The position numbers and the translations under genes were made by a program. A model generated the notes under the pieces. That model was not told the DNA's origin. It did no database searches and worked only from the letters and a program-made list of their open reading frames with translations. This document shows positions 1-64,000 of a stretch of DNA of 64,000 bases, in pieces. The stretch's first letter is position 1, and every line of letters starts with the position of its first letter. Source of the stretch: Alentia gelatinosa (Eukaryota; Annelida; Polychaeta; Phyllodocida; Polynoidae); assembly GCA_950022655.1 (NCBI GenBank), contig OX465592.1, positions 4,609,544 to 4,673,543 of the forward strand, read 5' to 3'.

Positions 1-50
1 TTGGTCCATTTTTTGTACGATCCTAGGAGCGATTTTTTATCCATATGCGA

Positions 51-640
51 CATACGGGCGCATACGGAAAGTCAATGTTAAGCCTACGGGATTTTATATT
101 AGGGGTAGGATAAGCATTTATATAGAACGGGGAGCTGTTTCAAAAGTCGGGAGGGTGCTAAGCAAGAGTACTCACCACCAAAGCGAGAGCTGACAATGGC
201 ACTTGAAGCGTCGCTGTCGAGGTGGAGGTGCCGCTCGCTATTGGGTATTGGTACCGGTTTTACTGCCGCTTTGATTCAAAGTACCGCTCGCTGTTGCGGC
301 CTCTCGCTTTGAAATGCGATGTGCCACTGGCGAGACTTCACTCGACTTTTGAAACAGCTCCCTGCATCGTATAAATACATAATACTCCACGAGTTTGGAT
401 GGGCCACAATCATCATCGAGGCAAAGCCGAGTGACGATTATGGCCAGATTGTTTATTTTCCATTTGAGTTCGGTTCTAGATTTATCTCACCCCTTTCACT
501 ATTAGGGAAGATTAAATCTCTTGTCTTGTCCTCTATCTGAAATCCTGGCTGCTGATTTGTCAATCGACTATGACGTCATCTCGTATTCACTATCATGGCT
601 TAGTATTCAATTGTCACTTTACCAGGGTGATCGTTGAGTA
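51..640. repeat. Interspersed repeat, copy 1 (split by a MITE)
   Basis: Sequence at 51-129 and 363-640 matches 10090-10450 almost colinearly: the TTAAGCCTA block, the end GGGGTAGGATAA, the TATATAGAAC block, then a hairpin and the block around CCTGGCTGCTGATT. At 401-447 the arms pair around the apex GGCAAAGCC. The copy at 10.1 kb lacks the 130-362 insertion, so it serves as the empty site. No coding is seen. Confidence 0.75.
130..362. mobile_element. MITE, family 1 copy 1 (233 bp, 20-bp TIRs)
   Basis: The ends are perfect inverted repeats, GGGAGCTGTTTCAAAAGTCG and its complement. The interior has no transposase. Sister copies are at 3115-3399 (inverted) and 59823-60055. It interrupts another repeat whose uninterrupted form is at about 10166 (TATATAGAAC followed directly by TGCATCG). 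I cannot define a convincing target duplication, so the superfamily is left open. Confidence 0.85.
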
Positions 641-1199
641 TTTTTTCTAACTTTATTCCTATGGCTAAACTTGTACCCGGGTTGAGATAATGAGATAACT
701 CTGCAATTGATTTGTAGAAATTTGGGGGTTTGAGTACCATTCCAGTCACTTTTCTCCTTTTCCCAGGCAGTAGTAGACCTCCTGCTATATCAAAGGCCAG
801 TCCTTATCGTACCATGTCTATGTGGTGTGGGAAGTTGAACTGTCACTTCATTAAAGGTGTGGGAGTGAGATTTCTACCTGAATTCATCACATAGATTTGA
901 TCACCAATCTTGGGGTGTAAATGAACATTGAAAAAGTCCAGAAAGGACCTCTAATGGTTAATTGAACTTTAAATAAAACCAATATCTCTCATTCTTAGAA
1001 CCTGAGAAAGAACATTACACCTGAATACCTTAAACAGATTTTGTTCATACACATTTACCCTCTTCCCTCTTTCCACATTCCTACCAACTTTCTCGTTCAT
1101 CTTCTTGTCACACTGAGGCTTAGTACACACTGCACCGCTAGAGCAACCTACAGAAACCGGAGCGGCGCAGTGTGGGCTTAGTAGTGATTTTAATCTCAG
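641..1199. other. AT-rich intergenic stretch, no feature seen
   Basis: No supported exon, RNA gene or array. Near 1125-1170 there is a short inverted pair around the block CACTGCACCGCTAGAGCAACC, which recurs at about 17290 and 29952 and is therefore repeat-derived. Confidence 0.5.
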
Positions 1200-1460
1200 G
1201 CTTGGTATTTTTTCTCCATAGACTTAACATTGGGAACTCGTATCCAACGCCCATGAGATATTTAGGAAAAATATCCAATGGGGGATTATGCCATTAATCA
1301 ATGTGAAGGGTGAGATAATTCCAGAAACCCATTCAAGTTTAGGGTTAGAGCTCGATCCCATCTAGATTGAATTGCTATGTAATGCATGTGGCCTCACCTT
1401 GTGAATTACTACGCAATTCAAAATCGATGGGATACGAACTCTGTATTTCATACATATCCT
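1200..1460. repeat. Foldback element, 'GTTTAGGGTCAGAGCT' family, copy 1
   Basis: It contains the CTTAACATTGGGAACTCG box, the block ATGAGATATTTAGGAAAAAT, an end AGGGTGAGATAAT, and then an imperfect hairpin with GTGAATTACTACGCAATTC. Related copies lie at 12846-12970, 44587-44880 and 49925-50190. Confidence 0.75.
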
Positions 1461-1631
1461 CTATAATGACTGATGACTTCATTTCTGTTTTCCTGTAGTT
1501 AATTTTATGGGTCAAGATTGAATGATTTTATTTGTGATGAAACATACACTCTATATGTATATACTATGGAGGGTGGTTGTGGCTCCTAAGATTCGAGGTC
1601 AACTCTCGACCGTAGAACTGTCCCAAGGCGC

Positions 1632-1639
1632 TATAAATA
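1632..1639 (+). promoter_or_regulatory. Candidate TATA box of gene A
   Basis: TATAAATA lies 206 nt upstream of the first gene A ATG. It would place the start site near 1660-1670 and give a 5' UTR of about 180 nt. This rests on motif and position only. Confidence 0.45.
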
Positions 1640-1844
1640 TCATGTAAGGAGGTCAGGGTCAAGGTCGGGGTTTGCTGCGAATGCAGTCATTGGCTACTCG
1701 GTCTACTCTATTCCTTATATGGACTTGACAACTCCATGCTGCTATGTGTGTAGAATCTTTAGACAGTTAGAGCCCCATAGCTGGGTTACATGGTGGTTGA
1801 TACCTTATAGTACCACCAGGTTATTAGTATGGCTATGGTGACAG

Positions 1845-1920
1845 ATGAAGAAGGATGTCAGAAAGATGTTGGGAACAATGGAATTTGTATTCATTGTATC
1901 ACTGTTTGCAACTACTTCAG
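1845..1920 (+). CDS. Gene A exon 1: signal peptide
   Basis: The ATG at 1845 is the first in frame, with an in-frame TGA at 1839. Lys/Arg residues are followed by a hydrophobic core (MEFVFIVSLFATTS). The exon ends TCAG|GTAAGG in phase 1. The ATG at codon 12 is an alternative start that would give a shorter signal peptide. Confidence 0.8.
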
Positions 1921-4900
1921 GTAAGGATACATTGAATGCAATTAATATTTCCCTCCATGGTATGACTTAATGTTAATGTGACTATTAAGGAAAAGGCTTT
2001 TTCATTATCAAAAGGAAATATGACCAGAATGGACAGTTTGAACAAAATCTTTGAAGATAAGACACATTTTGTTGGATTGCTTTCCCTTCACTCTTCTCCT
2101 GCTGTGTGATATTTCATCCCATGATATCATAAGAGTGTGCTAACACACACTATATACATTTTCCAAAAGTTAGAGCGTTAACATATGGACTTCCAGTGTA
2201 CTGCAAAAGTGCTATCCCTTCACTATCTGTGTGTTACTCATTGTGCTACTGGCAAAGGAGCAGGATGTCAGTGTCTCAGTGAATTAGAAGCATACCCAAT
2301 GGACCATGACCAATCACTCAAGACCAAAATAACCTGATTGACCTATTGGTACTTGATATATTTAGATCCCACACTCAGGCAGTTGAAGAAATGAAGTTGA
2401 CTGGGTGCAAGTGGGTTACAGAATGTTACTGAATGTAAAACAAACCTTTCAATTGCTATTCATTTATAATTGCATTCTCATTCATCAATGATGAACATAC
2501 CATTTACTCTTAGATTTAAAATGTAAATGTAGCTCTTATTTCGCCCACAACAGCATCTACAGGCACCCTTTATATGTGGGATAGAGATAACTTTCAAGGA
2601 CATCTGACTGTCGTGAATCAGACCTCAAAAGTACATGGCATAAGGCCCCGGTCACTGAGAATAACAGGTAAGGCTCATCCCACTGAGTGAATCAGAGATG
2701 TATGAATATTTATTATCCATCGTATACAAAGCCCCCATTGAAAATGTATGGGGACTCAGTAAACCACGACCCATTGTATAAAACCTGTCAGATACCATAA
2801 CTGTGGTATACAGATTCTAACCTGTGGTATACGGCCTCAAAACCATGGTATACGGGAAAAATAGTCCCTTTTGCTATAGAGCAAAGAAATAGTCCCTATT
2901 GTTAAACCCTTTAAAATGGCAATTATTGGGTTTTATTTATTCGAAAAGATGGATAATAAATGCAACAAACGATGATTTTGTGGACAGGCAGCTCTGTAAA
3001 CCACTCGCTAGCGCTCGTGTATTACTACGCGTCAACCTCTCGTGGTTTACGGCCGCCTGTCCACAGAACCATCGATTATTGTCTATATAAAAAATATCGC
3101 CTTGGTATGGATCTGGGAGCTGTTTCAAAAGTCGAGTGAAGTCTCGCTAGCGCACGTCGCATTTCAAAGCAAGAGGTCGCAACAGCGAGCGGCACTTTGA
3201 ATCAAAGCGGCAGCAAAACCGCTACCAATACCCAACAGCGAGCGGCACTTTGAATCAAAGCGGCAGCAAAACCGCTACCAATACTCAATAGTGAGCGGCA
3301 CCTCCACCTCGACAGCAACGCTTCAAATGCCATTGTTTGCTCTCGCTTTGGTGGTGACTACTCTCGTTTAGCTCCCTCCCAACTTTTGAAACAGCTCCCT
3401 GTATTGTCATATTCTCCACATAGTTGAAGCAGAGTAATACTCGGAGTGATAGCGAAGAGTATTGGATAGTGTTGACTACAGGGAGAATACGGCCACACAG
3501 ATGAAAATCATGGTAATGCTGTATTTATCACACCTTTTAACTAATTATTTGGAAAAAATCTTGTAAACAATTAGAAATTTGACACAAGGGCCATGCATCA
3601 TTCATACAATAGTTCTTATAATGCCCGTCAAGTGGCCGTAAAACCCGTATTCTCTGAGGAGAATACAGCTTTCCATATTCTAATCAGTAGCGATCTGGAG
3701 GCTCCATAGGCTTAGTATGGAGACTCTATATTGGATCCATACTAAGCCTGATGTTCTATTGCTATATTTAAATAATTCTGGATTCTGATCGTTGGGAACA
3801 TATACAAATGAGAAATGCTAAAAAAAAACTATGTCACCATGCTAACTTCTATGGGAAGGCCATCTGAAAAGATAAGTTTTTAACTATTGGTGTCTATGGG
3901 AAACTGCTACATATTCATGAACTCAGATGGCAGCACCAGTGTAAATTGAGTAGCAACAGGGGGCGCAGCGATACCTACCCACATTTGTCTTTAAATCGTC
4001 TTACCAGATCTGGACATATGTCTGGCCACATGTTTAACATTGGAGCTTATTGGCACGCGGTGACTCCAGGTTGTGCAATGTAGAGACTAATACTGTGCTG
4101 GAATGTGTGAAGGTGGGTTTCAGCACGGACTTGGATGACCTGGATTGGCAACACAGGCCTGCTGGCTTATCTCTCTATGACTCGCTATTGTTCTCAAGTT
4201 CCCGTTTTTGCCACCAGGGCGGCACCACAGTAGCGGCAGATAGATTTAACCACAAGAAATCATAGAACTTAAATTCCAACTGTTCTGAGTAGGTTTCTAA
4301 TTAGGGAACACAGCTAGATACATAGGTAGGGCCTGGTTAATAGGGAACATTTTTGAAACTTTGACTTTTCACAGGTGAACCCCCAAATCAGTCATTTCTC
4401 TGTGGCGCCCCCATCTAAAGTCACCCAAACTCTGCCAATTGTTTGGACTCTCCCAGAAGGGCTAGGAATATAATTTCAACTGTTCTGAGTAGCTGTCACA
4501 TTAGGGAAGACAGTTAAATACTATATAGGTCCGTGGTTTCAGGAACCCCCATCACATGAATACAAACTCTGCATCTTTAACATTGCCAATGCTCTGAGAT
4601 ATATGTTGGGGCTGGCGAGAGAGGCCGGTAGGGAGGGTTGGAGGAAGGTTGAATGGGAGGGATGGAAAATTTTGCAATGGCGCTGTTCTGTCAACGACAG
4701 ATTTGTTTATTTACTGCCCTTCCCATAATTGGCTATTTACAATCACTTCCAATGCTTACAGGAACAGCGTATTGGGAACTCTATATCCATAAACCATATG
4801 ATGGAAGATTTGTCTTTCTGCATGCTGGAGAGTACAGTGGAAGCAGTCTGCAGGAAATGAGCCTGACCTTTAAAGTACGATCTTGCCGCCGTGAGTATTA

Positions 4901-7900
4901 TACGGAAACAGGGTTACTGTGGCTGTACGTGATAAATACGCGGTAAAATTGACGATAAAACGAACCAATGCCGATATCGTCAATTTTACCAAGTATTTAT
5001 CACGTACAGACACAGTATGCCTGTTTTCATATTTTTATATACCTTATTTTAGCGTAAATTCCCCATTTTGGAACATATTGTTCGGGCGACTTGGCGGGCT
5101 TCGACACCTTGCCAAGTACGTACGGATCCTAACGTTATCCAGTGTGAAGCCAACCAGCGGTAATAGCGATATTTTAACTGTAATTGTAGTATGTATCAGA
5201 TGTATAAAGATCTATAGTTACTGTATTGATTCATAATTTGGGAAGACAACGCCAGATTAAACATATTTACAACATTTTATTTTCGCACAATTCACTCTGT
5301 CTCATGCGGTGATCACGTGATCACGGATCCGTACAGCACCCGGGTGCTGTACGGATATAAATACGTTATGGGTAGGAGAGGGCTGTATGTGTAGCTTGCT
5401 TTTGCACGGGTATATAATAATAACTTCAAGACTTGCCAAAAGTGATTATTTTCATTCAACAGGTCTATTTGCTCATATTTTTTTTCCATTTTTGCTCATA
5501 TTTCTGGTTTATTATAGGATATATTGTACCTCCTTGTATTTTAGATAGTAGATATTACTGCTTTTTTTGTAATCATATTGATGGTTTTGTGCTTCTGTAT
5601 TATCAAACCAGTTTTAAATAAATTATTTGGCTCTACTTGTACAGAATACATATTATTAGAGGTTGGGTGGATAGACAGAATATCTCCAGACAGAGATATT
5701 CTGAATATCCACCCAACCTCTAATAATATGTAATCTGTACATGTCGGGCCAAAGAATTATTTACTTAAGTCCAATTTTTCGATATTTTAAAAATGTATTT
5801 GTGTATTCATATAATCGATATTACCATAGCAGACTCAGCATCAGAACACCCAAGAGAAAGAGGCTGAAAGTGATAGAGAGCAAAGGGAGTGAAAGAGATT
5901 TTTTCAGTTTTTATCTAGTCTCAATTTATTCACAAGGAGTCAGAAGTCATTATACCTTGGAAAGGAAAAGAAATGTAGGAAAGGAGAAACAAGGAGAGGT
6001 AATAATAGGGGCAGGGCCAAGAGAGAAACCTGAAGATTGCTAGTGACAAGATGACAAAATGATGTTTAATCAAATTTAAAGGCATTTTGGGTTTGAGGGG
6101 AGGGAGGGTTGAAGGGTTGGAGGAAGGTTGGGAGGGAGGGAGGGAGGGAGGGAGGAAGGCAGGCAGGGAAGATTTTTCATTGGCACTGTTCTGTCAACGA
6201 AGACTGTTTATTTGCTACATGTCTATCATTACAACTTCTATAATGCCATCTCAGAAATGCTTTTTTTTCCACTTCCTACTTTTCAGTCATAAACCCTGCC
6301 TATGCCACCCCTGCATGTAACTATCCAAATGGAAGATACCAGTTACACAACACAGAGGTTACTGTGCATCGCGGATCCGACAAATCGATGCACTTCATTC
6401 TCAATGACTATGACCATAGTAGCCAGTGGACCTACAACCAGCACAACTCCTCCGTCCGGGTTGATGTGTTGAGTGACTCTGACCTGGAGTTATTCACAAT
6501 TTACAAGCCAGAACAGTACAACGTGAAAACCGATGTCCTCTTCGAGGTCTACCTCAGTGCAGCGCATGGCAGTGGAAGTTTCCTGACAGTGAGGGAGAAT
6601 AATGATAGGCAGCTGAATATCACTGTTCCTGATACGTCCAATGGGCTGGTCAGGCTCTATTTTGGGGGTAGAAAGGGGGTCAAGTGCAATGCAGTGCATA
6701 AGAAATCAGAATGCATCATGGGTGGAGAGGATCGATACTATCTTCCATATATCCTTAAATCAATTGCGTTCAACCCGACTATGAACAGTACTGGAGCCAT
6801 TGCAGACAGACTCACTTGGTCTGGGTCGAAGTATGCTGTTTCTATGCTTATAGCCAAGAAGTGCAATGTTTTCATTGGTAAATATGAGTTTTAATTTCCT
6901 ATAAAGTTATTGATTATTTCCCCTTATCAAAGTGGATGTCCATATCTTTAAGGGAAAAAAATATGTTCCTCTTCAAAACACAATAATCCCTTAGAGATGG
7001 ACACCCCATTGAGAAACAATTTTCAGTACACAATTTAACTAGATTATCACTTTTAGCGTCTGCCTCCAAGTTGTCTATACATTTCTAGTGACACATTTCC
7101 TGTTTTACGCACATTTGGCTGTTTTTCCTAACTTGATAGACTATATTTCTTTTTGTTGTGAATAAGTAATAACCTCAAATGTTTTATTACAGAATCTATT
7201 CCTAAATTGATATACCAAGCACAATATAATAAGGGTTTATGGCTACACCAATACCATATTCCATCGAAGCTACATGGAATTTGTTAGTATCAAATATGTT
7301 GTGGGTGTTGACTTAAAGGCATATCCTACAATCCATGGTGGCGCCACCTTGTGATTTCTAAATATTCCCAATCATCCATCGAAATTGGTAATTTGTGGCA
7401 TTTTCAAAACTCATAAGAGCAAATTTAAGTTTTTGTCTAATTTGACTTAATCCAATAGGTAAAATAGGCCCTTTTCCATTTGCTTGATTTATATAGGAAA
7501 CGTACTGAAAAATATGGTTTTCTTCAATTCTTTCAAGAAAAAGGACGGTGACCTATGGTTTTTAAAACCTAGATAGGCAGAACTATACATTTACTATATT
7601 CTGTGAAAGTTTGAGGAAAATGACATGGGTTTTACTATGTGAAAAAAAACTTTTTCGATTCTCTATATATTTTTATATCAAATGATCATAATATATTGAT
7701 CTCTCAATCAAAATCTAGCACGGTGACCCCCAATTTTTAAGTCAGATATGTGCTCTATAACACTTAGAGATCATTGTATCAAATTTTCAGAAAAATGACA
7801 TGGGTTTTAATTTTCACGCCAGATAGTCCGATATGCCTTTAAGCCTGTGACATGCTGATACTTCGGGTGAGGTGAGCCAAGTAAAGGCAATAAAAAGTAA

Positions 7901-10900
7901 TAAAAAGTTGCACGGCCACGTGTCCTGCAGTGGCCACTGTGGGCTAGTGTAAACCTAGCAATAAACATTATCATTAGCAGAGCCAACTAAAAGATACTGC
8001 ACAAATTCTTTGTTTTATAATCACAAAATAATTATGTTACCTTCTTCTTTCAGATGCTGAATATATGAAAGCAGAGTTTGAAGGTGAGTTTTTGATAATA
8101 TATATTCTGCAACTCTTTATAATAAATAAGCCATAAGGGAACCATTTCTTGTTCCCTGAAGTTCCAGCTCAGAATCTTTGGCCTCTAACTGTGAAGTGGT
8201 CGTTCCCTCTATTTACCTACTCTACCTAAAACGTTAGAATTTCGTCGAATCCGCTTGAAGTTGCTCCCCCACATAGAGACATAGTTAACCAGACCTAGCC
8301 ACGAGAGTGAGATTCTCGTACAGAATCCTGCTATTTTTTTTGCTTTTCTCTCCACAGGTGTACTTCTATTCTTATGATTTGTTTTTAACTGTACTGAAAA
8401 CATAATTTTGAACTGTAGTTTTCCAATCTCCTTTCCTTGAGAGAATGCAATGAGATCGCATTTCGCTGGTAGTCGGTAGAATCGGTGTCACATGAAATGA
8501 TGGTTTAGTCTCTGTCACGACCACTCGAGGCGCACGGGGCACGGATAAGTCGCTACTTACCTACTATATATAAAAAGGCACGATTTCGACAGAATCTGTT
8601 TGGAGTTGCTCCCCCATATAGAAACAGACAGAACCAGACCTGTCCATGGAGACTGAAGTGCCACATTAGTGAGAGACAGAAAAACCTAAACCTGGTGTTC
8701 TTTTTAGTAGGTCTTCACTCAGATTTGCGTTTTCTCTCATGATTTAGTTCTAGCAATGCTGAAAACTAAATTCAATAGTGGGGTCCAAAATTTCAGAAAT
8801 TCTGCAGACGTACTTTTTGGATGGAGGAAGTTGATAACCTCTCAGATACAAGCAGGAAAGCCAAGAGTGCAAGTGTGTGGCTACTTATCCTACCCCTAAT
8901 AAAAAACGCCATAGGTTTAACATTGACTCAATGTATTTGACGGAGCGTTGAATAAAGTGTTATTTATGCACCGAGGTGAATGAAAAAACGGACCAATCAG
9001 GGACGAGATAACGAAAGTAGATCCGGCAGCATTGATAACTACTAACATGGATAATTACAAATATTCTCTGTATATCGGTGAGATGGGGTAGGATATATAC
9101 GAAACTGAACTCGAGTTAGCCTTCTCAATGTTTATACCACTCTGGTCAGGTCTGCTACTTACTAAACTCGGTAACGCCTCGTGTAGTAATACACAACCTG
9201 CCCATCGTGGCATAAACATTGACAAGGCTAACTCTCGTTTGGTTTCTACTAATTATCTGCAGGGAGGTGTATTATAGTTGTGACAATCGTTAATATGGAT
9301 CGTTTCCAGCGTATTACGTTGCATAGTCGTGATGATCGCAATACAGTGATCATCACAGGTATGGCCGATTGAGAGTGACCATTTAGTCATGATCATCACT
9401 AGTGATTTTTTCTGAAAACGATCAATAAAATGGTCACTATCAGTGAGGCCAGGACAGCGACCATGGTGCTAATCATAAGAAACAATATATAATTTTTCAG
9501 ACATTTAAAACTTGGTTCCAAGTTAAACTATAAAATGATTGATTTGAGACCCTTATCTATAATAATCATAGTGTGTAGCATATACAAATCGCGCAGATAA
9601 ACTGATCTAGCAGCCGACGCATGACTACGACATTCTGTACACTCGATGACGCAATAAAAATTGTGATCATTCTAATGGCGAAATCACTATTAGTGATCAA
9701 ATCAACAGTGATTGCACTGTCAAATAATGATCGGGTCTATGCAATACGATATAGTGACAGTCACTCCTTTTCCGTGATCACTAATGAAGACGTCGCTGTC
9801 TATAGGGTGTTCAGTCTGATCAATAGCGGTCTACAGGCACTGCCTCCTAGTGCTATCTTTTGGTAAATACTATGGAGAAACCAAACAAGGCAAGATCGCG
9901 TTTTTCTGTGCGAGGCGAAGCCGAGAGCAGTAATACGCGATCTTGCCGGAGTGCGATGAACAATAACACGACTAACTCAAGTTTGGTTTAGAATTTATCC
10001 TACCCCGCCCGTCTAAATTACTTCCACATTGACAAATGACGTCATTTGACAAGTGTATCCCACTAGAGCGATATTTTCCATTTTTCTGAACTCCAGACCG
10101 AATACAGTGACCTAATGTTAAGCCTAGGGAGTTTTTTATTAGGGGTGGGATGAAATGTATTGTACTTATATAGAACTGCATCGAGAATCATATGATTAGA
10201 CAATATTCCACGAGCTTGGATGCTCTGCAATTGTCATTGAGGCATCCAAACGAGTGGAGTATTATCTATTTTACAATTTGAGTCCGGTTCTGGATTTATC
10301 TCACTCCTTTCATTGTTAGGGACGTTTAAATCTCTTTTCTTGTCTTCTCTCTGAAATCCTGGCTGCTGATTGGTCGATCGCCATTGACGGCATCTTGTAT
10401 TCACTACGCCAGGACCATGGCGTAGTATTTTCACTTTATGCAATTTTATGCAATTCAATAAGGCACGTTTTCTTGATAAAACAATTACTTGTCAATGTGT
10501 TACTAAAGAAGCTAACAATAGAATACATCTTTCAGGGATGCCAGTTTGTAGGATTTTGCCTACATGTAGGATTTTCATTTTAGTCTCAAAGTGATGAAAA
10601 GTTCAAGAAATTGTATGTTTTGAGAACAAAATAGACTCCAGGTTCCCTGAAATCTAAATCTTAGATAAACGTGTTCTGTAATCTTTCAAAATTCCGAATT
10701 TAGCTACCCTAAGCACACTCAGTTAGAGGCCCTACGGATCCCAGTGCTCCAACCTAGAACTGTAGGATGGTAGGATTCCTGTAGGAAATGCTCCTACGGA
10801 TAAGGGCAAACTTGAATACTGACTTCTGATTGGCTTAAAATATATGCCCAAGAATCTGCTAGGAGAGTGATGGGGATTCCCCATACACCATGTGCGTTTT

Positions 10901-11288
10901 AGGTGATACATAGACTGGCCTCAGTCCCCATGTAGGAATTTTTTCTGACCCCAACTAGCATCCCTGATCTTTTTGTTAAGCATACTACCAACTGTGAATA
11001 ATTGGAAAAATCTAGATATTTGACTATTTATATTCATTTATTGCAGAGGACTCGGTGCTGTGGGCCATGATAAATGACACAAGCTCAGTGATGAGGATAA
11101 TAAACCCAAACCCTCACAGTGGACGATCTTTTGGTCTTCAGGCAACAAACATGGTACCTGGTGAAATAAAGTTGACCATTAAAAAAACCACTGAAGTCAT
11201 ACCATGTATCATAAAGTGCAGAGATCTGGGATATTGCCTTGGCATGGTGTACAGCAAAATGAGTAAAACCTGTCGTCTAATTTGGTGA
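1845..11288 (+). CDS. Gene A: secreted beta/gamma-crystallin - novel domain - PAN protein
   Basis: Six exons (1845-1920, 2554-2667, 4762-4890, 6287-6877, 8054-8083, 11047-11288) join through phase-1 introns into one frame of 393 codons ending at a TGA. Residues 1-25 are a signal peptide. Residues 26-107 are two Greek-key motifs, one per exon, as in vertebrate beta-crystallins. Residues 107-303 are an unrecognised domain with four cysteines. Residues 304-314 come from a microexon. Residues 314-393 end in a PAN/apple-like cysteine pattern. No transmembrane segment follows, so a secreted or matrix protein is inferred. No Ca-binding D/N-D/N-x-x-S/T-S motif is evident in either crystallin motif. 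A GTGAAA donor overlaps the terminal codons (11285), so splicing onward cannot be excluded, but it would be phase 2, unlike every other intron of this gene. Confidence 0.8.
2140..2510. repeat. Intron-1 block of gene A repeated at 34.5-35.1 kb
   Basis: Colinear similarity with 34490-34790 and 35050-35110. Shared blocks include CACTATCTGTGTG, GTACTTGATATATTTAGAT, TTGACTGGGTGCAA and CATTCATCAATGATGAACATA. The 34-kb copy is interrupted by a foldback element. It is either a dispersed repeat or a remnant of a duplicated intron 1. Confidence 0.7.
2554..2667 (+). CDS. Gene A exon 2: beta/gamma-crystallin Greek key 1
   Basis: Acceptor CCCACAACAG, donor GTAAGG, phase 1 at both ends, 38 codons. The motif W-x4-F-x-G (WDRDNFQG) and a later RPRSLRI match the beta/gamma-crystallin signature: aromatic-x4-aromatic-x-G, then a conserved Ser before an alternating hydrophobic strand. 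Confidence 0.8.
2705..3095. repeat. Foldback repeat with GGATAATAAAT junctions, copy 1
   Basis: The block 2730-2900 is the reverse-complement counterpart of 62540-62715: shared GAAAATGTATGGGGACTCAGT, ACCCATTGTATAAAACCTGTCAGATAC and GGGACTATTT in opposite sense. The 2965-3075 part forms a hairpin (TGTGGACAGGCAGCTCTGTA against the GTGGTTTACGGCCGCCTGTCCACA side). Its loop holds ATTACTACGCGTCAAC, also found in the elements at 21.6 and 56.4 kb. Confidence 0.7.
3115..3399. mobile_element. MITE, family 1 copy 2 (inverted, internal duplication)
   Basis: Same TIRs as 130-362 but in opposite orientation. About 55 bp (AGCGAGCGGCACTTTGAATC through ACCGCTACCAATAC) is tandemly duplicated at about 3185-3295, which makes it longer than the 233-bp form. 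Confidence 0.85.
3400..4634. other. Gene A intron 2, no distinct feature
   Basis: I see no exon-like ORF with matching phase. Short blocks repeat within it: the phrase TTCCAACTGTTCTGAGTAG recurs at about 4273 and 4471 with similar flanks, a weak 200-bp duplication. Confidence 0.5.
4635..4740 (+). repeat. Pre-acceptor block of exon 3, duplicated before exon 4
   Basis: GGAGGGTTGGAGGAAGGTTG, then a GGCGCTGTTCTGTCAACGA-type block and TTGTTTATTTACT, recur in the same order at 6100-6240 upstream of exon 4. In both cases the acceptor follows shortly after. This suggests that the 3' end of an intron was duplicated during assembly of the gene. Confidence 0.7.
4762..4890 (+). CDS. Gene A exon 3: beta/gamma-crystallin Greek key 2
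   Basis: Acceptor TGCTTACAG, donor GTGAGT, 129 nt, phase 1 at both ends. Y-x4-Y-x-G (YIHKPYDG), the GEY turn and the final SLTFKV strand fit the second Greek key. With exon 2 it makes one full domain, one motif per exon. Confidence 0.82.
4918..5012. repeat. Near-perfect hairpin (about 33-bp arms)
   Basis: GTACGTGATAAATAC and GGTAAAATTGACGAT on the left pair with ATCGTCAATTTTACC and GTATTTATCACGTAC on the right, around a loop of about 18 nt. It lies just inside the intron after exon 3. It is a foldback repeat, not coding. Confidence 0.85.
5310..5360. repeat. Stacked palindromes
   Basis: GTGATCACGTGATCAC is followed by a 30-bp perfect palindrome centred on CCCGGG (GTACAGCACCCGGGTGCTGT inside ATCC..GGAT). 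This is cruciform-prone sequence with no recognised function. Confidence 0.8.
5652..5733. repeat. Hairpin with about 38-bp arms
   Basis: CATATTATTAGAGGTTGGGT and GGATAGACAGAATATCTC on the left pair with GAGATATTCTGAATATCC and ACCCAACCTCTAATAATATG on the right, around a short loop (CAGACA). It is an intronic foldback. Confidence 0.85.
6100..6240 (+). repeat. Pre-acceptor block of exon 4, with (GGGA)n tract
   Basis: Partner of 4635-4740. The purine run at 6125-6165 is a GGGA/GGAA microsatellite, expanded relative to the 4.6-kb copy. Confidence 0.7.
6287..6877 (+). CDS. Gene A exon 4: unrecognised about 197-residue extracellular domain
   Basis: Acceptor CTACTTTTCAG, donor GTAAAT, 591 nt with no stop, phase 1 at both ends. 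The translated segment has four cysteines (near the start, two in the KCNAVHKKSEC segment, and KKC near the end), three N-x-S/T sites in the first half, and alternating hydrophobic strands. I do not recognise the family. Its position between beta/gamma-crystallin and PAN exons and its symmetric phase suggest one extracellular beta-rich module. Confidence 0.75.
6878..7312. other. Gene A intron 4, 5' part, no feature
   Basis: AT-rich sequence with nothing supported. Confidence 0.5.
7313..7842. mobile_element. TTAA-flanked MITE, family 2 copy 1
   Basis: Ends TTAAAGGCATATCCTAC and the complementary ATATGCCTTTAA. 11378-11894 is its reverse-complement sister across the whole length (blocks such as GGCGCCACCT, CACCGTGCT-type and CAAATTTTCA). 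TTAA at both ends fits a piggyBac-like target preference; the length and lack of ORF fit a non-autonomous element. Confidence 0.8.
8054..8083 (+). CDS. Gene A exon 5: 30-nt microexon
   Basis: Acceptor TTCTTTCAG, donor GTGAGT, phase 1 at both ends. It completes GAT with the last base of exon 4 and GAG with exon 6. It adds ten acidic/hydrophobic residues (AEYMKAEFE) as a linker before the PAN segment. Skipping it keeps the frame. Confidence 0.65.
8205..8650 (-). repeat. Two diverged fragments of the 21-kb repeat module
   Basis: 8218-8310 and 8545-8650 are reverse-complement relatives of about 21140-21255 and 25300-25425: blocks ACGTTAGAATTTCG, TTGCTCCCCCACATAGA and GAGATTCTCGTA. The two fragments are themselves a tandem pair. 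No gene is seen. Confidence 0.6.
8651..10089. other. Gene A intron 5 with foldback remnants
   Basis: 8890-8935 holds an inverted TTATCCTACCCC end plus a TTTAACATTGA box. 9300-9430 has several TGATCATCACTAGTGAT-type palindromes. 9893-9945 is a hairpin (GCAAGATCGCGT against ACGCGATCTTGC) capped by GGCGAAGCC. No exon-like ORF is seen. Confidence 0.6.
10090..10450. repeat. Interspersed repeat, copy 2 (uninterrupted)
   Basis: Colinear with 51-640 but lacking the MITE at 130-362. It contains TAATGTTAAGCCTAGGG, the end AGGGGTGGGATGA and the block CTGAAATCCTGGCTGCTGAT. Confidence 0.75.
11047..11288 (+). CDS. Gene A exon 6: PAN/apple-like segment and stop
   Basis: Acceptor TATTGCAG, entered in phase 1 (AG completes GAG). 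The last third shows C-x3-C-x5-C-x11-C (CIIKCRDLGYCLGMVYSKM then CRL), the cysteine spacing of PAN/apple domains, preceded by a GRSFGLQ strand. The frame ends TGG-TGA at 11288. A polyadenylation signal is not obvious nearby; AATAAA first occurs at about 11680, inside a MITE. Confidence 0.75.
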
Positions 11289-11377
11289 AATAATAACATT
11301 ACATGTATAATACCAGTAGTTACTCACACCCAGTTTAATTGTGATCTATCAAAGCTATGTTACTATTTATAGGAGGC

Positions 11378-11894
11378 TTAAAGGCATATGGACAATTTGG
11401 CTTGAGCATTAAAACCCATATCATTTTCCTGGGAATTTAATATGATGATCTCTAAGTGTTATGGAACACATATCCAACATAGAAATTAGCGGTCACCATG
11501 CTTGTTTTGGATTTAGAGATCAATATCAGGATAGTTTTTATAAAAGAATATATTGAAATTCTAAAAAGTTGCTTTTCACCCATGTAATTTTCCTCAAAGT
11601 TTCACAGAATATAGTAGATGTATAGTACTACACATTAAGGCTCTAAACGTCATAGCTCACCGTGCTTGTTATTGAAAGAAATAAAGAAAACTGTATTTTC
11701 CAGTACATTCCCTATGTAAATCACGTAAATGTTAATTGGCCTATTTTAATCATCAAGATTGCATAAACTGGGCAAAATGTTAAATTCACTCATTCAGAAT
11801 TAGAATGAATCACAAAGAAAAAGTTTGACTGATATTTGACAATATTAAAAAATAACCAGGTGGCGCCTCTGTGAATGGTAGGATATGCCTTTAA
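11378..11894. mobile_element. TTAA-flanked MITE, family 2 copy 2 (inverted)
   Basis: TTAAAGGCATAT at the left and GGTAGGATATGCCTTTAA at the right. It is a reverse-complement copy of 7313-7842. Shorter relatives occur at 19325-19660 and 28220-28545. Confidence 0.8.
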
Positions 11895-12839
11895 GCTGTC
11901 AAAGATTGCATGAATTTCAAATTCCTTGTAATATTTACTTTTCACTTGTGTGATTTCCAGAGGTCACAAGGATTTGACATTCAGGCTGAGTCTATAGTTA
12001 TTGTCTTTGATGTATACCTGCATCACGAGATAATATCTACAGTACTTTTTTTTTACTGTTTTTATCTAAAATAGATATCTTCCATCTGCCCTAGTGGGTA
12101 TCATTCCTTATACAAATTCCCAGCTGGTGGGCTTGCATCACATGAACAGATAGACAATGTGTCCTGAGTACAAATTCTAACAGAGTTTGTTCAAAGAGAA
12201 GAACAAGAAAATAGACGAAGCAATACTGCACCATTCCCTCTTAAATGACAACATTTCTATATAATTAGTGAGTCATATTTACAATCACGTCCAACTTTGT
12301 CATGATGTCAAAAAGGAAAACAGGAAATATAAAGCTGTATCAATGTATAAATGTTTGTGCTAGGTTTACAGTTTTTACTTATAGATTGATGTAGCCTCAT
12401 CCTTACAGGGGTAGGAGCTTGCCTTTAAGTTTAGACTTGGAGTATGATTTAAATAGGTTATAGTCTAAGCTGGTATAGCTCTGATTCCCTGCAGGGAGGG
12501 TATTCCATGCTTTGCAGGTTTTATATTCCACAGAAGCTTTATAGTTTTGGGTTTTTATGGTTGGTTCTGGCTTTAGTAAGGGGCCTTCAAAAAGTTGTGT
12601 TACACGAAAAGGGTCACTTAAGTAATCTATATCTCCTCTATGGAGATATTATCAATAAATATTGCCATAGAATTTATCATAACCAAACACATGTACAGTA
12701 ATTGGTAATCATTTATGTGAAGCCTGTGACATGATAAGAAGAATCCTCTGTGATAATTCTCTTTTTTGTAAAGTCATTATTGGTTCACTATGGTTTGAAC
12801 TATAGGTAATATTTGTTAGTATAGAGGAAACATATGAAA
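11895..12839. other. Intergenic, no feature
   Basis: AT-rich with no supported gene. The short ORF near 12507-12701 has no domain, splice or codon support. Confidence 0.5.
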
Positions 12840-12845
12840 GTTAAT

Positions 12846-12970
12846 GGTCAGATCTCATATCCCATCTCATTTGAATCGCGTAGTAATTCAAAAGGCTAAG
12901 CTGCATGAATTATGTAGCGATTCAAAAGAGATGGGATATGAACTCTGACACTAAACTTGAATGTGTTCCC
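12846..12970. repeat. Foldback element, 'GTTTAGGGTCAGAGCT' family, copy 2 (core)
   Basis: TCATATCCCATCTCATTTGA and GAATCGCGTAGTAATTCA face TGAATTATGTAGCGATTC and AAGAGATGGGATATGA, with apex AAGGCTAAGCTG. Confidence 0.8.
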
Positions 12971-13149
12971 CAAACTCATGAGTCTCTCCTGCTTTAATAG
13001 TTAAGAGGGCTTAACATAATTTATTATCCACCTTCTACATAGTGTCCATAGTGAACACATGGGGAGCGTGTATCACCATACCTAGAGAATACAGATATAT
13101 CCATCTCATAAAAATTGTCCATAGAAAACACAAAGAGAGTGTAAAGGGA

Positions 13150-15350
13150 CCTGCCTACCCACCAACCTGCCTACCCACCAACCTGCCTACCCATCAACCT
13201 GCCTATCTACAAACCTGCCTACCCATAAACCTGCCTACCCACCAACCTGCCTACGCACTAACATGCCTACCCACCAACCTGCCTACCCATCAACCTACCT
13301 ACCCACCAACCTGCCTACTCATCAACCTGCCTAGCAATCAACCTGCATACCCAATAACCTACCTACCAACTAACCTGCCTACCATCTTCCCATCTGATTT
13401 CTCATCAAGCTGCCTACCCACTAACCTGCCTACCCATCAACCTGTCCACCCAACAACCTGCCTACCCACCAACCTGCCTTCTGATCTACCTGCCTACCCA
13501 TTAACCTGCCTTACCACCAACCTGCCTACCAACCAACATGCCTACCCATCAACCTGCCTACCTACCAATCTCTCTACCCATCAATCTGCCTACCCAATAA
13601 CCTGCCTACTCATCAATCTGCCTACCCAACAACCTGCCTACCAATATACCTGCCTACCCATCAACCGGCTTACCAATCAACCTGCCTACCCACCAATCTG
13701 CCTACTCATCCTCCTGCCTGTCCATCAATCTGCCTATCCTCCCAGCTGCACACCCATCAACCTGCCTACCCATAATCCTACCTACCCATCTACTTGTCTA
13801 CCCTACAACCTGCCTACCCATCTACCTGCCTACCAATATACCTGCCTACCCATCTACCTGCCTACCAATATACCTGCCTACCCATCAACCTGACTACCTA
13901 TCAACCTGCCTTCCAACCAACCTGCCTACCCAACGACCGGCCTACCAATCTACCTGCCTACCCATCAACCTGCCTACCCACCAACCTACCTACCCACCTA
14001 ACTTCTTATCCATCAACCTGCCTACCCATCAAACTGCCTGCCCATTAACCTGCCTACCCTACAACCTGCCTTCCCATCTACCTGCCTACCCACCAACCTG
14101 ACTACCCATATACCTGCCTACCAATCAACCTGCCTACCAAACAACCTACCTACCACCCAACAACCTGCCTACTAATCAATCTGCTTACCAATTTACCTGC
14201 CTGTCCATATACCTGCCTAACCATCAACCTGCCTACCCATAACCTACCAACGCACCAACCTGCCTACCCATCAACCTGGTTACCCACCAGCCGCCTACCC
14301 ATCAATCTGCTTACCCATTAACCTGCCTACCAAGCAACCTGCCTTCCAAGCAACCTGCCTACCCATTAGACTGCCTACCCACCAACCTTCCTATGCATCA
14401 ACCTGCCTACCTACCAAACTTTCTACCGATGAACCTGCCTACCCATGAACCCGCCTACCCATCTACCCACCAGCCTGCCTACACACCAGCCTACCAACCC
14501 ATCAGCCTGCCTACTCACTAACCTGCCTATCCATCAACCTGTTTACCCGACAACCTGCTTACCCATCAACCTGCCTACCCATCATCCTGCCTATCCACAA
14601 ACCTGCCTACCCATAACCTACCTACCCACCAACCTGTCTACCCATTAACCTTCCTACCCATTAACCTTCCTACCCATCAACCTGCCTACCCATCAACCTG
14701 CCTACCCGCCAACCTGCCTACCCATCAACCTGCCTACCCATCATCCTGCCTACCCACCAACCTGCCCACCCACCAATATGCCATCTGCCAACCTGCCTAC
14801 CCATCAACCTACCTACCCATCAACCTGCCTACACACTAACCTACCTGCCCATCAACTTGCCTTCCCACCAACCTGTCTATAAACCAACCTGCCTACCCAC
14901 CAACCTGCCTTCCCATCGACCTGCCTACCCGCCAACCTGCCTACCCATCAACCCGACCCATCATCCTGCCTATCCACCAACCTGGCTACCCATAACCTTC
15001 CTACCCATCAACCTGCCTACTCATCAACCTGCTTACCCACCAACCTGCCTACTCGCCAACCTGCCTACCCATCAAGCTGCCTACCCATCATCCTGCCTAC
15101 CCACCAACCTGCCCACCCACCAATATGCCATCTGCCAACCTGCCTACCCATCAACCTACCTACCCATCAACCTGCCTACCAATCAATCTGCCTACCCTTC
15201 TATCTGCCTTCCCATCAACTTGCCTACACATCAACCTACCTTCCCACCAACCTGCCTTCCCTCCAACCTGCCTACCCACCAACCTGCCTACCCACCAACC
15301 TGCCTTCCCTCTAACCTGCCTACCCATCAGCCTGCCTACCAACCAACCTT
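13150..15350. repeat. 2.2-kb minisatellite, 16-bp unit (about 137 copies)
   Basis: The unit is close to CCTGCCTACCCATCAA with many single-base variants and a few indels. Because 16 is not a multiple of 3 and the unit rarely forms a stop, long Pro/Thr/Leu-rich open frames appear on the + strand and Gly/Arg/Trp-rich ones on the - strand. The three-frame periodicity shows they are by-products, not genes. Confidence 0.95.
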
Positions 15351-16845
15351 CCCACCTCACATTTCAACCTTTTGTCAAATTGTTATAACTATAATTGCTG
15401 ACAATACATACTTATAGGCATGGGTATATAGTAAATACTGATACTGATTTAGAAGCCTAAACCAACTGTCCACTGGAATCTACCGTAAACAGGGTTACCA
15501 GTCCTACATAGATCCACGTAAAATAAAAACTGTAAACCTCTCAGTGGGTCACCGTGGGAGTGAGTCAGCCAAGTACAGCCGCCATGCAGGTGCAACCAGC
15601 CACAATTATCTCTAATTTCCTGTAATTTCACGCGGAAAACGGGAATTACCACCGAAAAACGCACCGGGTTGCGTGACAGGCAGCTCCCATGATGGGAGCA
15701 CTGTTTTATAAATCAGATGAAAATACGCTTTGTGCAAATAAGAATTCCAGGTGTAACTACAGGAATATCACCCTACACCTGTCTGCCCACTGTACGTACC
15801 TGTATACACCTTTAGCTCACCCCTGGTATTTAGGTCCGATAAGCTTAACATTGGAAACTCGTTCTCCATGCACCCATGAGTATTGCAGTCCGTTCTCCAT
15901 GGTCTATAGCCTGCGTGTTGTCTATAGCCTGCGTGTTGTCCATTCTTTTAGTGTGTAATAGGGGTGAGATAAATACAGAAATCAACTCGTTTTGGTCAAA
16001 GTTGTCGTTCTCCAACTCATTTGAAGCATTTCCAAAGGCTTACACCGAGATTTACTGATGATCGCCTGAAATATACTGATGGTGCCTAGAGGCTTTCCGG
16101 ACGTAGTACGCTATGGTGCCTTGAGGGATAATTTCCGAAATTTAAGTAATTGCTATTATTTAAAGAAATAATACGAATATTTAGATGATATTTTTCTGAC
16201 CTACATAAAACTATATCATAGTTAATATCATTACTTTTATATAACATCCTAATTATTTTGAATTACCATGGAGGTGTGATATAATAACGTCACTGTGGGT
16301 ATTATAAAAAACGTGCCAGCGTACTTACATGGGTGAAAACGGTGCTGCAGCAAGTCTAATTGAACAAATTAAACTATCCAATCAAACAAAAGGTACTGTA
16401 GCATCGTATTTCAGAGTGTATTTCGCGCCACGCAGCGTAGTGAAAGTATTAAACGGAGTTTTACTGTATCTCAAAATAGAAAGAGACGGTTATTGAACAA
16501 CACGAATTTATTAGTCATGGAGACTGAAGTCCAGCAGGTTCTTTACGAGTAACGACATTTAATGCCGCGTATTACTCACTCCTAGTGGAGATAATCCTAC
16601 CGCAATAATCCGCCGTAAACTCCACTCTCTCCCGTCTCCACTCCTCCCAGATCTTCCGCGGCGCTAGCGCTGGCTAATCTCTGCCTCAACCCAACGCTGG
16701 TTCCCCGGGTATCCACTAAGGATAGGGGGAACCAGCCAACATTTCTGATTCTAAACAAGGTGACTGTTAAAAGTTATCTATTGGATACTGTACGAAGCAG
16801 AATACCACTCACCTGCAGAGGTTTAGTTACGATTTTAGAAGGAAA
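15351..16845. other. Intergenic with TE end at 15838-15970
   Basis: 15838-15970 carries GCTTAACATTGGAAACTCG and a GGGGTGAGATAAAT end, as in the foldback families, with a 19-bp tandem duplication (GTCTATAGCCTGCGTGTT). At about 16778-16830 the phrase TACTGTACGAAGCAGAATAC is a fragment of the 17-30 kb module. No gene is seen. Confidence 0.55.
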
Positions 16846-16985
16846 CCCACGAGATGAAAATAACTTGGACCGTACTTCACCGAGTTTGATCGCGTCGTAA
16901 CACACGAAGCGCAGCTGAGTGTGTTACGACGCGATCAAATGAGGTGATGTACGGACCAAGTTATTTTCATCGAGTGGGTTTCAGA
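16846..16985. repeat. Long foldback (arms about 60 bp)
   Basis: The left arm CGAGATGAAAATAACTTGG..TTTGATCGCGTCGTAACACAC pairs with GTGTGTTACGACGCGATCAA..CCAAGTTATTTTCATCGAG around a 13-nt loop (GAAGCGCAGCTGA), with a few mismatches. Confidence 0.9.
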
Positions 16986-17240
16986 TTTGATCTAACCCCG
17001 GACAATCGATTAAGAATATCTATATATATTAAATAAACCTACTATTTCACTACTATTGCCGCCATGGTTGACAAAATCGCGAGTCTGACGGAACTATTTC
17101 ACCCCGGAGGTCCTGCTCGCTGATTGGTTAACGAGTCTGACGTCATATCCATAGGTATTAACCGTGTTATTAGCGTGGCTGTGGAGTTCGAGTTCCCAAT
17201 GTTAAGCCTATGGACATTAATACCGGGGTTAGATAATCCC
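16985..17240. repeat. TIR element with CTAACCCCGG / CCGGGGTTAGAT ends
   Basis: The ends are inverted (GATCTAACCCCGG and CCGGGGTTAGATAA). The right side holds GAGTTCCCAATGTTAAGCCTATGG, the shared subterminal box of the other foldbacks. About 250 bp, non-coding. Confidence 0.75.
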
Positions 17241-19160
17241 TGAACTCCATGGAGGGAGATTGTGTAGGGAGAGTACGGGACTGTGTGATGTCATTCCACA
17301 CTGCAGTTAGAGCAACCAACAGAAACAGGGCCCCGTTTTTCAGTCAATACATAATCGGCAGTGATATCCTAAGACATCTCTTCGAATGTAAGACATGGCC
17401 ATAACAGTTTTGTTTTAGATTTCTGAATTAATTGTCTCAAAATCGAAAATAATCGGTTTTCACTGTGACTTCTCTTTGGAATAGTATTAAGCACAGAAAA
17501 TACAATACAGTAAAATTATGGATGGGTTATAAAAATAGTGTAGTGTGATCCCATTTAGGTCCAGTATAATTTATTAATCATAATCATATTTGAATTGATG
17601 AAATTGATTTTTGAAACAATATGATTTTTTTTTTTACATCAATCAAAAACATATTTATATTAAAATTATAAGAATGGCATCTTGGTGTATGATATATGAC
17701 ATATAAATGTTCAACGATGATGCATAGTTAATGCCCTACCACTGATTGTACGCTGGGAATTGATTTTTCATTCTGGGAGGTTGCTCAAATTTTGCATTGT
17801 GCTAGTACCTAAACCTCAATTTTTCATACAAATAAACATACTATCGAATAGATAATTGCTGTACTGCAGAAGAAAAATATTTCCCAATGAACCCAAGAGG
17901 TTTTGTTCCAATGAAATTGTTTATATTTCTATTACAACTGATTAAAGTAAAATGCATTGAAAAAAACCGCATTTCGTGCTTGTGGTGCCATCTAGCGGAT
18001 ACTGTATGAAGCAGAATATCACTCACCTGCGAAGGTTTGGACAAGATTTCATAGTCTCATAGAGGGAGACTGTGAGTGGAGAGTGAGAGACTTATTCTAC
18101 CGACACCTTTCACATCTTTTATTCCTACCTATATTGTGTAGATCTTTACAAATGAACTGGTTATAGAGTGCCCTTTATATTGTTCTCGAAGAGTTCACAT
18201 AGTTGTGAAATGCACCACTTTGTTGTAAAATGTTTACTTCGTTTTACGTGGCATAAGACATGATACGACAGGTAGGTTAAGTGTTGTCTTATTACCCTGG
18301 CAATATCTAGAATAGGTATTGTGAGAATTTCTTACTAATTCGTTCGTTTTCAGACATTGTTCGGCGTTGGAATGATCACATGGAAATTCAATTATGCGAC
18401 GAGTGAAAGTTCACATGTCTTTTTTTCACAAACCCGATGTATTGTTACTTCCGAGTATCTTATATCCGAAATTTTTGTAACTGTTTGGTTCAATAAAGGG
18501 AGCGAAGCTCGATATTAATAAAAAATAATGAACTGGTTATCCTTATATCAAGATAGTTCAGTCTCAAATACTGATACAGATACACCTATGTTTCTTTAAT
18601 AAGAACTTGTGATAGGCGCATTAAGTCTTGTGTGCCAGAACTTTAAAGTGAGTTTAGAAAATTCTGCTTGAACATGATCCATGGCATTTAATGGATTATC
18701 ATGTATTGGGAAGTAGTGGCCAGCGCCAATTCCCACTTTCTATGTACTACTTACAATCTGAAAAGGTGGCTTGTTAAGCACCGTCTTTGGGATTGTAGTG
18801 ACACAATTCTACAGAGTTAAATAGTTTAGCGCCCTTTGGCCACTGGCCAATGAGGAGGGCCTTATTAGACTGTCCACCACCTCTGCCTTCATTCTGTCCC
18901 AATTAAGAGGTTGGTAAGGTTAAATTAAAATTGTGTCCACAAAATTCTCACTTTCTCAGGACCCAGACTTACTGTGTGCAGGTATGTTCTGAGAGCAGAA
19001 ACACTCCTCAAGAAATATTCACAGCTTACCAAATTGATAATACGGTCTACGTTTATTCAGAATACACACAAAAGGGAATAAGAATATGTAGAAATGGCTT
19101 CAAGAGTGATAGGTCCAGGTAATTCAAAAGCTCTCCGGGCAGAGGCAGGGACTTGTGGGT
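17240..19160 (+). repeat. Large non-coding repeat module, copy 0
   Basis: About 1.7 kb matching 26290-28230 colinearly, and 22455-23110 and 29240-29885 in part. Markers are TGACTTCTCTTTGGAATAGT, GGAGGTTGCTCAAATTTTGC, TGCTGTACTGCAGAAGAAAA and CGAAGCAGAATA(C/T)CACTCACCTGC. The 18500 segment carries GAGCGAAGCTC. No coding potential is seen, so I cannot assign a class. Confidence 0.85.
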
Positions 19161-19985
19161 CAAGTTGTGCTGGATTTAACCCAACCAGAGGTAAGCTAGT
19201 GTCGCTGTAGTCATGAGGTCTTCTGGGAAGTAACTGGAGGCTCTACCTTTTCCTGAGCCGGGGTTTGATAGAGAGAGCGGGGGTAGGTCGCTCTCGCTCT
19301 CTGATTGGAGTAATGACCTAATGGAGTTTATCTAAGATTTCATTTGGCTTGAAATTTAAAACCGTTGTCAATTTCCTGAAAATTTAAAATGATGATCTCC
19401 AAGTGTTGTAGAACACATATCTAACTTAAAAATAGGGGGTCACCATGCTAGTTTTTGATTTATAGATCAATATTGTGATAATTTTATGTTAGAATATATA
19501 GAAGTTCTAAAAAGTATTTTTACACATAGTACCCATGTCATTTTCCTCAAATTTTCACAGAATATGATACATAGCTAGTACTACTTATTTAGGTTTTAAA
19601 AATCATAGGTCACCGTACTTGTTTTTGATAAAATGACCATAAATGTAGACTGTATCATCAATTTGGTGAGCTGTGTGTATTTCTTGATGACTATTTCTGC
19701 TCTCAGAACCCACCTGTACACGGTAAGTCTGGGTCTGAGAAAGTGAGAATTTTGTGGACACAATTTTAATTTAACCTTACTGACCTCTTAATTGAAACAG
19801 AATGAAGGCAGATGTGGCAGATAGTCTAATAAGGCCCTCCTCATTGGCCAGTGGCCAAAGGGCGCTAAACCATTCAACTCTGTAGAATTAGCCCAAAGAC
19901 AGTGCTTAACAAGCCCCCTGTTCAGATTGTAAGTAGTACATAGAAAGTGGGAATCGGTGCTGGCCACTACTTCCCAATACATGTT
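18670..19985. repeat. Large inverted repeat, arms about 340-380 bp
   Basis: 18670-19048 and 19646-19985 are inverted copies: TGTATTGGGAAGTAGTGGCC, TTAGCGCCCTTTGGCCACTG and CACAAAATTCTCACTTTCTC appear in both senses. The spacer of about 600 bp includes 19325-19645, related to the family 2 MITE. The left arm alone is repeated at 27820-28230. Confidence 0.85.
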
Positions 19986-20059
19986 CAGTTGACACCCCTC
20001 TAAGAAATTACTTTAAAAGTATGTCTAAAAAATTCAGGCCTAAATCTGTGAAATACTAT

Positions 20060-20340
20060 CGTAAAACTGGATTCGTTTTAATCCTGGCCATCATATGCCA
20101 CGACTGGAGTTTGGCATAGTGACTTCATGAGGCGAAGCCGAGTGAAGTCCAGAGCCCAAACTCCAGGAGTTGAATGCGTTGGCCACGATTGAAACGAATC
20201 AGGTTTTGATTTTATCCTATCCCGTCTCTTCGATTTTGGAATATTACGTGATAACAATTCTGTATGTCACTAGTGGCATATAAAACTCTGTATGCCAGTC
20301 AGCGTGGCATACGGAAACTCAATGTTAAGCCTATGTGGTT
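20060..20340. repeat. Foldback element, 'TATGCCACGACTGGAGTTTGG' family, copy 1
   Basis: Colinear with 34803-35045. GACTTCA and TGAAGTC arms flank the apex GGCGAAGCC (20131-20139), inside longer arms CTGGAGTTTGG..CCAAACTCCAG. The 3' part has AACTCAATGTTAAGCCTATG and is then cut off by the tRNA-like element at 20340. Confidence 0.8.
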
Positions 20341-20811
20341 ATGGCATACATCTCGAAATCTGTAGGTTGAGTGTTCGAACCCCATTACTGGCGATGTTTT
20401 TTTCTTCTTTCTTTATGTATAAAGAGAAAAACGCTAGTCTATTGAGAGAATCAGTACAAAGTAAGTTAGAAAAAAAACTGAATTACTTTTACCTTGAAAT
20501 AATTGCAATAATGTCCATAATTAAGCCTGTCACTGCCACAGTGCCAGTCACTGTCAGACTCGGCCAGTAAAATGTAAACAAAGCATCAACATGTAAACAA
20601 ACAGCGAAGGACCCATTGTTTACATACAAAACCAATATAATTCAGCTTAGTATTTTTTAGATTATATATTTGTATTAATTCTCTCTACGTTGGCCTTTTT
20701 TTTTTTCATTTAAAAACAAAAATGAAAAAAAGACTGATTGCGACTGGGGGTCGAACCCCCGATCCTCAGGTTACAAAACTGAGTGCCTAACCACTACACC
20801 ACTGGCCACCT
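20340..20811. mobile_element. Composite element with convergent tRNA-like ends, copy 1
   Basis: Left, + strand: GTTATGGCATACATCTCGAA and GTGTTCGAACCCC (B box). Right, - strand (20738-20809): A box TGGTGTAGTGGTTAGGC and B box GGGGGTTCGACCCCC. Behind each tRNA-like head are similar purine-rich tails (AGAGAATCAGTAC; AGAGAGAATTAATAC on the other strand), so the element is palindromic in plan, like two SINE heads facing each other. Copy 2 is at 23283-23780. Confidence 0.75.
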
Positions 20812-21261
20812 AGATTATTAAGCGTTAAAAGGATCGATATGTATATAAAATGGGGTTGAAGGGTGGCGCATATCCTACAGTTCTGTTCATCCGTTGTGTG
20901 CCCAAATGGGTCTAGAAACGGCTGCTATGGCTTAATTATTGACATTATTGTAATTATTTCGAGGTATATGATAATAAGAAAACCGTATACCTGTGTTTGA
21001 ATTATTATTTCACCTCACCCCTGTCCTCTGGACATTTAAACCTTGGTCTCAAGACCTCAGTTAAAATTTCGGGCACAGGGGTTCGGTAAAATAATAATTC
21101 GTCCACAGGAATACAGTTTTCTCATAGTACTACATGAGAATCTCACTCTCTTGGCTCTTCAATCTCCACACCTAGGTCTGGTTCACTATGTCTCTATGTG
21201 CGGGAACCACTCCAAGCGGATTTGTCGAAATTCTAACGTTTTATATGTGGTAGGTAAAAAG

Positions 21262-21598
21262 AATTTCACAAGTCTTGCAAAGGTCTTACAAAAGTTCCAC
21301 AACAGTTCCACAACTGTCGTAAAACAGTCTCAAAACAGTTCTATAATAGTCATAAAACATTCACACAACAGTCTCACAACAGTCTCACAACAGTTCCACT
21401 ACTGTCGTAAAGCAGTTTGACAAGTCTTGCAGCAGTCTCGCAATAGTCTAACGACAGTTAAAAAGCAGTCTGACAACACTCTCACAACAGTTGTAAAACA
21501 GTTTCACAACAGTCTCACAACAGTCTTACTAGAGTCTCAAAACAGTTTCACAAGAACAGTCTCACAGCAGTTTCTCAACAGTTTCACAAAAGTCATAC
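21262..21598. repeat. 11-bp minisatellite inside repeat module
   Basis: About 30 units of CACAACAGTCT / CACAACAGTTC with variants. A homologous array lies at 25440-25772, and a three-unit remnant at 28680-28718. Serine/glutamine-rich frames through it are by-products. Confidence 0.9.
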
Positions 21599-21933
21599 AT
21601 ACACAATATTGACTGGTTTCAGATACAAGCGGCCGTATGCTCCGAGGAGTTTACGCGTAGTAATATCCGAGCGTATGCGAGGATATTGTGTAGAGTCAGC
21701 TCCGAGGAGCATACAACCGCTTTTATCTGAAAACAGTCTATATTGTATTTATTATCCACCTTTTCTGCACAAGTGATATGTCGATATCAGCTCATTTAAG
21801 TTATGGACTATTTTTCCATACGCACTATTTTTCCGTATGCGCCACCCGGAGCATACAACATATCTGTATGCTCCGGGTATGTACATACAAACTCCCTATG
21901 TGTTTTCTATGGACACTTTGTATTAGGTGGATA
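21599..21933. mobile_element. Foldback insertion, 'TGACTGGTTTCAGATAC' family
   Basis: It is absent from the paralogous site at 25768, where GTCATAC joins directly to AGTAAAAGATGG. It contains arms TATGCTCCGAGGAG..CTCCGAGGAGCATA and TTTACGCGTAGTAATATCC, then the block CTATTTTTCC(A/G)TA(C/T)GC. The same element is inverted at 56060-56440. Confidence 0.85.
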
Positions 21934-22454
21934 ATAAAGTAAAAGATGGAGATATATTAACTTTTTAAAGTTTTATTACAGTACAAGTGTGGAGACCACT
22001 GAATCTCCTTTACCGTGTTTAAATATGTAGTACTACATATTGAATATATCCTCTGTAAGTTTGAAGATCAAAGCATGGGTTTTACTATGTGAAAAGCACT
22101 ATTAACAGAGGGATAGTTGATCTAATAGCGTATAGCATGTTCAAACTGGTACCCTGTCTGTCTTCATAGGCCTACAGTGAAATACTACAGGTATAGCCAC
22201 CTGGTGTCAAAATCTGGCATGAGGTTTCCAGCATTGCTTCAGTATGGAAGGGTACCAGACAAAAGTTAGCTGAAAACCAACGAAATGTGTGATCTGGTAC
22301 CTGAGTACACATTGACCAAATCAAAACCGAACCAGCGAAAGACGTTTTGCCAAAACGTCTCCACTTTTGACAATCACATTTTCGTTAATATCTCCGCAAC
22401 GGATGGGAGTTTTTGGATGATTTTTTCACTGTTGGATAGGGAATTCCAGGCCGG

Positions 22455-23110
22455 ACATGACCATAACAGTTTTGTTTTGGATTTCTTTAATTATTGTCTC
22501 AAAATCGAAAATAACTGATTTTCACTGTGACTTCTCTTTGGAATAGTATTAAGCATAGAAAATACAATACAGTAAAATTATAGATGGGTTATAAAAATAG
22601 TGTTGTGTGATCCCATTTAGGTCCAGTGTAATTTATTGATCATAATCATATTTCAATTGATGAAATTGATTTTTGAAACAATATGATTTTTTTTTTTTTA
22701 CATCAATCAAAAACATATTCATATTAAAAGTATAAGAATGGCATCTTATTGCATGATATATGACATATAAATGTTCAACGATGATGCATAGTTAATGCCC
22801 TACCACTGATTTTACGCTGGGAATTGATTTTTCGTTCTGGGAGGTTGCTCAAATTTTGCATTGTGCTAGTACCTAAACCTCAATTTTTCATACAAATAAA
22901 CATACTATCAAATAGATAATTGCTGTACTGCAGAAGAAAAATATTTCCCAATGAACCCAAGAGGTTTTGTTCCAATGAAATTGTTAATATTTCTATTACA
23001 ACTGATTAAACTAAAAATGCCTTAAAGAGTGGTATTTCGTGCCTGTAGCACCATCTAGTGGATACTGTACGAAGCAGAATACCACTTACCTGCAGAGCTT
23101 TAGTTAGAGC
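22455..23110 (+). repeat. Repeat module, copy 1, 3' part
   Basis: Matches 17388-18045, 26290-26945 and 29240-29885 (TGACTTCTCTTTGGAATAGT to CGAAGCAGAATACCACTTAC). It ends with TTAGAGCAACCAACAGAAAC, the same flank as 17295 and 29953. Confidence 0.85.
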
Positions 23111-23282
23111 AACCAACAGAAACAGGATTTGCGGAACAACTAAGAAGCTCCGCTGCAGGGAAATTTCTATTCAGTAGCAGAATACACAAGTGAATTACAA
23201 AATTACCTTGAAGTACTAAAGAAAAAAACATATATAAATATCATCAAAAGCAATTATATAGAGACTTTAGGCTGACTAGTAG

Positions 23283-23814
23283 CAACCGAGCTTGTAGCGA
23301 AGTGGTTATGGCATACATCTCGAATTCTGTAGGTTGAGTGGTCAAACCCCATCACTGGCGATGTTTTTGTTTTTTTTCTTTTTGTATAAAGAGAAAAACG
23401 CTAGTATATTGAGAGAATCAGTACAAAGTAAGTTAGAAAAAAAACTGAATTACTTTTACCTTGAAATAATTGCAATAATGTCCATAACTAAGCCTGTCAC
23501 TGCCACAGTGCCAGTCACTGTCAGACTCGGCCAGTGAAAATGTAAACAAAGCATCAACACGTAAACAAACAGCGAAGGACCCATTGTTTACATACAAAAC
23601 CAATATAATTCAGCTTAGTTTTATTTAGATTATATATTCTGTATTGATTCTCTCTACGTTGGCCTTTTTCTTTTTATTTAAAAACAAAAAGGAAAAAAAA
23701 GACTTATTGCAACTGGGGGTCGAACCCCTGATCCTCAGGTTACAAACCGGAGTGCCTAACCACTACACCACTGGCCACCTGCATTATCAAATGTTAAAAG
23801 GATTGATATGTATA
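23283..23814. mobile_element. Composite element with convergent tRNA-like ends, copy 2
   Basis: Left head complete: TAGCGAAGTGG fits the RNA polymerase III A box; the B box is degraded (GTGGTCAAACCCC). Right head on - strand at 23707-23779. The same palindromic plan as copy 1. The distal flank is interrupted by the retrotransposon at 23815. Confidence 0.75.
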
Positions 23815-25018
23815 TATATATATATTTTTTTTTTATCAAGACGTGTTTATTTCAAAAGTGAAAAAGGACATAAATGTTCACCAAATAATTGGTGATCTTC
23901 CACATTTACTCCGTGTGGGACAATACAGTGGACAATACATCAGACTTCACAAACATATATCATGTATTATAAATCTATAAACATTTCTTTATGATTGTTG
24001 ATATAATCCTTCACATGATTTTTGAAGTTATCTCCTTTTCTGATTATTTGAATATCTCTTGAGATTATATTCCACAACTTAATTCCTATAAGTAATGCGG
24101 ACTTCTTATACTTTTCAGTATTCGGTTTCTTTTGTTTTATGCATTTTTTTTCAGTCCTTCTAGTTTCTTTAATCGTATTTGCTCACAATTTTCGGGGTAA
24201 CTACTCCACCAATGCATTATGGATAGTAAATGATATTTTCTTCTAGTATCTAGTCTCCTGATCTTACAATAATTTAATAATTCCATTGTAGAAATGTCAT
24301 ATCGAAAACGTTTATTTATAGCAATTCGTAAGCTATTGTTTACCAAAATTTGTAGTCTACTCAAGTTAGATTTATTCATAAGATTAAAAATTATATCACT
24401 GTATTCAACTATTGGTAATAACATTTGTTTAACTAATTTAATCTTTGTGAATTCATTCAGTAGGGGACTCAATGTTCTAAATTTAAACTGTTTCATGGTA
24501 TATTCCTTTACCATTTTTTCAAAATGCTCTTGTAAATTCAACTTACTGTCCAATATCACTCCCAAGTATTTATATTTATTTACAATTTCAAGTTTTTCAA
24601 CTCCACACCAGATTTCAATATCCTCAGACTGTTTACACCTTTTAATATAATGCCACATTGTTTTTGTCTTCGAATAATTAATTCTAAGTCGGTGTTTATT
24701 AATCCAATTTTGAAGCGCAAGTAAGTCTAGCTCAAGATTAACTTTAATTTCTTGTTTACTATTTCCAGATGTAATTTGCGCTATGTCATCTGCATACATT
24801 ATTATTGTGCTATATTTAATTACATTTGGTAAATCATTAATAAATATTATGAATAATAACGGACCGAATATGGAACCTTGAGGGACCCCCGTATCAATAC
24901 TTGCCCAGTCAGATATACATCCGTTTAATTTGGTTCTATGTTTTCTGTTATAGAGATAATTTTTTTATATTTCTAAAATTTCATAAGGTAATTGGAGAAT
25001 TTGCAATTTCTTAATTAA
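23815..25018 (-). mobile_element. 5'-truncated non-LTR retrotransposon (reverse transcriptase fragment)
   Basis: On the - strand, coding from about 24990 down to a stop at 24137. GVPQGSIFGPLLF is RT domain 4, and MYADD is the catalytic box. K-T-K-T-M-W and YLGVILD follow, as in jockey/CR1/I-type RTs. One in-frame stop lies at about 24966 and the upstream RT half and endonuclease are missing. The 3' side ends in an A-rich/TA-repeat tail at about 23815. The homologous site at 20842 (GTATATAAAATGGGG) is unoccupied, proving insertion. Confidence 0.9.
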
Positions 25019-28000
25019 TAAAATGGGGTTGAAGGGTGGCGCATATCCTATAGTTCTGTTCATCCGTTGTGTGCCCAAATGGGTCTAGAAACGGCTGCTA
25101 TGGCTTAATTATTGACATTATTGTAATTATTTCGAGGTATATGATGATAAAAAAAACGTATACCTGTGTTTGAATTATTATTTCACCTCACCCCTGTCCT
25201 ACGGACATTTAAACCTCGGTCTCAAGACCTCGGTTAAAATTTCGGGCACAGGGGTTCGGTAAAATAATAATTTGTCCACAGGAATACAGTTTTCTCATAG
25301 TACTACATGAGAATCTCACTCTCGTGGCTCTTCAATCTCCACGCCTAGGTCTGGTTCACTATGTCTCTCTGTGCAGGAACCACTCCATGCGGATTTGTCG
25401 AAATTCTAACGTTTTACATGTGGTAGGTAAAAAGAATTGCACAAGTCTTGCAAAAGTCTTACAAAAGTTCCACAACAGTTCCACAACTGTCGTAAAACAG
25501 TCTCAAAACAGTTCCATAACAGTCATAAAACAGTCACACAACAGTCTCACAACAGTCTCACAACGGTTCCACTACAGTCGTAAAGCAGTCTGACAAGTCT
25601 TGCAGCAGTCTCGCAATAGTCTAACGACAGTTAAAGAGCAGTCTGACAACACTCACACAACAGTCGTAAAACAGTTTCACAACAGTCTCACAACAGTCTT
25701 ACTAGAGTCTCACAATAGTTTCACAAGAACAGTCTCACAGCAGTTTCTCAACAGTTTCACAAAAGTCATACAGTAAAAGATGGAGATATATTAACTTTTT
25801 AAAAGTTTTATTATAGTACAAGTGTGGAGACCGCTGAATCTCCTTTACAGTGTTTAAATATGTAGTACTTCATATTGAATATATCCTCTGTAAGTTTGAA
25901 GATCATAGCATGGGTTTTACTATGTGAAAAGCACTATTTACAGAGGGATAGTTGATCTAATAGTGTATATCATGTTCAAACTGGTACCCTGTCTGTCTTC
26001 ATAGGCCTACAGTGAAATACTACAGGTATAGCCACCTGGTGTCAAAATCCGGCATGAGGTTTCCAGCATCGCTTCATTGTGGAAGGGTACCAGACGAAAG
26101 TTAGCTGAAAACCAACGAAATGTGTGATCTGGTACCTGAGTACACATTGACCAAATCAAAACCGAACCAGCAAAAGACGTTTTGCCAAAACGTCTCCACT
26201 TTTGACAATCACATTTTCGTTAATATCTCCGTTACGGATGGGAGTTTTTGAATGATTTTTTCACTGTTGAATAGGGAATTCCAAGCCGGACATGGCAATA
26301 ACAGTTTTGTTTTAGATTTCTGAATTGATTGTCTCAAAATCGAAAATAACTGATTTTCACTGTGACTTCTCTTTGGAATAGTATTAAGCACAGAAAATAC
26401 AATACAGTAAAATTATCGATGGGTTATAAAAATAGTGTAGTGTGATCCCATTTAGGTCCAGTGTAATTTATTGATCATAGTCATATTTGAATTGATGAAA
26501 TTGATTTTTGAAACAATATGATTTTTTTTTTTTTACATCAATCAAAAACATATTTATATTAAAATTATAAGAGTGGCATCTTGGTGTATGATATATGACA
26601 TATAAATGTTCAACGATGATGCATAGTTAATGCCCTACCACTGATTTTACGCTGGGAATTAATTTTTTGTTCTGGGAGGTTGCTCAAATTTTGCATTGTG
26701 CTAGTACCTAAACCTCAATTTTTCAAACAAATAAACATACTATCGAATAGATAATTGCTGTACTGCAGAAGAAAAATATTTCCCAATAAACCCAAGAGGT
26801 TTCGTTCCAATGAAATTGTTAATATTTCTATTACAACTGATTAAAGTAAAATGCATTGAAAAAGCCGCATTTCGTGCTTGTGGTGCCATCTAGCGGATAC
26901 TGTATGAAGCAGAATATCACTCACCTGCGAAGGTTTGGACAAGATTTCATAGTCTCATAGAGGGAGACTGTGAGTGGAGAGTGGGAGACTTATTCTACCG
27001 ACACCTTTCACATCTTTTATTCCTACCTATATTGTGTAGATCTTTACAGCTAAAAGTGAACTGGTTATAGAGCGCCCTTTATATTGTTCTCGAAGAGTTC
27101 ACATAGTTGTGAAATGCACCACTTTGTTGTAAAATGTTTACTTCGTTTTACGTGGCATAAGACATGATACGACAGGTAGGTTAAGTGTTGTCTTATTACC
27201 CTGGCAATATCTAGAATAGGTGTTATGAGAATTTCTTACTAATTCGTTTGTTTTCAGACATTGTTCGGCATTGGAATGATCACATGGAAATTCTATTATG
27301 CGACGAGGGAAAGTTCACATGTCTTTTTTTCACAAACCCGATGTATTGTTACTTCCGAGTATCTTATATCCGAAATTTTTGTAACTGTTTGGTTCAATAA
27401 AGAGAGCGAAGCTCGATATTAAAAATAAATAATGAACTGGTTATCCTTATATCAAGAAAGTTCAGTCTCAAATACTGATACAGATACACCTATGTTTCTT
27501 TAATAAGAACTTGTGATAGGCGCATAAAGTCTTGAGTGCCTTGAAGACAACTTCTGTCTTCCATCCTCTAGGTTCATCATTTAACCACACACGCCATCTA
27601 GACATGTCACGAAAATACTGAAACAGGTCCCAGAACTTTAAAGTGAACTACTCCTGACGAAGATACATAAATTGTATCGAAACGTTGAGTTATTTTATGA
27701 ATCACACATCACTCAGCTCATTGACCATACTGTAACTCATAGTTTTATCCTCAATAAACGTTTTTAATTTTAAGTTGAACGAGTTTGGTTTTGTATGGTA
27801 AACTACTTCATACAACTTTAAAGTGAGTTTAGACAATTCTGCTTGAACATGATCCATGGCATTTAATGGATTATCATGTATTGGGAAGTAGTGGCCAGCG
27901 CCGATTCCCACTTTTTATGTACTACTTACAATCTGAAAAGGTGGCTTGTTAAGCACCGTCTTTGGGATTGTAGTGACACAATTCTACAGAGTTAAATAGT

Positions 28001-28230
28001 TTAGCGCCCTTTGGCCACTGGCCAATGAGGAGGGCCTTATTAGACTGTCCACCACCTCTGCCTTCATTCTGTCCCAATTAAGAGGTTGGTAAGGTTAAAT
28101 TAAAATTGTGTCCACAAAATTTTCACTTTCTCAGGACCCAGACTTACTGTGTGCAGGTATGTTCTGAGAGCAGAAACACTCCTCAAGAAATATTCACAGC
28201 TTACCAAATTGATAATACAGTCTACATTTA
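25018..28230 (+). repeat. Repeat module, copy 2 (longest, uninterrupted)
   Basis: Carries the 5' part (25018-26290, with its 11-bp array at 25440-25772), the 3' part (26290-27530), an extra 300-bp stretch at 27540-27820 absent from copy 0, and the arm homologous to 18670-19048. No coding is seen. Confidence 0.85.
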
Positions 28231-28680
28231 TGGTCATTTATCAAAAACAAGTACGGTGACCTATGATTTTTAAAACCTAAATAAGTAGTACTAGCTATGT
28301 ATCATATTCTGTGAAAATTTGAGGAAAATGACATGGGTACTATGTGTAAAAATACTTTTTAGAATTTCTATATATTCTAACATAAAATTATCACAATATT
28401 GATCTATAAATCAAAAACTAGCATGGTGACCCCCTATTTGTAAGTTAGATATGTGTTCTACAACACTTGGAGATCATCATTTTAAATTTTCAGGAAATTG
28501 ACAAGGGTTTTAATTTTTAAGCCAAATGAAATCTTAGATAAACTACATTAGGTCATTACTCCAATCAGAGAGCGAGAGCGACCTACCCCCGCTCACTCTA
28601 TCAAACCCCGGCTCAGGAAAAGGTAGAGCCTCCAGTTACTTCCCAGAAGACCTCATGACTACAGCGACACTAGCTTAACG
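28220..28680. repeat. Inverted copy of 19190-19680
   Basis: Reverse complement of the spacer region at 19190-19680, including the MITE-2-related stretch and the CGAGAGCGACCTACCCCCGC block. It forms a long inverted pair with copy 0. Confidence 0.8.
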
Positions 28681-30030
28681 GTCTCACAGCAGTTTCTCAA
28701 CAGTTTCACAAAAGTCATACAGTAAAAGATGGAGATATATTAATTTTTTAAAAGTTTTATTATAGTACAAGTGTGGAGACCGCTGAATCTCCTTTACAGT
28801 GTTTAAATATGTAGTACTTCATATTGAATATATCCTCTGTAAGTTAGAAGATCATAGCATGGGTTTTACTATGTGAAAAGCACTATTTACAGAGGGATAG
28901 TTGATCTAATAGTGTATATCATGTTCAAACTGGTACCCTGTCTGTCTTCATAGGCCTACAGTGAAATACTACAGGTATAGCCACCTGGTGTCAAAATCCG
29001 GCATGAGGTTTCCAGCATCGCTTCAGTGTGGAAGGGTACCAGACGAAAGTTAGCTGAAAACCAACGAAATGTGTGATCTGGTACCTGAGTACACATTGAC
29101 CAAATCAAAACCGAACCAGCAAAAGACGTTTTGCCAAAACGCCTCCACTTTTGACAATCACATTTTCGTTAATATCTCCGTTACGGATGGGAGTTTTTGA
29201 ATGATTTTTTCACTGTTGAATAGGGAATTCCAAGCCGGACATGGCAATAACAGTTTTGTTTTAGATTTCTGAATTAATTGTCTCAAAATCGAAAATAACT
29301 GATTTTCACTGTGACTTCTCTTTGGAATAGTATTAAGCACAGAAAATACAATACAATAAAATTATCGATGGGTTATAAAAATAGTGTAGTGTGATCCCAT
29401 TTAGGTCCAGTGTAATTTATTGATCCTAATCATATTTGAATTGATGAAATTGATTTTTGAAACGATATGATTTTTTTTTTTTTACATCAATCAAAAACAT
29501 ATTCATATTAAAAGTATAAGAATGGCATTTTGGTGTATGATATATGACATATAAATGTTCAATGATGATGCATAGTTAATGCCCTACCACTGATTGTATG
29601 CTCGGAATTAATTTTTCATTCTGGGAGGTTGCTCAAATTTTGCATTGTGCTAGTACCTAAACCTCAATTTTTCAAACAAATAAACATACTATCGAATAGA
29701 TAATTGCTGTACTGCAGAAGAAATATATTTTCCAACGAACCCAGGAGGTTTCGTTCCAATAAATTGTTAATACCACAACTGATTAACTAAAAATGCCTTA
29801 AAGAGTGGTAATTTCGTGCCTGTAGCACCATCTAGTGGATACTGTACGAAGCAGAATACCACTCACCTGCAGAGGTTTAGTTACTATTTCCCCTGAACTC
29901 CATTGAGGAAGATTATGTAGGGAGAGTACAGGACTGTGTGATGTCATTCCACACTGCACCGCTAGAGCAACCAACAGAAACAGGGCCCCGTTTTTCAGTC
30001 AAGACATAATCGCCCAACGATACCCTAAGA
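28680..30030 (+). repeat. Repeat module, copy 3
   Basis: Starts with only three units of the 11-bp array, then follows 25768-26945. It ends at GAGCAACCAACAGAAACAGG with the same flank as 17300-17380, so the 17.2-30.0 kb block is built of near-tandem copies. Confidence 0.85.
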
Positions 30031-30649
30031 CATCTCTGCGAATGTAAGACAATTTGCAAAACACAAAATGGCGGGTGTACTATAGATAGTGTCTCAGTGC
30101 GGCACGTTCGATCGCCGCTAAAAATGTCTCTGTCTAAGACAAGTATAGAACTGTCTCAGCTGTTATAGTCCCATGAAGTCTCTTTCTGAAAGGTAATTTT
30201 TACATAGGATGGGTAGCTAAAAAATCTTAATATAAACCACTTCTTAAATCGATGTTGTTTTTCTTATTTTCTTCATTGAAATACACATGAACATATATAG
30301 AGCATGTTCCACTGTGTCTAACCGTGGGAAATAAAATAAATAAATAATTGATTCACTTCATTAAATGTGATAAAGGTTTGATATAGGTTACCTTTAGAAC
30401 CAGTCAGATAGGAACATAACACAATCTTTGTTAATCAAACAAATTAAACAAGAAACTTGGAATATGGGTACCATATAGCAAAACAGTTATTCTATTTACA
30501 AATTTTCTTTGTCACAATTATTATCAAGACATCTAGCTGCCAACTGTAAACCTTTAAAGTAAAGAATTTGTACCCTGAATTTGAACCATTATTTGTTTCT
30601 ACATGTAGTCCGAACTCAAAATTCAATATGAGTAGTTTACATCTGTTTC
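30031..30649. other. AT-rich intergenic, no feature
   Basis: Nothing supported. A CpG-containing stretch at 30085-30130 has no ORF or motif I can use. Confidence 0.5.
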
Positions 30650-31097
30650 TTAACCCTTTCCCTGCAGCACCAAGTTCCCCTGCTCAGCATTACACTGCAG
30701 GCACTGCCTGCATAAACAGCGCTAGCGCAGGGAAATAGCAATGTCACATGATCTGTCATGCAATTTGAGTAATTTACTATTGTAACAGCTGATATTTTGT
30801 TATACCAAATCAAACTATAATATGTCACTTATACTTTGTAAAAATCCCTTTTGAATTAATTATTTTTATTATCTATTGAATTTTTCATGTAAGTAACTAG
30901 AGGAAATTCTAAGAGCAGAAGACTGATTTTCAACATGTGCACATCTGTGTGTGAGTTGTGGAGTCTGATTGATATTGTCTTGTAAACTGTTACTCCATTG
31001 TGGAAGCTTGTAAAATTGTGTTTCTTCAATTAAGAAAAGAGGTATCAATGATGCCTTTAAGATGCCTTCAGGCATCATGCTGCAGTTAAAGGGTTAA
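30650..31097. mobile_element. TTAA-flanked MITE, family 3 (448 bp)
   Basis: Left end TTAACCCTTTCCCTGCAGCA and right end TGCTGCAGTTAAAGGGTTAA are inverted repeats with TTAA at both borders, as expected for piggyBac-type non-autonomous elements. The interior has no significant ORF. Confidence 0.85.
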
Positions 31098-31354
31098 TGG
31101 CCACTAAACCCTGTCCTCATGATGTCACTTTCCTTTCCTGTACAAAAAGCTGCCCGCATAAGATAAATTATGTTTTAGTGACAATAACTTTCTATGTTTT
31201 AATGACAAAAACTTTCTGTGACAATGTTATGTTTCCATAACTATAATACAATTTATATTAAGTTCATTTTGTATTGGCGACATCTGGTGGTAGAAATACA
31301 GATTATCCGAAAGTCCACAAAGACCCTTTTGGAATATCCCATAATTCAGTCTGT

Positions 31355-31887
31355 TTACAGGATCCAGTGTTCGCTGGTTGCTGTTGTTGGCATGCGCACT
31401 TTAGTCCATGGCATCAGGCAGGGCTCGATATTGAGCTCCTTGCGTAGGTCCAATTCATGTATTTTGTCCCGAAGCCGCCCAAGCCAGGTTATTGCTTGTA
31501 GGAAGCTGTGCAGCTTCTCCACGCTTCCACTAGGTGGCTCCTGTCCGTACGCGACCACCACACCGCAGCGCCACATCTCCAAGAATGACTGGAAGACGTA
31601 CCACTCCGGCTTCGCCAGATCTTTAGCGATAGAGGGCGCGACGGAGACTTTCAGACAGCTCGAGCGGTGGCGCCACTCTCGCAGGACGCTCCATGTTGGG
31701 GATGTCTGCAGTCAAAGGAACGCTGCAAGAAGTAGTGCCAGAAGTCGCAGGTGTCAAAGTAGCTGTGCCACTCCTTGCAGACCAGCATGCAGTGCGCGAG
31801 GTCACCGAGGGAGAGGTAGAGGAAGATCCGGTGACACACGCCGAACGGAAGTCCCAGACTGACCACATCCGCCTCCTCCTCAGCCAT
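31355..31887 (-). CDS. Gene C: F-box protein gene, frame broken once
   Basis: The ATG at 31887 opens MAEEEADVVSLGLPFGVC, followed by an F-box (RIFLYLSLGDLAHCMLVCKE then W and FDTCDFWHYF): Leu-Pro start, LGDL, C-x-LVCKEW and the final W fit the family. F-box proteins bind Skp1 and recruit substrates to SCF ubiquitin ligases. The frame stops at 31651, but a second frame, open from 31711 to a TAA at 31355, gives coherent coding (AKPEWYVFQSFLEMWRCGVV) of about 98 residues after the break. One indel between 31711 and 31654 would join them into about 175 residues. It could be a sequencing indel, an allelic lesion or a pseudogene. The acceptor (TTCATTTCCGCAG) is at 31925. Confidence 0.8.
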
Positions 31888-31924
31888 CCAGCCCGGGATC
31901 CGCACGATGGACTCGTACCGCCTG

Positions 31925-32225
31925 CTGCGGAAATGAAAAATATAGTTATTGGGTAGCACCTGCTGCAGAAAACACACACAATTAAAAACATATCCTACAA
32001 TTTACATGGCGCCACCTGGCGATTTTTAATGATGTTGATAATTGGGTAGCGCCTGCTACAGAAAACAAACATGGTTAAAGGCATGTCCTACAATTCACTT
32101 TGGCGCCACCTGGTGATTTTCAAATGATGTTGATTATTGGGTAGCGCCTGCTACGAAAAAACATACATTGTTAATGGCATATTCTACAATTCACAGTGGT
32201 GCCATCTGGTGATTTTTAAATGTTG
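31925..32225. repeat. Three tandem units next to the gene C acceptor
   Basis: About 100-bp units each contain ATTGGGTAGC(G/A)CCTGCT(A/G)C, an AAAACA tract, CATATCCTACAATT and TGGCGCCACCTGG. The last two blocks come from the family 2 MITE end (7313-7360). The array was thus assembled from intron sequence plus a MITE terminus. Confidence 0.75.
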
Positions 32226-32574
32226 TTATGCTTTCCACTGAAGTAATCAATCTCTAAGACTATGTCTGATTTGAAATAACAGAAATAAGTGTATATTATT
32301 TACCATATGAATTTGTGTATCTATATACAAGTAGAACAAAAAATACTGCCCAAACCGCTAAGAGTTTAGGATATCTAAAAATGTGGCGTATTTGCCACAT
32401 TTTGTCCCAAACAGGTAGGTTGATGCAGAGATACAAGCGGCCAGAGGAAGTATAGCGCAGGATTTCTGCTTGGAGAGTGTCTCGTCTCCGACCACACCCT
32501 CACTCCCGCCACTGCGCACAAGGACAGCGCAGACCGGAAGCGGAACTGGCGGCACCCCTCACAACAACATTTAC

Positions 32575-32620
32575 CGTCGCCACGGCAACCGGCAAAACAG
32601 ACACACAACGCTCCTGGCGG
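32575..32620 (-). other. Probable gene C 5' exon (non-coding)
   Basis: A start about 30 nt below the minus-strand TATAAATA would fall near 32618. A consensus-like donor (GACG|GTAAAT) follows at 32575. No usable ATG frame leads into the F-box exon, so this is proposed as 5' UTR only. Confidence 0.4.
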
Positions 32621-32638
32621 CGGGCGGGGCGGACAGGG

Positions 32639-32654
32639 GAGCTATTTATAGCTC
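32639..32654. promoter_or_regulatory. Palindromic TATA element shared by genes B and C
   Basis: GAGCTATTTATAGCTC: six-base arms around TTTA. It reads TATAAATA on the - strand and TATTTATA on the + strand. It lies between the GC-rich first exons of genes C and B, which diverge from it. GC-box-like CCGCCCCGCCC (- strand) is adjacent. Confidence 0.55.
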
Positions 32655-32694
32655 GGGGAGGGGTTGGGGCGAGGACAGAAGTCACAGCGCGAGC

Positions 32695-33133
32695 ATGGAA
32701 GTAGCACGCCATCAGCAGTCTGCTGCCGGGGAGCGGGTCCACTGCCTGCACCCTGCCCGCCCGTCACGCATGGTCAGGCTACGGGCGTCACGCGTCACGG
32801 AACGGCCGTCATGCGTCACGGAACGGTCATTATACGTCACGGTACGGCCGTCTTGCGTCACGGCACGGGCGTCATGCGTCACGTCACACCCTTCATGCGT
32901 CACGTCACGGGTGTCACATGTCATGGAACGGTCGTCACGCATCGTCACCCCACGGCCGTCACGTGTCACAGAACGGGCGTCACATGTCATGGAACGGCCG
33001 TCACACGTTACGTCACGGCCGTCATGTGTCACAGAACGGCCGTCACGGTGGGTGGGTGTTACCATCACGCGCAGTCTGGTCACGGCCATTATCTTCATCT
33101 GCAGCATTCTCCTCCACATCAACACAGTCTCAG
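32695..33133 (+). CDS. Gene B exon 1: repeat-encoded N-region and signal peptide
   Basis: The frame runs open from the ATG at 32695 and ends TCTCAG|GTAAGT in phase 1. The last 25 codons form a basic-then-hydrophobic signal peptide (SLVTAIIFICSILLHINTVS). Upstream, the exon is a minisatellite of about 21 bp in frame, encoding RPSCVTE-like heptads. In-frame Met codons inside the repeats (MERSS, MERPSH) are more plausible starts than 32695, since a signal peptide at residue about 120 would be unusual. The start is therefore uncertain. Confidence 0.65.
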
Positions 33134-36100
33134 GTAAGTCTCTTTCCATATACTACTTAGTCTGGGCGCTACGGCTATGACACAGGTATGACACGCCTAC
33201 AACATGGCTACGATACGGTTACGACACGTGTACGACACGACTACGATACAACTACGACACGACTACAACACAGCGACGACATGCCAACGACACAGCTACA
33301 TCATGGCTATGATACGGCTACAGCACAGTACGCCACGGATATGACACGGCTATGACATGGGTACAACACGGGAACAACACGGCTATGAAACTGCTATGTC
33401 ACAGCTATGACACGGCTATGACACATCTACGCCACGGCTACATCATGGTTATTACATGGCTACGACACTGCTACGACACAGGCTAAACTAAAGAAACAGA
33501 TATGACGTGGATATAACACGGCTACATCATGGTTATGCCATGAAATTCACACATCACAGCCATGTCGGAAGGTAGAAAAATCTATGTGTTATAGTGTGTC
33601 GGATTGCATTGGGACATGACCCTGGTCCGACACACACCACGACACACGACACTATTCATTAATTCATGTACTTCCACCAGAAGATGACACAAGTCAATAT
33701 TACCGGCATGCATGCCTCCCAGTAGTAAAAGTCTATTTGATCAAATTGGAGTTAAACTACCACAACAAATAAACAATCCCGATAGTAACTCGCAACACAG
33801 TTTGGCCACTATAATGAATAGAACATTGTGAAGGGAGGCTTGCGACACAGCTCTTGTGTCAAGTGTGTCATGACTATGTCATAGTGTCGGAATGTGTGTC
33901 GGAATGCCTGAACAACTGCTGTGACACAGCCTTCGCTTGCAACACGAAACGCAATTCCGTGTCGGAAGTGTGGTTAAGAATTATCATTTCGTTCCGGGAA
34001 AAATGAATGTTCCCTGTTGGAAAAATTGATTCCTATGTCGGAAGTGTGTCGTAACGCTTGTTTGAGTGTGTCGGAAGTCTTCATTCACTCCCTGTATTCA
34101 GTTTCAGTTCCATTTTTTAGTATTCTTCTTCTGGAAATATGATATTCCATGTTTAGATATTACATCAATAGTTCACGGGTGCGTTTTAGCAGATGGCAAA
34201 TATTGTTTCTCACCTGTCAACATAACTGTAACATTGTCAGGAGCGATTCTCATTGTGCCGTGGCTATCATGAATGCTTTCATATATCAACTGGAAAACAC
34301 AGATTAACGATGATAGATGATGAATGGATGTGAGCTTTAAACAAAGGCAACATTGTTATCTTTTTCTGATTGCCTGATCAATATTGGTTATCAATCACAG
34401 ATGCAGGACTAAACAATCTCAACAATCTGTGAATGCGCACACCTTCAGTTGATTCTGCCTGGTTTTATAGTTATCATCATTTGATTCTCTTGGCTTATTA
34501 GAGCGTGCTTGTACACATTATATGCATCGCCTAGATGTTAGAGTGGTCCCATATAGGCTTCCAGCATACTGCATGAAAACTATCCCATCACTATCTGTAT
34601 GCTATTCACTGTGGTAATGTGAAAGGAGCGGGGTGCCAGTATCTCTGGGTCCAAGAGTTGTGTCCAGCTGACCATGGCCAATAACTCACGACCGAAATAC
34701 CTCATTTACCCATTGGTGCTTGATATGTTTAGATTCAAGACAGGCAGTTGCAGAAATGGCAAGTTGACTGGGTGCAAACGAGTTACAGAAAATAATACAT
34801 AGACTGAATATTATCGTAAAACTGGATGGGTTTTAATCTTGGCCACCGTATGCCACGACTGGAGTTTGGCATAGTGACTTCACGAGGCGAGGCCGAGTGA
34901 AGTCCCTATCTCCTCGATTTTGGAATATTACGTGATAACCATTCTGTATGCCACTAGTGGCATATAAAACTCTGTATGCCAGTCAGCGTGGCATACAGGA
35001 ACTCAATGTTAAGCCTATGGGATTTTATATTAGGGGTAGGATAAAACCAGAACCTTTTAAATTGTTTTTTTATCTATAAGTGCACGCTCATTCATCAATG
35101 ATGAACATATACTTTGCCCCTAGTTATCGGAGAAGATGGCGTATCTGTCTGACCGGTCAGCTGTGATGTTACTGTTGGTTGATTCTCTCGATCTCACAAC
35201 ATCGTCCCTGTCAGAGTGTTTCTGTGATAGCAGTGAAATGTTTTTTGACAAGCTTCTGAATTAAACTAGCAGCAAATTCCCTGCCTATTACAGCAGAAAT
35301 ACACCAACACCCCATGTTCAATAAACAATCTTCCACATGACATCATATGACATCCTCAGAGATGTCAGCATATGGCATCCTCAGAAAACAGTATAAGGGA
35401 AATCTCAGCATGTGGCATCTTCAGAAAACAGTAGGAGAGAAATGTCAGCATGTGGCATCCTCAGAAAACAGTAGGAGAGAAATGTCAGCATGTGGCATCC
35501 TCAGAAAACAGTAGGAGAGAAATATCAGCATGTGGCATCCTCAGAAAACAGTAGGAGAGAAATCTCAGCATATGGCCTCCCCAGAAAACAGTAAAAGGGA
35601 AATCTCAGCATATGGCATCCCCAGAAAACAGTATAAGGGAAATCTCAGCATATGGCATCCCCAGAAAACAGTATAAGAGAGATTTCAGCATTTGACATCA
35701 TCAGAAAACAGCAAAACATCAACATTGTTGTATGCAGTGATAGTTGTTTTGTGTTGCAGGCCATTTTTACGTTGCTAGCTTTAACCTATTGCCTCAATCC
35801 CATCGTCATGCACTCGATAAAATGGCTCAACATAATTATATTGAAATGAAAACCACTGGTGACTCATTCATACCCTGAAATCGTTGCACAATAATCAATC
35901 AAACCATTCGACATTGATACATTCCACGTTCATAGATAAATGATATTCATACTCAATCCTTCTATTTGCTGCAGACATTTTAGAGATGTTATTGGAATCC
36001 ATATTGATCATGGAATGTATAAATATTGGCCTGTACCCACATCGAGTGTCAAATCAGCAGTTTTGTCTCCACACATTACGTGTTAACTGAAGTACGCCTG

Positions 36101-39100
36101 TTGGGAAAATACCGTTTCACGAATATTGAATAGCGTGTTTTAGCCAGTGAGTAGTACCAGTAATGGCCGTGTCGTGTCGCTCTATGTGTATCTGTTATCT
36201 CCGCGAAGCGTTTTCAATGGAGGCGCTCCATCAACACCGTAAAAAACTGACCCATTATTAGAGAGCACATCGTAAAACCTAGTATGAGACAGCACACCGT
36301 AAAAAACTGACCCATTATTAGAGAGCACATCGTGAAACCTAGTATGAGACAGCACACCGTAAAAAACTGACCCATTATTAGAGAGCACATCGTAAAACCT
36401 AGTATGAGACAGCACACCGTAAAAAACTGACCCATTATTAGAGAGCACATCGTAAAACCTAGTATGAGACAGCACACCGTAAAAAACTGACCCATTATTA
36501 GAGAGCACATCGTGAAACCTAGTATGAGACAGCACACCGTAAAAAACTGACCCATTATTAGAGAGCACATCGTAAAACCTAGTATGAGACAGCACACCGT
36601 AAAAAACTGACCCATTATTAGAGAGCACATCGTAAAACCTAGTATGAGACAGCACACCGTAAAAAACTGACCCATTATTAGAGAGCACATCGTAAAACAT
36701 AGTATGAGACAGCACACCATAAAAAACTGACCCATTATTAGAGAGCACATCATAAAACCTAGTATGAGACAGCACACCGTAAAAAACTGACCCATTATTA
36801 GAGAGCACATCGTAAAACCTAGTATGAGACAGCACACCGTAAAAAACTGACCTATTATTAGAGAGCACATCGTAAAACCTAGTATGAGACAGCACACCGT
36901 AAAAAACTGACCCATTATTAGAGAGCACATCGTAAAACCTAGTATGAGACAGCACACCGTAAAAAACTGACCCATTATTAGAGAGCACATCGTAAAACCT
37001 AGTATGAGACAGCACACGGTAAAAAACTGACACATTATTAGAGAGCACATCATAAAACATGACCCAGAACTGACCCCATACCAGACAACACAATAAAAAC
37101 TGACCCAATATAAACAGCACACAGCAAAACCTGACCCAATACCAGACAACACACTGTAAAACCTGACCCAGTATGGGACAGCACACTGTAAAATCTGACC
37201 CAATACCAGACCTCATAAAAACTATCCCAATATCAGACAGCACTTTGTAAAACCTGACTTATAACAGACAGCACAAAGTAAAACCTGACCCAGTATCACA
37301 CAGCACCCCATAAAAGCCGACCCAATACAGCACATCACTGTAGATTGATGGGGCTTAGCTGAATCACTACCTGTACCCACTGCTTTGCGACCATGGATAG
37401 AGAGATCATGGAAGTGGACCTGGGACCTGTTTCGTGACATGTTTAGATGGCATCTAGATGGTGTGTCCGGTTTCATAAGAACTAGACATTAGACTTTGTT
37501 TTGTCCGTTCTTGCTTGCACTGTTGGTGCCACTTTTCATGTCTATCTAACACTTTTGTCACGAAACTAGTGAAACAGGTCCCTGGGGAAAATCCTACGTC
37601 CTATCTGCATACCCTACTTGTTTCCAACCATGGAGTTTACCGCAAAACCCATCGAAACGAAAAATTACAACCGCAATACCACACAGTAAAACCTGACCCA
37701 ATATCAGACAGCACACTGTAAAACCCGACCCAAAATCAGACAGCACACAGTAAAACCCGACCCAATATCAGACAGCACACAGTAAAACCCGACCCAATAT
37801 CAGACAGCACACAGTAAAAATTGACCTAATATAACAAAGCGAAACAACTTGACAATTGTAGCTACTACTCACAGGCTCCAAGCTATTCAGTATTTGTGAA
37901 ACGGTGTACCATGCAGCAAACCATAAAACTGACCCAATACCAGACAGCACATGGTAAAATCTGGCCCAATATCAGACAGCACACAGTAAAAACTGACCCA
38001 ACACCAGACAGCACACAGTAAAAACTGACCCAACACCAGACATCACACTGTAAAAACTGACCCAACACCAGACAGCACAGTAAAAACTGACCCAGTATCA
38101 GACAGCACACAGTAAAAACTGACCCAACACCAGACAGCACACAGTAAAAACTGACCCAGTATCAGACAGCACACAGTAAAAATTGACCCAACACCAGACA
38201 GCACACAGTAAAAACTGACCCAGTATCAGACAACACATGGTAGAAACTGACCCAACACCAGACAGCACACAGTAAAAACTGACCCTACACCAGACAGCAC
38301 ATGGTAGAAACTGACTCCATGCCACACAGCACCACCTATAAATACGGTTAATCATACATTAACCAGGCCAGTATCAGATACCGTTAGTGTTGATGCTACG
38401 AGGCTACATCTGTGAGTTTACGCGGAGAGGCAGAAAGATAATGATTATCGTCCTGGCTGGATGTGGCTGGATGTGGCTGGATGGGGCTGGATGGGGCTGG
38501 ATGGGGCGGATGGGGCTGGATGTGGCTGGATGTGGCTGGATGGGGCTGGATGTGGCTGGATGTGGCTGGATGTGGCTGGATGTGGCTGGATGTGGCTGGA
38601 TGTGGCTGGATGTGGCTGGATGTGGCTGGATGTGGCTGGATGTGGCTGGATGTGGCTGGATGGGGCTGGATGGGGCTGGATGGGGCTGGATGTGGCTGGA
38701 TGGGGCTGGATGTGGCTGGATGTGGCTGGATGTGGCTGGATGGGGCTGGATGGGGCTGGATGTGGCTGGATGGGGCTGGATGGGGCTGGATGTGGCTGGA
38801 TGGGGCTGGATGTGGCTGGATGTGGCTGGATGTGGCTGGATGTGGCTGGATGTGGCTGGATGTGGCTGGATGGGGCTGGATGTGGCTGGATGTGGCTGGA
38901 TGTGGCTGGATGTGGCTGGATGTGGCTGGATGGGGCTGGATGGGGCTGGATGTGGCTGGATGTGGCTGGATGTGGCTGGATGGGGCTGGATGGGGCTGGA
39001 TGGGGCTGGATGGGGCTGGATGGGGCTGGATGGGGCTGGATGGGGCTGGATGGGGCTGGATGTGGCTGGATGGGGCTGGATGGGGCTGGATGGGGCTGGA

Positions 39101-42100
39101 TGTGGCTGGATGTGGCTGGATGGGGCTGGATGGGGCTGGATGGGGCTGGATGGGGCTGGATGTGGACGGTAAGCGCGGCTTCTATTTAACAAGCCCAGTG
39201 TACACGGCGCCAGGAAAGGTTTTCCCCGAATCGATTCTGAGCGGAGACAGTTTTGTAAACGGAGTTGTTATTGGTGCACACGGGAATGTTGACGGGCGTC
39301 CTGGGCCGGACTATGTAGGCGGGAACAGGCGCGACACCTGCCGGCAGCCAGGTGAATCAAAACACCCTACCTTCGCCTGAAAATGGGGGTCAATGATAGA
39401 CGCTCCTTATATCAATGATAGACTCTCCTTATATCAATGATAGACTGTCAATCATAGACTCTGGTTATACCCTGGGAGTCTCCTTCTAGAAAGCATTAAA
39501 AAAACCACCCCTCGCCAAATCCATGAAGTGACATTACTGAGCATATTCACTGTATACTTGTAGGGAGCTAAAGTAGGTCACAAAACATTTCCAGATACCT
39601 TGTCAGTTACTTGTTAGGTGGTTTGGTGAATGTGTGCATAACTATTTGTGGTATTTGTACCTATTTGTTGATTTTTTATCTATTTCTGGTATTTATACCT
39701 ATATGTGGTATTCTTACTTATTTGTGGTATTTATGCAAAACTGTTTGGGGTACTTCTGATTCTAACATGTGTAGATATTTTTCTGATTTTAACATTCTGT
39801 TCTGTTATTAACATGTACATACATTGTGCTTTATCTGACATGTACGTATGTTGTTCTAGTTCTAACTTGTACATAGGCCTACATTGTTCTGGTTCTAACA
39901 TTACGTACATTATTCTGGTTCTAACTTTACATACGTTATTTTGATTGCGTATGTTGTTCATCTTCTAACATTACGTATGTTATTCCAGTTCTAACATCTA
40001 CTTATGTTATTCTGCTTCTAACATTACTACGTACGTCGTTCTGTTTCTAACATTACGTACGTTTTCTGTTTCTAATATTACGTACGTCGTTCTGCTTCTA
40101 ACATGACATACGTTGTTCTGTTTCTAACATTACCTACGTTGTTCTGTTTCTAACATTACGTATGTTGTTCTGTTTCTAACATTACATACGTCGTTCTGCT
40201 TCTAACATGACATACGTTATTCTGATTCTATCATTACTTACGTTGTTCTGTTTCTAACATTACGTATGTGGTTCTGCTTCTAACATTACCTACGTTGTTC
40301 TGTTTCTAACATTACGTATGTTGTTCTGTTTCTAACATTACATACGTCGTTCTGCTTCTAACATGACATACGTTATTCTGATTCTATCATTACTTACGTT
40401 GTTCTGTTTCTAACATTACGTATGTGGTTCTGCTTCTAACATTACCTACGTTGTTCTGTTTCTAACATTACGTATGTGGTTCTGCTTCTAACATTACATA
40501 CGTCGTTCTGCTTCTAACATGACATACGTTATTCTGATTCTATCATTACTTACGTTATTCTGATTCTAACATTGCGTATGTTGTTCTGATTCTAACATTG
40601 CGCATGTTTTTTCTGATTCTAACATTACGTATGTCGTTCTGTTTCTAACATTATTATATACCTGTGCCAGTATCTTACACAAATACCAACCTCTGCTAGG
40701 GTATTGGTATTAAATATATACCGGCACAGTATGTGGTATAAAATGACGTACCACCCTACTTTGAATACAAATTCTGATTGGCTGAAAAAGATTGCATTGA
40801 CCTACTTATGAAATGCTGGCAGTGACTTGCAGCACTCCGCTAATTTATGTGTGCAAAGGATCACAGGAGTTGAAGGGAAAAAAAGAGTAAAAAATGTGCT
40901 TAGAGCATATTCTGTGCTTGACTTTCACTAAGATGTCAACAGATATACCAGCACACTTTGAATCCAGCTTGGACAGCAGATTTCCTTCTGTAATTCATCA
41001 AATACTTATACTTGAAGGTATATAATAAAATAAAAATGTATTACCTTACTGGTACATACTCACATACCTTGTTTCTTTTGATAAAAATATTCCACTCGCT
41101 CTGCGAGCTCGTGGAATATTTTTATCAAAAGAAACGCGGTATGTGAGTATGTACCAGTAAGGTATATACATTTTATCTTATTACTGTTTCTAACATTACG
41201 TACGTTATTCTGATCTAACACGACATACATTGTTCTGATTCTAACATTGCGTACGTTATTCTGTTTCTAACATTACGTATGTCATTCTGTTTCTAATATT
41301 ACTGTTTCTAACATTACGTACGTTATTCTGATCTAACATTACGTACATTTTTCTGCTTCTAACATTATGTAGTCGTTTTGTTTCTAACATTACGTACGTC
41401 ATTCTGTTTCTAACATTACATATGTCGTTCTGACCTCAGGGCAGTGTGACAAGGAGAGCCACCTGGCGGGCGACCTGTGCATGGAGGTGCAGATGATCAC
41501 CTTGCCGTACGGAGAGGCCAATACGGCGTGTCGGGGCACAGTCAACAACACCGCCGGGGAAGTGTGGAGGGGACGAGGCCTCGCCTCACTGTCTGACCCC
41601 GACCTGGAGTACAGAGGTGACCCAACACCCAACACTAACCTCACACCTTACCCCTCATACACACCTCACACCTCACACCTCACACACACCTCACTGTCTG
41701 ACCCGGACCTGGAGTACCGAGGTGATCCAACACCCAACACTAACCTCACACCCACCAAACTCACATCACCCAACACCCAACACTAACCTGACACCCACCT
41801 CACACCTCACTGTCTGACCCCGACCTGGAGTACCAAGGTGAGGTTTATCACATCACCCGACACCACACACTAACCTGACACCTCACACATACCTTACACA
41901 CACCTCACTGTCTGACCCAGACCTGGAGTACAGAGGTGAGGTTTATCACACCACACGACACCACACACTAACCTCACACCTCACACACACCTTACACACA
42001 CCTCACACCTCACTGTCTGACCCCGACCTGGAGTACAGAGGTGAAGTTTATCACACCACCCGACACCACACACTAACCCCACACCTCACACACACCTTAC

Positions 42101-45100
42101 ACACACCTCACTGTCTGACCCCGACCTGGAGTACAGAGGTGAGGTTTATCACACCACCCGACACCTAACATTAACCTCACACCTCACACACACCTCACAC
42201 ACACCTCACACCTCACTGTCTGATCCGGACCTGGAGTACCAAGGTGACCTCTCACACCACCCAACACCCAACACTAACCTGATACCCACATCACACCTCA
42301 CACCCACCTTACACACACCTCACACACACCTCACATACACCTCAGGATCAATAAAAAAAATAATCCCTAAGAATCGAGAATTTTTGTGAAAACTAAAGAA
42401 ACACGTCGAAAAAACCATCGTTTGTTGTAATTACATCCATCTTCTCAAATAATCCTAAGAATTTACATATAATATATGGCATTTCATTTGAGATTATTCA
42501 TTTTTGCTCTCCAAGTATAAGCCTAGCGTTGTATATACAGACAAATAGACTAAATATCAGAGTTATTCTCCTCATACAATGGCTTTTGAATTCTGTATAC
42601 AATAAATTTGAAATCCGTATGCCATGGTCATGGTATATGACAGATTCTAAACAATGGGTTGTGGTTTACGGAGTACTGATACATTCTCAATGGGGACGAC
42701 GCATAACACGGACATGGCTGACTTTTCCACAGGGTCAATAGTAATGCTTGAGGCGTTGCGAGATCGGCAGGAACTGAGTGAAAACGACAGATTCTGGTTG
42801 GGCGCCAAGGAGAGATCGCGGAAAGTCGCGTGGAAATATCTAGGTAAGCAAATGGTTAAAATTATGGGGTGCTTCATGTGTGGGAATGTCGAGGTAAGCA
42901 AATGGTTAAAACTGTTATTGTTGGGATTATGGGGTTCTACATGTTTGAAAATACTGCGGTTACTGCTATGGGATGTGGGTGGAAATATTGAGGAATGTAA
43001 ATGGTTATTACTATGGGGTTTTACATGTGTGGAAATATTAATGTATGTAAATTGTTACTGCTATGGGGTGCTTTGGGTGGAAATATTGAGGTATGTAAAG
43101 GGTTATTGCTATGGGGTGTTGATTGTGTGGAAATATTGAGGTAAGTAAATTGTTGTTTGTGATTTAACATCCCAGGAGACCCTGAGGTTATATAGAGACT
43201 ATGGTATACTTTAACAATCATTGGGTACTCTGTGTGTGGAAACATCATGGTGGATAAATGATGGGTATTACATGTGTGGAAATATTGTGGTAGGTACATG
43301 GTTACTACTATGGGGTGCTGTGAATGGAATATAGAGATATGTAAATGGTTATTACTATGGGGTTAACGTGAAGAGTGACAAGATCTCATGGTGAAAGTCA
43401 GAAGTGACGAGATCTCGTGGTGAATGCGAGGACTGGTGAGATCTTGTGGTAAAGGCTAAGAGTGACGAGATCTCATGATTAATGTGAGAATTGAGAAGAT
43501 CTTGTGGTGAACGTGAAAACTGATGAGAACTTGTAGTGAACGTGAGGGTTAAAGCCCAATACACATCTACTGATTCAGGGTTGAACGATTAGTTCCCAAA
43601 TCGTATAGGAGTTGGTGAACTTGTAGCAGGCAATTACGTAACCTCCCGGCCCATGTTGGCCACCCAATCAGGGGCCATTTAACAATGTTTCGTTGTAGGC
43701 GACTGGATTATCAACATAAAGTTTTGGTGAATGATTTAGAAACATTGAACTACAACTCGTCTGCAACTAAAGAACATCTCTAATTGTTGGCTGACCCTAC
43801 ATTTACTGACTAGGGCCGACTCCGTTAGGATGCCTCGCCTGAGACAAATTACAGATACTTTGTTGCCGGCAAAGGTACATTAATGTTCCGAAATCGGTAG
43901 ATGTGTATTGGGCTTAACGAGATCTCATGGTGAACGTGAGCGGCTCGTGCAGTCAGTGGTCCGTGACGCCCGCCACACCTCAGTGCACACCTCACCCGTC
44001 ACCAGCGAAACCCGGAAGTGGTTGCCGTGCTAACCAGCACGACTCCGGGAACCAGCGAAGCGTGACGTCAGAGCTGACGTCACGCCTCACCGCGTCTGCC
44101 GTAATTGGGTCATCTACCAGCGTGACGTAGGGTGTGTGAGGGTACCGGTAAAGCACCAGCGGGGAGGTGAGGGAGGGGGGGGGGGGCTGAGGCGGGGGTA
44201 TTTCTGGCATCTAGATCTAAATGGCCTAGTGGCCTATCGTGGCCTATCGCGGCCTATAGTGCTGGAATGTGGGCTATTTCTAGGATTGTTTCCATTCTTC
44301 TATTGGGTATGACCGGAAAAATGTTAAGGTCACATAAGCATTTCTATAAACACTGCTATTTTTGGAAATTCCCATTAGAAGAACATCTAAAATCATTTCA
44401 AAAGTCATATCATATTAAAGTCATTAACTCATATTCAATTCAATGAAGTATAATTTTAGCCTAATACAGGCAGCAGTTATTTCTACAGATGATAGGATTT
44501 ATACATAGACCTGGAGTTGATTATTGCAGATGGTATTATATACTGATAGATATTCATGTATTTATTTAGAGTTGCACATTACAGACACACAGATTATAGA
44601 GGAAACCTTCAAAAGTTTAGGGTCAGAGCTTGTATCTTATCGAGTTTGAATCGCGTAGTAATTCACAAGGCGAAGCCGCATGAATTACGTAGATGGGAAC
44701 AAGCTCTGATCCTAAACTTGAATGGGTTTCTGAATTTATCTCACCCCTCACATTGACACATTTGTGACATAATTCCCCTATTGAATATTTTTCCTAAATA
44801 TCTCATGGGTGTTAAATACGAGTTCCCGATGTTAAGATACCAGGGGTGAGATAAATCTGTGTACTTATTTTGGGTTGTGTCTTACAGATGGTATGATGTA
44901 CACACAGTTATCCATGTATTTATTTCGGGTTGCGTCTTACAGATGGTATGACATACACACAGTTATCCACGTATTTATTTAGGGTTGCGTCTTACAGATG
45001 GTATGACATACACACAGTTATCCACGTATTTATTTCGGGTTGCATCTTACAGATGGTATGACATACACACAGTTATCCACGTATTTATTTAGGGTTGCGT

Positions 45101-48100
45101 CTTACAGATGGTATGACGTACACACAGTTATCCACATATTTATTTCGGGTTGCGTCTTACAGATGGTATGACATACACACAGTTATCCATGTATTTATTT
45201 CGGGTTGCGTCTTACAGATGGTATGACATACACACAGTTATCCATGTATTTATTTTGGGTTGCGTCTTACAGATGGTATGACGTACACACAGTTATCCGT
45301 GTATTTATTTCGGGTTGCGTCTTACAGATGGTATGATGTACACACCGTTATCCATGTATTTATTTCGGGTTGCGTCTTACAGATGGTATGACATACACAC
45401 AGTTATCCACGTATTTATTTCGGGTTGCGTCTTACAGATGGTATGACGTACACACAGTTATCCACGTATTTATTTCGGGTTGCGTCTTACAGATGGTATG
45501 ACATACACACAGTTATCCATGTATTTATTTCGGGTTGCGTCTTACAGATGGTATGACATACACACAGTTATCCGTGTATTTATTTTGGGTTGCGTCTTAC
45601 AGATGGTATGACGTACACACAGTTATCCGTGTATTTATTTCGGGTTGCGTCTTACAGATGGTATGACGTACACACAGTTATCCATGTATTTATTTCGGGT
45701 AGCGTCTTACAGATGGTATGACGTACACACAGTTATCCGTGTATTTATTTCGGGTAGCGTCTTACAGATGGTATGACGTACACACAGTTATCCATGTATT
45801 TATTTCGGGTTGCGTCTTACAGATGGTATGACGTACACACAGTTATCCGTGTATTTATTTAGGGTTGCGTCTTACAGATGGTATGACGTACACACAGTTA
45901 TCCACGTATTTATTTCGGGTTGCGTCTTACAGATGGTATGACATACACACAGTTATCCATGTATTTATTTCGGGTTGCGTCTTACAGATGGTATGACATA
46001 CACACAGTTATCCATGTATTTATTTTGGGTTGCGTCTTACAGATGGTATGACGTACACACAGTTATCCGTGTATTTATTTCGGGTTGCGTCTTACAGATG
46101 GTATGATGTACACACCGTTATCCATGTATTTATTTCGGGTTGCGTCTTACAGATGGTATGACATACACACAGTTATCCACGTATTTATTTCGGGTTGCGT
46201 CTTACAGATGGTATGACGTACACACAGTTATCCACGTATTTATTTCGGGTTGCGTCTTACAGATGGTATGACATACACACAGTTATCCATGTATTTATTT
46301 CGGGTTGCGTCTTACAGATGGTATGACATACACACAGTTATCCGTGTATTTATTTTGGGTTGCGTCTTACAGATGGTATGACGTACACACAGTTATCCGT
46401 GTATTTATTTCGGGTTGCGTCTTACAGATGGTATGACGTACACACAGTTATCCATGTATTTATTTCGGGTAGCGTCTTACAGATGGTATGACGTACACAC
46501 AGTTATCCGTGTATTTATTTCGGGTAGCGTCTTACAGATGGTATGACGTACACACAGTTATCCATGTATTTATTTCGGGTTGCGTCTTACAGATGGTATG
46601 ACGTACACACAGTTATCCGTGTATTTATTTCGGGTTGCGTCTTACAGATGGTATGACGTACACACAGTTATCCATGTATTTATTTCGGGTTGCGTCTTAC
46701 AGATGGTATGACGTACACACAGTTATCCGTGTATTTATTTCGGGTTGCGTCTTGCAGATGGCACCTTCATGGAGGAGCAGGGTTGTTACAGATCAGACAC
46801 CCCGCTTCCCGGACTCCATACCATCGACTCCCTGCTTCCCGATAAATGCATCACGGCGTGCGCTGCATCGCAATTCATGGCCATCAAGGTAAGCTCCTCC
46901 ACCCATAACTACGATTGCAGGACGTTAGGGCCCACCACCTAAAAGTCGGGACGTTAGGGCCCAGCTGATACCCGCGGTGAGAAAGCCTCAGTCGCCCCTC
47001 GGCCGCACTGCAATGCCGCATTCATACCTGTGGTGCCGGGAGCAAGAAATGGCATAAATGGACGTTAGGGCCCGCCTGATTTTGTAGAATTGGTTATTGT
47101 TCCTAAAAAAAACGCTAAAAACGGAAATGACAAGGTGTTCGCAAATTTCATGAAATGTAAATGATGATTTGACATGTATGTCAATGATATATGCCGATGT
47201 TATCATAGGTGGGCCCTAACGTCCCGATGGGTGGGCTCTAACGTCCCGATGAGTTGGCCCTAACATCCTGACTTTTGGATTAACGTCTACATACCGTATG
47301 CATATGTCAATGATATTATAGGTGGGCCCTAATGTCCTGATGAGTGGGCCCTAACGTCCTGACTTTCAGATGGTGGGCCCTAACGTCTACATACCGTATG
47401 GATATGTCAATGATATATGCCAATGTTATCATAGGTGGGCCCTAACGTCCTGATGAGTGGGCCCTAACGTCCTGACTTTCAGATGGTGGACCCTAACGTC
47501 TACATACCGTATGCATATGTCAATGATATATGCTGAGGTTATTATAGGTGGGCCCTAACGTCCTGATGAGTGGCCCCTAACGTCCCGACTTTTGGATGGT
47601 GGGCCCTAATGTCTACATACTGTATGCATATGTCAATGATATATGTCAATGTTATTATAGGTGGGCCCTAACGTCCTGATGAGTGGGCCCTAACGTCCCG
47701 ACTTTTGGATGGTGGGCCCTAACGTCTACATACTGTATGCATATGTCAATGATATATGCCAATGTTATTATAGGTGGGCCCTAACGTCCTGATAAGTGGG
47801 CCCTAATGTCCCGACTTTTGGATGGTGGGCCCTAACGTCTACATACTGTATGCATATGTCAATGATATATGCTGATGTTATTATAGGTTGGCCCTAACGT
47901 CCTGATGAGTGGGCCCTAACGTCCTGACTTTCGGATGGTGGGCCCTAACGTCTATATACTGTATGCATATGTCAATGATATATGCTGATGTTATTATAGG
48001 TGGGTCCTAACGTCCTGATGAGTGGGCCCTAACGTCCTGACTTTCGGATGGTGGGCCCTAACGTCTACATACTGTATGCATATGTCAATGATATATGCTG

Positions 48101-51100
48101 ATGTTATTATAGGTTGGCCCTAACGTCCTGATGAGTGGGCCCTAACGTCCTGACTTTCGGATGGTGGGCCCTAACGTCTACATACTGTATGCATATGTCA
48201 ATGATATATGCTGATGTTATTATAGGTGGGTCCTAACGTCCTGATGAGTGGGCCCTAACGTCCTGACTTTCGGATGGTGGGCCCTAACGTCTACATACCG
48301 TATGCATGTCAATGATATATATGCCAATGTTATTATAGGTGGGCCCTAACGTCCTGATAAGTGGGCCCTAATGTCCTGACTTTCGGATGGTGGGCCCTAA
48401 CGTCTACATACTTTAACTACATGTCGTATGTGCACCACAAGCTTATTACGCGTTTCTCCACTAAGTGGAGGCATGACACGAGGACGATCAATATCAATGA
48501 GGGGAATAATCAATAAGTACGTCCCGTATTTACAGCCCACTTTTATGGAGGTCGATGAAACTAAAACACCCACAAAACATGACATGCGCCCGCATGGCTA
48601 CAATAATCCTCAAATACCATTAAACACTACTCTGTGAATAATACCCTGCACTAGCTCAGAGCTGCTCGTGAAGAGTTGTTCGTATGGATGTGACAGTGCT
48701 GCAGGTCTTTTACTATATACCTGTGTGCGAATGTCTATGAAATACTGCCCGCTGCTAGGGGTGTAGTATAAATAAAGTTTGTGCCCGCTGTGACAGCGGA
48801 CCGTAGTGAATGGCACTGGATTTTCGCAGAGCAGAAAAGTTAATGAAACAGGTTTTTAAATGATTAGGCGGTATATAGTAATAAGAAAACGTAGTGACTT
48901 AGCCCGTATACGGATGACCATTCTCAGTCATTTGATGAAAAATATGGCCCTCCCGCCTATGGTGTTGAGCCGTATTTTTTCATCAAATGACCTCGATCGG
49001 CAATCCATATGGGCTCAGTAACCACGTTTTTTCATAGCATTAATGTTAGGACAAACCCTACACTCAGTCAGAGCTTCTCGTGATGGGTTGCTCATATGGA
49101 TGTGATAGGGCTGTAGGGTTAGTGTTAGGACGTACCCTACACTAACTCAGAACTGCTCATGATGAATTACTCGTATAGGGGACAGAGCCATTGTTAGTTC
49201 ATAAATCAGTCACTAGGTGGCTAGCAGTATGGCAGGTCCTTTGGGGGGACAGATCTATATTCTGGCACTTTGTTCTTATGAAATGCAACTGCCTTTTAAT
49301 GTTTTACCATGGTCCACTTTACTCTCTACACCCATTCCCAGAGCCTGATAAGATAATGATTAAACCCAGGACATGATGTTTTTCACATGGAACCTTTTAA
49401 ATACATATGTGAGCAACGCTAGAGTTGTGACACTTCCCAATTACCACTCACTTCTTTTGCACCTCCATTAGTGAAGAACACCTACTTTTTCACCTCCATT
49501 ACTGAAGAACACCTACTCGGGGGGAATCATGGCAGTCCCCATGGCTTATAGGCTATATGCCGTATAGATGTGGCAGGCCTGCAGAGTGAGTTATAGTGTT
49601 AGGACGTACCCTACACTAAGTCACAACTACTCGTAATGAGTTGCTCATATGGATGTGATAGGGCTGTAGGGTTAGTGTTAGGACGTACCCTACACTAAGT
49701 CAGAACTACTCGTAATGAGTTACTCATATGGATGTGACAGGGCTGTAGGTCAGAGGCAGCGTCAGTCATATTCCACAGGTGTGTAATGGGCGATGGCCGG
49801 CAGCGGGGCAGTAAAATCGGGTCAGTGAAATCATCGACAAGAGGTCGCTGACAAGTCTGTTATATTGGTGAGAATCGGAAACGCCAACATCTTCAGACAC
49901 AGATTCTTTCACATGTCAAACACTATAGGGGAAACTTATGAAAGTTTAGGGTCAGAGCTCGTATCACATCGAATCTGAAGCCGTGTGAATTACATAGCGA
50001 TTCAAATGAGATTGGAAAAAGCTCTGACGCTAAACTTGAACAGGTTTCTGAATTTATCTCATCCTTCACATTGACTAATGGGCCAACATTCGTAACATAA
50101 CCCCCATCGGATATATTTCCCAAATATCTCATGGGTGTTGGAGTTCCCAATGTTACGTCTATGAAAAAAAGATACCAGGGGTGAGATAATGGTGGAGATT
50201 TACGGTGTACAGTACTCTATGTGTTCGGTCAGATTTTACCGTGTGCTGACCGATATTGGGTCGTATTTTACTGTGTGCTGACCGGTATTGGGTCGTATTT
50301 TACTGTGTGCTGTCCGGTATTGGGTCGTATTTTACTGTGTGCTGACCGGTATTGGGTCGTATTTTACTGTGTGCTGTCCGATATTGGGTCGTATTTTACT
50401 GTATGCTGACCGGTATTGGGTCAGTTTGTTTACGTTGCTGATGGAGCTGGGAATTTACAGTGTGCTGACTGGTATTGGGTCAGATTTTATGGTCTGCTGT
50501 CTGGTACTGGTTTAGTTTTTACATTGTACTCTCTGGTATTCAGTCAGTTTTTATCGTGTGCTGTCTGACAATGGGTCAGGTTTTACGATGTGCTGTCTGG
50601 TTTTGGGTCCGGTTTTTACTGTGTGCTGTGAGATAAAACACCAGGGGTGAGATGTTACCTGAAATGACGGACATTGACTTCAGAACCCGGACCGGTGTCA
50701 CTGCCTGCCGTCCCTGGAGCGCTACTTCGAGCCCGTGGTGAGGTCGGCCGCCTTCTGCGACCGCTGCTCGGGCGTCTCCGACCCTGACGTCACGCTGCCC
50801 AAGTGCGGGGTCCAGTTCGGCGGCTACTACGAGGTCTACAAGATCAACGGTGAGTATGAGGTCTACAAGGTCAATGATGAGGTCTACAAGGTCAACGGTG
50901 AGCATGAAGTCTGCAAGGTCAACAGTGAGTATGAGGTCTACAAGGTCAACAGTAAGTATGAGGTCTACAAGGTCAACAGTGAGTATGAAGTCTACAAGGT
51001 CAATGATGAGGTCTACAAGGTCAACGGTGAGTACGAGGTCTATAAGGTCAACAGTGAGTATGAAGTCTACAAGGTCAACGGTAAGTATGAGGTCTACAGG

Positions 51101-54100
51101 GTCAATGGTGAGTATGAGGTCTACAAGGTCAACAGTGAGTATGAGGTCTACAAGGTCAACGGTGAGTATGAGGTCTACAAGGTCAACGGTGAGTATGAGG
51201 TCTACAAGGTCAACAGTGAGGTCTACAAGGTCAACGGTGAGTATGAGGTCTACAAGGTCAACAGTGAGGTCTACAAGGTCAACGGTGAGTATGAGGTCTA
51301 CAAGGTCAACAGTGAGGTCTACAAGGTCAACGGTGAGTATGAGGTCTACAAGGTCAACAGTGAGTATGAGGTCTACAGGGTCAATGGTGAGTATGAAGTG
51401 TGCAAGGTCAACAGTGAGTATGAGGTCTACAAGGTCAATGGTGAGTATGAGGTCTACAAGGTCAACAGTAAGTATGAGGTCTACAAGATTAACGGTGAGT
51501 ATTAGGTCTACAAGGTCAATGATGAGGTCTACAAGGTCAACGGTGAGTACGAGGTCTACAAGGTCAACAGTGAGGTCTACAAGGTCAATGGTGAGTATGA
51601 AGTCTGCAAGGTCAACAGTGAGTATGAGGTCTACAAGGTCAACAGTGAGTATGAGGTCTACAAGGTCAACAGTGAGTATGAGGTCTACAAGGTCAACAGT
51701 GAGGTCTACAAGGTCAACGGTGAGTATGAGGTCTACAAGGTCAACAGTGAGTATGAGGTCTACAAGGTCAACAGTGAGTATGAAGTCTACAAGGTCAACA
51801 GTGAGTATGAAGTCTACAAGGTCAATGATGAGGTCTACAAGGTCAACAGTGAGTATGAGGTCTACAAGGTCAACAGTGAGTATGAGGTCTACAAGGTCAA
51901 TGATGAGGTCTACAAGGTCAACAGTGAGTATGATTTTGTGTAGGTGCAAATGAATGTAAACACTTTAATTCAATTTTGTTGTAGATTCAAATAAATGTAA
52001 ACACTCTAATGCCACTTTATGCAGGTCCAAATGCATGTAAAGACTTAATTCTCATTTTGTTGTAGGTTAAAATGAATGTAAACAATTCGTTGATTGTCAA
52101 CTCTTTAATATCATTTATTTTGTAGGTTAAAATGAATGTAAACACTTAATTGACATTCTTTTAGGTTTAAGTAATTGTTAGCACTATACTCTTAATGTCT
52201 TGTATGTGTAGAAGACTATAACCATTGACCTGTAATATTGTTGTAGGTACCTACGGACCGTGGTTCTCATCTCAACCCGATAACCACAATGAATACGCCT
52301 TCTGCGGCAACTTCGCTTTTGACGACTTTTACAAATACAAGCTGGTCGACTCACTGTGCTCTGACCCCTTCAGGAGTTTATGTGAGATTTGTAAGTACAC
52401 CTTATGTCTACAACTTGGTGTCGTAGTTTAAGATGTACACAGAAACATTTTTCTTAGGTATATAGTATACATAAAGGTTTAAGTGAAAGAAAGGAGAGGG
52501 CACGGCAGTAGACCTTCTGCGGTCAACCCCCTCTCCTCACACACACTGACCAGGGAGACCGGACACATCCCTGCAGGGTCCCACACGCAGCACATGTTTT
52601 TACCAGCCACTCATCATCATGGTGGACAAAAACAACGAAGATTCCCAGGAACCAAGGCTTGATTTTGAGTTCACCGGGCAAAATCAGTAGGCCTGGAAAG
52701 AAAGACCACAGAGGTGCTGTCCAGCAAAGAATATGCCGACTTTGACATCTTAGTCATTATGACTGCAGGCGATGTGAAGGAGCTGGACATACCACATGGC
52801 CAAGCCAGGCAGCTGCTACAAGGTCTAGCCAAGCTGGGTAACCCTAACTTCACGGAGACGCCCAAGAGAAGGAGGAGCGAGTCAGAGGACAGCGAGGAAG
52901 ACAATGACACCCCCTCAACGGAGGATGAGGCCGACAACAACACGGCCTTACTCAATGCAGCCTCCGGGTGGGAGAAGGTCATCTATCCCCATCTGTAAAC
53001 TCTCTACAAATACATTGCACTGTTTTATTAGATTGTTTTTTGTAAAAGATAAGGAGTAACATGTTTTATCAGGCTTAAAATAAAATATGCTTTGATTGAA
53101 CTAAGATTATTGAGGGGAAGGTCCCAAATTCATAATTTCATAGATGAGGTGAGTGATTAGCAGGGTGGAAAGATGTTAGGAGTATTACAGAACAAGTCAA
53201 TTCTAATGGCAGTTGTCTGAGTGTGCATACGCAAAATGGAAGCCGGTTTATTCATATTACAGTTTCTGGGGGGTTGTCCTGTCAATGCGAACCCTTACTA
53301 TGTGCAGAATGGTAGCTGGTTTATCTATATTGCAGTTTCTGGGGTTTGTCCTATAGATGCAAATCTGTGCTATGTGCAGAATGGTAGTCGGTTTATTTAC
53401 ATTGCAGTTTCAGGAGGTTGTCCTATAGACGCAAACCCGTACTTAATGCAGAATGGTAACCAGTTTATTTATATTGCAGTTTCAGGGGGTTGCCCTATAG
53501 ATGCGAACCCTTACTACGTGCAGAATGGTAGCCGGTGCGTCTACGTGGAGAACTACGCCCTGTCATGGTACAAGGCCCGCGAGAACTGCCACTCTCTGGG
53601 CGGGGACCTGCTCATCATCGACTCACCCACCCTGCGCCAGTTCCTCATCAGGAGTCTAAATACGCTCGGCTATAAAACCAAGTTCTTCTGGATCGGTCTG
53701 GTCGCCACAGAATGGATGTGGAACTCAGGTATGTTTATAGCACTAATTTTCCGATGTTGGAAACTCAGATATTGGCTGTTTTCATTGTCAGGTGCCCCAT
53801 TAATGTTCACACTGTGGGAACAGATCATCTCGTAAACTCAGATGTTGGCTGTTTTTATTGTCAGGTGCCCTGTTAATGTATATCCTGTGGGAAGAGATCG
53901 TCTTTTAAACTCAGATATTGGCTGTTATTGTTCTAAGGTACCCATTAATATACAATGCTGAGGGAACAGATTGCCTCGCAAACTCAGATGTTGGCTGTTT
54001 TCATTGTCAGGTGCCCCATTAATGTTAACACTGTGAGAACAGATTGCCTCGTAAACTCAGATGTTGGCTGTTTTCAATGTCAGGTGCCCCGTTTATGTAC

Positions 54101-57100
54101 ACACAGTGGGAACAGATCATCTTGTAAACTAAGATATTGGCTGTTTTTATTGTCAGGTGCCCTGTTAATGTATATGCTGTGGGAACAGATCGTCTTGTAA
54201 ACTCAGATATTGGCTGTTATTGTTTTCAGGTACCCATTAATGTACAATGCTGAGGGAAGAGATAGCTCGCAAACTCAGATATTGGGTGTTTTCATTGTCA
54301 GGTGCCCCTTTAATGTATACGCTGTGGGAAGAGATCGTTTCGTAAACTCAGATATATTACTGTTTTCATTGTCACATGCCCCGTTTATGTACACACTGTG
54401 GGACCAGATTGTCTCGTAAACTAAATGTTGGCTGTTTTCATTGTCAGGTGCCCCGTTCATGTACACACTGTGGGAGCCGAACCTGGAGTATGCGAAGCGG
54501 GCGGACACTGACACCTGCCTGGTGGCCAAGTACAACCAGGCAGCGCTGGGATATCTGTGGGCCACAGAGAGGTGTAACACCGGGACGGCCATCAGGGGCT
54601 TCCTGTGTGAGTACGGTGAGTACAGAGCTCCAACATGGAGCCGGGTCCTGCTGAATTACGTATACCTACGAAAAGTACAGGGGCCTGTTTAATAAAATAG
54701 GATCTTACATGAAGACCCTTTTCGGTACCTCCTACAAGGGTTGTCGTTTAACAATATTCAAGTCTGTTTGCTAAGACAGTCTTAGCTGTCCATAAGGTCA
54801 TCCACAAGTGCAGAGTACAAGGAGGCCTCATGCGAAGGATACCGTTTAATAATATTCAACCTCATTCGCTAATCTGACAGTCCTAGCCGACAGAAGGCCA
54901 TCTCTAAGTGTTGAATAAAGTTAATGCACATTGTGCCTGGGTCTCGTTGGCATACTGAAAAGTGTCTTCATGTTCGAGACCATTTATTCAGCAGGCCCCA
55001 GGCACACATAGTGGGGGATATACATCTAGTTCTTGGACTACATAAATGATACAATGATATCTGTAGACAATAATCGATAGTTTTGTGGACAAGTGACCGT
55101 AAACACCGGGACGGCCATCAGGGGCTTCCTGTGTGAGTACGGTGAGTACAGAGCTCCAACATGGAGCCGGGGCCTGCTGAATAACGTATACCTACGAAAA
55201 GTACAGGGGCCCGTTTAATAATATAGGATCTTACATAAAGACCCTCTTCTGTACCTCTTACAAGGGTTATCATTTAACAATATTCAAGTCTGTTCGCTAA
55301 GACAATCTTAGCTGTCCATAAGTGTTGAATAAAGTTGACATACATCGTCTCTGGGTCTCTATGGCATACTAAAAAGGGGCTGCATGTACGATCCTAGATT
55401 ATTGAAGGGGCCTCAGGGTACAATGAGACCTCATATGAGGGTTATTTCATTCGCCAATCTAACAATCGACAGAAGGCCATCCACAAGTGTTGAATAAAGT
55501 TAATCCACATGGGTCTCTATGGCATACAAAAAAGTATCTTCATGTTCCTCCTTCAGATGCTATATTGTTGCCGATAAGTTGTGGTTTCTATATTCCTAAT
55601 TCCGTGGCCAAAAATTTATCACATTAATAAACGGAACGTTGGTAAATGGTGCTTGATCGGATGGCCAACATGGGCTAAGGTATTACGTAATTCGCCTGGG
55701 ACTCCTATACAATTTGGGAACTAATCTTTCAATCCTGAATCAATAGATTTGTATTGGGCTTAAATCCATAGCAGTTCGAATGAACTTTCTCAGACAGTTT
55801 CACATTTCTCTTCACCACAGAGAGAGTAAGACCGACCACAGAAGCACCGACCACCGAACGAGCGACGACCACAGCGGAACCGACCACGACACAGGCACCG
55901 ACAACGACCCCAGAACCGACGACCACGACGCCGGAACCCACGACAGTCGCCATCACCACAGCAGCTCCCACCACACTGCAGCCCACGACCGAACCGCCCA
56001 CAACCACAGGTAGAAATATCGCTGAGCACCTAGAATCTAGGATATGAAAGAGTACATTCTTTTATTATTCACCTTATACAAAGTGCCCGCAGAAGACACA
56101 TAAGGAGTTTGTATGTACATACCCAGCGCATACGGATATGTTGTATGCTCCGCGTGGCGTATATGGAAAAATAGTGCGTACGGAAAAATAGCGCATAACT
56201 AAAACGAACTGATATGAATATGCCACTTGTCCAGAAAAGGTGGATAATGAATACAATACAGACTGGCTTCAGATAAAAGCGGTTGTATGCTCCTCGGAGT
56301 TGACTCTGCGCAATAAAAGCGTCCTCTGTCCTACGATGTAAAGTTGATGTTACGCAATATCCTCGCAGATGCTTGGATATTACTACGCGTCAACTCCTCG
56401 GAGCATACGGCCGCTTGTATCTGAAACCAGTCAATATTATATTCTCGGGAGCGGTGCTGACGTCACTAAGATACACTGCGTTGCTCGATTGTCTCGCTGT
56501 GCAGTTTATTTTCCCGAAAGCGGTGCAGTGCACTCTCATCGCTCAAAGGGTTAAACAACTTTTCACTCCATTGCAACCAATGTTAAATACACTGTACATC
56601 TCAGGTAATATCTACGTAAATATATAACATAGAGAAACCAAACAAAAAATGGCATGCAGCTGGAGAACAGAGGAAGAGAGTATATGGATTTTTTTTTATC
56701 CCTTTTTATGCAAAGATTGTTTTATTTGGTGTGTTCTCAAGCAAACTGCCGAAATTGCAGATGACAGGCTGCTGCAACTGTCAAAACAAAAACTTATTAA
56801 AAAGTACATAATTATTCAAATTCAAACATTGACACTTCTCTCCCACAATGTTTATTCATATCACTTGACAGAAGAACATCAAACAACCTCTAACTACGCA
56901 TATTAATCATGTGCAGTGAGTTCAAACATCGATTTACGTTTCGTCGATCGAGCGATAATAACAGAAAGCTAGGGTGCTCGAAACTGGCAATACCCTTTGC
57001 CCCAAGCGGTCGTGAAAGAAACTAAACGTTCCGCTCCCGAGAATATTTATCCTACCCCTCATATAAATATCCATAGACTTAACATGGTGTGACTGTATAC

Positions 57101-60100
57101 CACGGTTATGCCATGAGCTACCTGGTGAAATATGAAGTTCAAAATATATGACGGGGTGAAATAAATTCTATACGTCGTTTCAACAAGGCAGCTACCGCGA
57201 CTATTTAGCAAGTGACTGTTCCTAGGCGACCCGTGCTTGATTGATATTCATGATATGTGAATATTTTAACAGAGGAAGACCTCAATTGGTTGATCAGGTC
57301 AGGTGACCAGTTTTGAGGATACTCATTGGCTGAAAATTCAGACAAAGAGCGGTGGGAAAACCTCCCTATCAGTTTTGTGTACTGTGATTCGGGAGTGTGT
57401 CGCCCGTGGCGCCACAGTCTAACTGGTTCACTGAGTGATCCGTCCCTGGCGGGCGGACCTTGTACTACACTGTGGTGATGCGTTCTCCCTCTGGTGTGTG
57501 CGAGACGAACTTCTCTATGTATTCACTATGAGTAACTATTTATGGAGTTTTCCGTGCTTGCTCAATAGTTTCGATTATCTAGTCTCATCAGGCGATTGTA
57601 TCTTACCTTTCCGGTCTTACTTGTTCTTTAAAGGTGGGTTTTTATCCTCAAAACTCGCTTTTTCGAATTTTCATTGATTTATCGAGAATAAAATTTGGAC
57701 TCTCGGCGGGTCAATCACGTGTTGTGGGTTGCTGGGTGTTACTTCCACAAACGATGTTCCATTCTTTTCGGACCAAAATAGAGATGAAACAACCCTGCAG
57801 GATCCCCACTGTACACACGGTGAAAAGAATTTTTAAACAGTAAAATTTATGTCACTCAATTTCATATTATTTACATCGCGTTTGTTGTCTTCCGCTACAG
57901 ATATCACTCAGCTCCGCTTCATGATATCATTCTACGAAGACAACTCATGCCATACATATAAACAATCATATGCAATTTTGTGTTACTCTATTAGTCGTCT
58001 TGAGTGTCAACCTCTCGCTCCTGGCTTTCTAGGCACTGTGTCCTGTTACTGTTTGTCTTATCAGTTTATTGTTGAATCGGTCTGCTTTGGAGAGTAGATC
58101 TAAAGCTATAAAGTATGCGCTAAGCGGTAGTCTATAGATCCCTTTTGAATAGTGCTGAGCTATGATAATGATAATGATTTATTCAAAGTTCTAATTTGAA
58201 TTAATGCCATAAGATGTAATTTGTGTCAGTTTAGTTGAAAGAGTGAAGATTTTAAATGTATTAGAGGGAAACTATGTTCCGGTGAGAGAAAGTTACGAGT
58301 AAAGGTTCGAAAAAACTACTGCCCAAGGCCTTGGACACGGTCAGTAATTTTGCCGAGTAACTTTGACTTTCTCTCTCTGGAAACTTGGTTTCCCTATTCC
58401 TATATACCTTCAAATGTAGTTTGATAATGATAAATAGTATTATTTGCTTACCCGCCATCAAACGCATAGCCAGATCTAACCTTATCGAGTAATATGACAC
58501 ACTATGTTTTCTCCCAATTGCACTTTTCGTATGAATTTTGTAAGAGACAATGTGATTGGTCTAAACATCAATCTTGGGTAGTGAATGTCAGCCTTTGGTA
58601 GTAAACATAAGTTATTCCACTCCCATAGCGTGGTGTTATCTTAGAGTGTTTGGCCATAGGTATATAGGAATTGTTGATACTCCTTAGAGTGGTAGTAATA
58701 AGAGAAGATTAAGTTTACTTGTATCCGTAGAATGGTAGATATGAGTGAGAAGAGAGTCAGACGTTAAGTTTGTGGGTGTCAGGCACTGCCTTGACCCGGC
58801 TACAGCTTCTAGCCTTACTACTGCAGGCGATGACTCCTTGCTACACTCTAGCGCTGACAGTAGAGATTCACACACGACTGGCACTGACACGGCTCTCTCT
58901 AGTGACACAACTGACTCACAACCCACTGCTGCCAATCGCACGACGACTGCATCTACTGTCAATGGTATGTCTAGTACTACTGTCACTGTTAGCTTGGTGA
59001 CACTGTCAACGGTATGTCTGGTACGACTGTCACTGTTAGCATGGTGACACTGTCAATGGTATGTCTGGTACGACTATCACTGTTAGCACGGTGACACTGT
59101 CAACAGTACATCTGGTACAACTCTCACTGTGAATAACAGCATGGTGAAACTGTCAACGATACATCGAGTATGACTGTTACTGTCACTGTCACCACAGTGA
59201 CGCTTTCAACGGTAAATCTGGTGAGACTATTGCTGTCACTGTCAGCATGGTGATACTGTCAACGATATGTCCGGTATGACTGTTACTGTCACTGTCATCA
59301 CTCTGACACTGTGAGTGTCAATGCTACATATGGTACGACTATCACTGTCAATGACCTCTAACTAGCAGCTGTCACAAAGGAACATATGACCCCTGATATA
59401 GGCCTTAAACCTCACAAATACAACCCCATATATCAAGATCCCTTCTGAGAGAATGTTGTCATTGTAATTCCACCATTGTTATCTTCAAATGAGTGGGTAG
59501 TATGCATGCCATCTATGAATGTAATCCACTAATGAGTGGGTAGTATGCATGATATCTATGAATGTAATCCTCTAATCCTCATTTCATCACATGACTCCTT
59601 AAAAATTCAAGTACCACATTTTAGAAATTTTACTTTCGTGATAATTTTGACTCAAATGGACAGTTCAGCTTTGACCAGAAGTGTTTATCACTCACTGAGA
59701 CGACTGGTACCGGTTCGGTAAAGGGAGATTTATCTAAGATATTCATATAAGGAGAGAGCAAAGACTCATCTGTATATACTCATGTTGTTCATCTTTATCT
59801 GCTGTTGCTGGAAGAGCGACCTGGGAGCGGTATCAAAAGTCGGGAGGGTGCTAAACGAGAGTACTCACCGCCAAAGCGAGAGCTAACAATGGCACTTGAA
59901 GTGTCGCTGTCGAGGTGGAGGTGCTGCTCACTATTGGGCATTGGTAGCGATTTTGCTGCCGCTTTGATTCAAAGTGCTGCTCGCTGTTGCGGCCTCTCGC
60001 TTTGAAATGCAACGTGCCGCTGGCGAGACTTCACCCAACTTTTGAAACAGCTCCTAGTATGTGTCGAATGTAATAAAGTGATTTAAAAAAAAATAATTTG

Positions 60101-62906
60101 AGGCACATTTTCATTCACTGAGTGCTCCTTGTTCAGAATCTAGTTTTCCTGTCACCCTAGTACAAACACATTATCAGATTAATCCAATGATGATACGATA
60201 CATTCATGAACCATCTCTCTGTCAGACAAACATTCATGGTGAACGATCGTATTCGTCACTTAGTATGATTTCAACGCAAGACTTGTTCATGAATGGAAAG
60301 CCACCAGACTTTCGCTGAAGAATATTATTGAGAGTTCACGTAATCATACAATTATCTATATAAAACTGAAAAAATGCCTGTTAAATTGTCCTGTTGTCAT
60401 AAACTAATCTAAAAAGTATCTGATGAAGAAAAGCATGCTCTAGATTAAGTAAAACACGTTCAATCATCATTCATTATCTCAGACATTCATTTGACAAGTT
60501 TCCAATGTTTTAAAGCCTTTCCTTTCAATCACCACTGATGCTCCTCGCTTGTAACACTTCTCACATCACAAACAACAAACTTATCTTTCCTTTCAAATCG
60601 CAGTCGCTGCAGAAACTACAACATCACCGGAAGTGACGACTGCTTCCGGGTCAGATCCGGGGTCAGGCACAAAACGAGGCTCGGGAGACCCAGGGAAGAA
60701 CGCGGCGTCCTCTGATAGCACTTCCGGTCTGAGCAACCTAGAAATAGGTCAGTAGAGAACTCGTGACGTTTTAGTTCCAAACCTGTTTCAAATGGTAGAA
60801 CGTTTGATTCACGGTCTTTGTGACTATAAGCCCATTTCCATTAACCTGTTGGATGATTAAATGATTCTGGAATGTTTATGCTGGCCTAATATTTTATGTG
60901 TGCCCAAATGGGATTTCTCCACAAAAAATACCTATGTATGTTTACCATAATTGGTGTTATCTTCAGAAATTATGTAATATAATTTCATGTAAGTATTTTT
61001 TTATTCTTGATGAAGTAAACCAAGACTCTTGCATCGTTTTGGATTGCCCTTTGGGGTAATGGTTATAGTCTGGCTAAAATCCAAGCTAGATACTGGTTAT
61101 AACCCTGTGACTGCCTCCGCGATCAACCCAGCTATGTATAGTTGTGCGGAACGGCAATGTAAAAATCGAAAATAAAAAATAGATTAAAAAAAAAAAAAAG
61201 GAGCCAAAGTGAATCCACTGAAACACCATTTCCGGTGGCCAGTAGGAATAGGCTTAGTGCTAAATCTTTTGTTTTGGGTCTAGTTTGTTACTGATGAAGT
61301 TTAGTTTACTACTATCGTCTCTGAATAGCTCTGTCTCAAAGCTACGAGGACAGGTGTTAAGTTTATAAAAAATATGGATCTAAAAGATTGGAGAATGACA
61401 CATATAATCTCGAACCTACATAGTCAAAGTACTGAGCCCCTGTATCCGGAAATGGTCTTTTGTAAACGAGTATCTGTGGTTTCAGCGAGTTCACTTTGGT
61501 TGCCTATTGGAGATCTTTTGAGTTCTCCTAAAAGGCTGTTGCTGGTGCAACTGACTGTGCTTCAGTATCAAATGATCGGTGAGGGTACATAGTCTTCACT
61601 GTGTATCACTACACAGTCTCTCTTTAGTGTTCATAGTGTATTACTACACGGTCTCTGTTTAGTGTTTATTGTGTATTAATACGTGGTCTCTTTTTGGTGT
61701 AATATTTTCGTTCTTTTAGACATCCACTTGGGGCTATTTGATTGGAAAAAATGATGGCTAAGCCCCGTGACTAAACTACTTAATACGTGGTCTCTGTTTA
61801 GTGGTCATTGTGTATTAATACGCAGTCTCTCGTTACAGTGTTAATTGTGTATCAATACACAGTTTCTGTTTAGTATTCCTGGTTTATTAATATAGAGGCT
61901 CTGCTTTGTGTTTATTGTGTATCAATACGTGGTCTCTATTTACAGTATTTTGTTGTGTATTAATACACAGTTTCTGTATACAGTTTTAATTGTATATTAC
62001 TACGCAGTCTCTGTATACAGTGTTCATTGTGTATTAATACGCAGTTTCTGCTAAGTGTTTATTGTGTATTAATACGTGGTCTCTATTTACAGTGTTTATT
62101 GTGTATTAATACGCGGTCTCTATTTAGTGTTTATTGTGTATTAATACGTGGTCTCTTTTTACAGTATTTATTGTGTATTAATACGTGGTCTCTGTTTAGT
62201 GTTTATTGTGTATCAATACGCGGTCTCTGTTTTCAGCGCTCATCGTTTTAATTCTCATCATCCTCATCATTCTCATCGCTCTGCTACTCATATTCTTCTT
62301 GGTGAAGAAGAAAGAGAAAAAGTAAGTTTATGTCATTTACTTGAAATATTAGAGAACCTAAACATTCCTACATATCCTTGATCAAAACCTATTGGAATAT
62401 GAGAGTTACATTTTGTATGAATTTCCAAAATGCATGGATATGATTTATCACTTCGAGTGGTTTACAGAGTTTGTTTGTTGCATTTATCATCCACCTTTTC
62501 GCATAAATTAAACGCAGTAGTTGCCATACTTAAAGGTATAACAGTTGGGACCCTATAGCACAAAGGGACTATTTTTCCCATATACCATGTCTTTGGGGCC
62601 TTACACCACAGATCTGAATCCGTATCCCACAGTTTTAGTATCTGACAGGTTTTATATAATGGGTCGTGGTTTACTGAGTCCCCATACATTTTCAAAGGGG
62701 TGTTTGTATACATGGATAATAAATTAAATTGAAGGGAGTAGAGTTTAGTGTAAGATTGACATGCCAGGTGTATAATATATTATCTTTTTCCGTGTGCAGC
62801 CAGGCAGCAGTGAGTCCTGAGGGCGGCTTCGCGGACGAGAGACATAAAGCTACGTACCCGAACCAGGAACCCATCTACGTGCCGCCCAGCGAGAGCAGTA
62901 GTACGC
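32695..62906 (+). CDS. Gene B: CTLD/WSC type I membrane receptor (14 exons, 3' end outside)
   Basis: Exons 32695?-33133, 39199-39351, 41440-41616, 42733-42843, 46758-46888, 50684-50849, 52247-52390, 53486-53728, 54448-54615, 55821-56009, 58827-58964, 60604-60747, 62237-62321, 62800-62906. All junctions are in frame. All are phase 1 except the WSC-internal intron (phase 0) and the intron after the transmembrane exon (phase 2). Domain order: signal peptide, short unknown segment, CTLD1 first two thirds, WSC, CTLD1 last third, CTLD2, Thr/Ser stalk, transmembrane helix, tail. About 650 residues excluding exon 1. CTLDs bind glycans or proteins and WSC is a putative carbohydrate-binding module, so a cell-surface recognition role is inferred. 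Nine exon edges are copied into tandem arrays or duplications in the neighbouring introns. Confidence 0.82.
32762..33055. repeat. 21-bp GTCACGGAACGG minisatellite overlapping exon 1
   Basis: About 14 units near GTCATGCGTCACGGAACGGC with variants, mostly 20-21 bp. Open in several frames on both strands. It occupies the 5' end of gene B and is rich in CpG. Confidence 0.9.
33180..33560. repeat. 11-12-bp GCTACGACACG minisatellite
   Basis: About 30 degenerate units of GCTACGACACG / GCTATGACATG begin 45 nt after the exon 1 donor. Non-coding. Confidence 0.85.
33561..34480. other. Gene B intron 1, no gene seen
   Basis: 33590-34080 repeats short phrases (GTGTGTCGGA, ATGTCGGAAG) and may be an old element. 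The ORF at 34066-34272 shows no domain or splice support. Confidence 0.5.
34490..35110. repeat. Block homologous to gene A intron 1, split by a foldback
   Basis: 34490-34790 and 35050-35110 match 2140-2510. The foldback at 34803-35045 (TATGCCACGACTGGAGTTTGG family, apex GGCGAGGCC, 3' AACTCAATGTTAAGCCTATG, end TTAGGGGTAGGATAA) interrupts the match, so it inserted after the two blocks diverged. Confidence 0.75.
35337..35712. repeat. 40-bp minisatellite (about 9 units)
   Basis: Unit CATCCTCAGAAAACAGTAGG followed by AGAGAAATGTCAGCATGTGG. The middle units are nearly identical. Confidence 0.92.
36234..37062. repeat. 60-bp minisatellite (about 14 units)
   Basis: A very homogeneous 60-bp unit containing AAAAAACTGACCCATTATTA and AGTATGAGACAGCACACCGT. 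The long minus-strand frames are by-products of a unit length divisible by 3. Confidence 0.95.
37063..38335. repeat. Degenerate 32-bp array related to the 60-bp array
   Basis: Units near CAGACAGCACACAGTAAAAA then CTGACCCAATAT, interrupted by unique stretches at 37340-37685 and 37840-37910. It is the ancestor-like form of the 60-bp array, and the inverse of the array at 50215-50635. Confidence 0.85.
38455..39166. repeat. 10-bp minisatellite (about 71 units)
   Basis: GGATG(T/G)GGCT repeated in strict 10-bp register, with only the fifth unit showing a deletion. Open in all three + frames because the unit has no stop; Trp/Gly/Met-rich translations are artefacts. Confidence 0.95.
39199..39351 (+). 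CDS. Gene B exon 2: unrecognised N-terminal segment
   Basis: Acceptor CTTCTATTTAACAAGCCCAG, donor GTGAAT, 51 codons, phase 1 at both ends. The last residues (DTCRQPG) run into CTLD1. The translation includes GVVIGAHGNVDGRPGPDY, faintly like the start of a discoidin-type fold, but I do not claim a family. An alternative acceptor at 39213 would shorten it by 5 codons. Confidence 0.6.
39640..40645. repeat. About 25-bp array, TTCTGTTTCTAACATTACGT unit
   Basis: Units of 23-26 bp (GTTCTG(T/C)TTCTAACATTACGTACGTT). It continues at 41185-41435 up to the acceptor of exon 3. Internal duplications of several units are visible at 40120-40500. Units before 39880 are more diverged. Confidence 0.88.
40646..41184. 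mobile_element. Foldback insertion splitting the 25-bp array
   Basis: Array units flank it on both sides. 41043-41165 is a hairpin: CCTTACTGGTACATACTCAC and TTTCTTTTGATAAAAATATT pair with the right arm around TCGCTCTGCGAGC. The left end (ATATACCTGTGCCAGTA) has an inverted partner-like TATATACCGGCACAGTA at about 40710. Confidence 0.8.
41440..41616 (+). CDS. Gene B exon 3: CTLD1, N-terminal part
   Basis: Acceptor TTCTGACCTCAG, donor GTGACC, 59 codons, phase 1 at both ends. The pattern C-x11-A-x2-x-C (CMEVQMITLPYGEANTAC) and GRGLASLSDPDLEY fit helix 1, helix 2 entry and the G-x-LA-x-I/L strand of a C-type-lectin fold. Confidence 0.8.
41585..42330 (+). repeat. About 100-bp array seeded by the exon 3 donor edge
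   Basis: CTCACTGTCTGACCCCGACC plus TGGAGTACAGAGGTGA is the exon's own 3' end and donor. The same sequence recurs six more times in the intron (about 41690, 41808, 41901, 42009, 42107, 42211), each followed by GAGGTGA and a CACACC-rich spacer. Confidence 0.93.
42500..42700. repeat. Fragment of the 2.7/62.6-kb repeat abutting exon 4
   Basis: ACAATGGGTTGTGGTTTACG then GATACATTCTCAATGGGG parallels ATAATGGGTCGTGGTTTACT and CATACATTTTCAAAGGGG at 62657-62702. It lies 30-40 nt before the exon 4 acceptor, so the pre-acceptor region may be repeat-derived. Confidence 0.65.
42733..42843 (+). CDS. Gene B exon 4: CTLD1, middle part
   Basis: Acceptor ACTTTTCCACAG, donor GTAAGC, 37 codons, phase 1 at both ends. 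FWLGAKERSRKVAWKYL is the F-W-I/L-G-x..W-x-W-like core strand of a CTLD. The exon ends exactly where CTLD2 is split (compare FWIGL..WMWNS in exon 8). Confidence 0.82.
42829..43360 (+). repeat. About 50-bp array seeded by the exon 4 donor edge
   Basis: GTGGAAATATCTAG|GTAAGC of the exon is followed by about eight units of (GTGGAAATATTGAGGTAAGT)-like sequence plus AAATGGTTATTACTATGGGG, many retaining a GTAAG or GTATG donor. Confidence 0.9.
43361..43945. repeat. About 30-bp GACGAGATCTCATGGTGAA array, interrupted
   Basis: Seven units before 43548 and one after 43917. The interruption is the MITE at 43549-43917. Confidence 0.88.
43549..43917. mobile_element. TTAA-flanked MITE, family 4 (369 bp)
   Basis: Ends TTAAAGCCCAATACACATCT and AGATGTGTATTGGGCTTAA. 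It sits inside a 30-bp unit array, giving a clear insertion context with TTAA at both borders. A partial inverted copy is at 55558-55763. Confidence 0.88.
43946..44504. other. GC-rich then AT-rich intron 4 stretch, no supported exon
   Basis: 43946-44165 has high CpG and an open frame with four Cys, but no splice pair in the phase needed by the neighbours. 44170-44190 is a G-run. 44220-44260 repeats GGCCTATCG. Confidence 0.5.
44505..46757 (+). repeat. 55-bp array seeded by the WSC exon acceptor (34 units)
   Basis: Unit: GGGTTGCGTCTTACAGATGG then TATGACGTACACACAGTTATCC and a TATTTATTT tract. The last unit becomes TTGCGTCTTGCAG|ATGGCACC, the true acceptor of exon 5. From 44886 to 46756 the spacing is exactly 34 x 55 bp. 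A 14-unit block (770 bp) is itself duplicated (marker CACACCGTTATCC at about 45343 and 46113). Diverged units at 44510-44585 lie beyond the foldback insertion. Confidence 0.96.
44587..44880. mobile_element. Foldback element, 'GTTTAGGGTCAGAGCT' family, copy 3
   Basis: Complete copy: TTTAGGGTCAGAGCTTGTAT and GAATCGCGTAGTAATTCACA pair with TGAATTACGTAGATGGGA and ACAAGCTCTGATCCTAAAC around GGCGAAGCC (44669-44677). The right part has GAGTTCCCGATGTTAAGATA and GGGGTGAGATAAAT. It is inserted in the 55-bp array. Confidence 0.85.
46758..46888 (+). CDS. Gene B exon 5: WSC domain, first half
   Basis: Acceptor GCGTCTTGCAG, donor GTAAGC, phase 1 in and phase 0 out. GCYRSD, a LPGLHT stretch and KCITAC give the first three of eight WSC cysteines (GCY-start; C-x3-C). 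Confidence 0.85.
46915..48415. repeat. 113-bp array with GGGCCCTAACGTC repeated three times per unit
   Basis: About 12 units. Each holds GTGGGCCCTAACGTCCTGAT, GGGCCCTAACGTCCTGAC and GGGCCCTAACGTCTACATAC, plus TATGTCAATGATATATGC. The phrase GGACGTTAGGGCCCACCACC at 46919 is the inverted form and sits 30 nt after exon 5. Confidence 0.93.
48416..48879. other. Gene B intron 5, no feature
   Basis: No supported exon. 48640-48700 and 49060-49170, 49600-49760 share phrases (GGACGTACCCTACACTAA, GTATGGATGTGACAG), a loose tandem family of about 100 bp. Confidence 0.5.
48880..49040. repeat. Foldback with AAACGTAGTGACT / AGTAACCACGTTT arms
   Basis: TCATTTGATGAAAAATATGG and the opposite CGTATTTTTTCATCAAATGA form the inner stem. 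The outer arms AAAACGTAGTGACTTAGCCC and GGGCTCAGTAACCACGTTTT close it. Confidence 0.8.
49925..50190. repeat. Foldback element, 'GTTTAGGGTCAGAGCT' family, copy 4
   Basis: Same order of blocks as 44587-44880, including GAGTTCCCAATGTTACGTCT and the end CCAGGGGTGAGATAAT. The central hairpin is shortened. Confidence 0.8.
50215..50635. repeat. 32-bp array, inverse of the 37-38 kb array
   Basis: Units near TTTTACTGTGTGCTGACCGG then TATTGGGTCGTA are the reverse complement of the CAGCACACAGTAAAA / GACCCAATA units at 37.1-38.3 kb. Confidence 0.9.
50684..50849 (+). CDS. Gene B exon 6: WSC domain, second half
   Basis: Acceptor ACATTGACTTCAG, donor GTGAGT, phase 0 in and phase 1 out. RCHC, FCDRCSG and KCG complete eight cysteines. 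CG..YYEVYKI matches the terminal C-G-G..VY strand of WSC. Exons 5 and 6 together are 297 nt, a symmetric phase 1 cassette. Confidence 0.87.
50826..51936 (+). repeat. 27/21-bp array seeded by the exon 6 donor edge (about 45 units)
   Basis: The exon ends TACGAGGTCTACAAGATCAACG|GTGAGT. The array repeats GGTGAGTATGAGGTCTACAA GGTCAAC in 27-bp and 21-bp forms. Almost every unit keeps GTGAGT or GTAAGT. Both unit sizes are multiples of 3, so the exon frame would stay open for about 218 codons (EYEVYKVNG repeats) to a TAG at 51503 if the true donor were passed over. Confidence 0.96.
52247..52390 (+). CDS. Gene B exon 7: CTLD1, C-terminal part
   Basis: Acceptor AATATTGTTGTAG, donor GTAAGT, phase 1 at both ends. 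W-F-x2-QPDN, C, and LC..FRSLCEI match the long-loop and final-strand region of a CTLD (W-x-QPD-N, then C..C-E). QPD in the long loop is the galactose-type Ca2+-site motif. The follow-up C-x-D strand (WND-like) is not clearly present. Confidence 0.83.
52480..53100 (+). pseudogene. Nested frameshifted copy of an acidic-protein transcript or element
   Basis: In intron 7. An ATG at 52619 opens MVDKNNEDSQEPRLDFEFTG, then a stop; another frame continues about 95 codons with KELDIPHGQARQLLQGLAKL (SAM-like helices) and an acidic RRRSESEDSEEDND tail, ending at 52998. AATAAA at 53079. A hairpin-like GGAGAGGG..CCCTCTCC pair lies at 52493-52538. It could be a retrocopy or the remnant of a mobile element. 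Family not recognised. Confidence 0.5.
53248..53485 (+). repeat. 72-bp repeats seeded by the exon 8 acceptor edge (3 extra copies)
   Basis: Each unit has TATATTGCAGTTTCNGG followed by GTTGTCCTATAGATGCGAAC, i.e. acceptor plus exon start. Offsets are exactly 72 nt (53275, 53347, 53419, 53491). 72 is 24 codons and all copies are open in the exon frame. Confidence 0.94.
53486..53728 (+). CDS. Gene B exon 8: CTLD2, N-terminal two thirds
   Basis: Acceptor TTGCAGTTTCAG, donor GTATGT, 81 codons, phase 1 at both ends. SWYKARENCHSLGGDLLIID and FFWIGLVATEWMWNS are the classical CTLD pattern (W..A...C...GG.L..I; FWIGL..W.W..G). Alternative in-frame acceptors 72, 144 and 216 nt upstream exist. Confidence 0.92.
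53745..54447 (+). repeat. 73-bp array seeded by the exon 9 acceptor edge (about 9 units)
   Basis: Unit: AACTCAGATGTTGGCTGTTT then TCATTGTCAGGTGCCCC and TTAATGTACACACTGTGGGA. ATTGTCAG|GTGCCCC..CTGTGGGA equals the true acceptor and the first 35 nt of exon 9. Spacing about 73 bp from 53791. Confidence 0.94.
54448..54615 (+). CDS. Gene B exon 9: CTLD2, C-terminal third
   Basis: Acceptor TTTTCATTGTCAG, donor GTGAGT, 56 codons, phase 1 at both ends. LWEPNLEYAKRADTDTCLVA, ERC and FLCEY fit the W-x-EP..D..C..C..F-x-C-E end of a CTLD. Confidence 0.9.
54575..55520 (+). repeat. 526-bp direct duplication of the exon 9 donor edge
   Basis: 54575-54950 recurs at 55101-55500: AACACCGGGACGGCCATCAG, GGGCTTCCTGTGTGAGTACG|GTGAGT and the following intron (GTACAGGGGCC(T/C)GTTTAATAA). 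The copy lacks the upstream part and any acceptor, so it is a decoy exon end. Confidence 0.93.
55558..55763. mobile_element. MITE family 4, partial inverted copy
   Basis: Matches the left half of 43549-43917 in reverse: CATGTTGG-type, GTAATTCGCCTG, AATTTGGGAACTAATC, and the end GTATTGGGCTTAA. It ends 58 nt before the exon 10 acceptor. Confidence 0.78.
55821..56009 (+). CDS. Gene B exon 10: Thr/Pro-rich stalk
   Basis: Acceptor TCTTCACCACAG, donor GTAGAA, 63 codons, phase 1 at both ends. Repeats of APTTT, EPTTT and PEPTT make a mucin-like, presumably O-glycosylated stalk above the membrane. Confidence 0.85.
56060..56440. repeat. Foldback, 'TGACTGGTTTCAGATAC' family, inverted copy
   Basis: Reverse complement of 21599-21933: ACTTGTCCAGAAAAGGTGGA, then GCTTCAGATAAAAGCGG..CCGCTTGTATCTGAAACCAG. 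It ends where the TIR element at 56439 begins. Confidence 0.82.
56439..57046. mobile_element. TIR element of about 608 bp
   Basis: ATATTCTCGGGAGCGG and CCGCTCCCGAGAATAT border the element. It separates the foldback at 56060-56440 from a TTATCCTACCCC end at 57047, suggesting insertion into another repeat. No transposase frame is seen. Confidence 0.75.
57047..58805. other. Gene B intron 10, no supported exon
   Basis: 57060-57170 holds a TTAACATGG box and a repeat end. 58265-58400 is a loose hairpin (AGAAAGTTAC..GTAACTTTGACTTTCT). ORFs at 57435-57677 and 57849-58097 have no domain or splice context. Confidence 0.5.
58827..58964 (+). CDS. Gene B exon 11: Ser/Thr-rich stalk
   Basis: Acceptor CCTTACTACTGCAG (an alternative at 58805 adds 7 codons), donor GTATGT, phase 1 at both ends. 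The translation (SHTTGTDTALSSDTTDSQPT) is Ser/Thr/Asp rich and continues the stalk. Confidence 0.72.
58955..59350 (+). repeat. About 47-60-bp array seeded by the exon 11 donor edge
   Basis: CTACTGTCAATG|GTATGT of the exon is followed by seven copies of ACTGTCAACGGTATGTCTGG plus TACGACTGTCACTGTTAGCA; several keep GTATGT. Confidence 0.92.
59351..59822. other. Gene B intron 11 stretch, no feature
   Basis: Only a short duplicated phrase (AATGAGTGGGTAGTATGCAT) at 59488 and 59532. Confidence 0.5.
59823..60055. mobile_element. MITE, family 1 copy 3 (233 bp)
   Basis: Same orientation and length as 130-362. The left TIR is mutated (GGGAGCGGTATCAAAAGTCG). The interior is highly similar, including GGTGGAGGTGC and GCTCGCTGTTGCGGCCTCTC. 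Confidence 0.88.
60056..60603. other. Gene B intron 11, 3' part, no feature
   Basis: AT-rich, nothing supported. Confidence 0.5.
60604..60747 (+). CDS. Gene B exon 12: Ser/Gly/Thr-rich juxtamembrane stalk
   Basis: Acceptor TTCAAATCGCAG, donor GTCAGT, 48 codons, phase 1 at both ends. AAETTTSPEVTTASGSDPGS and a KRGSGDPGK stretch precede the transmembrane exon. Confidence 0.8.
61010..61200 (+). mobile_element. Probable SINE with poly(A) tail
   Basis: A B-box-like GGTTATAACCC and an A-box-like GGGGTAATGGTTATAG lie about 45 nt apart. The unit ends in an A-rich tail at 61165-61199. Inference from layout only. Confidence 0.5.
61600..62236 (+). repeat. About 40-bp array seeded by the TM exon acceptor (about 15 units)
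   Basis: Unit: TATTAATACGTGGTCTCTGT TTACAGTGTTTATTGTG. The final unit reads CGGTCTCTGTTTTCAG|CGCTCATCGTTTTAATTC, and TGTTCATTGTGTATTAAT of the units is its diverged counterpart. The array therefore multiplies the acceptor of exon 13. Confidence 0.85.
62237..62321 (+). CDS. Gene B exon 13: transmembrane helix
   Basis: Acceptor TCTCTGTTTTCAG, donor GTAAGT, phase 1 in and phase 2 out. ALIVLILIILIILIALLLIF then FLVKKKEKK: a 23-24-residue hydrophobic helix with a basic stop-transfer, giving type I topology with the lectin domains outside. Confidence 0.93.
62440..62730. repeat. 2.7-kb foldback family, copy 2 (inverted)
   Basis: Counterpart of 2705-2960 in reverse: ATTTATCATCCACCTTTTCG, GGGACTATTTTTCCCATATA, ACAGGTTTTATATAATGGGT. 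Confidence 0.75.
62800..62906 (+). CDS. Gene B exon 14: cytoplasmic tail (gene continues)
   Basis: Acceptor TTTTTCCGTGTGCAG entered in phase 2 (AA+C gives Asn), donor GTAAGG, phase 1 out. It encodes RHKATYPNQEPIYVPPSESS, with two tyrosines in YPNQ and YVPP contexts that could be SH2 ligands when phosphorylated. If the donor is not used, the frame runs into the minisatellite and stops at 63115. The last exon probably lies outside the window. Confidence 0.78.
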
Positions 62907-62924
62907 GTAAGGCTCCCGTCTGTC

Positions 62925-63095
62925 CCGTCCCAGTGTGTCACGTCCCAGTCTCTGCCCCATTCCAGTCTCTAACCTGTCCCCGTATCTGTCCCGTCCCAGC
63001 GTCTGTCCCGTCCCAGCGTCTGTCACGTCTCAGAGTCTGTCCCGTACCAGCGTCTGTCCCGTCCCAGTCTCTGTCCCATCCCAGTATCTGTCACA
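62925..63095. repeat. 15-16-bp TCTGTCCCGTCCCAG minisatellite
   Basis: About 11 units starting 20 nt after the exon 14 donor; scattered relatives at 63525-63625 (TCTGTCACATCCCAG). Confidence 0.88.
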
Positions 63096-63299
63096 TTGTT
63101 TATTTGTTTGGGTAGTGTAATGTCCAATATGTTCTATTAGACTTACTTTTGGTTTGACCAAATCTATGAGATGATTTTAGGTAGAAATCTCACCTCTACA
63201 CATTTACCGAGGTGAGATGTTTTTTTTACTTCCCACACAGCATAGACATGGTATGAGAAAGATTTGGCCTTTGATTTAGCAGTAAATTTACCACTGCTG

Positions 63300-63405
63300 G
63301 GGGTGAAGGAGAAAAGTGGCTGCAGTGGGACTTGAACCAACAAAGTCCAACATCCTTGGGAATACAAGTCCAGTGCTCTTTACCACCGAGCAAACTCCCT
63401 GCCCC
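63300..63405 (-). mobile_element. tRNA-derived SINE head
   Basis: On the - strand: GCTCGGTGGTAAAGAGCA (A-box region) and GGTTCAAGTCCCAC (B box, T-loop GTTCAAGTC), with a TTGTATT anticodon-loop-like stretch. The variable region is too long and the acceptor stem is absent, so this is a tRNA-derived repeat rather than a working tRNA. Confidence 0.65.
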
Positions 63406-63625
63406 GGTCGCTTTAGTTATGCTTGTGGGCAAGCATATCTGGTCTGCACCACGCGGAGGCAAGGCGACCAAGAGGGTGAACTGATTGATCATTGCTGTTC
63501 ACCACAGCAGGCCAACCCTAGTGTCTGTCACTTCCCATCATCTGTCACATCCCAGTGTCTGTCTCACGTCCAATTGTCCCCCATGTCACGTCTCTGTCAT
63601 GTCACGTCTCCATCACATCCCGCTG

Positions 63626-64000
63626 TATTATACACACGGTTACTCGAGAACTCGCCTAGAAACGAACTCGTCCCATGATTTAAGAGACAACGATCTGAAG
63701 TTTTTAGTCTCAAATAATTATGATCACTTGCAAGGAAATTTACATTCTCGTGTAAAAAAGTGTAGCCACAGATCAAAATCACATTACACATGATTCCCCT
63801 AGGTCACACGACTTGCATATAAATAGCGATTATCTGTGACACGGCGCGAGTTTGTTTCGGGGCGAGTTATCCATGTTTCATACACACGCTGGTAGCACCT
63901 GTGGTTTGAGGGAAATCAGTAAACGTGGTGCACACATCCCTACACAGCAAGAAACCTCCATTCAGAGTTATGTCATAGAACACAAGCTTTCTGAGCTGCC
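63626..64000. other. End of window, no feature
   Basis: No supported exon or repeat. Confidence 0.4.

Follow-up and report, generated by a model that had tools for sequence, protein, structure and literature searches.

Tandem copies of nine exon edges in the introns of a lectin gene from the polychaete Alentia gelatinosa

Results

Genes and repeats of the window

The stretch of DNA analysed here, which we call the window, comprises 64,000 nucleotides of contig OX465592.1 from Alentia gelatinosa. It contains a gene on the + strand, gene B, whose 13 exons join into a single open frame of 747 residues without a stop. Exon 1, the signal or anchor exon, ends at 33133, and its start codon is uncertain. 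The twelve exons that follow extend from 41440 to 62906 and keep the numbers 3 to 14 that were given to them in the original prediction. A separate exon 2 is not needed, as exon 1 has a phase 1 end from which exon 3 continues the reading frame. Reading frame and splice sites define exon 3 (41440-41616), where the first C-type lectin domain starts, exon 4 (42733-42843), exon 5 (46758-46888), with the WSC part, exon 6 (50684-50849), exon 7 (52247-52390), exon 11 (58827-58964), which encodes a Thr-rich stalk, and exon 13 (62237-62321), which encodes the transmembrane segment. For exon 8 (53486-53728), in the second lectin domain, the junction was taken from the joined frame, and exon 9 (54448-54615) was likewise placed by the joined frame. 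Two repeats lie at exon 1: a 21/63-bp minisatellite within its open frame, before the hydrophobic segment (32781-33047), and an 11-bp array (33171-33485) that starts 38 nt past the donor, the donor itself being outside the array.

The product of gene B is a membrane lectin in which a lectin domain with a WSC domain inside it is followed by a second lectin domain, the Thr-rich stalk and the membrane segment. Pfam reports Lectin_C (3.3e-14) and WSC (2.7e-4, below the cut-off of that family). Both domains are also present in protein P0001 of the annelid Owenia fusiformis, which is 28% identical to the gene B protein over 324 columns and in which the order of parts, judged by eye, is alike. The joined open frame, the Pfam domains and the likeness to the Owenia protein make the exon edges of gene B credible, and these edges are the foundation for every other result on the arrays. 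When the gene B protein is built from the outermost splice sites, its alignment to the Owenia protein runs through the 4/5, 6/7, 7/8, 8/9 and 9/10 junctions with nearby gaps of at most 3 residues; the alignment covers these five junctions and leaves out 3/4 and all past 9/10.

The search with the whole gene B protein gave three matches among 7982 scored candidates, and cephalochordates were absent from the three. A search with words from residues 1-385 gave no match, and one with the reverse transcriptase described below gave 2603 matches, of which, among the 120 listed, the top one was 39% identical and none was above 42%. None of these three protein searches yielded a close relative. No RNA family matched the window at gathering scores.

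Gene A occupies 1860-11289 with six probable exons recognised by eye and is almost free of arrays; Pfam gave no match for two of its exons. An F-box gene lies on the minus strand at 31355-32227 (Pfam F-box-like, 1.8e-10), and its frame apparently shifts near 31700, perhaps because an intron was missed or the assembly slipped there. A reverse transcriptase fragment (RVT_1, 2.2e-16) is found on the minus strand at 24137-24964, and several long segments recur, by eye, in the region that holds it (about 17.3-29.9 kb). Outside recognised genes a 16-bp unit is repeated in tandem over 2.2 kb (13149-15349), with long open stretches in several frames. A 32-bp satellite, unlike the exon-edge arrays, is dispersed in introns 1 (36234-38315, + strand) and 5 (50227-50628, reverse complement) of gene B. 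Finally, a repeated and partly self-complementary element family is represented at 44590-44865, 49924-50139, 12820-12917 and 1223-1443, with matches that are 67-82% identical.

Nine exon edges with local copies

Each of 25 edges of gene B was scored by comparing the 50 nt around it with the 2 kb on either side, seeking a local copy. Nine edges score 22 to 50, and the remaining 16 score 9 to 16. The nine are exactly those that had been named from inspection of the sequence, namely the donors of exons 3, 4, 6, 9 and 11 and the acceptors of exons 5, 8, 9 and 13.

On the donor side, the exon 3 array (41584-42344) has a unit of about 98/105 bp in 6 copies, all 6 with GT, and its copies include 33 exonic nt. 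At exon 4 (42844-43300) a unit of about 50 bp is present in 6 copies, 5 of them with GT, and takes in 14 exonic nt; the interval called by TRF, 42958-43154, stops short of the edge. The exon 6 array (50831-51933) is built of a 27-bp unit and 21-bp variants, with GT in 37 of 42 copies and 22-36 exonic nt. The exon 11 array (58955-59312) has a unit of about 47/53 bp, 6 copies, 4 with GT, and 10 exonic nt. The exon 9 donor is instead part of a tandem duplication (54576-55201) with a spacing of 526 bp. Its copies match at 98/100 positions around the edge and include 40 exonic nt; past this region the limits of the duplication are approximate.

Among the acceptors, exon 5 has an array (44480-46757) with a 55-bp unit in 34 copies, all 34 with AG, and only 4 exonic nt; it is broken by an element at about 44590-44865. 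The exon 8 array (53231-53536) consists of 3 copies of a 72-bp unit, of which 1 has AG, and takes in about 51 exonic nt. The exon 9 acceptor array (53761-54475) has a 73-bp unit in 9 copies, 8 with AG, and at least 28 exonic nt (28-50). The exon 13 array (61590-62243) has a 35-37-bp unit in 14 copies arranged in two blocks, 12 with AG, and its exonic content is 0 to 21 nt depending on the method, TRF giving 7. All nine lie on the + strand with the gene. The stretch from 53729 to 54447, intron 8, is 95% array built from the exon 9 acceptor unit, and is a candidate for an intron that grew, or arose, through duplication.

At all nine edges the copied stretch includes the splice site. Eight of the arrays together contain 120 copies; the dinucleotide is intact in 107 of these, and the single further copy at the exon 9 donor brings this to 108 of 121 with GT or AG, which bears out the claim of over a hundred candidate splice sites. 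The claim that each unit contains the edge of its own exon holds for seven arrays, which have at least 10 exonic nt, but is thin at exon 5 and uncertain at exon 13. This content bears on the alternative that the arrays arose inside introns and spread until exon constraint halted them, so that they end at edges but were not seeded there. Such spreading fits the 4 exonic nt at exon 5, the 0-21 at exon 13 and a 26-bp array ending just before the exon 3 acceptor, but seven arrays carry 10 to 51 exonic nt in their intron copies, and we consider this origin improbable.

Three further edges were tried as edge arrays and rejected. The exon 7 acceptor has a borderline likeness to an upstream 41-bp array (score 16, against at most 15 in 200 shuffles). 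At the exon 14 donor and at the exon 3 acceptor, the nearby array does not take in the splice site; likeness to the 26-bp array at the latter stops 7 nt short of the acceptor.

Probable local origin and growth of the arrays

When the window was searched with itself, seven of the nine arrays had no further match. This favours a repeated local process over the spread of one repeat, as had been proposed, with this window as the scope of the finding. The associated statement that the unit sequences are unrelated needs two qualifications: the exon 5 array matches an outlying unit of its own, and the 526-bp duplication at the exon 9 donor has one further match in the window, near 3 kb.

Several arrays have higher-order periods. 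The exon 5 array shows a period of 770 bp that is 99.5% identical over 780 bp, and the best lags of the exon 9 acceptor, exon 13 and exon 3 arrays equal several units. Such periods would fit repeated unequal exchange. A diverged exon 5 unit is found past the inserted element, relatives of which occur elsewhere in the window, and because this unit lies beyond the element we suggest that the exon 5 array is older than the insertion.

Copy numbers of repeat arrays are frequently misassembled, and the near identity of the 770-bp period at exon 5 would also be expected if repeats had been misjoined or over-expanded in the assembly. Against such an artefact, the units of most arrays differ at many positions, one array holds an inserted element, and nine unrelated arrays are not what misassembly would be expected to produce. 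We therefore regard an artefact as a very remote explanation for the arrays, the copy numbers of which may still be wrong.

Chance or preference for splice junctions

Two counts were made of how often repeats coincide with exon edges, and they differ in outcome. In the first, which is per base, random positions were counted when they scored at least as high as the lowest-scoring of the nine edges. Among 1500 random positions in gene B introns 47.5% did so, as against 9 of 25 edges, and among 1500 random positions in the window the figure was 30.7%. There is no excess at edges by this measure, because arrays fill about half of the introns of gene B (48% of intron bases between exons 3 and 14). 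A long array is, however, sampled many times in such a comparison yet has one origin, and so a count of arrays was added beside the count of bases.

For the second count, 17 intronic TRF arrays were called blind to exons, a repeat within the coding sequence of exon 10 having been dropped beforehand; for the null model each array was collapsed to one unit and placed at random in introns. Seven of the 17 straddle an edge, compared with 1.5 expected (P 0.0002), or 2.7 expected (P 0.009) if ancestral introns are assumed to have been half as long. A fuller, hand-made list gives 9 of 17 against 1.7 expected (P 1e-5). All three P values are uncorrected for the choice of gene B, and the excess comes from one gene, selected as striking, and depends on what is assumed about the length of ancestral introns. 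A test that placed whole arrays (9 at intron ends, 0.1 expected) was set aside because its intervals had been cut at the edges by hand.

These counts bear on the choice between a preference for junctions and the alternative that minisatellites are merely so dense in gene B that edges are caught by chance, the intron copies being harmless. Both the 48% cover and the frequency of repeats at random intron positions, which is as high as at edges or higher, are what this alternative would lead one to expect, but the number of array origins at edges exceeds its prediction on either list. Coincidence is in our view the less probable account. The hotspot that had been suggested at splice junctions receives moderate support from the array count in one gene and none from the per-base comparison, and we take it as moderately supported that, within gene B, arrays are seeded at junctions more often than elsewhere in the introns.

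Edge arrays outside gene B

The arrays had been described as a feature of one gene. Nine are indeed in gene B, but the adjoining F-box gene probably has a case of its own. Here a 96-bp array on the minus strand (31946-32227) lies by the acceptor (31924/31925) of the F-box exon, and the edge aligns with it over 10 exonic nt, with a score of 17 compared with a maximum of 14 in 500 shuffles. Judged from this alignment, it is a probable single instance of an edge array outside gene B. None of 10 edges of gene A has a copy; only 2.5% of its span is array, as against 39% for 41440-62906.

Decoy sites and selection

The intron copies of splice sites could be maintained by selection as spare sites that make splicing robust or allow a choice of isoforms, chiefly at exons 6 and 8, the units of which keep the frame. 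The presence of the dinucleotide in 108 of 121 copies agrees with this proposal, as do the consequences of using the inner sites of these two exons. At exon 8 all three extensions are in frame and free of stops; at exon 6 all six decoys tested, of 42 copies, preserve the frame, five of the six lack a stop, and the frame is open through the decoy at +645. In addition, 5 of 12 distinct codon variants in the exon 6 array are synonymous, compared with 16% of random changes, although this count is small, is uncorrected for transition bias and is a weak hint on which we do not rely.

Other observations run against the proposal. Retention at other positions predicts 103.7 intact dinucleotides among the 120 copies, and 107 are observed (P 0.45, in a test of little power); because the dinucleotides are kept like other bases and not better, there is no sign in this comparison of selection on decoy splice sites, and the suggestion that redundancy is selected gains nothing from it. 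AG has been lost in two of the three exon 8 copies, so that only one of the in-frame extensions has it. Outside exons 6 and 8, 25 of 26 decoys examined shift the frame or hit a stop. The Owenia protein, over the 324 aligned columns, has no counterpart of inserts that would derive from decoys. Selection for spare sites is accordingly, in our judgement, an unlikely explanation. The alignment of the modelled protein with that of Owenia at five junctions, with only short gaps, suggests indirectly that the outermost sites are those in use.

Discussion

We favour the view, to which we give a probability of about three in four, that gene B holds nine separate local arrays of the 'mirage' type, which grew from duplications spanning splice junctions and are tolerated, mostly as neutral decoys. 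A short stretch spanning a junction would by accident have been duplicated in tandem, and unequal exchange or slippage would have multiplied the additional copies within the intron. As the outermost splice site would go on linking the correct exons, the arrays would be tolerated, and the inner copies would then be mostly neutral decoys. The structure is of a known kind, present many times over in gene B.

That junctions are favoured as starting points is a moderate sign from a single gene. A broader reading, that junctions are recurrent seeds of minisatellites in this lineage, perhaps beyond cephalochordates, with introns largely rebuilt from their own exon edges, is tentative and, in our judgement, less likely than not. 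Should junctions out-seed other DNA, a mechanism would be needed, and genes of this kind would be a natural test case for the choice that the spliceosome makes among dozens of near-identical sites, exon 6 with its GT in 37 of 42 copies being an example. Junction seeding, if true, would also bear on the gain of introns and exons through tandem duplication, and would give ready spare splice sites as a source of new exons or introns. If the excess disappears genome-wide, gene B would be a good illustration of a structure already known, and nothing more. Among the open-access papers listed by our literature searches, we saw no genome-wide survey of exon-edge arrays.

Comparison with known systems

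Minisatellites in C. elegans provide a partial parallel. CeRep25B is described as lying in introns beside alternative exons in several genes (PMC4039745). It resembles the gene B repeats in forming intronic tandem arrays that possibly bear on splicing, but in that account it is a family across several genes, whereas each gene B unit is tied to its own exon edge. A second parallel is the form of intron gain, reviewed in PMC3443670, in which an exon segment bearing AGGT undergoes tandem genomic duplication. Potential splice sites are copied in tandem there, as in gene B; in the process outlined in that review, however, duplication of the exon segment yields a new intron, while the gene B copies lie within existing introns.

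The closest likeness, as had been proposed, is to the 'mirage' minisatellites of amphioxus treated in PMC3087553 and PMC3902484, where cephalochordates are the only hosts presented; the latter adds troponin C and PGBD5 as mirage genes. In these accounts a mirage unit spans an exon edge, often with AG or GT, on the donor or the acceptor side, and is 10-160 bp long. The sequence-based features recur in gene B. Units span the exon-intron boundary, with at least 10 exonic nt in seven of nine, 4 at exon 5 and an uncertain number at exon 13; many units carry the splice dinucleotide (108 of 121 copies); and units are specific to their locus within the window, apart from the exon 5 outlier and the one match of the exon 9 donor duplication. 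Two further traits of mirages concern regular splicing, which is undisturbed, and array length, which varies between alleles or cells; the related observations in gene B are indirect, namely the agreement of the outermost-site model with the Owenia protein at five junctions and the higher-order periods, which would fit repeated exchange. The gene B arrays differ from mirages in number: in the amphioxus genes as described there, one or two boundaries per gene are involved (BflGb6, BflGb9 and PGBD5; Adh3 and troponin C are outside this comparison), and gene B has nine. Single-gene cases in amphioxus have already been described; the distinctive point of gene B is how many edge arrays one gene contains.
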